Shown: piece after piece, positions 1-64,000 of the stretch
How positions within the stretch are numbered: the first letter of the stretch is position 1
Layout: each line of letters begins with the position of its first letter
Assembly: GCF_013368755.1 (NCBI RefSeq)
Contig: NC_049562.1
Coordinates: forward strand, 248,001 to 312,000
Direction: 5' to 3'
From: Talaromyces rugulosus
Taxonomy: Eukaryota; Ascomycota; Eurotiomycetes; Eurotiales; Trichocomaceae
DNA length: 64,000 nt
Notes under the pieces: model-generated
What the model was told of the DNA's origin: nothing
Databases searched by the model: none
Seen by the model: only the letters and a program-made list of their open reading frames with translations
Made by a program: the position numbers and the translations under genes

Positions 1-878
1 CAGCTTGCTCTTTGTTTTGATCCAAGATAAAGCAAGCCGGGGTGTCGTCCACCCTTTTTCCTTTGCTAGCTTCTCGACTTCTTCAATCAATAATCTATTT
101 TTTTGCGAAGGCATCTGGCTGCCACCGCGGAAACATACGATGGTGATCATTCTCTGGCAAATCGTCCAACCTCTTGATCTTACCGGTCAACATGCCAGCT
201 CCCAAGGGAGTATGCGCTTCCAGAACAATGTCATGCTCTGCACAAACCTCTACCACCCCATTCTGGAAGACATCAGTGGCCCACAGACTGATTTCCGCTT
301 CGACCATGTCAATCTTGGTCACCGCAACAGCTCGCCGGATCGTGTCGGGGCCAACCTCTGTCAGTTGAATACCACCGATTAAGCCCTCCTCTCTGAATTG
401 TGCTAGTGCCCTCACACTCTCCTCGACTGGGATGGCCGGGTCAATCCGTGCGCAGCCAAGAATGTCGATATTCTTCTTTCCGTCTAGGATACGGAGGGCA
501 TTATCGAGAAAGCCCCGCAGCCCCGCAGCTGAACAGTCCATTTTCACCGGGGCTAAATTAAGAAGACCGGTTTTGATGCAAAGAACGACCTTGTCGGCAT
601 CTTCGGGGTTGGCAGTGAAATAGCGGTTCATCAAGTGCAGCGAGTTATTCTCAGGGGTGCCGTAGAAGTCGGCAGCGTTCCAAACATTGACTCCAGCAGC
701 CAAGGCGGCTTTGAGCACTTTGAAGATTTCCTCCTGCGGCAGACTTTCGCCGGTGCGCAGGGTGAAGCCTTTGAGGATTGAAGTGTTAGCTGTGGATGTG
801 AGCCATAAAGGTTTGTGGGCACGTACGCATCAGGCCGAGCCCATTCAAAGTAATTTCTTTTCCTGCAAGAACTGGCAT
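1..878 (-). pseudogene. aldo-keto reductase, pyridoxal-reductase type; partial and frameshifted
   Basis: This looks like an NADPH-dependent aldo-keto reductase of the Plr1/pyridoxal reductase type. Exon 1 starts at the ATG at 878 (MPVLAGKEITLNGLGLM) and an intron of about 60-70 nt with a GTACGT donor joins it to a long exon. The AKR Asp and Tyr lie in NAADFYGTPEN and the Lys in LCIKTG. The usual His block is CARIDP, as in the pyridoxal-reductase branch. The frame breaks at a run of seven T (98-104 on the plus strand): one frame stops at 95-97, while the next frame continues with EEVEKLAKEKGWTTPRLALS, the expected C-terminal helix, and leaves the window at base 1. One extra base explains this, either a sequencing error or a real lesion. 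A TATAAATAG element lies about 130 nt upstream. The family call is firm; intactness is unknown. Confidence 0.75.
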
Positions 879-2180
879 TTTGAAAAGTCTCGATTTGTAT
901 CTTCTTATCCGAAAAAATAATTCGATAAAGCGTGAAAGTATCAATTGATCTTGTTCCTTGCTCCGTCTGTGATGACTTGTGGCAGTAATGTGGTATCAAT
1001 TCGGGTCTATTTATATTCCTTATAAAACCTTTGAGTACCCATTTTCCGGACTTTAGAACCCGATTCCCCCGTGCCATTCCATTCTCGCTCATGGTCCCGT
1101 AAAATCTGCTCCAGTATGGCGAGTCGACCAGGTGGTTACTCGTTTGGGTTTAGCGCACGTGCATATGTAACTATATTCTGAGACTTTCGGTGCAAAATAA
1201 TTGGCTAGGTACAAGAGTAGCGCTCTTCTAGAATGTATTTCTCCTCACTTACTCAAGGGGCAATTTCTGCGGGTAATCGGCGCGTCAAATATGCTAAATA
1301 AAACAGCAGGATGTTTCTACCTGTCCCAGCCGCGGAACACTGTATCGGGAAGGCTCGGATAGGCTTTCCTCGATTTCTAGTGTAGGGTGTACCAATGATA
1401 GTTAAAGAAATTTGAAAGGAATGCGTTGGAACTTCCACATGGATATTTTATTTTTGAGGCTCCTAATGATATTGGTGTTGTGCTAAAAATCATTTTAACA
1501 TTAAAGTTGAATCGTGGTGCGTTTTCCCCTCGGACTTCTCCGAGTCTGTTTAAAACATGTTAATTGATATTAATGGGATATATACTACTACATATTGTAG
1601 TATTCGATGTTGTTAACAGAAGGAGATACATAGAACACCCCACACGTGGATCCATGTCAACTGGCACATATATTGGCTCAATGTTGTATTTCTCCAGTGT
1701 TTTCACAACTTGAATATTCAATGTTGAATATATCAGTCGAAAAACCCCCAATGACAATTTTTCCTAATAAGAAACTAATTTCAGTAGTATTGAGTGCACC
1801 ATCTCTCATGTTTCTTTTTAAGACTCAAATTGACGCCATCATAGGGCGTGTAGCACTCGGTCAGCATCCAATAAAGCTTCTCACATTGTTCCGTCGGGCT
1901 CCGTATGTGGAAAGTGGATCTGCGAAAAGAGAAACTTACAGAAACCCCACCACAACAACATGTGGATATTTGTCGTGAACAAAAAAGAAACATTGGTTTT
2001 TCCGTGATGGCATAATTCCTTTTTGGTGATTTTCGGTTTAGTGAGTCAGAGGTGGAAATATACGCGGTATGACTCATGAGTCATACCTCCAAAGTATTAT
2101 AAATCCTACCATCCCTAGTTTGATCCGATCCTCAACTAAGTCATTTCAACCACCTTCCTTAACAATTGGACAATAGAAAC
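879..2180. other. intergenic, divergent promoter region
   Basis: This lies between the divergent aldo-keto reductase and GNAT genes. No coding potential was recognised. A TATA-like element for the reductase is at 1007-1015 (reverse strand). The bZIP-type palindrome and a TATA element for the GNAT gene are listed separately. Confidence 0.6.
2042..2104 (+). promoter_or_regulatory. triple CpcA/GCN4 (TGASTCA) element plus TATA box
   Basis: A TGAGTCA site at 2042-2048 is followed by a perfect 22-bp palindrome at 2066-2087 that contains TGACTCA and TGAGTCA back to back. An A/T-rich TATTATAAAT element follows at 2095-2104, about 80 nt before the GNAT start codon. TGASTCA is the binding sequence of GCN4/CpcA-type bZIP factors of the amino-acid starvation response, and related AP-1 factors bind similar sites. 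Three sites in 46 bp placed just upstream of a TATA box suggest real control of the downstream gene. Binding itself is not shown. Confidence 0.6.
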
Positions 2181-2913
2181 ATGGTGCCTCGAATTAAAGT
2201 GACAACCGACATTGTCGCGATCTCGGATGTGTTGACGCGCGCATTTAGCAACGCCCCGGTCACATCGTATGTCGTTCGCGAGAAAAACTCGCAATGGACC
2301 GCCCCTAATATTCCGCTGGACATTCTCAAGCCGAAGATGCTTGAGTGGACAACGTACAAATCAAGAATTGGCGGTGAATTAGCTGAGGCTGGGAACTATG
2401 CTGCTGTGGCCATCTGGTTTGTCTCATTCCATTCCAGATCCAAAAGACTACAGAGACTGATCACTTATACGATAGGTTTCCGCCTGGAGTTAATCTTCCA
2501 CCTAGTCCCGATGATGACGAGAGGGTTGTAGAATATAGGAGAGTGAGCGGAGAAATTAAAAAGCAGTTCCTGAAGGGAAGACAGTATTGGTACTTGAACA
2601 TGATTGCGCGACACCCCGAAAGAACAGAACCTGGTATGAACAATCCACCTCGTCCTTGGAGATTGAACCTTTGGCCTAATATTTTCCAATAGGTGTTATT
2701 CGTGCTTTGTTCGATCCGTACATTGAGCGTGCCAGGCAAGACGGCGTCCCTCTTTGGCTCGAAGCCATTAGTGACCACAGCAGGCAGGTATATGAACATT
2801 TCGGCTTCAAGACGGTCGCTGAGTTTCGAACGGGTCTTGGCAAGGCAACTCCTGAGGGCGACTTACAAGAAGGTGGCGAAGGGATTCGTCTTTGGGCCAT
2901 GATCTTGGAGTAG
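2181..2913 (+). CDS. GNAT-family N-acetyltransferase
   Basis: Exons 2181-2416, 2476-2633 and 2693-2913, with two 59-nt introns, join to about 204 residues. The N-terminal part (RIKVTTDIVAISDVLTRAFSNAP) and the middle (YAAVAIWFPPGVNLPP, then QYWYLNMIARHPE) follow fungal GNAT acetyltransferases that use acetyl-CoA. The C-terminal YEHFGFKTVAEF is the usual last beta-alpha unit. The acetyl-CoA loop, normally Q/R-x-x-G-x-G/A, reads ERTEPGVIRAL and lacks the final Gly/Ala, so cofactor binding may be altered. The substrate cannot be told. The ATG at 2181 is the first in frame. The gene lies downstream of CpcA-like sites, which would fit a link to amino-acid metabolism. Confidence 0.8.
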
Positions 2914-3045
2914 CATCCTCGCTTTCCCAGGTATTCAGTTCTATGGAAATAAGAAAGCCTAATTTATGTCAGCAATATCTCTCTGCGAAGTACGTTAATA
3001 TATGGATGATATTTAAAGACTTTGCGTGTATTTAATTGCTAAATT

Positions 3046-4881
3046 TCAGACACTTGAAGTAATTCCGGGGTATTGCTTCGGTGTGAGTATTCCTAACGCC
3101 GCAGCCAACACAAATCCACCAACTTTTCCAAATCCTTTCAATACTTCCTGACACCATAGAAACTTCTCTGCATCTCCGCTGGCGTCGAAGAACTGCTGCG
3201 CTGCCCAGAGAGGGACCATTGCTATTTGAAAACCATACCCTTCTCTGAGACTGGCGATGGACTGGCATATTTTCGTAGCATAATACCCACCCATCTTTTC
3301 CGCATCTTCCATATCCTCATTGTGTACTCTTTTGTGATTTTTAGACACAAACTTGGCATTTATTGACGCTCTGTGGTTCTCTCTGATTCCATATAACTTC
3401 GTCGTCGCTGTGTGAATGATTACCTGGGAAAACCAGTATAAAAGCATGATCTGCGCGATATACGTGTCCTTGAATGTGACAACCTGCGGAAATACAGCAT
3501 GAAGTTCGGGGTTCTCTTCAAGATACGGGTGGTTGTTTGGCTCAAGGGGCCCGATTTTGAACAGACCTGCAGACTCCTGGGCATCGAACTCGGAATACCA
3601 GTTGGTCAAGCGATGGTGGATAGCGAGCCAGCAGCCAAGCAGATCATCAACCGAAAATAGCTCCACGTTGTTCATCCCACGTGACTCGTTGACTGCGGCA
3701 GTCATATTGTCGGACCTTTCGAGGAGCCCTGGAATAAACACTAAGAGATCGAGAAGATGATCGTGGGGAGTTTCCGACAAACCCTGCCATTCTGGCTGGG
3801 CAAGAAACAGAGCTTTCCTGGTTCCATACGCATCCCATACCTAGACCGTGAGTCAACCACCTGTGACTGGAGAACAATTACGAGAATCCACAACATACCG
3901 CAGTAATCCGTATCCTGCTATACAAGCTCAGATTGAGGGGGAGTTCTTGTGACGGCGGGCCGCGAAGCTGTAGAAGCCTACAAGCACCTTTGACATGAAA
4001 CATCCACCCTTGCAAGCCTCTATAGGTGCAATGGAATAGCTATGTTTATGGACATAATTCGTTGGAGTTAGTAAGAGCTCTTCTCCAATCAGATCGTGGC
4101 GCTCGGAAACATTGCAGAACACCACGTGGCAGGGTTAATAAATGAAAAGTCGCCGAATAAAAAAGATATGAAGTAAGAGGCGTACGTACCTCATACATGG
4201 CCATGATCATAGTGGTAGCCAAAACGCCCTCATTGGCCGACTTGATCGATTCCAATGGCAAGGACCCCATTTTCCGGAGCACCGAGCTATAGAATCGCTG
4301 ACTCTCCTGCAGATGAGTCTTGTCGTGATGCAGGTCGCCGATATATGCCAGGCAGAGTGCGGTCAGTGCAGTATCTAGAATTTCCCATCGACCAAGTAGA
4401 TTGGGCAGGTCCTTGATCCATGCCGATGGCGTTTCGAACGTGCGGTAGCTAGTCATTGAGGCTGGCATATACCTCTCTAGGAAATACGATAGAACCTGCG
4501 TGCGATTCTCGGGTGCCATGTTGATCTTCTCCGTGAGAGACTTAAGTTGTAACTTTTCTTGCGCTCTTTTCGGTTTCTCCTCAATTGGGGTGTGATTATT
4601 GTTGCTATTACGAACCCGTTTCAATGTGATTTTGTTTGATTGCCCGTTTCTGGGTGTAGGGACTACATGAACAAACGGCTCAACGGGATAGCCATCGCAT
4701 TTAAAACCAGCTTTGACGCATCGCTCACACGTTGGCTTTCCTCTGTCACACTTTGAATCATCAGCCTCCTTCAAAAATAAGTTCTCTATGAACGCTGGGC
4801 GCCCACTTTGATCTTTCGCTGCTGGCATGTCAGACACGGGCGACCAAGAAGTGCTCTTTTCCCAACAGAGATATTAGGCAT
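3046..4881 (-). CDS. Zn(II)2Cys6 fungal transcription factor
   Basis: Exons 4881-4807, 4750-4186, 4017-3899 and 3840-3046 join to about 517 residues. The first intron sits inside the zinc cluster. Once joined, the cluster is complete: C16-x2-C19-x6-C26-x6-C33-x2-C36-x6-C43, with RPCLTCQQRKIKCDRGKPTC. The later part is the fungal-specific regulatory region (LDTALTALCLAYIGDLHHDK, then GWMFHVKGACRLLQLRGP), as in transcription factors with a DUF3468-like middle domain. The end of exon 2 is uncertain: the strong GTACGT donor would break the frame, and the next GTACGC four bases on keeps it. This is a nuclear DNA-binding regulator whose targets are unknown. It is 8 kb from the hydrolase/PAL/prenyltransferase block and could control it, but nothing in the sequence proves that. 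Confidence 0.85.
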
Positions 4882-6451
4882 TTCTTTAGTGTCTCTGGAG
4901 TCTGCGATCAGGGCGCAGAGGAACGATTCGAAATAGCCATTCTCCACTTGCGCACGAACACATGGGGTTCGGGAATGAGTTTATACGAGTTACGGTCGAT
5001 GGTCTAGACAACGACCAGGGCGATAATAATGACGCAGGATTATAGCTTTCGACCCTGTGCTATACAGCAACCCTGCACATTAGGCGGTGTTGACGTTGCT
5101 GGTGCTCCTTGGTGCAACGCACCTCTATCCCAATCTGGAAAATCTTTCCGAACGAGCCAGTCGGATCAAATTGACGCTCATGCAGGCTAGTTGGCCACCG
5201 AGCTGCATACCCCAACAGTCAGAGGAAAAGGAAATTTGGGTAAATAAGAAACGGGAACTAGACTGTATGTGCATAAATGTGAACTCTACATGCATCAAAC
5301 CAAAAACGAAACTCTGAAGGCCGAGGTCGCCGATTGGGAGGCGTCTCGCATGCAGCAGGCTTTCACGATGCTTCTTAGTTTTGTCTTTGCGACTCATATA
5401 GGTGGCGTAATCACTTGTCCAGTTGTTTGATTCAAGTCGAGTTGAGTCGCTCCTGTTAACTCGGGGCACCGACGTTATCAAATCTGCAGCGATCCGCTTT
5501 AGGACATAAATACAATGACACGCTCAGTCATTGACAAAGCTTGTATCAAAAGCGGCCGCAGGTCTTTCTTTACCTTTCCTCTGAGGAGGGACTTTTGATG
5601 GTTTGAATGGGTTTATGCGTTTAGGTTGGTTGTATATGTACGAAACATTTTACTCGTATTCACTATACAGAGAGAAACTAAACATAACCATTTCGTCACT
5701 ACTGCAGCTAATCATGGCTCAAAAAGCTTGTTTAACCTAATTAATTGATCAGCGCCACTGGCAATACTCTTAGGCATATGCCTTGCCATAGACCTGAGGT
5801 TTTCAAGCCTCGATTTTTCACAGTATCCCACGAGGAATATACAACCACCAGACCACTACGATAGAAGGAGCCGAACATGACGCGCGCGCCGTTATAGACT
5901 ATCTGTTTATCTGCCAACCGCCAGTTTATTCTCCCAAGGAGACAAGTCAGTCACCTTCAATTATTATGTATGATTGGTGGATTAACGAAATACGTGAGCT
6001 GATATTCCACCAATAACCCTAAAAACTAATCGGATACATACAAATCCTGCGTAGCAAGAAACTTTGTTCTCTGGTCCCATCATGTTAGGGCTCTGTCCAC
6101 CCCGCGGGGAGACTCCGGGCGCCGCGTGGGGGGAGCGTTTAAGAGGACTTAGTGTGGGGGACCAGCTGCTTCGATCGACATCGCAATCGTATGCAAAATG
6201 TCCCAAAATGTCTTCATCCAGCTTGTCGGGTTTCTCTCCGGTTAGCCGGTTCGTCCCACCAGGCATTGTAATCGTCTCGAGGCGACAGAAGACGTTTTAT
6301 GGAGCATGGGCGAGTCAGCTCGTTTACCTATCACGATGCTATCAGTAATATATGACCCCATGGGGCACCCATACCATCTCTCTAGGAACCGTTGAGCGAC
6401 TAGACTCTGTGCAATTCGAGATTTAGGAGCTGTCTGAGAAAGGAAACCACC
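4882..6451. other. intergenic, divergent promoter region
   Basis: This is about 1.6 kb between the Zn2Cys6 regulator and the sugar transporter, which are transcribed away from each other. No gene was recognised; short open frames have no domain or codon signal. CreA-like sites near 6100-6159 are listed separately. Confidence 0.6.
6100..6159. promoter_or_regulatory. cluster of CreA-like (SYGGRG) sites
   Basis: Four matches to the CreA carbon-repressor consensus SYGGRG lie within 60 bp: CCCCGC/GCGGGG overlapping at 6100-6109 on both strands, GTGGGG at 6126-6131 and GTGGGG at 6154-6159. They lie about 300-350 nt upstream of the sugar transporter start. Paired CreA sites are the usual functional arrangement in Aspergillus promoters. 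Carbon catabolite repression of the transporter is an inference. Confidence 0.5.
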
Positions 6452-8309
6452 ATGCCATACTTGGGTCTCAAGGGAAATGGCCTGCTGACGGGTATCACCC
6501 TTTCTTCAGGAATGGGATTTGTTTTGTTCGGTGAGACCGCTCTCTCTCACCACCCATACAAAAAAAGGATTTTTTATTGCTTGAAACTAACATATGACTA
6601 CTAGGATACGATGACGGAGTTATTGGCGGCCTTCTCACAGCACCTACCTTCGAGGCGGTATTTAACCTCAGCAGCAATATGCAAGGGACCGTCACGTCGC
6701 TGTTCATCATCGGTGCTCTTGTCGGCTGTCTCTTCACTGGCGTCAGTAATGGTAGATGGGGTCGGTTGACCATCACCCATATCGGCTCGGTTATATTGAG
6801 TATTGGAGCGACATTGCAGGCAGCCAGTTTCGGGGTGCCTCAGTTGATAGTTGGCAGAGTGGTGGCTGGTGTTGGGCTCGGCTTGGTAACCAGCAATGTC
6901 ATTGTGTGGCAATCAGAAAGTGCACCAAGACAAGTACGAGGCATGATGGTGGCAAGTGCGCTGAGTCTGTTGATTGTCGGACAGGTAAACGTTTCTCTCC
7001 TCTGCCATGAAAACGGGGTAACATAACTAATGATGGCAAAGCTACTTGCTTACTGGATTGACTATGCAATGTCAGGGTATACTTCTAGTGTGGGATGGCG
7101 CTTTCCACTCGCTTTCCAGGCCTTTATTGCCATCTTGACCAGTGTCATGTTGTTTTTTATGCCTGAATGTATGTTTCCGTCCTTACTTTCGTTTTCCGAC
7201 CTCTGTGAATGACATTTCTATAAGCTCCTCGTTGGTTATTTCAACAAGACCGCACGGAAGAAGCGACTGAAATCCTGCGACTCCTTCAGACGCATAAAGG
7301 TGTCGTTGATGAGCATGCACTCGCTAGTACAATAGCCGACATTGTTGAAGCGCTTGAGGTAGAGAAGAAACAGGCCGGATGGAAAGAGCTCCTCACAGAA
7401 GATGCTGTTGGATCTCGTCGGCGAGTCCTCTTGGCCTGTCTACTGAATGCTTGTCAGGCCTGGAGTGGCAGCACCCCAATCAGTTACTACACTACGGTCA
7501 TGTACGTTAGGCTTGTCATCGCCCCCTCTCTGTGTTACTGTGTTTACTAATAGGAATCTTTTTTTCTTGTGTGTAGCTTCGAAAATTCAGTCGGTCTTCC
7601 CCACCAGCTTGCGCTTCTCATGTCCGGGTTCCTGCAGATTTGGTTCTTAGTGGCCTCTTTTGGGACCTGGTACGGAATCGAGAAGTTTGGGCGCCGAAAA
7701 TCTTTCATGTTCTCTGCAACATCAATGGCAATCGTCATGGCCATTTTAGCAGCCTCTCTCGCGGTCAACACTCACGCAGGCGGTATTGTAGCAGCCATAA
7801 TGGTGTTTCTGTATCAGAGCTTTTATACGTGGGGATTCATGGGCGGCCTTTGGGTAAGTAACTACTTTTTTTCTTTCTCTTTGTTTTCCTTTCGATGCTT
7901 TGGGAATTGGACTAATTCCTTCAAATAGTGCTATGGACCAGAAATCCTTCCTCTCGCTCACCGCACGAAAGGCTCCGGCCTCGCAACAGCCTGTCTGTGG
8001 CTTTCCACCTTTGTCGTCGTCGAGTTTGTTCCATCTGCCCTGGACACCATCGGTTGGAAAACCTATATTATTTTTGCCGTTTTCAACCTTGCTTTTGTGC
8101 CGATGGTCTATTTCCTCTTTCCCGAGACGGCAGGTTTCACGCTAGAGGCCGTAGATCTGGCTTTTATGGACAAGGAGAAGGGACCCGTGAAAAGAGCAGA
8201 CGAGCTGTGGCAGGTTATTAAGAGAGGCGGAGATATCGGATTGAGAGAAGAAGTGGCGCAGGAAAAGAAAAATCAAATGTTGGATGTAGAGATGGTGGAG
8301 AATGTTTGA
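6452..8309 (+). CDS. MFS sugar transporter (hexose/lactose permease type)
   Basis: Exons 6452-6530, 6605-6984, 7042-7168, 7225-7501, 7577-7853 and 7929-8309 join to about 506 residues, the usual length for the fungal sugar porter family (12 transmembrane helices, plasma membrane). Family signatures are visible in order: FGYDDGVIGGLL in helix 1, IVGRVVAGVGLG before helix 4, PESPRWLF across intron 3 before the central loop, GIEKFGRRKS after helix 8, and PETAGFTLEAVD after helix 12. The start ATG has an ACCACC context. Proton-coupled uptake of a mono- or disaccharide is the family function; the actual sugar cannot be read from sequence. CreA-like sites lie upstream. The gene converges on the neighbouring aldo-keto reductase. 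Confidence 0.9.
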
Positions 8310-8514
8310 TTTTCCTCGATTGGTATTCTATCCTTGAAGGCATGTACTATTTAAGGCTAGTTGGATAAATCTGTCGGACGAGTTTGATTTGAAATGACTC
8401 GCATCAATCAGGTTTACGTAGCATAATAGAAATTGCTCCAAAAAAGGTAAGCCCCAGAGATTCTATGCTAATTCTCAAAGGATAGCCTCCCTATACTAGG
8501 TTTTCTTTCAGTCC

Positions 8515-9644
8515 TCACAAAGCCGGTGTTTCACCAAATTCATACACGTCAGGAAATCTTGGAGACTGTCAGCAGGGTACAAGAAAAAAAGACGGACAAG
8601 CACTTACCCGTCGGGGTATCGTCCTCCATCTAGTTTGGTAGCATTGACAATTTTAGTAATCAAGTTCTTCTCCTCCAAGCTCAGTTCAACGTTTAAAGAT
8701 GCAAAGTTCTCGTCCAAGTACTTGATGCTCCGTGTTCCCGGGATAGCAAAGACATTTTCGCCACGGCTCAGCACCCAGGCAATAGCGACTTGGGCAGATG
8801 AAATTCCCTTTTTTGCTGCAATCGATTCAATTGTTTCAATTACTTCCAACATCTTAGGGAAGTTTTCCTTGGAGTACCGTGGCAAAAGAAGCAGAAAGGG
8901 ATCCTTGATATCCTCGTGAGACTTGTATCTCCCAGTCAAAAGACCACGACCAATAGGACTATAGGCAACAATCGCAATACCAAGTTCGCGTGCCGTCTCA
9001 AAGAGATTGATCTGAGGCTCTTCAATGTCCACTGCAAAGGGACTGTACTCCAGTTGGATTGCGGCTATTGGGTGCACGGCGTGAGCACGTCGAAGAGTCG
9101 CCGCCGATACCTCACTCAGGCCGAGGTGGCGGATTTTTCCCTGGCTTTGATATGGGTTAGTAAAATATAGCGCGCAGTAAACAAAGGTATATGAAGCCTA
9201 CTTCTTCAATTCAACCATCGCCTCCACTGTCTTCTCGATAGGGGTCTTTCCGTCCACGCGATGGCAATAGTACAAATCAATATAATCTGTTTCCAACCGT
9301 TTGAGGCTCTTCTCACAGGCCTCTTTCACGTATTCTGGGTCGGAACGCATGATTTGGGTGTATGTTTCGGGGTCGAATTGAATACCAAACTTAGTGGCGA
9401 GGAAGATTTCCTTGCGCTTTTCAGGGTTGCCTTTGTTCCACAAGCCCACAGCATCTTCGGAGTCCATGTATACATCAGCAGTATCCCAGAATCTCTCGCC
9501 AATGGCATGAGCATGGTCAAGTAACGCAGTGCGCTCTGTGTCGCTTGGGGCACTACCATACGTGCCGCCAATGCTCATCAGGCCAAAGCCCAAGGCTGGG
9601 ACTGCTGGACCATTTGTGCCGAGCGTACGTGTTGGAATAGCCAT
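8515..9644 (-). CDS. aldo-keto reductase (YakC/AKR13-like)
   Basis: Exons 9644-9202, 9144-8608 and 8557-8515 join to about 340 residues, normal for the family. The last 43-nt exon is easily missed: the long frame seems to end in RYPDG, but a GTAAGT donor there joins to [14 protein letters not shown], the expected C-terminus. The catalytic tetrad is visible: Asp in [13 protein letters not shown], with Tyr in the same motif, Lys in LATKFG and His in LYYCHRVD. The NADPH-binding end includes [18 protein letters not shown]. This enzyme reduces aldehydes or ketones with NADPH in the cytosol; the substrate is unknown. A TATATAAAG-like element (reverse strand, near 9758-9766) lies about 115 nt upstream. 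It is not a close copy of the first aldo-keto reductase in this window. Confidence 0.9.
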
Positions 9645-10848
9645 TTTTTCAAGTTGAAGAGTAGCCCTTGTTCAAAAATAAATTTGAATATCAAGTCAAG
9701 GTGAGTTGATAGAAACTAATGTGATCAATTGAGGGTAGGTTGCGGGATTTCACGTCCTTTATATACACCTGCTCGACCCAACCCACTAAAAATCAAGGAA
9801 CTGTGTCGAATACAGTAGATGTCTATTATCCCCGAAATGGCCATCGGCGAGAGAGCTGAACAAGGGCTTCTGGTGTAGATCGCAAGAACAAACCCCACAC
9901 AATGTATTTAAGCCAATAGAGGATCGATATTTGCGAACGGGCCAATCACAAGCTCACAATTCCGACAGTGGAATCGGTGTTGGATGCGAAGATAGCACGA
10001 TCTTGGCACGGCTTAACCATAACACGGAGCTGATACAAATTAGAAAAAAAACTATCTCAAATTAGACTAATCTAGGAATGTAAAATTCTAATTTATATAA
10101 CAATTAGATTTGTTTATATAAATATTTTCTTGGTAATTTAATCTAATTAATAAAACATTCAAGCTTTATAGATTGAAAAGTTATAATATATATATATCAA
10201 TAGCAATTTGTTGACGGAAAGAACACTTGACATTGAAATTTTTAAATACATCTACCTGTTGTAGAGACACCGTAAAAAAAGTTTAGAATCAAAAAGTTAC
10301 ATACTCAGTAGTAGCCGACTATATGTTTAAGGTGATAAACTACTGTTATATGGATTCTAATATGTTTTTTTAGGCGGAATGTCGATTACGACTCTACGAG
10401 CAAGACCTCTAACCAAAAGTCAGGATAATTCCGGAATCGCTGTAAGGTTCTGGCTCTATAAATGTAACTGGCTGAGATCTCAATCAGATAATGAATTGAA
10501 ACATCGAAACTTGGGCTAAACTCTTTTTCTAAATTTCGGTTGGATATAGCCTGACAATAGAATGGACCTAAAATTCGAGGATCTAAATTAAAAGCCTATA
10601 GGCAGATATGGAGCTTAAATTCAAGACATTTCCACCAGATAGTCACATAATAATAACTCATCACACATCACTTATCTGTCACTCATCATCATGGTGTTAC
10701 TTATTTTAGTATGGTATAGGCCCTCAGCTGTTGATTCTTATCTTTTTGTATCTTAAGCAGCAAACCCCAAATACTGAAAAGCATTTCCTTGTACAATTCC
10801 TTATCCAACCTAAAGGAAACCGCAGATAATTGCAAATAACCCTTGAAT
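9645..10848. other. AT-rich intergenic region
   Basis: No gene was recognised. A strongly AT-rich block at about 10020-10380, with runs such as ATATATATAT near 10190, stands out against flanks of ordinary composition. It could be a decayed, RIP-mutated repeat, but no open frame or terminal repeat is visible to show that. Confidence 0.5.
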
Positions 10849-12082
10849 CTACACCTCAGTCATCTCGTAGTTGTGCTTCAGATGTGCTGGTGGTAGAGTG
10901 GCTAATTGGGCACCTTCAGCGATCCCATTAGAACCGGGCAACACCCGATACCCCTGGGAGGAAAACGATGAAACGGCGGTCGCAGATGGGGATTTCTTGT
11001 TCCTCGAATCTGCAGAGCGCCAATAATCGTTTTCTCCGCGTGCTTGGGAGCTGTTTAACTTGGAGGTCGACTGCCCATACTTTTGCTTGCATAATTTGAT
11101 TGTTTTGGGCATTACCGGTAAACAGGCACAGATTATGGACAGGTTCATTTCGACCAAGGTCCAAATCGTAGAATTGTGGAAGCTGACTGTTGATGGCCGT
11201 TAGTCCAGAATCAACCTTCTGAGAGATGCTTACACATCAAGTCGTTCGTTTTGATGGTCGTAAGGGCCGTGATTCTCACAATACTTGAAATACACACGCT
11301 TTACGACTTTAGAAAGTGTTTCTCATGGGAGACTATGAAACGTACAAGCCCCCAAGCAGGAAAACTGTAGCAATTGAGATCCTCGTTTTCAACGACTGGT
11401 GGAGCTTCCATACTATGGTCTGAGGCAGGCTCAGGATCACGATATCCAAGAGCAGATTTGCAACGCCAGTCACAATATAGAAGGGCAGTTTGTCAATAGT
11501 AGTGTGTGGAATCCAGTACTTCCATTGGGCCTGCACGGGATTGGTTGTGAAGATCAGACCGAACGAGGCGGAGAGGAGGTACGCAGGGAGGATACACAGC
11601 ATGATTCGTATCCAGAGACGTAGTCGATTGTAGACCGAAAAGATGCGCTCGTATAAGAACAATACCGATGCTTTCGAAAACGTAATGCTGATGTTGTACA
11701 CCACCGTCACGGAGAGGGACAACTAGCCACCCAAGGCCTTGTTAGAATTATACTTTCCACTGTTGCAAGAAATTTCTCCTACTTGGAAGAAGGTCGTGAG
11801 CTGTTCCCGGCTGTAGGTATCAATGTGATAGCCCGCACCACCGATCGTTCTATCCACCACGCCCAGGACTAAGAATGCGAGAGCGGCACACCAGGCCACC
11901 AGAATCATCCAGTCATCCCACCACACCTTCATTTCGGAGGAGTATCTCCGCGTGATGAAGCGAACGATGACAGAGATCGTGGATAGAAAAGTGAAGACGG
12001 CATCGAGTGCGAGAACATCATGTTCACGCGGGCTGACGCGATCTGGATGTCCCACGAAGGGCTGAGTGGGCGTGCTAGACAT
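10849..12082 (-). CDS. fungal rhodopsin-like integral membrane protein
   Basis: Exons 12082-11783, 11722-11346, 11298-11234 and 11186-10849 join to about 359 residues. The layout is the fungal rhodopsin-like (SAT4/PTH11-related) domain: helices such as AVFTFLSTISVIVRFITR, WDDWMILVAWCAALAFLVLG, ITFSKASVLFLYERIF, LPFYIVTGVANLLLDIVILSL and VEMNLSIICACLPVM, followed by a hydrophilic, Ser-rich cytoplasmic tail. The third exon is only 65 nt. The conserved WDDW and the Glu-Met-Asn of the last helix are present. Members are plasma-membrane proteins of mostly unknown role; some are receptor-like. It does not bind retinal as far as known for the family. A second, distinct member lies near 54 kb. Confidence 0.85.
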
Positions 12083-13241
12083 AGTGGAAGGTGCTTGACC
12101 AGGAGGAGTGTATGTACTCTGGCACAACGAACTTGGCCTGGACACGGCGAAAGGGGTGTAGTAAGATGGCCCAGCCGCATGGTCTCTGTGTGTTTTAAAG
12201 AGTCGACAGTAGTGCGGCTGAATTCTAAGATGGTGAAGGCTGGAATGAGCCACTGACGCAGGCAATGTACATTAAGTATTGTCAGCCGGAAAATGTGCCC
12301 AATATGAAGGATTTCCCCTTTTTGGCCCGAATGGTCTATTTTTCAGGTCCGCAAGTATCCAGTCAGATCGACTGTTGCTGGTTACACAGCATGCTGACCA
12401 TGTCTGAAGTTGGAACGGATTGCAATATACAGTAGCCAGGCCTCAGAACATCACCCACATAATGGCCGGTCTCGGAGGATATTGAACTCATCTGTTACCT
12501 TCAAAGGCGCTGCAGATCAGCATAAATGTTTCGGTAAAGTACTATAATGTCGTTGCTCGTCCGGTTCTGCGCAATATCGAGTGAGACGAGGCTGGGATGG
12601 GACGCAATGGAATGAGCTGAATGCATGGTAGATGCATGGGTGTCACCACTTGATTTAATAACAGCACTAGACTCTGTTCTAAATAGTGGAAATCGGGAAA
12701 CCAATCCACGTGTTTCTTACACAGAACAAAGAGTATGACGGCAGAAATACAGCCTGTATAAGACCAAGAGAAATTATCCCCACTAAGTGGCCCCTTTTTG
12801 GTAAAGCGGTAATTTGAGGTCGACAGAGTATGACCTCGGCGATACCTTACTCAGACAGGAAGGCCGAAAAACCCGGTAAACGCATCATCCATGCACCTTG
12901 ATTGGTGCATGAGGCTGAGTCTGGTGGCCTGAATTAAAACGCTGACAGAATTCGCTTGAATTCAGGGGGGTATCGTATAATGAGGGTTAGACCGCGCTAG
13001 CCCTTTCTGGTGAGCCCCCATAATAAGAACCTAATATACACTTAACCAATTGTATAAGTTCTGAGTAGAGACATTTGTTATATCTAAACTAAAATATTAT
13101 ACAACCAACAAACTTATATCAGTAGCTAATTGAATTTAACCGCGCTAACCAAAAACAGCACTAGCGGGGGATCCTTTGTCCGCTATATAAGATAACTCGC
13201 AGCTGCCTCAACCCACCGACCTCCCACATCGCTAAAACAAC
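12083..13241. other. intergenic, divergent promoter region with small inverted repeats
   Basis: No gene was recognised. It holds a perfect 8-bp inverted repeat CATGCACC/GGTGCATG with a 6-nt loop (12890-12911), paired GAATTC sites a few bases apart just before 12960, and a 12-bp direct repeat ACCGCGCTARCC at 12991-13002 and 13139-13150. A TATATAA box at 13184-13190 lies 52 nt before the hydrolase start. Confidence 0.5.
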
Positions 13242-14087
13242 ATGACGCTACTCGCGTCGCATATCATCTGCATTCTTTTTTTTTCTGTGCTATCGTTGGC
13301 ATGCTCCAACATGTCTGCCACACTGCCCAGCGTCGTCCTCGTCCCCGGGGCTTGGACTGCACCGAAAGCATACCACAAGCTAATTGCTGCCTTGGAGGAG
13401 AACGCGTTCCAAGTGCACGTTCCAGCGCTGCCCACGAATAACGGCCAACAACCACCAAACTCGACCTTCGATGCTGACATACAGGCTGTCCGCGATGCCG
13501 TACAGCCTCTGGTCGACGCCGGCCAAGACGTCGTCCTGCTGATGCATTCATACGGCGGCATTGCCGGCACCAGCGCCATCAGAAACTTGACCCGCAAGGA
13601 CCGACAGGCGAGGAACCTCCCCGGGGGTGTTGTCAGTCTCATCTACGCGGCCGGATTCATGCTCAGCGAAGGCCAGACGATTCGCACCGTGGTGCACGCC
13701 GTCAACCTGCCCGGACGAAACTCGCTCGTGCAATTCAGCAGCGACAACAGCACCTGGTTTCCCATCGACCCAATCTGGCTCCTCTATTTCGACTTGCCCC
13801 CCGCGGATCAAGAGGAGCAGGTTCAGCTGTTGAAATGGGGCAATGCGGCCATTCTGACGGGGCAGACCACCTACGCTGCCTGGAAAGACGTGCCGACGCT
13901 TTACATTCAATCGTTGAAGGATCGTTGGCTGCCGCCCGAGTTCCAGGACTTCTGCCTTCATAACGCAGCCGATGCTGGAGTGCCGGTCCGCATCGCGGCC
14001 CTCGATTCAGGTCATTCACCGTATGTCAATTTCGCGGCTGAGTTGGCCCAGATGACTTTGGAAGTTGCCCTGGCCCATGTATCATAG
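13242..14087 (+). CDS. alpha/beta hydrolase (EstC-like esterase)
   Basis: A single exon encodes 281 residues. It is an alpha/beta-hydrolase fold protein: VVLVPGAWTAPKAY holds the oxyanion strand, the nucleophile elbow is MHSYGG (Ser in H-S-Y-G-G), the likely Asp lies in SLKDRWLPPE, and the His lies in DSGHSPYV near the C-terminus. The first 20-odd residues (LASHIICILFFSVLSLACS) look like a signal peptide or anchor. A second ATG at 13311 would give a cytosolic form without it. Such enzymes cleave small esters or lactones. It sits next to the ammonia-lyase gene and shares a promoter-side position with the putative cluster, so a tailoring role is possible but unproven. The GC-rich codon use differs from the AT-rich region to its left. 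Confidence 0.85.
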   Translation: MTLLASHIICILFFSVLSLACSNMSATLPSVVLVPGAWTAPKAYHKLIAALEENAFQVHVPALPTNNGQQPPNSTFDADIQAVRDAVQPLVDAGQDVVLLMHSYGGIAGTSAIRNLTRKDRQARNLPGGVVSLIYAAGFMLSEGQTIRTVVHAVNLPGRNSLVQFSSDNSTWFPIDPIWLLYFDLPPADQEEQVQLLKWGNAAILTGQTTYAAWKDVPTLYIQSLKDRWLPPEFQDFCLHNAADAGVPVRIAALDSGHSPYVNFAAELAQMTLEVALAHVS

Positions 14088-14616
14088 GTCGACGTCCGGT
14101 GCGCTCAAGTACGATAGACTTTCGTGTCATTCTGATGAAACAAACTTCTTACTATACCTCAGTCCTTGTGCATATATCTATGCCAGCAGGTCCTAATATT
14201 CCTCGTCATCCGGCCACGTAGGGGCAATCTAGGACCACCCCATGAGAGACTCTCTTTCTATCTGGCTTTTAGACTATCTCGAAAGCCTTGTAGAACAGCA
14301 GGTCACAATTAGGTCCAACAATACTACGCGTTTTATATGATACCAAGATCCCTGATCAAGTCGTGTGATACCCCTTTTCCACAGACGTCAACGCATATAC
14401 AACAGGCCTGAAAACAACAGAATGTTATTACCTCTGTTAAGTTATTGGCACATAACCTCAGCCGTAGTGAAACAAATTCAAAGCCACTAGAACATGCCTG
14501 GGAGATGTCGACATGGTCATACAAGTCTCAATGCTTTCAGAAGAGCCTGCTATTCGACATTACTAGCCTACGGATAGACCATCTGTAAAATTCCACTTTC
14601 TTTGATTTCGATTGAA
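14088..14616. other. intergenic, convergent 3' ends
   Basis: This is the 3' flank shared by the hydrolase and the ammonia-lyase gene. No gene, repeat or clear RNA was recognised. Confidence 0.6.
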
Positions 14617-16919
14617 CTACAGTGAATCTCTCAGAATATCCACGGCCACCTTGGCTAGCACCCCATCCCGCAACGCACGATACACAACCCCCGTATACGA
14701 ACCCACAGTCGGCGCCTCGACGCCGCCATGCAACCACGACTCATCCGCCGTGGGTGTCGATAGATTCCGCGTTGCTAGCAGAGGAACCCCCAGCGTCCGC
14801 CGCAGAAACACATACATCGCCCTGGACGCCGTCCCGAGAACGTCGGCCGCATCACCGTGAACCAGATACGCGTCCCGGTGCGCGCACCACGCATCGTGCA
14901 AGGAAGCGCCGAGGGCCTCGGTGAAGCGTTGGAGACGCGGGATGAAGTCAGCTGCCGTCTTGAAATCTGCGTGGTCCAGAAGGACGGACCGCAGCGACTG
15001 TGCCATGGCTGGGAAGCGCTGTTGGGCGTCCATCCTGGTTGTCGTTTCGAAGGCGGCGAGCAGTTGCGTCCAGAGCAGCTCCGAGAGCGGTTTGGGATCG
15101 ACTAGCTGTAGTTGAGGGTCAGATATTACACCGTGTGGAAGATTCGCCGAGGCCTCATCTGGCAGTGGTGTATCTGCAGCGTAATATGCGTCGACCAAAT
15201 GCAAGAACTCCGGACGATACCCTTCTAGGAACTGCACATGCATAGCGCGTAGATCCAGGGCCTGGCACACGGCGATAAAGTGAGCGGCCATTAGCTGCGA
15301 GAGAACCTCGTTGGCGGTGTGCGTGTATCGAGCCGATATCAGCGCCAGCGAGTTCAGGGACTGGTTTCCCATCTCGGCCGTCTGCACGTGGTTGACCGGG
15401 CTGGCCAGGAATCCCAGCTCGGCGGCCAAGGAAGCAATGTTGAGATCTGTTCCCTTGAAGATCAGTGAGATGCCGGGGTCTTCTGTGACTAGGTTCGGCG
15501 GAAGGCCTCGGTTTGTGGCCGGATTGATGATTTCCGTGCACTGCGAAAAGAGCATGCGGCCGATCCCCTGAATCCCCTGCCTCGCTTTCTCCATGGCCGA
15601 TGTCACGCACTTGGCCTGGAAATTGCCCCCGTGGATAAAGTCGCCCTCGGGGGTCACTAGCGGGTTATCAGTGGCCGAGTTGCATTCGGTGTAGACTTGA
15701 TGGTGGGCGAGGCTCAGATCTTCTAGGATGGGACCCAGCCATTGTGGCGCCGTTCTGATGGAGTATCGATCCTGGCGAAGCGAGGAGTGGGCGCCGTCGT
15801 TGACTTGGGTGAGCTTCGAACCTGCTAAGAACGCCAGGATGTTCCGGGCAGATTCCACCTTCACACAGACGTAAGTAACGTTCTGGGGGGAAAGGTTGAA
15901 TAAGACAACTCACCTGACCGCGATGTGGCCGTACTGCAGACAAGAATGGGTGAAAGCTCTCGACGGTCCCAGTCAGAGCCTCAACACTCATGGCAGTCAG
16001 AACCTGGGCGAGAAGAGCCAAGTTGTGGGTGTCGTGAAGAGCCAGGGCAGCCACTGCAGCCGACACGGCCGTGCCGTTGGTCATGGCCAGTCCTTCTTTG
16101 GCTTCGATCACCACTGGCTCTAGACCAGCCGTCGTGAAAGCGCTATCCGCATAGACATGTTGTTGATTATCGCTGGCGAGCACCCGGATGGTAGATTTGC
16201 CTTGGATGGCTCCACAGATGTATGACAAGGGGCTCAGGTCACCAGAAGAGGAGATGCTACCACGGAGCGGAATCATAGGAATAATGTCATGTGTTAGCAA
16301 GTCCTGCATCCGCTGGACAATAACCGGCCGGACGGCCGAGCATCCGGAAATCAACGAGTTGATCCGGATGAGGATGGACGCCCGCGCCCAGGACCGGGGC
16401 AGGTATGTGGCTTCAAGGCCAGATTCGAGGGAGAGATCCTGACGGTGCTTGGCCAGCCCCTGGCGGTGGTCTCTTTCCCCGGTTGGGAGAATACCATAGT
16501 GAAGCTCTCTGATGAGTGCCCGCTGCAATTCAACAAGTTTCTTGGTTCTGATGTCGGCGGAGCCTCCAAATCCGGTATTCACCCCTGGGGCACCAGAAAT
16601 CAGTTCAGGCAGAAATGGTCACCACCAATAGTTCGCACCATATATAACGTCCCCAGAACGCACTCTCTTTTCGAGCATGCTCAGACTCCTTTCCATAGCC
16701 TGGATAGCAGACACATCAATATCTGATCGCACGTTGTAACTACAATTCTTAATTAGACAGACGGATACTTGATAGACGATCAGTGACAAACCGCGCGACA
16801 GCAATGACATCTGGGATACGCAGCGTGTGTCCGGTCAGTACCACGGTGGCCGAGTCCGTTCCGCAGAGCAGAGCCTCCAGAGACTCCCACTCCTGTAAAA
16901 CAATATCCGAGTGATCCAT
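14617..16919 (-). CDS. PAL/HAL-type aromatic amino acid ammonia-lyase, divergent MIO site
   Basis: Exons 16919-16792, 16739-16639, 16584-15914 and 15858-14617 join to about 713 residues, the usual size of fungal phenylalanine ammonia-lyases. Landmarks in order: catalytic loop Y76 in VIYGVNTGFGGSAD, substrate-selectivity region RALIRELHYGILP, MIO region PLRGSISSSGDLSPLSYI (S189-S190-G191), QDRYSIRTAPQWLGP, NSATDNPLV and QTAEMGNQSLNSLALISAR. Members release ammonia from Phe, Tyr or His to give an aryl acrylate, using an MIO group formed from Ala-Ser-Gly. Here the tripeptide is Ser-Ser-Gly, and the selectivity pair that is His-Gln in Rhodotorula-type PAL reads Glu-Leu. So the fold and most catalytic residues are kept, but substrate and activity may differ. 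The neighbour downstream in the same direction is the DMATS gene. Confidence 0.9.
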
Positions 16920-17751
16920 AGGCGTTCTAATGGAATAGGGGGTACACGAGGCCGTGGTAACAGCAAGATAATCGACCCAGCAATACCGAAACTACGCAGA
17001 ATGGAGGGGAATGTCGTGTGCTGTGCAGGGACTACGTGAGTAGATCTAGTGGTAGGCAAACAGAGAATTGAGAATAAGCACCTAAGTCAAAGATGGTTAT
17101 TCCGGGCGCAAGGAGCGGGAGAAGGCTTGCTACATGTCGAGGTTGACCAACAAGTACAAGGATGCATGTAGCTATAATTTGGGATAACTATAATACACCG
17201 CGTCTGCGTACCCAGAATAATCGGAATAATCAGAGTGTATGCATTACTAGATTGCCGGTCTTCTATTGTCTATTCGTAGATATGCAGTGGTGTCAAGTAC
17301 TGAGCTCGTTACGGTTCATTAGGTATGCATGATACAGCACATCAATCACATCACATATCAGCTTGCAAAGCTGGCATTTTTGTGTAACCCGAGTACCTAG
17401 TTTTCAGCTGCCACCCACACTCTCTTTCGACTCTATGCCCTAATCAGAAAGTTGTCAGCAATCTCAAAAATGGTGAATTTTCCGAACATGGAGATACTAC
17501 ATCCAGCAGTGCCGATTGGTCCAAAAACACGCCAGTGATGATTGCAACTCTGCAGCCCATCGTCTCAGCATATTATTGATGATAGGCTGGTGCCGGGGTG
17601 AGGTCGAAAGGAAGAGCAACTTCAAGGGCCTACAAGTCCGCAGCTACCTTGATATTCACGCCGAAAGCTCGGCACACACACAGCCTAAAGCTTAATAGTG
17701 CAGGAAGCAAACACATCGCGGCTCTGAATTTGGATCTGTGTGGAAAAATGG
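16920..17751. other. intergenic, ammonia-lyase promoter region
   Basis: This separates two genes on the same strand: the 3' end of the prenyltransferase and the promoter of the ammonia-lyase. No gene or strong repeat was recognised. Confidence 0.6.
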
Positions 17752-19212
17752 CTATGAACCCCCCTCGGATTCGAATAAGTGTACTGGTACTTGAGGCTTG
17801 AAATAGGAAATCACCCGTACTGTGCCATCTGGCCGAATCGCATATCCAACATACGTCTGCACGCCTGCATTTTCTCTCATTGACTGCGGAGTACTGCATG
17901 AATATTTTAGTAGAATGTTCCAAACGAATGACTGAAAATAAAAGAATATTGCAAACACCCACAACAGTGTACTCATCGCCTTGATGTAGTCGGGCATGTA
18001 TTTTCCCTTCTGCCGGCCTTGAAAGTAGTCGTTCAATCCACGGATAACCGCCTCGTCGCTGGTAGAGTAATGCCGCACCGGTAGATAAATCTTCGCCACA
18101 GGCAGTGCCTCGCCGAGCCGGAACTCGACGTTGTAGAGGATTCCGGAGGTTCGATGCTCTACTGCACGCAGAGGCTGGCCTACTGCGGACACGCCAAAGA
18201 GCGCGTTCCACAGCCGGTGCAGGTCAACTAGGCCTTCGTACAGCTTCGGGTTCTGGATCCGACCTCCAAGCGTCATGATGTTGATGACCGAGTTGAAAGT
18301 GGTCTCACGGTATCGGAAGTAGATCTTGAGCCGTGACCGCAGCGGATCGATTAGATCAATAGCTAGCATCTCGTGTTCCAGCAGTGTGCTGCCTACATTG
18401 GAGCAGAAGGCGTGGAGCATGTCACCTGCCTTGAAGTTTCCCTCGGTGACGTGAGGAGCCGTACGCATAGCTTGGAAGAGCACATCTAGGTTCGACTGGC
18501 CGGATGCTTTTGCTCTCGACTTGGGGAAGAAGTACACCTTTGGCGTGATATCGGTTTCTGAACAGTCGAAAGCGTAGAAGATGCTAGAGTTGTGGTCTCT
18601 GGTATCCTTACGAAATTCACTGTTGATGTTGGGTATGCCGAAAAAGGCTTGGAAATGATGGAACCACTCCAATCTCATCGTCGGCAGTGAGCGAGCCAGC
18701 TGCTCTTGAAAGGAAGGCCCAGCACTCAAGTTTCCAGGGTCAACGGAGGTGCCTGCATGCAACCCGATCGGCTCGACCGAGTATCGTATCGTTGGCGGTG
18801 CATCCGTTGTGCCCCAGTCCCAGCTGATTTCGACCGGAGTCCCATCGTCAGTCATGAAGCTCGGCCATATGGGCGTCTCACTCTCCGCGAGTTCCGGACA
18901 AATGCCAAGGTGAGGAGCCACGGCTTCGGCGAAAAACTTCAGGTTCCGATACTGCGCGTCTGCTGGGTATCGGGCATGGTATAGGAGAACAGCAAGCGCT
19001 TTTCCGGTGTGACTAGTCCACCAGAAGCGATGGTGAACGCTCTCAAAGCTGTCGAGCTCTGAGTTCACCCGTTGCCAAATGGAAAGCTCAGGGTAGCGAG
19101 TGATTCTTGTGTCATGCTTTCGACGTTCAAGGTCTGTGAAATGGCCTTGTAAGGCGACTTCATCACGCCCGAATTGTAATTCGGGGCTTTCTTCATGTGC
19201 AGTCTGAGCCAT
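17752..19212 (-). CDS. DMATS-type aromatic prenyltransferase
   Basis: Exons 19212-17963 and 17893-17752 join to about 463 residues, normal for the dimethylallyl tryptophan synthase (ABBA-fold) family. Family motifs are visible: SFMTDDGTPVEISW with Glu128 at the position that contacts the indole or phenol, the diphosphate-binding KVYFFPKSR, RSRLKIYFRYR and AKIYLPVRHY, and the C-terminal TYVGYAIRPDG. These soluble enzymes transfer a dimethylallyl group to tryptophan, tyrosine or other aromatics without needing a metal. Whether this one uses an amino acid, a cinnamate-type acid or another aromatic cannot be told. The single intron is 69 nt, stop-free and in frame, so retaining it adds 23 mostly hydrophobic residues. 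It is divergent from the first P450, with an inverted repeat between. Confidence 0.92.
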   Translation of the reverse strand: MAQTAHEESPELQFGRDEVALQGHFTDLERRKHDTRITRYPELSIWQRVNSELDSFESVHHRFWWTSHTGKALAVLLYHARYPADAQYRNLKFFAEAVAPHLGICPELAESETPIWPSFMTDDGTPVEISWDWGTTDAPPTIRYSVEPIGLHAGTSVDPGNLSAGPSFQEQLARSLPTMRLEWFHHFQAFFGIPNINSEFRKDTRDHNSSIFYAFDCSETDITPKVYFFPKSRAKASGQSNLDVLFQAMRTAPHVTEGNFKAGDMLHAFCSNVGSTLLEHEMLAIDLIDPLRSRLKIYFRYRETTFNSVINIMTLGGRIQNPKLYEGLVDLHRLWNALFGVSAVGQPLRAVEHRTSGILYNVEFRLGEALPVAKIYLPVRHYSTSDEAVIRGLNDYFQGRQKGKYMPDYIKAMSTLLWVFAIFFYFQSFVWNILLKYSCSTPQSMRENAGVQTYVGYAIRPDGTVRVISYFKPQVPVHLFESEGGS

Positions 19213-19900
19213 GGGTACAAGTCAAAAGCTATTTCCACGACGAAGGATTGCAAATCAGGTATAATAGACAAGTATTTGAATAGCTGGGACTGAAAGACGG
19301 CTTGATATTATGCGTTCGAACTTGCCGAGACTCAGACAGGCATACTTCGAGTCCTTTTTCAACTTCTGGGAAGCCAGAAGTCAATAGCTAAGTTAAGCAT
19401 AGGCTTGCTTTTACCATTACGACCAATTGGAACGGTATATAGCATATGGATATACCACAAAACCCTTCTCCCTATCACATACTTCGAAATCAATTGTTTG
19501 CTGCGGCTGAACAGTATGTAGATGAAAGAGGCATCCCGGGGATGGTTATATTTTCCGAATGTCGGATATGAGTCCTAGATATTTACTGACCGACATTCGT
19601 ATTCTCGTCTGACATGCAGACATGATGGAGGGTGTCCGACTCACGGCCTCAGCCAGTTCCGGTCGGCTGTGCATGACATACTCTCGGCTGCATCAGGCTG
19701 TAGAAGAGCATCACTGAACATTCCTTATTTGGAAGGCATCCATGTTATCAGGTAGCATCTATAGATTACCGCTTAGGCACCAACCCAAAACAGTGGAGGC
19801 AGAGAACATAATTCATACATCCAAGTACTTTATTTCAAGAGATTTTGCTATCACAACTTACACCGTCTTAAACGACAGTCTAAACCAGCAAGAACTAGAC
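19213..19900. other. divergent promoter between prenyltransferase and P450
   Basis: No gene lies here. It is the shared upstream region of the DMATS and first P450 genes. A perfect inverted repeat in it is listed separately. Confidence 0.6.
19556..19599. promoter_or_regulatory. perfect 10-bp inverted repeat, possible regulator site
   Basis: CGAATGTCGG at 19556-19565 is repeated in reverse complement, CCGACATTCG, at 19590-19599 with a 24-nt spacer. It lies almost midway between the divergent DMATS and P450 genes. Each arm carries a CGG triplet, the half-site of Zn(II)2Cys6 dimers, and everted or inverted CGG pairs with long spacers are known for that class. No regulator has been linked to it. 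Confidence 0.45.
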
Positions 19901-21806
19901 ATGGACGCGTCTCTGATATTGTCCGCACTTTGTGCAATCTGCTTGGCTGTTCAATTTCTGCGAACTCGCTATCATGGTGGTCTCAATGTCATACCCGGAC
20001 CGTTCTCTGCAAGCTTCTGTAATCTCTGGAAGATCCTGGCTGTCTACAACGAGGACATGCCACGGCGCAACATATCTGCACACCAGAAGTATGGACCAGT
20101 TGTCCGAATTGGCCCAAAGCACGTTTCATTCTCAAGCCCCGAGGCACTCCATATCATACATGGATCGAGACAGGCATATCCCAAAGTGAGAAAATCTTGC
20201 AGTATCAATTGATGTTACAAAGTTGATGGACTTATACCAAGAACAGTCCGATTTTTACAAGCCAACAGCAGCCCCGTTTGAAGGCAGCCCGCTGCTGAAT
20301 CTATTTGCAGTGCGAGATGTCAACTACCACTCTTCACTCAAAAAGGCGATTGGTGGTCTATACACGAAAGCTGCCGTACTTGACCTAGAATCCAAAATTG
20401 ATACTTGTGTGGAAATGTTCACAAATCAGCTGAGAAATCGGACTCGGGGTGATAGCCCGACCAATGTGGATATGTCCCTATGGGTCCATCTCTTCTCGTT
20501 TGATTGCCTCGGGGAGCTGAATGTCTCCAAGACATTCGGATTTCTGGATACCGGTAGAGATTTCAATGGAATGATTGAAGGCTCTGACAAGGTACTGATC
20601 AAGACTGGATTGGTAATCCACCCTGGAAAAAAAAAAAAAAACGCTGCTGTTATGGTAAAGAACTAATTTAGCTCAATAGTTCGGCCAAGCGCCTTTCCTC
20701 CAAGTGATGCGAAGATTAATGGAGACCCGTTGGGGAGCGAAGAAGCTCAATCCGGTACTACAGGTTGGAAGATTCCTCATAGATGAGAGCGTGCCAGCTG
20801 GCAGATTTTGACATATATTCCCTCCCTTGTAGTACACCATTACCGCAATTCGGCAACGTCTCGAAAAGCCTACCCAGACCCGGGACATGTTGAACAGTTT
20901 TATAGAGCTCCGGCAAGCTCAACCGGACAAGCTTTCGATTCGAGACATCACAGGATCAATCTACATCAACCTGTAGGTTCCGTGAACCATCGTTGGTAAC
21001 TTGAAAAGAAACTGCTGACAAGAACTGCCTTAGTATGGCCGGCCACGACGTACTTGCTGTTACGCTCAGGGCCATCTTATACTATGTTAGTCGGTCTCCT
21101 CGAGTCGAGGACAAGCTCCGTGCTGAGTTCGCGACCATAGTAACGAAGTATCGCCCCACGGATGCAATACCCTACACGGAGACCGTGAAGCTGCCTTATC
21201 TGTAGGTTTCCAGATTTTGAAACGTGTCCAAGTACTAAATCCCCCCTGTTTAGAGGAGCCGTCATCAACGAATCCTTGCGTATCCATGGAAATTTAGGTC
21301 TTATCAACGAGCGTGTCACACCGCCAGAGGGTGCCCGGATTGATGGATACCACATGCCTGGCGGAACCATCGTGGGAGTAAACCCATGGGTCATTCATCG
21401 TAATACCGAAATCTTCGGAGAAGATGTAGAGACGTTCCGACCCGAACGATGGCTGGATGGACCCGAAGACAGCATTCAGGAGATGAAGAGAAACTTGTTT
21501 TCGGTAAGCCCAACCCTAAATCATTAACGACTCTGTTTCGTCCAGGCTAGCTAATGCGGAGGAAAGTTCGGCGCCGGCCCTCGTATGTGCATAGGGAAGA
21601 ATATAGCTATGATGCAGATTCACAAATTCATCACTGAGTTCTATCGTCATTTCACCGCTGAGCTTGCTGCACCGGAGAAAGATTGGCACGTAATCGGTAA
21701 TTGGGTCACCAAACAGACCGAAATGGATATGTTGGTGACGCAGTCAAAACTAGGCAGCTTTGAACAGGGCTACTCCCTTGGAGCTTTCAAAGAGACTGTT
21801 TCATAG
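19901..21806 (+). CDS. cytochrome P450 monooxygenase, copy 1
   Basis: Seven exons (19901-20185, 20247-20612, 20680-20763, 20833-20972, 21034-21201, 21254-21503, 21567-21806) join to about 510 residues. It has an N-terminal membrane anchor (ILSALCAICLAVQFL), the Pro-rich hinge VIPGPF, the ExxR of helix K (NESLR), the PERW block (FRPERWLDGP) and the heme loop FGAGPRMCIG with Cys439. In helix I the usual A-G-x-D/E-T reads A294-G-H-D-V298, so the oxygen-activating Thr is Val. The type resembles the pisatin-demethylase-like fungal group bound to the ER. The second intron holds a run of 15 A (20627-20641), which is harmless if spliced. Exon lengths and phases match the next gene, so the two are tandem duplicates. 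A substrate in the prenyl-aromatic pathway is inferred from position. Confidence 0.9.
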
Positions 21807-22796
21807 CCGCTATATAGATCGTTATAACATGAGAACTTAACTAGGCTAGCGCTTTTTAACAAAATATAATTGAAATAATTGAAGTGGTGAAACCAGTTCT
21901 TAGAACCCTGTATCAATTTTCGACGTTGCGTACGCTTTCCAAAATTGAAATTCATGACCATACCCTCGTACGTTGCTTCGATGTACCGGAGTACTCGCCT
22001 GTGGAAGCTCCACCAAATAATTCAACACCGCAAACTCTCAAGTACTGTACCCTCAAATGACACTTTGGGAAACTCTAAAATGAAATTACCAAAATACGAG
22101 GATATTTCAACATGGCCAAATCCTCTCTTCGACCTGCTTACCCCCTCAGTATGGTTAATAACCGAGCCGCACCTGCATCACTGGATCCTTGCCCTCGATC
22201 ACATATCAGCCCATGCAATGATACCCAAAGTTTGCTTTAGGAAGGCAGATAAAGGATGAAATTATACTGGACGAATATCAAGTGGCACTGCCTCGAAACC
22301 ATTCATCATTTAGGGATGATTACTTTCCTCGGAGACCGAGACGAATCTTGAAGCCTCGCCGGGCGACATGCATATGCACGTTTCAGCACTTTTGAGTCTC
22401 ACATTGATGTTTATTACTTACCAACCCCACACGATAGTTGCCGAACATAAAGCTGACTCCTAAAATTGAGGCAAGGTGCCAGAAAGGGTGGCAGGCAGAG
22501 TTGGCCAATCATCAAAGACAAGGCTGCAACGTAGTCGGACCGGGACACCGATTTGGCCACTGTATCACCCCCAGCATGGCGTGTAAGATTATGCAGTTGA
22601 AAGACATGGGTATCAGCTCGGCACTGTACGATATAGATGCTGCGATGAGGGTTTATCAAAGCCGAAGACGGAAATGTAGGTGATATGGGAAGTTGATGCT
22701 AAGAGCCTCAATATCGAACAACGGTCTACTCTGGGTTGATCTTTCCCTGTCCATCTTTGAACTTAGCAAGAAACTACGAATCTCAACCTGTCAACC
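21807..22796. other. intergenic, promoter of second P450
   Basis: About 1 kb between the two tandem P450 genes. No gene or strong repeat was recognised. Confidence 0.6.
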
Positions 22797-24680
22797 ATGT
22801 TTGAATCGATACAGCAACCTCTCTTTCCCGTTGGCCGTTCCATCATCGTGGATTACATTGCTACGGCCCTGACTTTGTTTCTCGTTTACTTGATTCACAC
22901 TCGTTATTCTCATGGGCTCAATAAGATTCCCGGCCCTTTCCTGGCCAGCATCACAAGTCTCTGGAAATGGGACATAGTCCGCCGAGAGCAAATGCCATTT
23001 GTTAACACTCAACTTCACGAAAAGCATGGTCCGCTGGTTAGAATCGGGCCGAACCACATATCCGCCTCGAGCGCAGAGTCCATACAGGTTGTGCATCGAT
23101 CCAAGAGCGGATTCACCAAGGTAATTTCATACTAACTACTCTATCTGCTTTACCTATTTGCTAATAGATATCTTGAACCAAGTCCGGTATATACGGAATA
23201 TTGCAACCGCGATTCGAAGGCACAGACCTGCACAATGTCTTCTCGACCCAGGACGCCGAGTATCATGCAGCGTTAAAACGCACAATGGGATCCTTGTACA
23301 CAATCACGGCTGTTGCGGGCCTCGAGTTCCATCTCGACGACTGCACCAAGCTCTTTATCTCCAAGATGAATGAAATAATCGGCACCAAGGCGTCGGCGCC
23401 TGTTGATCTTGCTGCTTGGCTCCAATACTACGCCTTTGATTCTCTAGGTGCCGTCAACTTCTCTCAGATGCTAGGCTTCATGGAGTCAGGCACCGATGTT
23501 GACGGAATCTGTCATTTAGACCATGACCAGATGATGTATTTCGCGGTGGTATGTGTTCCCTTCTCCCATTTGCAATCCACACTGACCCAGATGGATATCA
23601 TCTAGTGGGGTCAGATCACCACAATCGAACGAGCCTGGGCCAAAGTCAAGGCTCTTGCAACCGGAACCAGGAAGGAGAACCCGCTGTTCAATGTAAGTTT
23701 TCACGGAACTTGGCCAAGCTAATTGGTTAACCAACAATAGTTTGCTCTGGACCTCGTCCAAAAACGCGAGGCCAACCCGATCGAGTCAACGGACATGTTG
23801 AACCTTTTCTTGGCCTTGCACAAGTCTGTCCCTGAGAAGTTTACGATTAGAGATGTCATTGCAGCAGCATATATCAACGTGTATGTTAGATATACCTAGG
23901 GTGCACAGGATTACGCCTTGTTCTAATATATCATGCAGGGTAACTGCCCACGACGTCGTCGCCATCACGCTTCGAGCCGTGGTCTACTATCTCGCCAAGA
24001 ATCCCGCCACGCAGAAGAAGCTGCAGCAGGAGATTGATGACGCAGAAACCGCAGGTAAACTGTCTCACCCGGCCAAGTACACCGAGATCACACCGTTGAG
24101 ATACGTGTAAGCAGCCCTATCGTCCCATTGTCTTCCCAAAATATACCTCCATGGAACATACTGTTGAAGCTGACCGTTTATCAAGATTAGCTGTAACGAA
24201 CGAAGCTCTCCGGATCCACCCAAGCACCGGCTTGATTCTCGAACGCCGCTGCCCAAAGGGCGGTGTCACCCTACACGGACAGTATATCCCCGAAGGCACC
24301 ATCATCGGAGTAAACTGCTGGGTGGTCAACCGCGACAAGGGGATCTTCGGCCAGGACGCACATGAGTTCCGGCCAGAGAGATGGATCGATAGCGACCCCA
24401 AAGATGTGACGAGGATGAGAACGAACATGTTCACGGTAAGTCTCTACTACATTCATACATGGCTAGAGATTTGGTAAGCGCTAACAGTGGATAGTTTGGA
24501 GCTGGAGCCAGAAATTGCATCGGCAAGAACCTCGCCATGATGCAGCTGACCAAGATCGTTGTTGAGCTCTACCGAAACTTTGACATTGGGTTGGCCAATC
24601 CAGACAAGGACTGGACTGTCTCTGGCGGTTGGCTCACAAGACAGAGCGAGATGGATATGGTGTTGAAGAAGAGGAAGTAA
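22797..24680 (+). CDS. cytochrome P450 monooxygenase, copy 2
   Basis: Seven exons (22797-23120, 23183-23548, 23606-23692, 23741-23880, 23939-24106, 24186-24435, 24495-24680) join to about 506 residues. Anchor helix IATALTLFLVYLI, hinge KIPGPFLASI, helix K NEALR, FRPERWIDSDP and heme loop FGAGARNCIG (Cys453) are all present. Helix I reads V-V-T308-A-H-D-V312, so both the usual Gly and the Thr of AGxDT are missing. Exons 2, 4, 5 and 6 are exactly 366, 140, 168 and 250 nt, the same as in the upstream P450, with the same phases; exon 3 differs by one codon. The last intron-exon joint before helix K uses an AAG acceptor at 24185 to keep the frame. It is a tandem duplicate that has diverged and probably does a different oxidation in the same pathway. 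Confidence 0.9.
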
Positions 24681-24992
24681 ATGCTCTTTGCTTGGAGCAA
24701 TTCGTACTCTTAGGGTTATATGAATTTTTTCAAGTGATCAACTGATACTATTTGCCCGTATCCAATACGTGAGAGTGATGATAGGCATCAATTGAGTATT
24801 TGCGTAGCTGTACAAAGAAAAAGACAGACAAGGTCTGTTTGTCATATTTGACGGACATCAATCTTGGGGAACAATTTGCCATATGGAGTACCAAGCTAAT
24901 GCACGAGTTCCGTTAATTTTATTCATTTTGATTAGGATGAGAAGAAATGTAATTCAGTGGCTTCAGCCTAAACGAATGGGCGAAACTCAGAT
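24681..24992. other. intergenic, convergent 3' ends
   Basis: Shared 3' flank of the second P450 and the SDR gene. Nothing else was seen. Confidence 0.6.
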
Positions 24993-25988
24993 TTAAGCCT
25001 TCTTGCCAGAGAGCTCAAGGTACTGGCCGGCAACGTCAACAACCATGTCCTCATACGTCTTGAAAGTGAAGTTCAGATCAATCTCGGTCTGATGCGCATT
25101 CCAATTGACGGGTACAGTCGGCTGATTTCCCTGCTTGAATGTGCCGTCCGCAACAGCCTCGGGAAAGTGCTTCTGGACGGCGGTCCAAGCATCGTTGAAG
25201 TCGTGGACCGTGGTGACACCAAAATTCCCGGACATGCCCTCTTTCAATCCAGCTAGATGCACCTTGGCAGCATCATCCACATGGGTGGCGCCTGCTGGCA
25301 TAGGGTTAGGGGCAGACTGGCCAGTGATGGCTCCTAGCAGGATGCGATTGGTTCCAGCATAGAGCTCCTTGGCATCTAGGGCCCGGTCATCGCGGCCAAA
25401 GACGAAACCGGGGAAGACATTGACCACGGTGAAGGACGGCTTTTTCTCGTTGATGAACCGCTCGGTGAAGTTCAGCGCTCCGATCTTGCCGGCACTGTAT
25501 GCGGGGAGGATCGAGTCAAAAGGGCCCGGCAGGTCCGGCACCCTGGTCTCGGCTGTGATTTCCTGGCTGGGGTCGGGAGGGAAGGGTGTGTTTGCGAAGA
25601 CTGAAGACGTAATGACCACCTTCTTCACTGATGGCTCCTTGGATGCGGAGACCAGGAGGGTGCTGACACCCTTGATGTTTGGTTCGTAAATGCCAGTCTG
25701 CGGGTCTAGGAATGGTGAGGGGAGAGGAGACGCGAGGTGAATGACATAGGTCACGCCTTTGATAGCCTCATCGTACGCGCCGTCGCGGGTGATGTCTGGA
25801 ACCTCGATCAAGGACAGATTGTCCGCCTTGTTTGACGCAGTGATCTTGGGGTGCGAGGCCAGTGTTTCGCCTTTCTCGGAGGAGCGAACAGCAGCTCGCA
25901 CCGTGTACCCCTCCTGGAGGGCTCCGAGGAGGACTTTGAAGCCAATGAAGCCGGTAGCACCGGTGATGAGAAGGTCTGCGGATGACAT
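24993..25988 (-). CDS. extended SDR, dihydroflavonol-reductase/GRE2-like
   Basis: A single exon encodes 331 residues, starting at the ATG at 25988; an upstream in-frame TTG is not a likely start. The N-terminal LLITGATGFIGFKVLLGAL is the GxxGxxG Rossmann motif of extended short-chain dehydrogenases, with RAAVRSSEKGE for NADP phosphate contact. The active site is Ser in VITSS and Y-S-A-G-K (YxxxK). The members of this branch (dihydroflavonol reductase, cinnamoyl-CoA reductase, GRE2 methylglyoxal reductase) reduce carbonyls with NADPH in the cytosol. In a cluster with an ammonia-lyase a reductase of the cinnamoyl/flavonol kind is notable, but the exact substrate is not known. It is divergent from the FAD oxidoreductase, with about 840 nt between them. 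Confidence 0.88.
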   Translation of the reverse strand: MSSADLLITGATGFIGFKVLLGALQEGYTVRAAVRSSEKGETLASHPKITASNKADNLSLIEVPDITRDGAYDEAIKGVTYVIHLASPLPSPFLDPQTGIYEPNIKGVSTLLVSASKEPSVKKVVITSSVFANTPFPPDPSQEITAETRVPDLPGPFDSILPAYSAGKIGALNFTERFINEKKPSFTVVNVFPGFVFGRDDRALDAKELYAGTNRILLGAITGQSAPNPMPAGATHVDDAAKVHLAGLKEGMSGNFGVTTVHDFNDAWTAVQKHFPEAVADGTFKQGNQPTVPVNWNAHQTEIDLNFTFKTYEDMVVDVAGQYLELSGKKA

Positions 25989-26829
25989 GGCGAGATGTTC
26001 AAGTTTCAAGTTTCAAGTGTTGTAGTGAAGTCGACGTGAAGAGCGGCGAGAAACCTCCAGCTCGCGGGTGAGTCTGCATATAACTGCACCTGGGTAGCCT
26101 AACTATTGTGTTATTCAGCCTGACTGTCGTGTGTGATGCAGGTAGTTGGATGTTGTTGGATGTTGGGAGGGGCAGAAGCGTTGAGAGCAGGAACGTCATC
26201 GGTGAGCCTCCCGCATTTACGCGTTCTTTGTCGACTCTATCACTTTATTCCCGTTTCATTTCCGTCCCAGCCAGCTCGGTGTCCGATTACGTTACAGATG
26301 GACTTTGTGTAACTGGCTGGAAACACCACGTTTAGCTGCGATCTGATGAGCCTTCTTCAATGGTCTCGCTATTATCAGGCAACAGACAAGGAGCGCTCTT
26401 CGTCATCAGCCACGCCATGGTCTGCCCGAGTCTCAGGGGCTAGCGATTTGGAGGCCATGATGAATAGATCCGAGTGTACAGATGGGGGCAATGAGTCCCT
26501 CTGTATGTCTAATAATAGGTATCTCTCCTGTCAGCGATAAGAGCCATTGTCAAGGGTCCTGAAGCATCCAGCCTTGTCGTAGCTCTCGTGAAGTAAGCCT
26601 ATATATCGTCAATGATCTGTATTTCGCCTGACAGGCACTCCGAGTTCAGCCTCCACTTGGGGGCTGCACACTTTTCTTAGGAATCATTTTGACTCTGGAA
26701 TTCTAGAAGGCAGATCGGGAACAGAAGGAGTAGAGTACTAATAGGGAGCAATAGGAGTTCGATTCTAGATGAAAATGCCATTACCACTGTGCCTAAGCTA
26801 CTTCTTTCGTTGTCTCATTGTATTCTAGG
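25989..26829. other. divergent promoter region, SDR and FAD oxidoreductase
   Basis: No gene was recognised. It contains TCGGTGTCCGA at 26276-26286, which fits the TCGN5CGA pattern of AflR-type zinc-cluster sites, but one such match per kilobase is expected by chance. Confidence 0.5.
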
Positions 26830-28745
26830 ATGTTTTCGTCCGTCAAGATTCGTCACTTGTTCGTACATTCGCTGCTCCTGCTTCCTTTGGCAGTGGCGCA
26901 GAATTCAACCTATTCAACGTCCACTTGTCGTTGCATCCCAGGAAATCACTGTTGGCCAGACCTCCACACATGGTCCCAACTAAATCGTACCATACACGGA
27001 AGACTAATCAAAACAACCCCCCTCGCATCAGTGTGCCACAAGCCATATTATGACGAGGAAGCATGCAATTCTCTAGCAGAAGCGTGGTCGCTGCCTCAAA
27101 CTCAGTACGTGTGACCCTGCAGTGCCTCACGATTGGAATTGGGCTGTACTAATCCTAGACCAGATATCCCCATCCATCTGAGATCATGTCTCCCTACTGG
27201 CAGAATAAGAGCTGTGACCCATTCACATCTCCGTCCAATCCATGTACGCTCGGCAATTACGTCGATTATACGGCCAACATCAGTTCTGCCGAGGATGTTT
27301 CACAAGCACTGCAGTTCGCACAGAAACACAATGTCCGTGTGGTTATCAAGAATACTGGACATGAGTGAGCTTACTTCCCTTATATATACAACTGCAGTTA
27401 ATAACCAATCGTTTGCAGTTACGTTGGGAAGTCGACTGGAAAGGGGTCTCTGGGTCTTTGGACTCATAACCTGAAGCATATGGAATTCCTCAATTATTCC
27501 AGCACAGAATATACTGGACCTGCAATGAAGATGGGAGGTGAGTAGCATGAACTTCTACCCTCTTAAGTGATATACTAAGACCCTGCAGCCGGAGTTCAAG
27601 CCTTCGAAGCCTATACAGCAGCGGCGTCTCATGGCCTCCGTATTGTGGGGGGTGCCTGTGCCACTGTTGGCCTGTCTGGTGGATTTCTTCAGGGGGGTGG
27701 TCATTCCCTCCTGAGCTCAACGTATGGGATGGCCGCAGACCAGGTTCTCGAATGGGATGTAGTCACCGCTAATGGAACGCACCTTATCGCTTCGCCCACC
27801 GAGAACAACGATCTCTATTGGGCTCTGAGCGGAGGTGGCGGCGGCACGTACGGTGTTGTCATTTCGGTAACTATGAAAGCTTTCCAGGACGGCATCGTCG
27901 GGGGTGCATTTCTCCAATTCAACAAGACGGACACGACAGACGACCAGTTCTGGAAAGCGGTCGAAGAGTTCTTTGCTTGGGTCCCCGATATGGTGGACTC
28001 TGGAAGCACCGCTCTCTTCTCTCTGTCCAACACCAGCTTTGTGGTCGTTCCTCTGACCGCACCAGGAAAGAGTGCAGATGAGGTGCAGGATCTGCTCCAG
28101 CCTTTTCTGTCCAAGATCGATGAACTCGGCGTGCCGATAAGCACCTCTATCACTTCATTTCCCACATATCTGGAGCATTTCGACCACCATCTGGGACCCT
28201 TGCCCAATGGTCTTCCGTTTATCAACATCGTCGATGTCTCTATTGGCGGACGACTGATCCCACGCAGGGTACTCGAGAACACCGCATCAAACCTAGACTT
28301 TGTGGAAGCGCTGAAGCTCAGCGTGCAACCTGGAGGCAAGTACCAGACAGGAGGCGTCGCAATCAACGCAGCACACTCAGTTGCGGGCAACGATCCGTCC
28401 TCCAATGCCGTGTTGCCCGCGTGGCGTGACAGCCTCGTGCAGATCCTGGCTTTCGCGCCGTGGGACTTCAAGGCGTCCTTGAGCAGCAACCTGGCTGGCG
28501 ATGATTACCTCAACCAGGTGACGGTGCCCGCGCTGACAGCGGTGGCGCCCGAGACCGGTGCTTATCTGAATGAAGCAAACCTCCAGCAGCACCACTGGCA
28601 GCGTGCCTTCTACGGTGCCAACTACGACCGGTTGCGCCGCATCAAGAAGATATATGATCCTCAAGACCTATTCTTTGCTAATACCGCGGTGGGTAGTGAA
28701 GCGTGGACACCAGATGACGAGGGACGGTTGTGTAGAAGTGCTTAG
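26830..28745 (+). CDS. secreted BBE-type FAD-linked oxidoreductase
   Basis: Exons 26830-27104, 27164-27364, 27419-27537 and 27589-28745 join to about 583 residues. An N-terminal signal peptide (LFVHSLLLLPLAVAQ) is followed by the CRCIPGNHCWP motif common to fungal members. The PCMH FAD domain has the flavin-linking His158 in VVIKNTGHDY and a Cys222 in GGACATVGLSGGFLQGGGHS, the pair used for bicovalent FAD in berberine-bridge-like enzymes. The C-terminal BBE segment FYGANYDRLRRIKKIYDP is complete. Such enzymes oxidise alcohols, amines or C-H bonds with O2, acting outside the cell or in the secretory path. Several fungal alkaloid and polyketide clusters carry one. It is followed in the same direction by the methyltransferase gene. 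Confidence 0.92.
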
Positions 28746-29444
28746 ACCATTGATGTTTTCTTTTGGGGTATTTCCATTCTGTAACATACGGTTCTTTCAA
28801 AAACAATAGAGTTGGCGTCGTCCGGGTTCATGGAAATTATATTCCCTCCCTCGATCCCTCTTGATAGGGTATGCTCTCTTTGTGTCCTCAAGCGTCACCG
28901 GAGAAAAAACCATAGGCTCACTGCCTTGCCGGGCTATTTTTTATTCCCTGCTCGGTTTCATTCACTTCGGCTTTTCCCAATCGTACGATATTCCCGGGAC
29001 AGGCCACTAACGGAAAACTTTGTTTCAATGATCATCGTATCAGCAGCCAATCTCGGCCGTGGCCGACAGTGGATCCATTATGCACTAGGCAAGAGTGTTA
29101 CGCAGAAGAGATGCTTGGCCGGTTTGGTTTCAAATCAATCCGTCTTCAGTAAGTATTAATGCCTACGCAATCGCCTGACTCGCCTGGTTGCGCAGCTGAG
29201 GTCGTACAAAGACTCGGATTTCGGTTAGTATACATCCATCTGCGCATTCCGTATACGACCGACACTCGACCCCCGGATTCCACCTATATTAATCCATAAG
29301 TTTCCGGATAAGGAGGGTTTAGTTTTTCTATTGGTCCAAAATTTTGTATGCGAAACCATGCTGGATTGGTCCGTAGTCCCGGAAATTTTACAATCGCCAA
29401 ATTTGCCCGTCTGATGCTGAGGTCAAGAATGTAAAAATTCAAAA
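28746..29444. other. intergenic, methyltransferase promoter
   Basis: No gene was recognised. Two TCGN5CGG matches occur at 29214-29224 and 29266-29276, a weak signal by themselves. Confidence 0.5.
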
Positions 29445-30408
29445 ATGCCCGAGGAATATCCTCTTTCTAGAGATTATGTCGACTTCAATCGGTATGTTGA
29501 GTACCTCCTTTAAAATGATAGGGTATGGTTAATCGTGGACGAAGACTCAATCTTCAGCACTACATCTGGAAAGATATGTTTGGATACAGCCTACATCCGA
29601 AGATCCCACGAAATCAAAAGTCGTTGAAGATTGCAGACGTTGGCACAGGAACTGGGTATACACACACCTGCATCAGAACAATCCGGAGCCAGCGTTAACA
29701 GTTTCCAGGATCTGGCTACTAGATCTATTGCCGCAACTCGATCCATCCACGGAGCTCGTTGGCATAGATGCCGACATTACACAAGTTGGGCCTCGAGAGT
29801 GGCTCCCAGAAAACCTGACCCTGAGGCAATGGAGTGTATTCACAGACGTACCAGATGATCTCGTCGGGGCCTTTGACATTGTAAATCTTCGCCTTTTCGC
29901 CTTTGTGATTGAAGACGACGCGACACTTTTACTGCGGAAACTGAAGAAATTATTGAGTGAGTTTCGCCCCTCTACGATCGAGATGAGGACTGACACATCA
30001 CCAGAGCCTGGCGGATATTTACAGTGGTGCGACGTCGATGTTCTATCCTTCCGTATCAACACCGCCTCATCAAATGTATCTACGCATCATCTCGTACAGC
30101 TTTGGGAGCAAACTATGCCCAAAGAGGCACGACTCTTCCCGGCCTGGGTCAAGGGGCTACCAGAAAGCTTCGAAAACGAGGGTTTCCTAGATATCACCAC
30201 GGACTGGCAGGCACAAAAGGGTCATACAGGCATTGCGATGCACTGGTGCAACTTGCCTATACACGAGATGCTCGCTGACAGGCTGAGAGAATCGGACCCG
30301 GAGAAATCACCGAAGATTAGGGAAGTGATGGAAGCAGCTTCAGTAGAGTCGCGCAAGGGCGCTATGTACGCATTCGACAGGCTGGTCGTGGTCGGCCAAA
30401 AACCATAG
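29445..30408 (+). CDS. LaeA-like SAM-dependent methyltransferase
   Basis: Exons 29445-29491, 29545-29655, 29709-29956 and 30005-30408, split by introns of 48-53 nt, join to about 269 residues. After the short start (MPEEYPLSRDYVDFNRLNLQHYIW) comes the SAM motif I IADVGTGTGIWLLDL, then ELVGIDAD (acidic end of beta 2), FDIVNLRLFAF, and KPGGYLQWCDVD (motif after beta 5). This is the Rossmann layout of the LaeA/UMTA family, which includes cluster tailoring enzymes and global regulators. It lacks the long N-terminus of LaeA itself, so a tailoring O- or N-methyltransferase is the better guess. Its place directly after the FAD oxidoreductase fits that. The acceptor is unknown. Confidence 0.88.
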
Positions 30409-30579
30409 ATATGTAGATACGTAGCGTATAGTGTCAAATAATCGCATAATATATGAACATGCCGTGTTTTATACGTTGCTCAAAACCTTCATCCCCATTT
30501 GATACAGCCATTATAGGTAGCTTTATTTCAATGTTATATTTTGAGACCAAAGTTACATCAACCACCACATTTACATAGC

Positions 30580-31787
30580 TTATATTTTAGCTTCATATGC
30601 CAGCACGGCTGGAAGTTTCACTCCTCCCACTTTGAGATCTTTCCACTCAATGGGCACGTAGTCCTCAACATCCGGCACCGGACCCATCGGCGTGATGGCC
30701 TTAGGGTTGATGTCATAGTGGCTCTTGGTATACTGCTTGTTCTTAGTAATCTACGTAAACTAGCTCGAGAGGTCGCACTTACATTCTCCTTTATATGTGT
30801 GAAATCGGTCGTCTCCTTGAACCCAGGCACTCGCCAATAGAGGTGGATCAGCCAATTGTTCAACACCGGATAGTCATGTCTTATGGTCCCCAGGTTGCAT
30901 TTGAAATGCTGGACATACACCGGGTCGAACCGAATCACAGTGGCAAATAGTCGGATATCAAGTTCTGTCAGTTCTTTCCCCAAGACAAAAGGCCCGCCGT
31001 TGTCATAGATGACACGCTCGATTTTGTTCAGCGCAGCGAACACGGGGACAACGTTCTTATCATATGTTTCCTGAGAATCGGCAAAACCGGCTTTGTAGAC
31101 ACCACTGTTGATGTCCTTCTGCATCCATTCGCCAATAGAGTCGATCTGAGGGCGGAGATGCTCAGGGTACAAATCGAGTTTGGCTAGATCGGGGGAGATG
31201 AGGGAATTGAAAGCGGTAGGAAGCCATCTCAATAGTTCAAGACTTTCCTATTTCATGCCACTCTCACGGTTAGTCTTCAAGGCAAATATGGCAAGCTTTG
31301 CAGTCGGGGGTGTCAATATGTACGTTGTTCACAGCAGTGTTGGTCTTCTTATCCCACAGCAGCGGCACTGAATACCGCCCCTTGTAATCCTTGTCAGCCC
31401 TGAAATAGACATCGTGCAAGTATTCGCTGCCGTAGAGCTTGTCGACCGTTGCGCCCTCATATTCATGCTCGTCTGCAGGGAATTTCCACCCTGGCCACCC
31501 TTTCGCGTCACCCTTGGGATATGGTCGAACTATCGATATGTCGATAATATCCTGCAGACCTTTCAAGTGGCGCACGAGATTGGCGCGATGGGCAAATGGA
31601 CAGAACAAGCCTTTTGGTTTCAATTGCGACAAGTCAGACCAGCTCGAGAAAGCACGTCGCGGGGTTGTTTACCAATGTACAGATGATACCGCCCCGCTTC
31701 GGGCTGGAATTCGCCGTCAGGCTTGATGATGCCGTGCCAGCCATCTGCGGTTCCTGGCTGATGGATTTCCTGCGTTTGGTTTGACAT
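30580..31787 (-). CDS. omega-like glutathione S-transferase (Ecm4/GHR type)
   Basis: Exons 31787-31673, 31610-31324, 31247-30783 and 30732-30580 join to about 339 residues. The N-terminal RYHLYI and the redox motif LFCPFAHRANLVR (Cys42, CPFA in place of the common CPWA) mark the glutathionyl-hydroquinone reductase/Ecm4 branch. DIRLFATVIRFDPVYVQHFKCNL is the conserved C-terminal helix pair. The last exon (YTKSHYDINPKAITPMGP) restores the expected C-terminal end, so the frame that reads on past 30733 is not the real one. These enzymes remove glutathione from quinone or aryl adducts with a Cys, in the cytosol. In this setting it could reduce glutathionyl-quinones formed during aromatic oxidation, or be a housekeeping GST. 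Confidence 0.88.
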
Positions 31788-32004
31788 GGTAAACCGTCTT
31801 GAATCGAAGCTGGTGTGTGTACAGCGGTGTTCTGTGTATATTGAAGAAGTTGTGAGACAGGCTGGTGGGGATGACGACATCCCCACCAGTTAGTTGGTCA
31901 GCGCGGAATTGGCCCGCTATCAGGTTCCTACTATATTTTCAATGTTACAGTTTATATCAATTATACGTCGTATATTATTGTTACTGATGGCATATTATAC
32001 AACT

Positions 32005-33820
<1,816 letters not shown>

Positions 33821-34868
33821 TTTTCTGTTGCTTTTTACCGTAGAAGACGCAGTCAGGTCACAATTGAGGTCAAGGTACTCCAAAAAGTCGACCCGCCATA
33901 CATCCACCAGGTTACACTGGCCTCAAATTCTTCACCTCGTATATGCGGAGGAATCTCAATCACGTATTACAGGGTAGAATTAGGAACAATTATTATTATT
34001 ATAGCTCATTATTTACTTTTTCTGTACATGCAAGGTTGTCAAGCGTCGGCGTTTTCAAGTTAATTACGCTGATTACACAACCTGTAAAGAGATCCTCCGA
34101 CTCCACAACCTTGCAGAAAGCGGGGTTACGGAGAGTACATGTCGTACAGGTTGCTTATGGAATTCTGTTTAGTTTTTGCTCCTCTTATTCGGAAGAACCT
34201 ACCTCGTCATCTTTTGCCTTCATCGACTTTGGACTCTGCTATCTGCTATTGGAATAAGAGAGGTTTTTATTTTGACACTTTAGCAGATCCTAGTCCCTAG
34301 CAGTCTAGTCTTTGGTGTTGCGCATATTTCCTCGGTTATAATACGAATGAACAGGAGTAACTCCATCTAGCATGTGATAAAACATTTTCTATCTCTCACA
34401 ATTCCTGCAGGGTTGATTACGAGGCGATACCCGATGAGGCAGCAGCTCTTCGCTATTTAAAGAGGGGGCCATTCTTCTTGCGACAATTGGCGATGACTGT
34501 CGTGATCAGTTGGCATTAAAGTATGGCGTGTCGACCCCATGCGTATTGTATTCGTTACGCTGTTATTAAAACCGGGCCCGGTTTTAGGAGCGGGTCGGCC
34601 CGCGTCTTCCCCTTAGCGGTTGTAACTAAGCGTAATATTACGTATTGAAATTTTGTAGCTTTGCTTTGTTTTTTAGTAATTGAGCTATTATTGGGGAGCA
34701 GCATTATAGACCACCGTGAAAAGAAGAAGAAAAGTATATCAAATTATTCTATAGTACTTCTATGCCTGAGAATTAAATTCTTTCTTCTTTCATTAATGAA
34801 ATATTGCTTCCTCCCAAACCAAACATTCCCCCAATCATATTACAAATGCGAGCTTTTCCTCCACAAAG
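33821..34868. other. intergenic region with GC palindromes
   Basis: No gene was recognised between the sulfhydrylase promoter and the 3' end of the PTR transporter. The palindromic GC island at 34567-34603 is listed separately. Confidence 0.5.
34567..34603. repeat. 20-bp perfect palindrome next to a GC hairpin
   Basis: A perfect 20-bp palindrome (half-site TAAAACCGGG) at 34567-34586 is followed three bases later by a hairpin with a 5-bp GCGGG/CCCGC stem and a TCGG loop at 34590-34603. The surrounding DNA is AT-rich. It could be a regulator-binding site or a 3' end structure; it lies about 270 nt beyond the PTR stop codon. Confidence 0.5.
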
Positions 34869-37269
34869 TCAAGTCTTTCGCTCTGTCTGATCCTGTGGTC
34901 TAGTTTCAGTCATCGAAGAGTCATCGCTAGAGTCGAGCATGTTCATCTTAGCCTCTATTTTGTCATATTTTCTAAAGAAAAATAGAAAAAACACAGCCGT
35001 GATGGCCATGACGCCACTCAAGGAAGCGTATTGTACGAGAACTTTTGGGTCTTTGGAAACAGGGGATAGCGTGATTCCCAGGATTGATCCAATGCTGCAA
35101 GTGAGCAGAAAAAGAGACGAGACGATGCTGCGCATCGATTTGGGCGCTTTTGTGTATGCGTATTCCATCCCTGTGACGAAGGCGAGTAATTCGGAGAGCG
35201 CTGTTAGCGCGTAGGCAGGTATTTGCAAGAACACGTTGGCCTGTCTTTTCGTTAGTAGAGGTAAATTTTTGCTTGATATAATTGTTTAATCTTACTTCAT
35301 TAGGCAATCTTCCCCCATCACTGCAAGAGCCTTTTAGAGGATGGTCGTAGCATGGAGGGGATTTGTAGATGTCTGTAAAATAAGTATATCTTCTGCAAAA
35401 AGAGGAGTCGCACGACTCACAGTCTTGAATACCGGCAGTATACCCAATGGTACAGGCCATGGTAACGAAACCAGCCGTGATTCGGCTGATTGGCTTTGGG
35501 TTAATACGGAATCGCGAAAGGGTTGGGTAGACCACTTTTTCTCTGGGTATAAAGTCAGCTCCCGCGTCTTGATGCGGTCTCGTGAAGGAGCTTACAGAAC
35601 TGGGAGAAGGGTGAGAACAAAAATCGGACCAAAACAGCCCACTAGACACATTCATTAGCTTTGCAGGTATGTTGCAAGATCCCTGACGTACTCATGTCAT
35701 TCGGTATCCCGAAAGTTTGCATGCTTGCTGCTTGGCTAACGAAATTGCTGTTGGTCTGCCCATAGCAAATCCAGAAAATAGGACTATACACATGAGTTGC
35801 TGGGGTAGGCCGACTAGAATGAACCGCAACTTACAACACACAGCTGGTGAACATTGTTAGTTACCTGGAATGAAACATATAAAGCAGTGAAGACTCACAA
35901 AACAGTACATGCAACCAGCGCCCGCTTTAATTCCTGGACAAACTCATCGTCCCAAGGAACGACTGTTCCCGGTCTGGTTTGCGCTAAAGCTGACGGCTTT
36001 GCCGCATCGAGATTGCGACCCCCTTTGAGCCCAAGCCACAAAACTTGCGTTGCTTTGACGAGGACAGAGCCGGTCGGTTTTTGAACAACTGCAAGCAAGT
36101 TAGCATGGGGCATTTTTCGGGCGGACGATGAGAGGCGCACCATATTTTCCTCGTGCTAGAGCCAGAATCCCTGCTGTCAAAGCCCAGAAGCACAGCGGAA
36201 GCAGGAATGCGGCCCAAAAGGAGACTTTCAATTCCAACCACTAAAGGATACACTTATCAGTCATGAATCTACACTTCATAATGTGGGATATACTGACAGA
36301 GGCCGGTATCACAGAAAGCGCACCCAAGTTGATAACCCTTCGATAGAGTCAGCACCATTGATCTTCGACTTCTGACTCAGTCAGATGCATGCATTTGGTT
36401 TATGACTAACCAGTAATAACGACCGTAGATAGTCTGAATAGTAAGGTTTGGGTCTATAATAACCTTTTCTCCACCTTCGAGAGTGTGAGTTCGGAGAGGC
36501 TTTCTTGAGTATTGCTCGGCAATCAGTGGTGACACATTGCTCTTTATCCCTCCAAACCTAGCGAATCCGTTCAGCAAGAATGTTTCACGTTATGGGTCAA
36601 TATTTTGATCAAGTAGACTGACCCTAATCCGATCAGCACTAACGCAACGATCAGTCCTGGCAGCCCAGCACCCTTGTCAAGGCTCATAGGGAAAGAAGTG
36701 ACAAAAAGAATCAGTACACCACAGCTAGCGAATCTGTCACATATATTAGACATCAGTCTTCCTATTGGTTATTAATCCATGGGGTGTTTCCATACGCAGC
36801 TCCGAGACAAATTGTGCGAAAGCGGCCAAGCAAACTATCGGCCATAATAGCGCCTATTAAGGGTGCCATGTAACACCAGGCGGTAAAAAAATAATTGATA
36901 CCAGTAGCAATTGATTGGCCCTATACAAGCTCTGGTTAATTTATTTTTTTTTTTCTCATACACGACTGTGTTGAGATTCTTACCCTGCCCAGAGCTCCCG
37001 GTCTTAACGGGTCGTCGCGAGCATTTTCGACATAGTTTTCTAGAGGGGTTCAGCTTTCAGGCTTTCAACAACATGAGAAGGCAAATATTCCTACGCATAG
37101 GAGCTGTGATACAGCGGTAGGTAAAGCGCTCAGCCAGTTCGCCAATGCAGATGAGGAATATCGAAGGCGGGATCTCATCGCAGACATGTCTGAGGTTTTT
37201 CTCTTCCCATTCTGTCGGCGCAACGAAGTCGACACTGCCGTCGTCTGGTCTCTCATCAGAGGAGGCCAT
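34869..37269 (-). CDS. PTR/POT proton-coupled peptide transporter
   Basis: Fourteen exons join to about 553 residues: 37269-37095, 37039-36984, 36920-36796, 36733-36623, 36557-36411, 36337-36298, 36240-36141, 36088-35899, 35843-35835, 35783-35692, 35641-35596, 35542-35421, 35372-35296, 35240-34869. Every joint keeps the frame. PTR landmarks: GELAERFTYR in helix 1, GQSIATGINYFFTAWCYMAPLIGA, the signature GFGGIKSNVSPLIAEQY, WVINLGALSVIPA, FPIFWICYGQTNSNFVSQA and the C-terminal FLQIPAYALTALSELLAFVTGMEY. It should import di- or tripeptides with protons at the plasma membrane, or export a small product. Exon 9 is only 9 nt. Thirteen introns is extreme for a fungal gene. As neighbour of pathway-like genes it may move a peptide or amino-acid-like compound. 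Confidence 0.88.
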
Positions 37270-38222
37270 AACCAGCGTGTCGATCACTCAAGTGGACTGA
37301 GGTCTGGATACGAGATGATGGATAGCAGATGGATGAGTATTTGGATCCAATTCGGATGCAAGGCCTAGATTGCCATTGCGAAAGGCCAAGAAGGACCCCA
37401 CCCACACAAGAATTATTAATAATAATCCTACTTAGACTTTAGAGTATTAACTTATTATTCTCCTAGCCGTCCTTTGTTCTTTGTTCTGCCGGCAACCCCG
37501 GTCGAATTGAAGCAAGCCATTGCTCCCCACCCTCGCATCGTTTCTTTATTATATGAGTCATCTCTCCCCACCGACATTTTGCTCGGGAATAAGCAATTGA
37601 TACTGCTTCGAAGGCTGGGTCTTAATGTGTTTACTAAACGTACTGTCATATTAATTTAAATTACCGACTAGTAATCATTTGCTTAGCCCGGACGGACTGG
37701 TAATTCGTATTTGGAGGATGACTGAGCTATATCTCATTCGGCTAGACTCGGATGTCAAGAAGCGTTTTCCGAGCTCTCCAATTCCCCCAGATGTGAAGCG
37801 AAACACGAGAATGTGGGTGAGGTATTCGTAGATCATGCTTCAGCCGTGGCTGAACAGTGGACCCCTAAATGGTGATATCAGGGTCCAGTTGACGTTATGT
37901 ATCGTACAGACCAATCATATACTCTGTACTTCGGGAGACTTACGCTAGATCTTGTTAGGCATGGATTACATTCATCCTTAGAAAAATAGTGCTTATTTGC
38001 TGGGCGTACTTCCCCGGGCCAATCAATCTTTAGCTGTGGATATGCCCTTAATGTGTCCATCACTTTGATTCAAGGGGTTGGAAAAGGTAAAAGCAGCAGC
38101 AATGAAAATGTCTAACAAGCGTCATGTTTTGCATAGCAGGCTATTAGCTATCAGCGACTTCCCTATAGCCCGCTTCGAATTCACGAATTGCTATTCAACG
38201 GCAGTGCTATCGCATCGATCCG
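37270..38222. other. intergenic, PTR promoter region
   Basis: No gene was recognised. AT-rich trinucleotide stretches (TTATTAATAATAATCC near 37410) are the only structure seen. Confidence 0.5.
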
Positions 38223-39365
38223 CTAAACTACACCAGATTGCAATACGGGCGTGTCCGCAAGGCCGATATAACCATGGCGTCCAGTAAGAGTGGCATCTGC
38301 CTTTTGGACATCATGGGATGCTCTTAAAATTGCAAATTTGCGATTATGCCAGTCAAGGCTTCTCCAGTCTTTTCCGTCACCCGCCGTGAAATTAACGTCG
38401 TGCTCTGGCCGTACTAGATAGACAATAGAGTACTTGGTCTGATTCCAAGCGTCTGGTGGAGGTACAACACGGTGCAGACAAGACTTGAGAGCACCCTTGG
38501 AGAGGGCAGTCAGAGAATCTCCGACGTTGACAATCGCATGTCCTGGTTTGGGGGCAATATACTGCCACTCGTCTAGCCCGGGCATGAGAACCTGTAGCCC
38601 TCCCGTTTGGGAAAATACAATGGCAAGAGTCCCAATATCAGTGTGTGCGATATGGCCAACGTTCTTTTCGCTACTGCCGTAAGTGAGATACCGAAGCAGC
38701 CCCAGGCTACTTGTATTTGGCACCGTGTTACGATGGGACTCCTGGAAAGGAATATGCAGTGCTTGAGACAGTGCAGAGAGAATCACAAGCCCATACTCAT
38801 GTATGTCGCCGACGAATTGTTTGAGCATTTCTCGTTGACTGGTGATTGTTTCGGGCGCTGCTAATGGCATTTTAGGGTCCAGGTCGAACAGCGCGTTATT
38901 GGCGATCTGAATAAGTACAATCAGCAAAATTGCTGCTGGCAAAATGTTTGAGCAATCCATACCATGTAACTTTCAAACCCATCTCTTTTCTCTTGAAACG
39001 GACCTGAGGCTAAACCGGCTGCTTTATATCTAATTTCGAGGAAAGCGAGCACGTCAGTAGGGTCGCTAAATGGCGCTGTGCAACACTACTCACCCATGTG
39101 TCTTGGACAATGTTGACAGTTTCTCGGTGTTGTAATACTGTTTTTCGTCCAAGGGTAGTTGGAAAGTATTTTCGGTAATTGTGACCAGTTTATCCACGTC
39201 TTCAAGGATCTTACTCGTCAACGGATCGCGAAAATCTAAGTAGAAAAAACCTACATCACGACAAGCAGTGACGAGGTCATTCGCAGTGGCAGTATCCCCT
39301 TTGACAAGCTTCGCCAATGATATAGTTGGCAGCTCTCCATAGTCAACTTCAGTCTTCGCGGCCAT
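38223..39365 (-). CDS. 2-oxoglutarate/Fe(II) dioxygenase, IPNS-like
   Basis: Exons 39365-39094, 39029-38963 and 38906-38223 join to about 340 residues. The N-terminal DIOX_N block (LPTISLAKLVKGD, CRDVGFFYLDF) and the jelly-roll core are clear. The iron triad is H201 and D203 in GHIAHTDIGTL plus H258 in KSCLHRVV. The arginine of the RxS motif that normally binds 2-oxoglutarate appears as lysine: K271-Y-S273. Such enzymes hydroxylate, desaturate or cyclise small molecules in the cytosol; isopenicillin N synthase is a relative that does not use 2-oxoglutarate. The gene is divergent from a PLP enzyme of the isopenicillin-N-epimerase type, an arrangement suggesting joint work on an amino-acid-derived compound. 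There is no ACV-synthetase-like NRPS in the window, so beta-lactam formation is not implied. Confidence 0.88.
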
Positions 39366-40252
39366 TTTAAGAGCTAAATGTGGTATGCACAGAGATTATG
39401 GATGCAGGCGCAGATGGCTGGCAATATTATTCCTTTACAATTCGCAAGGGCCCTTCCAAGGCATCGATTGATAGTGAGTGTTTCCTTGAACTAGTATTGG
39501 CTTGTTTCGAGGGCTCCATGCCCAGCTTGAAATTTCGAATCACGCCACTTCCAGCTAAGCTCTGTTGATCATAAGTTCTACTAGTAATTTTGCTAGGTGT
39601 AAGAAACAAGGACCCAGTCAGCATTCGTAGTTTATTCTTCTTCTTCCTATGATAATGAACGCCAACGAGCCTAATCGTGCTACAACGTATGATCAATCAC
39701 CGCCGGCCAATATAAAGTCGTTTCCAAGCTAGCTGAATAGAAAACCGACCCGCAGGTTGTATTACGACGTATTGCTTTTAGTTAAGGCCATGCTTGCCGA
39801 GGGACTGGTGTAACTATAATCTGACATCAGATTTGTGTTTGAGTAACGAATGGACGCCTATTTATTGGTCAAGAAGATATATCCTGATCATCTGAACTGC
39901 CTGGTGCCTCGGCAATAATATTACAGCCAAATGATAGCAAAGACAACCCACCACAACACGGCGCTTTTTCAGCTAAGTTTTAGTCTCTTGTTTTATGCAG
40001 TTTGAGCATCGTGTACTAGCAGGGGATAATTACGCGGCCAATCTCTACCATGTAACCCCATTGCGCTCTTGATTTAATTTGAGACCGAGGAGCGCCGATA
40101 TTCGGGCTTCTCTTTCAAGGAAATATACTACTGGAGAAACGCTCGTCGCAAGTCATTGCCTGCGGCCTCGGTCTGGGCCATCCTCCAGTCTCCAGGCACT
40201 GGAAAATTTTAAAGTCAGTTTGGAAAAATATCCATCTCAGACAATTGTTGAG
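39366..40252. other. divergent promoter region, dioxygenase and PLP enzyme
   Basis: No gene was recognised between the divergently transcribed dioxygenase and PLP-enzyme genes; no strong repeat was seen. Confidence 0.5.
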
Positions 40253-41518
40253 ATGGAAAGCAACACGGGCGTGAATGGAAACCATAAGGATTTACCACCG
40301 ACTAGCGAGTATTTCAAAGAGTGGCCTTTGCGACCGGACATAGTTCACCTTGATCATGGCTCTTGTGGAGGTTGTCCACACAAGGTCAGAAATGCTCAGC
40401 GCAAAATCAGCGATGATATCGAATACAGCCCACCTAGCTGGTTTGGCAAAAACTATGCCTCAGGACTTCGAAATTCCAAGGAAGCTCTAGCAGGTTTTTT
40501 GAATGCGAATGTTGCTGGGCTAGCGATAATGCCAGGGACAACACAAGGTCTGAATGCTGCGGCCTTTAGCCAGCATTTCAATGCTGGTGACGAGCTGCTC
40601 ATTACCAACCACGCATACAGCTCAGCCCTGTTGATCCTCAAGCACATTGCTAAGCAAGTGAATGCTCGCGTGGTCATTGCCAACGTGCCTTTCCCAGTAA
40701 AGAGCGAAGATGAAGTGGTTGAAAGTATTCTGTCTCATGTCACACCCAAGACCAAATTCGCTATCATTGATCACATCCCCAGCAGAACAGGCGTCATATT
40801 TCCTATCAAGCGTATTGTTGCCGAATTGGATAGTCGCAACGTTGTTACCTTGGTGGACGGCGCACACGCTCCTGGTCAAATTGAAGTTGACCTACGCGAC
40901 ATCAATGCGCCTTACTATGTTGCTAGTCTTCATAAATGGATGTGTGCTCCGCGAGGCCTGGGTCTTTTATATGTGCGAGAAGACAAGATTGCCAGTACCA
41001 AACCAGTCATTGTTGCGCGCACCTGTTACTACCGAGATAGCCACGCGGGAGTACACACCCAGTTTGAGCACGACTTCGACTGGATAGGCACGTTTGACCC
41101 GTCGACCTATCTCTCCTTACCAGCCATTGTGGACTTTTTGTCTACAGTCCTTCCCGGCGGTCATAGGGGACTAGTACAACGTAACCACCATGTAGCCTTG
41201 GAAGCTCGGAAGGTTATCCATCGCGAATTGGGAATCCCGCCGGCGAGTCCAGATGAGATGCTTGGGTCCATGGTCACATTTCCGCTGCCAGACACCATTG
41301 GTCCTGAAAGCCCTCAGGGGACGCTTCCTTTACAAAAGCAATTGATGGAACACTATGGAATCGAAACCCAAGTCTATAACTGGCCTCAATATCCGAAACG
41401 CGTGATGAGGTTCTCAATACAAGCACATAATAGCGTACAGCAGATAGAGTATCTGGCTCGGCACTTGAAAGCGGCTTTGAAAGTAGAGAAAACATATTTG
41501 AACGGGACAAATTCTTAG
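40253..41518 (+). CDS. class V PLP enzyme, isopenicillin-N-epimerase-like
   Basis: A single exon of 421 residues from the ATG at 40253; the frame is open further upstream but has no earlier ATG. It follows the fold-type I aminotransferase class V pattern: VHLDHGSCGGCPHKV at the N-terminus (the LDHGSxG of the epimerase-like branch), MPGTTQGLNAA (cofactor phosphate loop), VDGAHAPGQ with Asp202 and His205, and the Schiff-base Lys228 in ASLHKWMCAPRGLG. Relatives include isopenicillin N epimerase, cysteine desulfurases and the ergothioneine C-S lyase. Reaction type cannot be fixed: racemisation, C-S cleavage and transamination all remain possible. It is divergent from the IPNS-like oxygenase and precedes an unrecognised gene in the same direction. 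Confidence 0.88.
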   Translation: MESNTGVNGNHKDLPPTSEYFKEWPLRPDIVHLDHGSCGGCPHKVRNAQRKISDDIEYSPPSWFGKNYASGLRNSKEALAGFLNANVAGLAIMPGTTQGLNAAAFSQHFNAGDELLITNHAYSSALLILKHIAKQVNARVVIANVPFPVKSEDEVVESILSHVTPKTKFAIIDHIPSRTGVIFPIKRIVAELDSRNVVTLVDGAHAPGQIEVDLRDINAPYYVASLHKWMCAPRGLGLLYVREDKIASTKPVIVARTCYYRDSHAGVHTQFEHDFDWIGTFDPSTYLSLPAIVDFLSTVLPGGHRGLVQRNHHVALEARKVIHRELGIPPASPDEMLGSMVTFPLPDTIGPESPQGTLPLQKQLMEHYGIETQVYNWPQYPKRVMRFSIQAHNSVQQIEYLARHLKAALKVEKTYLNGTNS

Positions 41519-41792
41519 AGAAAAAAAATAAAGCTGGCTGTGATAATCATTTAGACAAAAGATATAGAAATTATACAATAAAGGAATCCAGAACAGTCCC
41601 AGAAAATGGGGCCGATATCGGAAATGTTTTAAAGATTCATTATAAGCTGCGTATTACCTCTTTAGCTTTCTGGTATTATTGGGGTAACGTATTGTCAGTA
41701 GCTTACAAAAACTGATAGCACTGTATAAAATGGTTCGTCTTGCTAGGCTAGTTTGCAGAGCTCGCTCCACAAATCCCCAAAAACAGGGAGGG

Positions 41793-43376
41793 ATGGCTGG
41801 CATCATACAAACTTTGCAATACATATTCTGCAACGATGATTTCGACACAGACACAGTAATTTACCTTTTCAACTATAGCCGGTAGATCCCAGAGCTAAAC
41901 AACATCTGCAGAAGCCTGAACCTGGTTACGGGAGATATCCACAGTACCAAAGCACCGCTTCCACGTCAAAAGCTGTCCGATCTACTGAATCCAACGTTCC
42001 AAGACCTATTCGACCTCGCCGTCTGGCGTGTGTCTGAAACTGTTTGCCCGAACCCAGATAACGCCCCACCTCGACTATTCCCTACCGTGGAAAAAACAAG
42101 AGATCTGTTTTTCACTCACGATGAATGGGCAAAATTTGGCGACCTGGAGTCTGAATATGGACGGCTTTGCTGGATGTTATCAAACTTTCCGGAAAGGGGA
42201 GTTCCGCTTCGTTGCATCGACACGGTTTTGGACGTACTGGCTAGTCCATGTGTTTTGAGTGCATGGAGCCAGGTTTCTGAAAGACTCAAAAGTCAAACAC
42301 ATGCTATCTTGATGGATATTGTCGACATCATGAAATCGCGACACTTACCAGTTGATTTGAAAACAGCAAAGCAGGACTTTTTAAATGTACCTGTAGACTA
42401 CGAATGCACCAGTGACCTGACCGACAACCTCTCTTTGAAGCTGTTCCAACAGAGTTCATACAGGATGTCAGCTCTTTTATTAAAAGGAGATTTCTCTCGC
42501 ATAGTCGAGTACGTGCAAATACATGCTTTTGTTCGAGATCCAATTGGCTCTTTCAAAAAGGACTTTACGCAACAAGCTATAATATTCAAAGATCTATTGA
42601 ACAGGGTGGTTCCAATGAGAACCTTCTCTGTCGACGATCAAGTCTGGACTTCGCTCCTGGCACAGATTGCGCAAGAATCTGCCTTCCTGGCGGATCCTAA
42701 GATCAACGATGTGACCTACGTGCATTTTAGTCGCCATCAACAATTGCCTTATGTTTACGTTAATCTTTACGAACTCCCACGGGCGGAGTTTAGTATCCCG
42801 GAGCATGTTGTTGAGATTATGCACGAGATTATGCAAGAATTGCTCGCCAGTGGACAATGTCACATCATTCCCATTATCGTAGCATCTATGCCATTAGTCT
42901 CCGACACCGGCAACAAGAAGCCGTCCAACATAATTGTCGATGGCAATAATCGAGCGACGGCAACAATGGTTCTTATACTACTAGCTACTGTCGGCCTTGG
43001 CAAAGCAGATGTGTTTTCTAGCTTTGACAGCTACTGCTCTACACATAATCTGAGCCTGAAGTGGCGTATAGATTTGCTTAGTGTGCTTGAAATCCTCTAC
43101 GTGGCTACAGACAGCCCCATTCTATCGTTACTTCGCGGTAAACAAGATCTCCTTTCAAAATTCAAGGATTTCACGCGCTTGCCGGGGCTCCTGGTACAGG
43201 AGCCCTTTTTCCACACAATTTGCTTGCAGCGGTCGGTTACGGGGAACAAGCCGCATCTTCTCCAGCCAATACACCAGATTATACATAACGACGACAGTTG
43301 CGGTCTTGCCCTCCCAGCACGGCGCTCGCAGGCCCATGGAAGACCCAAAGATTACATTCTCCTTCCACTAGAATAG
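41793..43376 (+). pseudogene. unrecognised gene with one in-frame stop
   Basis: A frame with coding character runs to 43376 and continues in the same phase back to the ATG at 41793 (and one at 41730), but a TAG at 41883-41885 interrupts it. Without that codon it would be about 527 residues. A TATAAA at 41724-41729 precedes the nearer ATG. A 30-nt intron (41856-41885, GT-AG, in frame) would remove the stop, but is shorter than normal fungal introns. I do not recognise the family. The protein is mostly helical, soluble and rich in charged residues, with one conspicuous motif near 42927-42968, SNIIVDGNNRATATM. This loosely recalls the DGNHR loop of ParB/sulfiredoxin-fold proteins, a weak resemblance only. 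It follows the PLP enzyme by about 270 nt on the same strand. Confidence 0.55.
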
Positions 43377-43809
43377 GCAATTTGCGTACTTCCTTCTCCA
43401 ACTTATTGTGACTTGATTGTACATATATCGATAAGAATGTCGCCATCCTTTATGTTTGGTTATACTTTCCTACAATGACTTCAGAATGACACCGAACGGT
43501 ATGGCAATTTTGTTGGAACTTTGGCTTCTCATAAAACTACTCACACCGTTGAACATATATTCCTCACCAAGTACTAGTCAAGAGTTCAAATAAACAAAAG
43601 GGGATCTTTGGGGGGAAAAGAAGAAGAAGAAGAAGCTAGTATAACAATCCCTGCATGTTATATATTACGGACCCCGGTTCCGGGAACTCGACTCCGGAAC
43701 CGGCACCCAATTGGAAGCTAACATGTTTCCACCTATTTTCCTTTTCTTTTCTCTTATTATTTTTGTTATCTTTGAAATTGAACAGAATTGAAAACATATA
43801 CCGTTGACA
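43377..43809. other. intergenic, PEBP promoter
   Basis: Contains a (GAA)n run at about 43616-43636 and the inverted repeat listed separately. No gene was recognised. Confidence 0.6.
43674..43703. promoter_or_regulatory. perfect 10-bp inverted repeat upstream of PEBP gene
   Basis: CCGGTTCCGG at 43674-43683 and its reverse complement CCGGAACCGG at 43694-43703 are separated by 10 nt, about 105 nt before the PEBP start codon. Each arm contains CCG/CGG triplets. It has the form of a strong hairpin or a zinc-cluster dimer site. Confidence 0.5.
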
Positions 43810-44403
43810 ATGCCCGACGTTTCTAAAATCGAGGATTTGCTGCGCGGCCTGGAGAATGGCACCTACCACACTCTGGGCCTCAGTTTAGGTTCGAAGAAGG
43901 TCACCAGTCCGGGGCTGCAGATAGCTAAGAAGGGTAAGAAATCCATACTGATTTTCTTCCTGGGTCAGATAATTGCAATGGTTAACAATTTGACAGAGAC
44001 GCAGCCATCCCCAACCCTTTTCGCACCCCCCGACCTACCTCATGAAGCTACCTACACCATTATTTCTCTCGACCCCGACGCACCATTTATCTCGTGGAAT
44101 GCACTCAGTCCTATAGCTCACTGGATTCAGACTGGTTTTAAAATTGACCAGCAGCACCAACGAGAACTGAAAAGTGATGAGCGACCCATTGCGCCGTGGG
44201 CTGCTGCTGGACCGCCTCCCCTTGCGGCGCCACATCGCTATGTGTTTCTGCTCTATCATCAGAACACCGAGTCAGCCATTCCCCCGGATTTGAAGGAGAA
44301 GGAGTTTTCCATCACGCAACGGATGAGATTTGATCTTGATGCTATGGTGAACCAGCTGCAGTTGGGGGATCTTGTGGCAGTCAACTACTTTGTATCGAAT
44401 TAG
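43810..44403 (+). CDS. PEBP-family protein (phosphatidylethanolamine-binding)
   Basis: Exons 43810-43933 and 43997-44403 join to about 176 residues, normal for the family. The two PEBP blocks are present: TIISLDPDAPF (D-P-D-x-P) followed by LSPIAHWIQTG, and GPPPLAAPHRYVFLLY (the G-x-HR loop). Members bind anionic ligands such as phosphatidylethanolamine head groups; yeast Tfs1 inhibits carboxypeptidase Y. The role here is open. The 63-nt intron is a multiple of three without stops, so the unspliced reading frame also stays open and adds 21 hydrophobic residues; the spliced form matches the family better. A perfect inverted repeat sits in the promoter. Confidence 0.9.
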   Translation: MPDVSKIEDLLRGLENGTYHTLGLSLGSKKVTSPGLQIAKKGKKSILIFFLGQIIAMVNNLTETQPSPTLFAPPDLPHEATYTIISLDPDAPFISWNALSPIAHWIQTGFKIDQQHQRELKSDERPIAPWAAAGPPPLAAPHRYVFLLYHQNTESAIPPDLKEKEFSITQRMRFDLDAMVNQLQLGDLVAVNYFVSN

Positions 44404-46100
44404 GTTTGTTTGGTTCAAAGTTTGGAGATATATAACCTAACCAATACCTCAAGTGATACTTTTATATTTTCTGGTGCTCTATCACATTTTCCGAAATCTT
44501 AATTGACCAAGCGACGCGTGCGAAAACAGTCGGGTAGTTCAGCTGCTCTTTCATATGAATATTGTATTTTTATTAGTATCAATGGATATCTTTGATCAAT
44601 CCCTAGATAGGCAAATAAGCGTTCTGATAATAATATGGAAAAGTAGAAGTACACCCTGTTAAGTTGTTTACCATGCAATTGGCCTAGTGACCTTTGTATG
44701 GCTAATAGTATGACCGACAAGAATCCTTCAAGAATTCTTGGTACATTCTAACACGAGCCAGTCGTCAATGACAAAATTAGGGCTTATTGCATCCATAATC
44801 AGCGTTTCCGGCAGAATGTATGCAGATGAAAGTTTAATATTACCGTTTATCAATAGTACAATCCCTAGTGGAGAAAGTTATTACTCAAAAATTCGGTGTA
44901 CAAAGTAAAACAGTATATCTTAGTCAGCTACATTTTTCGTCTTCCCGAAAACGCCCGCTGCTTTTGATGTAGATACCGAAAATGGAAATGACAATTAATG
45001 GTGCATGAAGATATCAATTGATATTGCTCGAGATTCGACGAATGAACTTCAGATTTTCATGACAAAACTACCAAATAATATTCATCTTATGTGCAGATCA
45101 GGCGGAACCCGTCTCACTGTTGAGAAATCTCAAACTTGATGACAGGGTAAACCAGGGCTTCTCTTTTGTAGTGTCAATACGGAAACAAGGTGCATATAGT
45201 GAAACCACGGGTACAGTAGTAGTATACAAATTCAAGTTGCTCAACATCTTGCGGGAAAATGGCCCTCACTGATATACCAAAGGCCATTTCCTAATGAGTA
45301 CGTAAAGTGCGGGCTACATGCAGTACAGTGTACCACGCTTCTGGAAGTTTGGAACTCAAGTGGGCCTGAATACTTAGTACTACAACGATCTACGACAGGC
45401 ATGATGCCATGTACACAGTACTACCCCATAAATTCGTCGTAACGTAAGTAGGTTAGATGTCCACTTGTTTGCTAGAAAACCTTCATAGTAATGCCCGAGA
45501 AAGGAAGGTGTCAATGGTCCCCAGAATTCCCGTTCCGATCACTCATGTCGTGCAGCACTGCTCAGTACAGTGGTACACCGTACATGTCTCATTAATTTAG
45601 TCTGATGCGGAGTACAAAATGGCCCACCGTTTTCATGATCGTAGGTGGGTATATAATTATCAGACTATTGGCTTTATATCCTAGACCCGCGGGATTGCAG
45701 CTGATAGAAGGCGCCCAGTCTCGATTAGGCAGTAGAGTTAAACTACCCCATAATAATATTTAGATTTATGGGTATCGCAACGTGGTCTTGAATTTGGAAT
45801 ATTGATGAACAGCCACAAGTTTAATTTTAATTAAGACGGATTATTATTCTCTAACACGAGGCACCTGGAGTACATCAATGTGGCCCGTACCGGTGACAGA
45901 GATTATTAGTATTACTCTACAATGAGCGAGACATCGCCACCGCCCAGGTAAATAATCCCAGACAAGCGACAGGAATGCGATGCGATACGACGGGATCCCT
46001 TGCTGAGTATGAATTGCCACATGGAGGATCAAAAGTGACACGGTATTATATTCTAGAGCACACCGAATAGTAATGATAATAATAATAATAATATTTAATC

Positions 46101-46199
46101 AGCCACTAATTTCCGGATCTGTTAACCGGCTAGTATAGGGATGTCTACCATTGAAGCCACAAACCTCTAGTAACTAAGCCACGTCTTTCCGGATCTGTT
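46101..46199. repeat. 23-nt imperfect direct repeat
   Basis: Two copies, 46101-46123 and 46177-46199, match at 20 of 23 positions, with the last 14 bases TTTCCGGATCTGTT identical. They start 76 nt apart beside an (AAT)n tract. Origin is unknown. Confidence 0.6.
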
Positions 46200-46750
46200 C
46201 TGATGGTGATACGCACTCTCCACTTGCCGTGCATTTAGGCCAGGAGTTGGGATTAATCAACACGTGTTTGGGGGATGGGCAGCAGCCCAGACTCTAAAAT
46301 GTGGTCTATCACTGCTAATTTAGTAATAAAACTAATAATCCATGCTGTCTGTGTCACCAGGGCCGAATCAGAACACCGGGAGTGCGTGTTGAACCTGGCC
46401 CCCAAGGATGTGACTGGCTGGGGCTGATAGACACTATGTCCGTCTGGGACGCTGATCCGAGTCAGAGAAAGAACTCTGGGGCTGGGCAAAAAAAGAGTAC
46501 TCCCTATTCCGGAAGGTCCACCAGCTATCGAAAAGGGATTGTCAGGCTTGGTGTCATTCTCAGCATACCGTCGGGGGCTGCAATTGGCGAGAATGAACGG
46601 CACAGGAACCTTGCTCCATACTATGACAGGCTAGTATCCCCCTTTCTTGGAGACATTCCACGTGGGCTGATCATGATGCAAGCCAGCAAATTATGCACCG
46701 AGGACGCCTCTCCCTTTGTCTGGATAGGGGTCTGATCTGCGGTGGTATCG

Positions 46751-46771
46751 ACGTACGGAGTCTCCGTACGT
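46751..46771. repeat. 21-nt near-perfect palindrome (hairpin)
   Basis: Arms ACGTACGGAG and CTCCGTACGT are exact reverse complements around a single T. No gene lies within several hundred bases. It could be a protein-binding palindrome or part of a decayed element. Confidence 0.6.
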
Positions 46772-47441
46772 ATACCGAATTTATCGGCAGGCGACCGCTC
46801 AATAATAGTAAACCCTACTATTGCCGGCCGGAGGACGCTATCGCAACAGGCGCGAATGAGAAACCCAGTCGAGCTCGCAGCACATGACATGACACAGCGA
46901 CGAAGCTCCTCGATTAGGGATGACCTGAACCCGTCTATTTGCTCTGGACCCAATCACCCCAACGGTAACACGAGAAACTGGAGTCGCACACTGGTGAAAA
47001 GAGGGGCGGGGCCGTTGCGATACCAGCCATAGGGCCCTTAAAACACCAAATAATGGACGAGGCCAAAGGATTGGGTCCCCCCGGAATCCTTCGGTTTGAT
47101 GACTGTGTGCTCCCTTCGTCACCGCTTCCACGTGGTGACGGGTCCCCTTGTTTCAAATACTTACCTTAATTAGAGTTTCTGGGAATAATAATACATAGTT
47201 GGATTTCCTGTTCCTGCCCAGGTTGTGTAATGCTCTAAATAATTTCGGTGCTGTCCGTTTGCTTTGCTTGCTCCCGTTGACCATTTTCCCAGTCCGGATG
47301 AAAGCATCGATATACCCCGGCTTCGATAGGAAGGGCAGCCGATTAGGACAGTGATCCATCACTGTATAAGCGCAAGATTCGCCAACTATCCGACAAAACA
47401 TTTACATTGCAGAGTGAAAAAGGAAATACAGACCGGGTGAA

Positions 47442-49198
47442 ATGGTTGGCTCGTTGTTCACCATGAAGTCCACCAAGCACCAGCCCAGTACACGTTTGAT
47501 GCGTACGACGGACGATTCGAAACCGTTTGCCAAAGTACGTTTTTTACAATTAATCTTACTAGCAGCAGCCATACTGACGCAGATGATTTCACCCAGGACA
47601 TGAAAGAGCTCTTTGCGACGTTGATGGTCAGTCTGAAGCTTGGTCCGAATCGCGTGCGTCTCTCCAAAATCGACCACACATTCACCATCGATGAAGCCAG
47701 TATCAACCTGGGCTCGCTCAAATTCACACAATCAGCACGCATGCCGGACCCAAAGAACCCCAACCGCATAATCACGACGACATCTACAACCACATTCTCA
47801 ATGGGTAGGGAAATGGCTCGCTCGATCCTGGTAGACTTCATGCTTGCCCGGCTCGTGGAGCCGCTGAATGGGACGATCACGCATCTGAGCAAGGGCACCG
47901 TCTGCCAGATGACGCCCAAGGGGATTGCCACCTTGCAGATTTTCTGCAACCGAAACGGAATCACAGCACCGCATGTGGTTCGAGTACTTCAGTCGCCCCG
48001 GAACCGAATGACCCTCCTCACCCTTGAGCGTGCGATCGATACTGACAAGGTGTTGATTGACCGACAGACCATCGAGGTGATTTTCCGTCGCTTTGCTGGT
48101 GCCGAGGGGCCCAACGTCCGGCCGACCTCGTCAGAATCCGACAATAATAAAGGAGATAACAACAATGGCGTGACTGGAGTAAAACTCTCGCGCGATACTC
48201 GCGTGAATGGGAAGCGATATGCATACACATTCAATGGCAAATCAGCCCTTGACTGGCTTATGGACTGCTGCACGGTGATTGATGACCGTGAAACGACCCT
48301 GATTTGCGAGCAATTCATCGCCCACGGACTCGTGGCTCTTATCCAGCATTATGACAAGTCGCAATTTGAAAAGTCAAGCAGCACAATCGCCGATGTTGGC
48401 TCAAGTAGTAGCCAGTTCGACTCGTCGCGCTACTCGGTATATGCCTTCACCTCGAGAGGGCTTAAAGTGTGCGGTTGGACCTCAGGATCCCACAAGAATT
48501 CAGAAGATGAAAAAGCCAGCTCTGTGGTTGGAGTCCCAGTCTGCGGTGCAGACGTATCCAACAAGGCTCGTCTTGACTACATTCTGGCAGACCCGTCATT
48601 GCGACTGCTCTTTCGCGAGTTTCTCTGTGCCTCGTTCTGCGAGGAGAACCTGTCGTTCTACTGCGATGTGTCTGAGTTTATCAACCGATATACCCGATTG
48701 CAACATTCGAAAGGCTTGGAACATATGCCAAAAGTGCAGGAAACTCTTGCTGCTGCTTACAGTAGGTGGCCACCCAGCCGTTTGCGATACGACCATTCAG
48801 CTAATCTAATGTAATTCCAGGTCTATACAATGCTTTCCTGGCCCCTGGCTCCCCATGCGAACTCAACATCGACCACACCTTGCGCAACAATCTGGCGTCG
48901 AAAATGACCAACATCAGCGGCGACGAGAAAAATTTCGTGACTCATCTTGCCGAAGTCGTGAATCTGTTTGAGCTTGCTCAGGGAAGTGTCTTCAAGCTGA
49001 TGGCCAGCGTAAGTAGCTTGATTTGAAAAAATATATCATTGAGAACGCTCAACTAACGTTTATGGGATGCAGGACTCGGTTCCCAAGTTCTTTCGCACAC
49101 CAAAATACATGGCCGTTTTACAAGAGCACGAGCTTGACCCTGCAGACTCGAGCAGTCGATCCTCGTCACCCAGCACTGCATCCAAATCGACCGTGTGA
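47442..49198 (+). CDS. DEP-RGS protein, FlbA/Sst2-like
   Basis: Exons of about 47442-47538, 47583-48761, 48821-49008 and 49073-49198 join to about 529 residues. The order is that of Aspergillus FlbA and yeast Sst2: KHQPSTRLMRTTDD near the start, an SLGSLKFTQSARMPDP block, two DEP domains (PKGIATLQIFCNRNGIT; KSALDWLMDCCTVID), then an RGS domain (LDYILADPSLRLLFREFL, CEENLSFYCDVSEF, ELNIDHTLRNNLASKM, DSVPKFFRTPKY). Such proteins speed GTP hydrolysis on G-alpha and control growth versus conidiation. FlbA is roughly 700 residues with a long low-complexity N-terminus that is absent here, so this may be a paralogue or lack an upstream exon. The first intron (44 nt, GTTTTT donor) is uncertain: the better GTACGT donor four bases earlier breaks the frame. 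Confidence 0.85.
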
Positions 49199-50044
49199 TC
49201 GACCGGGTGTTTTTTTGATAACGAGCTATACGATACGATCCTTGCATACATACCTTTTTTTGCCTTCTTCACGGTTGACTACGTCGACCTTTGTTCGTTT
49301 CATTTGTTAGACATTGTCAAGCGGGCGCTGTCTGATAATATTGCATATAGATTTGCTACTCATTTTCCTCTGTTTTGATATTTTGGCCATTTTATCGTTA
49401 TTGGGACAGGAAATACCCGCATTAGTTGGTGTGGTTATCGATTGGGAGGGTTCTCGTTTTGTTTTTTTTTTTCCTTTTTCTTTTTTTCTTTTTCTTTCTC
49501 TGGTTTCGATTTCTCTTTTGTATATTACTTGACTTTCATCTTCATTTTCACTGGCTAGCGGCATTGAGCGAACCATTACCTTCATTCACTTCTTTGATTT
49601 TTAGTTCTTTTACATTTCTACTTCTTTGGAGTTGTGATTTGGTTGGACGAAGAGGTCAAAAGACGGTATAAATCTAATCAACAACAACAATATTATTGAA
49701 AATTGATATCTATTAACCTCCTCATGTCATTATATACTGAATGTTCTTGGGAGGTCAAACAATGTAGCATAGACCTCGCTTTACGTTCATTAGCTATATA
49801 TGTTTGAAACTGGCAAAGACTAGTTGCATCTACATATTACAACCCTGTGGTTTTTATATGTCTTGATATGCCAACATGTTCAAACAAGAAAAACATTATC
49901 TTCAGAGTAGGTATCAAAATAGTGTTCAAGTTCTGGTATTGATATTTCCCATCCGTACTCCAAATTCAAACACACCCCCCAACACGCAACGCCAAAACAA
50001 CAGATTCCGCTAAACGTAAGTACATACAGAAGGTCGTGATATAA
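49199..50044. other. intergenic, convergent 3' ends
   Basis: 3' flanks of the RGS gene and the permease gene. A long T/C-rich tract lies at about 49455-49505. No gene was recognised. Confidence 0.6.
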
Positions 50045-51857
50045 TCAAGAATTTCTCGTCAAAAGCTCTTTTAACGGGCCTTGGAACCGTCGTCGTCCTC
50101 GGACGAACCAGTCAACCAGCAGCAACAGCGCCATACCACCAAACACCGGACCGGCATAATTCATATTGTCTGCGGTGACAGGGATGGTCGTCGGGAACGG
50201 AACAAAGACGACTATGAATGTGCCAAAGATGATGGCATACAGGTTCACAGCCAGGCCGTAACGTCCCAGCGTCCAGGGACCCCACGGAATAGGCTGTCGA
50301 ACCTGGTCAAAACGGCGGAGGACAAGAAGGACAATAGGGATAATGTAAGAGATGTAAAGAGAGCAGGTGCTGAGCGCCAAAATGGCACTAAGGGCGGTTG
50401 ATGAGCCGATGTTGATCAGAGAGAGTAATATGACAACAATGCAGACAAGGCCGATGGAGCGGAAGGGGACGTGGAAGCGAGAATCAATCTGGGTGGACAA
50501 TTAGCCTTGGGAAAAAAAAGCTTATTTAAAAGAACAGGACAAACATACGTGGGCAAAGAAGTTAGAAAATGGGAGCCCTCCGTCCCGAGCAAACGCCCAA
50601 GTAAGACGAGACACTGATGCCACGACTCCGATACTTGACATGAGCCCGATTATGGTGATACCACACTGCATGACAGTTGCCGCTCTGATAGAACCGGTTG
50701 CAGAGTAGAATATTTCGATACTAGGGAGGCCAGTGGGTGAGTTGAGGGCCGCAGGTAGGTCGCCGATGCAAAAAAGCAGGATCAGGACGAAGCTGAACGC
50801 TAGAGTGCCATTGATGGCGATCGATTGAACCAGGATTCGCGGTACGACTTTAGAGGGGTTCCGAACTTCTTCGCTCATGTGGATGGCGCCGTCAAAGCCT
50901 GAATTGTATAAGTAAAGAACATTCGTTTGAAAGCATGGAACCTAGACAGGGCAGGGGAACAAACCAAGAAAACAATATGTAACAGTCAACATGCCGAGGC
51001 ACCACGATATCCCGTCACTTGACCAGCCACCGTTGTTCATCACAGTCTCAAAGACAAATTCCGGCGTGCTCCGACGGGCGAGCAGAACTAGAGGAACACC
51101 GAGTGCGATGAAGAAGACGACATGGAAAATGCCTCCGAGCAGTTGAAGCGAGGGTAACAGTTGGATTCCCCATACGTTCACGGAGAATGAAAAGCACGTC
51201 AGAAGCCACATTATCAAAGTACCCTGCCAACGAGCGGGCACATAATTCGGGTGGTTCAGGATGACCATGCCCTGGATCTGGCTGGCCACGAGAAAGAAGA
51301 TGCTAGTCGTCGAAGCTTGCCAGGCGAAAACAGTGGCCCAGCCTTGCATCCAAGTGATAAACGGCCGAATCTGGGGTGGTGCGAACAGGGCAGTCCAGTG
51401 ATATTGAGCGCCAGCAATGGGACAAATAGATGCCATTTCGGCCAGCGACAGGGCCAGGGCCATTGTGCCCGTGAGGGAGAGAAGCATGCCCCAGACCAGC
51501 GACGAAGGTCCGCCATTGAGAAGCGAGGTTGAAAAACTGCTTGCAATTCCCTCCCATGAGGCGAGTAGCGTCACTGACAAGGCGAGGATTGAGAGCGAGT
51601 CGAATTTTCTCTGCGTGCGATTATTTTCTTGTTAGTCGACAAGGATCGTCCGGCATTCTAGTTGAGGATGCGACACTTACGTCGAGCTTTTTGCGTCCAC
51701 TGGATCCTGTCGAATGCACATAGTTTTGGCCCACGTCGGATTTCTTGTAGGCATGGTGGTTGTTTTTGCTCGAAGTCGCCGGTCGTGCTGAATCGATTGT
51801 CACTGTGGTCTGTCGTTTGACCCCAAAAGGGCCCATCTCTATATTGTTGCCATCCAT
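50045..51857 (-). CDS. APC-family amino-acid/choline-type permease
   Basis: Exons 51857-51681, 51610-50965, 50898-50549 and 50488-50045 join to about 538 residues with 12 predicted membrane helices. Family signs: the start of helix 1 in FDSLSILALSVTLLASWEG, LAEMASICPIAGAQYHWTA in helix 3 (fungal GABA/choline branch), GFDGAIHMSEEVRNPSKVVPR across intron 2, SRLTWAFARDGGLPFSNFFAH, and IPIVLLVLRRFDQVRQPIPWGPW. Members such as Uga4, Hnm1 and Bio5 take up GABA, choline or related nitrogen compounds at the plasma membrane. The substrate is unknown. The hydrophilic N-terminal tail of about 60 residues is Ser/Thr-rich, as is usual for regulated fungal permeases. Confidence 0.9.
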
Positions 51858-53812
51858 CTTGCCCAAGACCGGTTGAAGCAGTCAGGAAATGGCCGTTGGC
51901 GCACAGCAGCAAGTATTTTGACACCCTCTCGCCCTGTGATGGCGAATTCAGAGGCTTATCAGTCGCAAGGTGACATCAGCAGCGGAGCGCTGCACATGCA
52001 AATAGCTTAACCCACCGTGGTATTAACACCGCAGAATTTTATTATTAAAGCTTCTCCTTACTGGGCCAAGCCATGAGCGACACTATCACATAATGGCGCA
52101 AGAAACCACAGCCCAATCCAACTGATCCATACCGATAAACGACAAATCCACCAAACAGGCGAACGCCCACGCGACACCTCACTCGATAAGCGGAATCCGG
52201 TGCAAATTAGATGGCGTACTAATCATAGATCTAGAAGCCCGATGGGGAAGTTACTAACATAGAATTTCTTTGTGCTGGCGGGGGGCCCATGCTAGAACGA
52301 ACCATGTCTCGACACTGACCGGTGGCGTTGGACAACTTGTCGGAGATTTTATTTTATTTCATTTTTCACTTAGGTCTTTATCCTGCCAATTACTTTTATT
52401 TTTAACTATATTTCCGTTGAAACCCCTCATTTCTTTTTGATTAAACTCAATAGTCCCTGTCCTCACCAGCTAATCGTGTTTCCGAAACGTCTTGCATTGA
52501 AAAGCAGATCCTACGGTGATCCTCAAGTCGCAGCCTCCTCGTACTGTGAGTGGCCATGGCCAGTGGGACGAGGAACAGGGATCGCTGACCCAATAGTCAC
52601 CGCCAGAGCTGTATACTAATAGTACTAAGTTTCTCACCAGCTCTATTTAGTAGTTGGCGGCGCTAGGGCAGGGCACGGAACACGCACACTGCGTGGCGCC
52701 ATGGGTTTGGCTATGGCTGCGCATGTCTGATCCTGGTCACCTTCTGTTTCTAGAGCAGTCTTTTTCATCTGAACTGTACTTAGTACGTCCTTCCTGTCTC
52801 TGTTCCTGACGCTGGCGTGTCTCTTAGCTGCGGCGCGCCCCGGTCTCAGCCGACGAGTCGAGTCATGTCAGGGGCGGCGTCTTGTCTGCGATCATTGCAT
52901 GATGGTCATTGACCATGGTCAATTGCACTTCGCCCGGGTGTATTCCCACTGGCTGACCGGCAGTTGCTCGACTATATGCTCGTTGGCGACTGACGTGCAT
53001 GGGAAGCGTCTCCAGTGTGATTGTAGATCGATCCTTCTCGGGGTTGGCGACGTTGGGAAAAAACGCTGCGATTAGCTGCGATAAGCCTAGTCCTCGTGGG
53101 CTGTGGGCACCGCGATATCACCACCGCACCAGTCGATTAGTTGCTCAATCCGGCCATTTTCTGGCTGGTCAAGGAGGGGGATGCGCCATGCGACACAACC
53201 GGCGCGGTGATCGCCCTACGCGATCCTACGAGACCATGACTAGGACTTCATTAACAAAGACAATGTTAAGAAACAATGGAAGACAGCCGGCCCACAAGTC
53301 GCCGCGGTCTTCACCGATTGCCACGGCCATTACTACCAAAAGCCTGCTAGTTGCCGGAGCCTCCGCGATAAACTGAACGCATTGGATGGAACTGTCACCT
53401 TCTAAAATGGCTCTAGCGAGAGCTATTCTCCACAGGCCCGTATCGTGGGCTCTTCCCTGTGATCCTGGCAGCTGTCACTGGCTGTCGGCTCCTCTAGCGT
53501 AGATAATGTGATAATGGAAAGTCAAAAGCACATACACCTCGGGTTGATTGAGTTCATAGGCTTGTTCAAGCATTTCGTGATGGACCAATGGTGAAACGCA
53601 ATCGGGAGGGATTTTGCTCGCTTGTGAATCCTTTTTTTCTTTGTTTTTCCATGGCTTTAGACATAAACGCATAGCATATTCGCCGTCGAACAGGACAATG
53701 GAGACATAGGAATTGTCGCGCTTCCTTGCATTGTGCTGCGTCGGAAAATAATCGACGAATAACTATTAATTCCCGAGCACAACAGCCATCGCCGTTTTAA
53801 ACATTCAGGAGA
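51858..53812. other. long intergenic region, divergent promoters
   Basis: About 2 kb between the permease and the second rhodopsin-like gene. No gene was recognised; a 125-codon frame at 52999-53376 has no domain and poor codon character. C/G-rich stretches occur at 52660-53200. Confidence 0.5.
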
Positions 53813-55181
53813 ATGGCGATTACAGGCCTGGGCGCCGGCGTGCGCCCTCCAATATTCCCTATTACTGACGACGACCACGGCGGTTTTACTGCTGTTTCTG
53901 TGTATACGTTGTTGGTCCTGTCGGTCGTTGTGGTGGCCACGCGACTGTCTGCCAGATTCTATATCGGGCGAGTCGTGCAACTCGACGACTACCTTCTTGG
54001 AGGAGCTACAGTGAGCCTTTGTTGTCATCCTCATTATTTCATGCGAACATGCCTAATCGGAATCTAGATTTTGGCTATTATCCAAAGTGCATTCGTGCAG
54101 CTCGCCATCAGCCATGGCCTCGGCAAAAAACAAGACATTGTTTCGTCAAACAATCTCGACCTCTTCCAAAAGGTAACATTGAAGACTCATTTCTTTATAT
54201 ATATATATATTCCAAAGGCTAAATATTTGTCCAGTACTGGTACATCGCGCAAATCCTGCTCATCGCCACGATCGCCTTGAGCAAACTCTCTATTGGCCTA
54301 CTCTTCAAAAACCTCATGAGCAAAGGCGCACAGTTTATTGCAAACTGGACCTTGATCGCAACCATCGTTGCTTGGGCAGTGGCTTCCATTGTCTCTCTGG
54401 CTGCAAGGTGCTCGTCGCCTCATCCGTGGGATTTTGTGAATGGAAAATGCATCGACCAGGTGGGAGGACTACACCCCAAACTATTGTTTCCGCTACCATA
54501 CTGACTTGTTTCAGACCATGCTGTTCCGGGCTGTCGGGGCTATCAACATTATAACCGACATTGGCCTCATCATTCTGCCCTGTCTGGTTCTTTGGGGAGT
54601 GCAGGTATCTACAAGTAAGAGAGTCCGAATTATCGGGATGCTTTCCATTCGACTTGCGTAAGTTTTTTTTCACAAAAAAAAACGACAAATAAACAAAACA
54701 ACTAATGAGTTTCCAGCGTTCCTGTTGCTGTCGCATTTCAAATTCACTACTACAATACCCTTGCCAAGTCAAGTGACAAGACATGGATGGCGATGAATGC
54801 CAGCATCTGGGACCAGTACGCCCCTTTGTTTCCACACTTCTATTCTTCTAAATGCTAACAACAAGCAGGGCCGTTATGAACATGAGTATAATTGCCACGT
54901 CCATTCCATCGCTAGGTCGTCTCGCTGTCGAGTTACAACCGAATATCGGCGCGTTTGCCATGACCGAGAACCATGGTGTTCGTAGTCGCGACAAATACGC
55001 TATGTCGTCGCTTGGAAATCAGTACCCCCATCAGATGTTTGCGGAACAAAGACTTGGTACGCACACGTCTGTGCATGGCAGTGTCGAGGCCGATACAGAG
55101 AGCATGGAAGGGTTGGTCCGGGACGGCATGAATCAGAATGTGGTCACTATACATCACACCATTGACTTCAAGGTCGAGTAG
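53813..55181 (+). CDS. fungal rhodopsin-like integral membrane protein, second member
   Basis: Six exons (53813-54010, 54068-54172, 54235-54459, 54515-54657, 54717-54815, 54869-55181) join to about 360 residues. Helices include VYTLLVLSVVVVATRLSARF, YIAQILLIATIALSKLSIGLLF, LIATIVAWAVASIVSLAARC, INIITDIGLIILPCLVLWG and VPVAVAFQIHYYNTL, followed by a hydrophilic tail. The VQLDDYLLGGAT block after helix 1 matches the conserved DD of the fungal rhodopsin-like domain. It has the same architecture as the gene near 11-12 kb, but different exon phases, so it is not a recent duplicate. Plasma membrane; role unknown. Confidence 0.85.
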
Positions 55182-55305
55182 ATCAATTGTACGATACTTT
55201 AGTATGAGTAATGAGCTTAGAATTTATTAATTTTCTTCATCACTTGATACCACATCTTCAATGTTAACACATGAGGGTGACATAGCTATATGTCATCGGC
55301 TCGGC

Positions 55306-57369
55306 CTACACATATGTAGCAAACCCTTTAAAGAAATCACCGAGACCCTCGTAGTCTTCCAAATCCGTAACCAGTGAAATATCTAGAACATTGAAAAGTT
55401 AGCCATACACTTAATGACCCTTGGGTAGTATGCAACGTACAATGATCTGGCCGGACAACGACCAACGCTCCTTTCGTCTCGTCAATTTCATATTTTTGGT
55501 ATGCATTTCCATGTCCAGAGTTGTAGCTGTCACAATCCACAAAAACCTTGAACAGGTCTGTGCCCACTTATTAGATGTGACCAATACATATGCATTATTA
55601 GGGAAAACATACCGCGCATCCGCCATCGGCCGTTTACAGGAGTGAAATAATCCGGAATCTGCTCCTGATCAACCTTAGTGTTGTCCCCGCGAAGAACGAG
55701 GATTGGCTCGATAAAACTATCACGATCGGCGTCTGGCGCTGTCGATCTGGTGACTGGTCCGTCATTGGATGAGAGGAAATTAGCCAACTATATTCGAACA
55801 AATTAGCATTTTCTTCACATTCACACGAGACAGGCGAATATACAGATGTAAGCTTGTTTGCATTGCTTTCTTGGCTGATATCACCAGCAAAGACTACAAT
55901 CCGCCATCGGCCGTCGGCAGGAAAAGCTCGCACAAGCTGCATAGCCCTTGAATCGCACAATCGCACAACCTGCGCGCTTGGAAATCGCATGCCTACAGTG
56001 AGCCCCGCTGCGAGGCTCGCCTTGCTCCTTGCGGTAGATGTCAACACAGAGTCCTCGTACTTGGCTGTCAGCCCGGCCGTATATCTGCCTGCTTTGATAA
56101 AATGCTCTGCAAAGCTTTCTGGGGGAGTGTGACTGTCACTAGAAGATTTAGACGAGAAAATCCGCACAAAAAAACGATCAAACTCGATGAGATCAGCCGC
56201 GACTTTCTCGCGTTCAAGACGATACGTCTCTAGTATCGACGCGGGAGCTTGCCCTTTGAGAACAGCAGCAACTTTCCACCCTAGATTGTATCCGTCTTGT
56301 AGACTGACATTCATCCCCTGTCCAGCCTTGGGGCTGTGCGTGTGACATGCATCACCCGTCAAAAAGACACGGTTGTCTTTGTGGAAATGGTCAGCAAGGC
56401 GTTGCCCAATAGAGTATGCAGACCACCAGAATGTTTCGGCCACTTCCATGGAATAGGGGGAGAATATCCGCTGAGCTCTCTGATGAAGGTCTTCGAGCCG
56501 GACTTCTTTTGCTACTGTGCCTTGCGGGAGCTCGATGTAGAATCGGACCAACGAGTCCCCTTCGCGAGGAATGATCTATCTTGATCAGCAGTTTTTCGCA
56601 CGATCCTTCGAGGAAAGAGTATCCATACCATGAGATTTCCATCTTGGGTATGTAGAGTTACTTTTTTCCGGATATCTGGGAAATTGGTTCTCGGATATAC
56701 ATCCATTACGCCCCAAACTGCGTCTGTACTGTCGCCAATCATCTTGTACCCAAGCGAGCGTCGAACAATGCTATGTGCACCATCACACCCCTTTTGTCTC
56801 TCAAATCAGACAGTTACGCTTGATCAAAACAGTAGTAGAGGTCTTACAAGAACGTATTTTGCTCTGAAAACTTCCTCCCTGCCGTCTCTCTCTACTTTCA
56901 CTTCACAAGGGTGCTCATCATTGTCGTGTCTCGAATACACCCCGACACTCGTCACCGCGCAACCATAGTCTACCTGTAATCCACCACGTTGATTCATCTT
57001 CTCCAAAAACATCGCATTTATACGCGCTTGGTTTAGAATCACATGTGGATGGTGCGATAATCCAGGCATTGTATCCGCCGTTCGCCCAGTCCTGACCAGC
57101 CTTTTCTGGGCATTTCCATCTGGCTGATCAGCCCAGAAGCAGACCTCGAGGACATGGTATGCATCTCGAAGAAGCTTCTCCGACAGTCCGAATGACTCAA
57201 AAACTTCAACCGTGCGGCATTGCACCCCGTCGGCCTGGCCGCGTTCCATCGGGCCGGCACTGCGCTCGAAGATTTTGATCTGCGATGCCGGGATGCCGGC
57301 GCAAGCGAGAAAGGTTGCTGCACAGAGGCCAGCTGAGCCAGAGCCACAGATTATGACAGGGACCTCCAT
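55306..57369 (-). CDS. FAD-dependent aromatic monooxygenase (phenol hydroxylase type)
   Basis: Exons 57369-56848, 56790-56629, 56575-55844, 55787-55613, 55557-55441 and 55382-55306 join to about 594 residues. FAD-binding motifs in order: VIICGSGSAGLCAATFLACA (GxGxxG), GCDGAHSIVRRSLGY (the DG fingerprint, restored by joining exons 1 and 2), and LTGDACHTHSPKAGQGMNVS (GD motif). The C-terminal third, with PDYFTPVNGRWRMRDLFKVF and VVRPDHYISLVTDLEDYEGL, is the thioredoxin-like phenol-hydroxylase dimerisation domain. The enzyme hydroxylates phenols ortho to the OH with NADPH and O2, in the cytosol. It is transcribed in the same direction as the flavoprotein upstream. It could act in aromatic degradation or tailoring. 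Confidence 0.9.
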
Positions 57370-57841
57370 CGTATCTATTCTTTATTCTGCTCTTAGTATG
57401 TTTGTTTCTACCCCTGGCGGCTTTGATAGTCGGTGAGCGGATGCGGGGGAGTAAATAAATCCGGGGTCAAACAATAGCGTATAGAGTTAACTATCAAACA
57501 GACCACGACTTAGCCGAAGAGTGTAAACGGTATAGAAAAGTGTAGCTGTCGTTACAATATATTTTATATTTCAACAACTACTAAATTCACGGATTTAGAT
57601 ATAACCGCCCATTCTCATACATAACCGAGGCAAAGGGTAAGAAGTGAATGGCCGGCATATAAAATCAGGAAAATGCCGACCCACTACATGTATATGTACA
57701 TACTATATGGTTCTGCAAAAACACACACACGGTCGTTTCAGTAGTTCTTAAGAAAGGAAAGAAGACTTAATTGATTCTTGACCCTTGAATTCTTCAACTA
57801 GCATGCTTATCTAGCAATCGCATAACATATGCCCCCCTAAC
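57370..57841. other. intergenic, monooxygenase promoter
   Basis: No gene was recognised. An (AC)n-like tract (ACACACACAC) lies near 57721. Confidence 0.6.
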
Positions 57842-59243
57842 TTAAGTATACCACGTTGGCTGAGGAATCTCTCCCAAAAGGGCATATCGACCAAGTTCTC
57901 GGTTCTTGTATGCAACTGGATCATGGAGCGTGTGTGTTCTCAGATCGCGCCAGTACCGATCCAGTCCCACCTTCAACGACGTGGCTCTTGAGCCTGTCAC
58001 TTCAAACACGCCCGAGGTCACACGAAGCCCGACGTCGGTCGCAACGACTTTGACACTGGCAACCCACTCAGCGACCTCCCCACGCTCTTCAGCTGTGAGT
58101 TTGGTGTGATCACTACCATGCCCAGCAAATGCAGCAGCGAGTTGATCCCCAGCACGGTCAGCAAGAGCTTCTGCTGCACGCAGATGAGCAAAAAAGTTTC
58201 CATAGCGCTCCAAGATGTAGAACTCTTCCGTGGGGGACTGTTTACTATCTCCGCCAAATGGCCAGGCGCGTGTGTTGGCCACGGTGTACTTGGAGGCGTA
58301 TTCCAGTGCCCCGATTGCAATTCCGAGATAGAAATTGCCAAAGACAAGTTGTATGCTGCGTCCATCAGATATCCTGCTTTTGATATAGAAATGGAAGGAA
58401 AATTAGACTTACACCGGAAGCAACAGACTTCCCCAGTGTATCTGTAAGACGTTCGGTAAGGGCTTATGCTCAACGGCATCCCATCCAAGGGCATCGGCCC
58501 ATGGAGCTCGGACATTGTCAATCTTCACACCGCCCGATTCTGTCAAACGCAAGCCGATGTTGTGCCAGTTGTGAGCAAACTGTATTCCGGCTTGCTGGGA
58601 TGGCACGACCGCAAAAATATGATCAGTGGTGCCATCTACAACACCTTCGAGCACGGTGAGATCAGAAACGACACCGCCGGTGTTGAAGTGCTTTGCTCCA
58701 TTGAAGACGATACCCTCGCCGTCGACACTGATTCGGAGATCATTATCACGCGGATTCACTGCACCACCGACAAAGTAGTTGTTTGTGAGGACTAGTTTGT
58801 CAAAGCGATCGCTTTGCTCAGTTGTACCGACAATATCGGCTGTCCTCGACCACAGCAGATGGTAACCAAGAAGCATTCCAATCGATCTGTTCCAATCAGT
58901 TCCGTTTCTTCTTCTTTTTTTTTTGGCGATAGAGTCAATCTCACCCATCAGCTTTGGCGACTTCACGAATAACTTTATACCCCACGTTCCAGGGCTGCTC
59001 ACCGCCGCCGTATTTCTTTGGGCCAAGTATTTTAAGCAGGCCAGAGTGTTTGAGAAGCGCAACCTCTGCGGCGGGAGATTTATTCTCCTGGTCTCTTTTG
59101 ACTGCGTCTTGGGCTAACACCGCGGCCACCTCGCGAGCACGTGTGAGCCAGCCCTGTTCATCCTGAGGGATTTCGCTCCATTTGGATTTATACTCTTCGT
59201 AGACCGCAGGGTCCGTTGCTGGGAATTGGTCTGCTTGGCTCAT
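57842..59243 (-). CDS. acyl-CoA dehydrogenase-fold flavoprotein (DszC/SfnB-like)
   Basis: Exons 59243-58945, 58886-58413 and 58355-57842 join to about 428 residues. The acyl-CoA dehydrogenase fold is clear: helical N-domain (LKHSGLLKILGPKKYGGGE), SIGMLLGYHLLW, the flavin-binding strand region VDGEGIVFNGAKHFNTGG, IGLRLTESGGVKIDNVRAP, and the C-terminal helices LRAAEALADRAGDQL. The usual catalytic Glu of true dehydrogenases is not evident. The sequence style fits the flavin-monooxygenase branch (DszC, SfnB, dibenzothiophene or sulfone desulfurisation; fungal copies are often called thermophilic desulfurizing enzyme). Such proteins use reduced flavin and O2 on sulfur- or nitrogen-containing substrates. 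The aromatic monooxygenase follows downstream on the same strand. Confidence 0.82.
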
Positions 59244-60167
59244 TTCGTTGGTATTTCGCTGCTGTCTTCAAATATTGTATCGATATATTATAAAACTGAG
59301 TTGAAACGAAATATCCTGGATGCGTCCAAAAGACTCAATTTATATACTTCGATACATGGTGAATTGCGTGCTTGTCGAATGTTTTTCACATGGTGCCTTT
59401 CCACATGACGTGCTTTTACGGCGATATGCTGCGATGCAATGCGTGTGTACTTTGTTACCCAATCATGACATTAAACTCTATCAGATGCCTTAGAATTGTC
59501 GTCATTTCTCAAAACTATTGGAAATATGCATAAACATGCGGGGTTACAAAATAAAGGCCAATAGAAGCCACATCACCTAGGATAGAGATGGATCATGGAA
59601 CATGCAGGGTCCTGTATGACACTGATAAAATTGCATTGCCACAGCTTCATCTAGGAAACTGTAGTTAAGAGACGAATTTGATTTACTCTTAGGGGCCATT
59701 TTTTAACGGTTCGAGCTTGCAAGGATAAAATGCCACCACACGGATCTCGGTCCCTTGAAGGCAACTACACCGACTTCCGTGATAAGACATCAAGTCGGGC
59801 TTTAAAAACTAGGGTTTTGCTGCTTACATCATTCCTTTACTGTGTCGAATTTTGTGGCGGTCTTAAATGACCTTTCTAACTATTACCTTCCCCAAAAAAT
59901 CGGTGTATGAACATTAGGGCGGAGTTTTAATTGAAGCACTCATTCATCAACCCCTGAATATCTTTGGTCAGAAATCATGGTAAAAAGGCAAAGATCTAAA
60001 GTATAGTGGAAAAGAATAATACTGGTGTTTATTTAGAACAACGTGCTAATCAACAAGCCAACGCCGCAACGCCACGCAAGCTCCCCCTAATTCGAACCAC
60101 GCCAGTATTTTCCAGGTTATTTTAAAAGCTTATTGTAGACATACGACATGGGGTCCAGTAAAAATGT
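59244..60167. other. intergenic region
   Basis: Promoter of the flavoprotein gene and 3' flank of the carboxylesterase. No gene or strong repeat was recognised. Confidence 0.6.
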
Positions 60168-61823
60168 TTAGAAAGCAGTCTGCTGATGAAAATAATCCAT
60201 AATGAGTTTCACCTGTTCCGGCTTTGCAATTGGAACATTTTCAAACGCGTTGCCCAACTCCATGACAACCTGGGTGCCATCGGGCCTGTTGGGACTCCAC
60301 GTCACGAGAGATCCATTTCCGCTGTAAGAGTTGCCCTGGTTTGGATCGAGAGTTTTGGCAAAGTTGGCCCAGTATGCAGACATTTGCTCTTGGATCTCAA
60401 AGTCCACCTCGGTAAAAGGGTACTGGTCGACGTTGGCGTACAGCGCGTTGAGTGCATACATGATCTCAGACTGATGAAAAGCGCCCATATTCTGGCCGGG
60501 AGGAGCATGGGTCCAGTAGTAAGTGTAAAATGGGGACTCGGCGGATTTATACCACTCTGTGGCATACGCCCACGATCCGATCAAGGATGTATCGCGCGCA
60601 GCGGCATTCCAGGCCAGGTCCGCAGTCGTTTGGTTGTCATTATCCGGGTAGAGCTTCAAATACTGGGCAGACAGATTGCCGTATTTGAGATAGGTGTAAT
60701 ACTCGTATTGTTCAACGGTATAATCAGTTGAAAGGGCGGCACCAGATTCGTCCTTGGTGTTGCCAGTGATGACTGGGACGTCGTTGGCAGGCCCATTGAC
60801 GAGTGAATCGATATACTTTGACGGAATCACATAATCATCCAGGACAGGTTTGAATACCAGGGGATACATAGTCGACAGCGCAGTCACCCACCAGAATGTT
60901 TCATTGGTGACACGGTCCTGGGAACCGGTCAACAAGTCTTCCATTGAAAGGGTGCGTAACTCGGCGATTGTTGAGACATTGTGAAAGGTCGTATAGTTGA
61001 CTCCGTTGTTCAGCGCAGAAGACATATCAACGTACGAACATGCCAATCCTGCCAAAAGTGTGTCATATGGATACCTAATTCCTGACTCGGATATGCCGCC
61101 ATGAAAGTAACCGGTGAACAGCGGGCTGTTGACAGCGTGGTAGACCTGCGAAGATCCAAATGATTGACCAGCGACTGTAACACGATCGGGATCACCACCG
61201 AACTGGGCAATGTTCTTCTGAACCCACTTGAGGACTTCTAACTGGTCAAGAATACCATAATTGCCAGAGGTGTTGTGGCCTGTACGCTCGAAGCCCTCGG
61301 AGTTGAGCTCTGGGTGCGCTAGGTAGCCAAACGCATCATCGCGGCGATTGAACGTGATGAGGATGACATCTTTCAAGGCCATTCCACCGCCATACCACCA
61401 GGTATTATCGCTGGTCTCGTCGGACCCCTGGTTCCAGACCATAACTGGCAGCTTAGCGTCGACAGAGCCGGCGTTGGTCCAAATGTTAAGACTAAGGCAA
61501 TCTTCACTGATATACGTGTCCGAGCTGCTAGGGCAAGCAGGGCCAAACGTTGTCGCATTTAGAGTCTCGTTCCAAGGTTGGCGCGGTTGAGGTGGTTTCC
61601 ATCGGTTCTGGTAACCTGTATCTGCCGCAAATGGAATGCCCAGGTAGGCCGTCACGTTGGATTCGGACAGGCCAAAATAGGTCTCCAGAGTCGATTCATT
61701 GAAGTACTGAAAGCCTTGAACAGGTCCGTAAGAGGTTTTAATGACCTTATCCCAGAGCTGTGCATGAGCTAGTGTAGCACTTAGCGCTAGGGATACAAAA
61801 CCCTTAGCTACGGTTGAAGACAT
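60168..61823 (-). CDS. secreted type-B carboxylesterase, altered oxyanion motif
   Basis: A single exon of 551 residues with a signal peptide (GFVSLALSATLAHAQ). The type-B carboxylesterase/lipase layout is complete: YLGIPFA, SEDCLSLNIW (the EDCLYLN signature 2), the nucleophile elbow VAGQSFGSSQV with Ser221, the acidic residue probably Glu in GNTKDESGAAL, and His in MGAFHQSEIMYAL. There are many N-glycosylation sequons. The oxyanion stretch, usually VWIHGGGF, reads VWNQGSDET, and NYRLGAFGFL reads NRRDDAFGYL. The HGGG loop is therefore missing in place, although a GGG occurs a few residues later (WWYGGGM). This may change or reduce esterase activity. The enzyme is probably extracellular; the substrate is unknown. 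Confidence 0.9.
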   Translation of the reverse strand: MSSTVAKGFVSLALSATLAHAQLWDKVIKTSYGPVQGFQYFNESTLETYFGLSESNVTAYLGIPFAADTGYQNRWKPPQPRQPWNETLNATTFGPACPSSSDTYISEDCLSLNIWTNAGSVDAKLPVMVWNQGSDETSDNTWWYGGGMALKDVILITFNRRDDAFGYLAHPELNSEGFERTGHNTSGNYGILDQLEVLKWVQKNIAQFGGDPDRVTVAGQSFGSSQVYHAVNSPLFTGYFHGGISESGIRYPYDTLLAGLACSYVDMSSALNNGVNYTTFHNVSTIAELRTLSMEDLLTGSQDRVTNETFWWVTALSTMYPLVFKPVLDDYVIPSKYIDSLVNGPANDVPVITGNTKDESGAALSTDYTVEQYEYYTYLKYGNLSAQYLKLYPDNDNQTTADLAWNAAARDTSLIGSWAYATEWYKSAESPFYTYYWTHAPPGQNMGAFHQSEIMYALNALYANVDQYPFTEVDFEIQEQMSAYWANFAKTLDPNQGNSYSGNGSLVTWSPNRPDGTQVVMELGNAFENVPIAKPEQVKLIMDYFHQQTAF

Positions 61824-62437
61824 GATGGTGAATGCAAATGAAACAGGACCTGAACATCAAGACATGACCTTCTTCTCTTTTCAAATATCCAACTTTTATT
61901 CACCATTTTCCACGCTCTAGCTGGATATGTCGACTGATATTTGTGACATCAACACGCGTCGGTTCCACGTACATTCGTGAGGCCGGAAGAAGTTATAGCC
62001 GCCATTAGTTAAGTTTAATTTAAAGACGAAACTAAAACGAAACTATTATTAGCCTTATTTCATTATTGCAGAGTCGTCTCTACATGTACGATGCGGGTCC
62101 TTTTGTTATCGGAAATGATCGACCACAGGATTACGTGTCGAGGATACTAAGCCCCTGGTTATTTTTATTTTTTTAAAAAAAATTTATTGCAATATCGCCA
62201 CATTCACGAAAAGGGGAGTACTTGGCGATAGATTTAAATAGAGGACTGCTACTAAATCCTAGCCGAAGACACAAAAATAGCCAAAGTATGAATACAACAC
62301 TCGAGAATCGGTATTTAAGTTGGCCACTTTTATGGTACAAGCTATGAATTCATTCATCAGTGCAAACCTGTAAATACATTGCTCATTGATGTTGACTAAT
62401 GTTAATAATAGTATGTTGCAACATACGTACTCTCGTA
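61824..62437. other. intergenic, carboxylesterase promoter
   Basis: AT-rich; includes long A and T runs near 62160-62190. No gene was recognised. Confidence 0.6.
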
Positions 62438-64000
62438 TTACGAATCGAGAGCAAAGCATCGCTCAACACTAACACCATTATTCCCCCACCAATTCGGCAT
62501 CGCAATTTGCTTTCCTGATCCAAAAAACAGGAAAACTAACAACAAATTCAGGTTAAATCCGGCATCAAATGCGGCAGCCACCATGTAACCGTATCGTTTC
62601 CACGTGTCGAATCTCTTCCGGTAGTAGTAATACATGACCACCCAACCACCAATGATTGCGGAAGTGTAGCCAGTCGATATGTTACCGTAAAACATCGACA
62701 TTCCACCGCAGAATATGGTTATGTTCCAGAGATCAATCCGCCAGCGTGGGAAAAATCGGTGCAGAACATAAAGCGCAGGAGGTACAAGGGCACCGAATAG
62801 AAAAGACCAGGGAAGAGGAGAGAAGAGAGCCTGAGAGAATAAGCGTTTCGGTCCGATGATTGCGTATTGTACACCCATGGTATTGTAGCTTTGGATCTGC
62901 TGGCCGGTCCATTGGTTGAGAGGGTCAGGCGTCTTGCCTGTGAGATAGTCAAACTTTGTGTTTAATGCCCATCGAACGACTCCGTAATTGATCGGAACTC
63001 CCACCACGGAGCCGAATATCTGTGAGAAGAACACAAGCCGTGGTGGGATATGCATGTAATGCCCAATCTTTTGGTCTTGTAGCATGTATTGCGCCCGATA
63101 CCATGCATCTCCTGCAATAGCTCCGTATACGGAGGGACCGCAAGGGTGGTGATGGTTATTACCGCCAGCGGTGTGTACCAAGTAGCCATATATTAGTTCG
63201 TTGAACGTGCCCAGTGAAACCTGGTAATTTGATATGGCATAGAGCCAGCCCATTGGAACGACAACAATGCCACCGAAGAACAGGGCAACGAAAAGAGCCC
63301 AGATAGGAATCCACAGATATCCGCACCCAATGGAGATGATGAGAATAGCAAATGCTACCACGAACAAAGATACAAACCACCACAGAGGCACTTCCTTGTA
63401 TTGGCGCTGAATAACATTGAGTCGGTCATGATACTGATGGTTTATACTCTCGCCCTTCGCCTTGGCTTCCTTAGTGCGTGACTTGAACGCTCGACGGAAG
63501 TTCTCCGCCACCCGTGTGAAACCAAAAGTCAAGATCCAAGTGAATGCAGATGGTAATTTTGCGTAATCAAAAAACATGCTCCAAACATTCTGCAACCCAG
63601 TGTATGTTGGGCCAATTTCCGCATATGCGGTCTCGTTGAGCTGTAAATTCGATGTCAATATGTCCATTGTGGGATATGACGATCCATTTGCGGTGAGAAG
63701 CTTGTTTGACATCAGTCCGTGCTTGTAAGACCCTAGCTTCCCCCATTTTGCAGCTGGCAAAAGGACCCAACAGTTGAAAGCAAAAGCTATAAAAAGAATC
63801 ACTTGTGTCCAGAACGGTGTGAGCAGGATGGATGATCCATTCCAGTTAATATTAGACCAGTCCAGTGACAAATTCAGAAATCCCATCCCCCCGAGACCTG
63901 AACCTATAAAGTTGGCAACCGGATTCTCAGGCGCGACCCAGCAAAGGAAGGCCAGTGACGAAGTAAAAGGAAACGCGTATTCCGGAAGAAATTGCCACAG
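62438..64000 (-). CDS. OPT-family oligopeptide transporter, partial (C-terminal part)
   Basis: An open frame runs without break from the right window edge to the stop at 62438, giving about 520 residues of the C-terminal part of a protein that is usually 750-900 long. OPT features: FGFTRVAENFRRAFKSR, VPLWWFVSLFVVAFAILI, NELIYGYLVHTAGGNNHHHP-like region with QDQKIGHYMHIPPR, GVQYAIIGPKRLFSQALF, and the terminal MPNWWGNNGVSVERCFAL, a near-constant end in this family. It should move tetra- or pentapeptides, glutathione or metal chelates with protons across the plasma membrane. The N-terminal portion and any introns lie beyond the window. It is the second peptide-type transporter here besides the PTR gene. 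Confidence 0.92.
   Translation of the reverse strand: MWQFLPEYAFPFTSSLAFLCWVAPENPVANFIGSGLGGMGFLNLSLDWSNINWNGSSILLTPFWTQVILFIAFAFNCWVLLPAAKWGKLGSYKHGLMSNKLLTANGSSYPTMDILTSNLQLNETAYAEIGPTYTGLQNVWSMFFDYAKLPSAFTWILTFGFTRVAENFRRAFKSRTKEAKAKGESINHQYHDRLNVIQRQYKEVPLWWFVSLFVVAFAILIISIGCGYLWIPIWALFVALFFGGIVVVPMGWLYAISNYQVSLGTFNELIYGYLVHTAGGNNHHHPCGPSVYGAIAGDAWYRAQYMLQDQKIGHYMHIPPRLVFFSQIFGSVVGVPINYGVVRWALNTKFDYLTGKTPDPLNQWTGQQIQSYNTMGVQYAIIGPKRLFSQALFSPLPWSFLFGALVPPALYVLHRFFPRWRIDLWNITIFCGGMSMFYGNISTGYTSAIIGGWVVMYYYYRKRFDTWKRYGYMVAAAFDAGFNLNLLLVFLFFGSGKQIAMPNWWGNNGVSVERCFALDS

What the first reader, a model, noticed from the sequence alone, without database searches (positions are those of the whole stretch)
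13242..44403. Candidate NRPS/PKS-free biosynthetic cluster: MIO lyase, prenyltransferase, two P450s, FAD oxidase, methyltransferase, sulfur and PLP genes
Within 31 kb sit an ammonia-lyase, a DMATS aromatic prenyltransferase, two P450s, an SDR, a BBE-type FAD oxidase, a LaeA-like methyltransferase, a GST, a sulfhydrylase, a PTR transporter, an IPNS-like oxygenase and a class V PLP enzyme. I know of no described fungal pathway with this set. A route from an aromatic amino acid or its aryl-acrylate through prenylation and oxidation, perhaps with sulfur or amino-acid handling, is a reasonable hypothesis. The order and functions are inferred.
Basis: partly seen in the sequence, partly recalled or inferred. 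Interest (0 to 1): 0.78.

Follow-up and report, generated by a model that had tools for sequence, protein, structure and literature searches.

The report
Conserved fungal lyase–prenyltransferase–P450 gene cassette
A mould carries four neighbouring enzyme genes that probably attach a five-carbon prenyl group to an aromatic amino acid, strip off its nitrogen and oxidise the product; relatives of these genes sit together in distantly related fungi, but what they make is unknown.

Summary
The window is from Talaromyces rugulosus. The 31-kb span is not supported as one unit; a core of four genes at 14617-24680 is: MIO ammonia-lyase, DMATS-type prenyltransferase and two tandem P450s. Of 120 listed lyase relatives, 34 share an exact contig length with a listed DMATS relative; 49 contigs hold at least two of the four families, 16 at least three. 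Locus tags are adjacent or nearly so in Eurotiales, Xylariales, Hypocreales, Helotiales and Dothideomycetes. The lyase passes the PAL model. The prenyltransferase fails the tryptophan-4-DMATS model, carries the Phe/Lys pair reported for tyrosine O-prenyltransferases, and its two closest solved relatives by sequence use free amino acids. Likely route (inferred): prenylated tyrosine, then a prenylated cinnamate-type acid, then P450 oxidation. The lyase tree supports transfer between Eurotiales and an Ophiocordyceps (contamination not excluded). The other genes of the span remain unproven neighbours. I found no description of the pairing in the papers searched; the nearest published logic is the asperpentyn (aty) cluster.

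The parts
14617..16919 (-). MIO aromatic ammonia-lyase (PAL-type), 4 exons 14617-15858, 15914-16584, 16639-16739, 16792-16919; 713 aa
   Evidence: Model, splice sites; 100% identical over its full length to TRUGW13939_02554 of T. rugulosus; PF00221; TIGR01226 PAL equivalog 579.7 bits over cut-off 519.15; Y76, N246, Q329, Y332, R335, F380, which I map to catalytic PAL residues from recall, are conserved; MIO tripeptide S-S-G
17752..19212 (-). DMATS-type aromatic prenyltransferase, exons 17752-17893 and 17963-19212, 463 aa; the only PF11991 match found in the genome
   Evidence: PF11991 on the unspliced frame; 69-bp intron inferred from homologues; one genome match found; spliced protein: TIGR03429 over cut-off, TIGR03430 far below
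17894..17962 (-). intron of the DMATS gene (GTGGGT...GCAG), missed by my gene finder because it stays open in frame
   Evidence: removing it gives the L-F-T-P junction seen in homologue P0122
19901..21806 (+). cytochrome P450a, 7 exons, 507 aa
   Evidence: PF00067; haem motif FSFGAGPRMCIG
22797..24680 (+). cytochrome P450b, 7 exons, 506 aa, tandem paralogue of P450a (41% identical; six introns in each with the same series of phases)
   Evidence: PF00067; haem motif FTFGAGARNCIG and intron phases; identity
19213..19900 (.). divergent intergenic region (688 bp) between DMATS and P450a, possible shared promoter region
   Evidence: gene coordinates; function inferred
13311..14087 (+). alpha/beta hydrolase, possible but unproven member
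   Evidence: PF12697
24993..25988 (-). extended SDR, ketoreductase / dihydroflavonol-reductase type, possible but unproven member
   Evidence: PF01370; PDB relatives
27063..28745 (+). VAO/BBE-type FAD oxidase, MtVAO615-like, unproven member
29445..30408 (+). SAM methyltransferase-like protein, unproven member
   Evidence: (generic matches), no NCBIfam match
30580..33820 (-). two genes (GST, and O-acetylhomoserine sulfhydrylase type) falsely joined in my model, unproven members

Best explanation
The core is a four-gene secondary-metabolite cassette (lyase, DMATS, P450a, P450b). Shown: the four genes have intact frames and motifs and are adjacent, and relatives of them recur together in distant ascomycetes. 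Inferred: the DMATS transfers a dimethylallyl group to a free aromatic amino acid, most likely the phenol oxygen of L-tyrosine; the MIO lyase then removes ammonia to give the prenylated cinnamate-type acid (4-O-dimethylallyl-p-coumarate if tyrosine is right); the two tandem P450s oxidise the prenyl chain or the ring. SDR, BBE and methyltransferase may decorate the product in this species, but nothing found here makes them part of the conserved core.
Confidence: 0.5

Rival explanations
1. Lyase first (aty-like logic): the lyase makes cinnamate or p-coumarate from Phe or Tyr, this is hydroxylated and/or shortened to a benzoate, and the DMATS then prenylates the phenol. The P450s do ring hydroxylation and prenyl oxidation.
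For: The asperpentyn (aty) cluster works in this order with PAL AtyH, UbiA prenyltransferase AtyB and P450 AtyI (PMC12356543, passages). The lyase is PAL-type. 4-hydroxy-3-prenylbenzoic acid is reported from species related to P. nodorum (PMC4205913, passage), and P. nodorum carries the pair (HBH98_095660 and 095680). Source names call many P450a relatives benzoate 4-monooxygenase, probably an automatic label.
Against: The two closest solved prenyltransferases by sequence act on free amino acids. The window's P450s match the P450-annotated proteins P0072, P0077 and P0102 (lyases outside the linked group) only at 22-34% over 64-290 residues; that those P450 parts are AtyI-like is my inference. 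No CoA ligase or other chain-shortening enzyme was recognised among the span's scanned models; such enzymes could lie elsewhere.
Confidence: 0.32
2. Tryptophan route: the DMATS prenylates L-Trp (for example at N1) and the lyase makes a prenylated indole-acrylic acid.
For: DMATS1, named dimethylallyltryptophan synthase and solved with L-Trp, is the top relative by sequence and fold and shares the Phe/Lys pair. An acidic residue in the lyase's ring-selecting position (E103) could hold an indole NH.
Against: TIGR03430 (tryptophan dimethylallyltransferase) 130.3 bits against a cut-off of 740.75. The PAL model is met. The same Glu stands in 101 of 109 ungapped listed lyases, linked or not.
Confidence: 0.12
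3. The full 31-kb set is one pathway with sulfur handling.
For: All genes are adjacent, in a window 248-312 kb into contig C2.
Against: BBE is close to a solved fungal VAO. Other members of the sulfhydrylase family exist in the genome. Promoter words shared by the core were not above chance (P 0.15).
Confidence: 0.08

Closest known systems
aty (asperpentyn) cluster of Aspergillus sp. PSU-RSPG185
   Same: No NRPS or PKS among the genes described in the passages seen; starts with a phenylalanine ammonia-lyase, adds a C5 prenyl group to an aromatic acid, uses a P450 (PMC12356543, passages)
   Different: UbiA prenyltransferase instead of DMATS. The relation of AtyH, AtyI and the aty reductases and monooxygenase to the window's proteins could not be tested: I did not have their sequences.
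DMATS-type 4-O-dimethylallyl-L-tyrosine synthases (SirD, TcpD, TyrPT, lichen RiDMATS/AsDMATS)
   Same: DMATS superfamily; Phe and Lys at the two signature sites; Glu conserved (PMC11443524 section 6)
   Different: No direct sequence comparison with these enzymes was possible. P0239 of Aspergillus piperis, 42% identical, may be a TyrPT orthologue, but that is recall.
DMATS1 (8day, 8daz) and FunA, free-histidine prenyltransferase (9iia)
   Same: Closest solved relatives by sequence; titles name free amino acids as substrates or ligands. From recall, not verified: fungerin, the presumed FunA product, is a prenylated urocanate ester, i.e. also a prenylated amino acid minus ammonia.
   Different: 32-34% identity for the orthologue P0122; FunA has Met, not Phe, at the Lys174 site; the lyase here is PAL-type, not HAL-type.
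Clusters of a DMAT with monooxygenases and oxidoreductases in a Hypoxylaceae survey
   Same: [quoted passage not shown] some may be this cassette
   Different: Product not deduced there; the main text has no 'ammonia lyase' or 'ammonia-lyase' and predicts alkaloids

Membership tests
Phenylalanine ammonia-lyase (MIO lyase) | Score over the PAL equivalog cut-off, below HAL, TAL and aminomutase cut-offs | tested here: met
   TIGR01226 579.7 against 519.15; the seven other listed models below their cut-offs
Phenylalanine ammonia-lyase (MIO lyase) | MIO-forming tripeptide and catalytic Tyr/Asn/Arg | tested here: met
   S-S-G in place of A-S-G, as in 7 of 63 ungapped rows of the linked group (its own row included); other residues conserved (residue roles recalled)
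Phenylalanine ammonia-lyase (MIO lyase) | Turns over L-Phe or L-Tyr | not testable with these tools
   Selectivity pair is Glu-Leu, none of the classical pairs that I recall (Phe-Leu, His-Leu, His-Gln)
DMATS-type aromatic prenyltransferase | PF11991 / TIGR03429 over cut-off, ABBA fold | tested here: met
   [not shown]
Tryptophan 4-dimethylallyltransferase (ergot type) | TIGR03430 over cut-off; Lys at FgaPT2 position 174 | tested here: not met
   130.3 against 740.75; Phe at that site
4-O-dimethylallyl-L-tyrosine synthase | Phe at Lys174 and Lys at Gln343 of FgaPT2 numbering | tested here: met
   F212, K374, but DMATS1 has them too, so not sufficient
4-O-dimethylallyl-L-tyrosine synthase | Tyrosine O-prenylating activity | not testable with these tools
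   needs an enzyme assay
aty-type (asperpentyn) cluster | UbiA-type prenyltransferase beside the PAL | tested here: not met
   The prenyltransferase beside the lyase is DMATS-type and no UbiA match was seen among the span's scanned models
aty-type (asperpentyn) cluster | AtyI-type enyne-forming P450 | not tested
   AtyI sequence not available; indirect comparison gave no support
Ergot/clavine alkaloid cluster | Tryptophan 4-DMATS as first enzyme | tested here: not met
   other ergot-pathway homologues were not searched for

The most novel reading that the evidence does not exclude
A widespread, uncharacterised fungal pathway that prenylates a free aromatic amino acid and then deaminates it with an ammonia-lyase that evolved with the prenyltransferase, giving prenylated cinnamates without NRPS or PKS; the cassette has moved horizontally, including between Eurotiales moulds and an Ophiocordyceps.
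Probability: 0.33. Interest if true: 0.7.

Novelty: new variant of a known kind. Interest (0 to 1): 0.5.

Why it matters
DMATS genes in fungi are usually annotated as indole-alkaloid genes. A DMATS that travels with an ammonia-lyase points to phenylpropenoid rather than alkaloid chemistry, and gives a simple four-gene target that can be expressed and assayed. It would link orphan loci in Xylariales and other ascomycetes to one testable reaction order, offer a probable amino-acid prenyltransferase for biocatalysis, and supply a possible case of cluster transfer between fungal classes.

Tried and rejected
Rejected or led nowhere: (1) A shared regulatory word in core promoters: two 8-mers are shared by the three core promoter regions, but random triples of 60 promoters share 0.82 on average and reach two or more in 15% of 2000 draws. 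(2) Reading the acidic residue E103 of the lyase as a mark of prenyl-amino-acid use: it is present across lyases without a listed DMATS link. (3) P450a/b as AtyI-type enyne-forming enzymes: no support, AtyI sequence not available. (4) Sulfhydrylase as the sole copy: other family members exist, so neither a housekeeping nor a cluster role is shown. (5) First gene-finder settings gave far too many introns; refitted. Its DMATS model kept an in-frame intron, corrected; its GST/sulfhydrylase and PLP models are false fusions. (6) A single-sequence fold of P0122 was useless (pLDDT 32). (7) Literature: searches aimed at the pairing were made; some searches were aimed at neighbouring questions and at the species. 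No title or abstract in these listings, and no passage of the five papers that I opened (PMC4205913, PMC8403587, PMC11443524, PMC12356543, PMC8998291), describes a lyase-DMATS pairing. Other listed papers were not opened, only 20 of 35 hits were shown, one search found none, and the library misses most subscription papers.

Limits of the counts: searches list only the best 120 of 3721, 222 and 2326 hits. Contig lengths were copied by hand; all 120 lyase and 120 DMATS rows were entered, but only 72 of 120 P450 rows (P0241-P0309, P0316, P0334, P0341; the last three picked because their species or contig was already seen, so P450 counts are slightly biased), and one search used only rows classed as P450a or P450b. 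The line round the linked lyase group was drawn after seeing the tree (support 80). Lyase tree: 115 of 120 rows (P0061, P0072 and three short rows dropped); the Fisher count put P0061 and the three short rows inside and P0072 outside by default. DMATS tree: query plus 107 of 120 rows of 370 aa or more. Transfer test: 42 of 120 chosen rows. The record named Lasiodiplodia mahajangana falls among Nemania sequences in both trees, so its name is doubtful. Contamination of the O. australis contig was not excluded.

Full report
What is there. The window is part of the Talaromyces rugulosus genome: the lyase is identical to TRUGW13939_02554 over all 713 residues, and the assembly has 35.76 Mb in 6 contigs with the window at 248-312 kb of contig C2. 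I built a small spliced gene finder trained on the window and on 20 stretches of the same genome and scanned the products of the span with Pfam. Every gene class in the finding is there. The lyase, both P450s and the prenyltransferase have intact frames and their expected motifs. The prenyltransferase needs one 69-bp intron (17894-17962) that the gene finder missed; removing it restores the junction seen in the orthologue P0122.

The core travels together. I searched the lyase, the DMATS and P450a against a large protein collection (the best 120 hits of each are listed). Matching exact contig lengths, 34 of 120 lyase rows share a contig with a DMATS row; 49 contigs hold at least two of the four families and 16 at least three. 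Some are short, for example 9,406 bases in Jackrogersella minutella with lyase, DMATS and P450b. Locus tags show the order: lyase, DMATS, P450a are consecutive in Xylaria flabelliformis (FHL15_001247-001249) and Aureobasidium (QM012_006362-006364); lyase and DMATS are consecutive in Penicillium longicatenatum, Hypoxylon texense and a record named Lasiodiplodia mahajangana, which groups with Nemania in my trees and may be misnamed; Ophiocordyceps australis has CDD81_4293, 4295, 4296; Stromatinia EAF04_007348, 7351, 7352; Parastagonospora nodorum HBH98_095660 and 095680 (lyase, DMATS); Annulohypoxylon ABKA04_003080, 3078, 3077 (lyase, P450a, P450b). T. islandicus has DMATS PISL3812_04536 and P450b 04534, the latter 95% identical to P450b here. 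A Xylaria curta model fuses DMATS and lyase in one frame, DMATS first, the same order and strand as here.

The listed link is confined to one part of the lyase tree. In a tree of 115 of the 120 rows, 33 of 74 rows inside the group that holds the window's lyase (support SH-aLRT 80) share a contig with a DMATS row and 0 of 41 outside do; the wider count with five unplaced rows is 34 of 78 against 0 of 42 (Fisher p 2e-8). The group was delimited after seeing the tree, and lyases outside it could be linked to DMATS genes too distant to be listed. 86 of the 120 DMATS rows have no listed lyase partner. In the genome itself I found one PF11991 match but several lyase-family genes.

P450a and P450b are 41% identical. 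Each has six introns with the phases 0,0,0,2,2,0 at protein positions 13-17 residues apart, as expected of an old tandem pair. Both types occur with lyase and DMATS on two contigs, Xylariaceae sp. FL0662B and Xylaria telfairii.

What the enzymes probably do. The lyase exceeds the curated PAL cut-off and stays below those of the histidine, bacterial tyrosine and aminomutase models. The pair that governs ring selectivity in known lyases (recalled) is Glu-Leu here, against His-Gln in PDB entry 1y2m; Glu stands in 101 of 109 ungapped listed relatives, linked or not, so it does not show the substrate. In 7 rows (the window's own, P0002-P0005, Ophiocordyceps and Aureobasidium) the MIO tripeptide is S-S-G rather than A-S-G.

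Comparison with what is known. The asperpentyn cluster begins with a PAL, uses a UbiA prenyltransferase to make 4-hydroxy-3-prenylbenzoate and a P450 to make the enyne (PMC12356543, passages). The present core uses the same kinds of step with a DMATS-type enzyme and two P450s; their relation to AtyI could not be tested directly. A Hypoxylaceae survey saw four DMAT genes clustered with monooxygenases and oxidoreductases without deduced products and does not use the words ammonia lyase (PMC8403587, passages). A P. nodorum survey lists two DMATS genes, one beside a PKS, and notes 4-hydroxy-3-prenylbenzoic acid from related species (PMC4205913, passages). My literature searches showed no paper on a lyase-DMATS pairing, judged from listings and from five opened papers.

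Evolution. The O. australis lyase falls among Talaromyces and Penicillium sequences; a tree that groups it with another Hypocreales lyase, Stachybotrys, is rejected (p-AU 6.5e-6), and a tree that keeps the five other rows of that group together without it is weakly rejected (p-AU 0.042; two of the five, P0003 and P0004, have no named organism). The DMATS tree also puts O. australis in a seven-row group with the Talaromyces and Penicillium rows (SH-aLRT 100). O. australis DMATS and P450a are 75% and 83% identical to the window's. Horizontal transfer is the plain reading; assembly contamination was not excluded.

Borders. I found nothing beyond closeness that ties the other genes to the core, and could not search them in other genomes. 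The BBE oxidase is a close relative of MtVAO615 (E 4.2e-133); the SDR is ketoreductase/DFR-like and could reduce a side chain; the class V PLP enzyme is nearest, among solved structures, to the C-S lyase Egt2; the sulfhydrylase family has other members in the genome. Shared promoter words were not above chance.

Verdict. Confidence that the core is a genuine biosynthetic unit is about 0.93; in the proposed reaction order about 0.5.

Noticed in passing
14617-16919; relatives P0001-P0005, P0011, P0038: MIO tripeptide reads Ser-Ser-Gly instead of Ala-Ser-Gly in a subset: the window's own row, its near relatives, Ophiocordyceps and Aureobasidium.
   Followed up: partly
55306-59243 (-): A phenol 2-monooxygenase-like FAD enzyme and an acyl-CoA dehydrogenase-like protein lie side by side, possibly a separate aromatic-degradation pair.
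   Followed up: no
41912-43376 (+): Long predicted exon with no Pfam match; the gene model joins it to the class V PLP gene, which is probably wrong.
   Followed up: no
47442-49198 (+): RGS plus DEP domain protein just outside the span.
   Followed up: no
related rows P0129, P0142, P0299, P0303: Some Xylariales carry a DMATS of this family on a contig with P450b but no listed lyase (5 contigs, e.g. Nemania sp. FL0031, Astrocystis), hinting that DMATS and P450b can work without a linked lyase.
   Followed up: partly
P0072, P0077, P0102: Lyases of two Aspergillus species and Talaromyces amestolkiae outside the linked group are annotated with a P450 domain as well, possibly adjacent genes of aty-like clusters.
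   Followed up: partly
public gene models P0121, P0123-P0125: Listed DMATS orthologues end at the point where this gene's last intron begins, so their last exon may have been missed.
   Followed up: partly
P0021, P0161: The record named Lasiodiplodia mahajangana groups tightly with Nemania in both trees; its name is doubtful.
   Followed up: no
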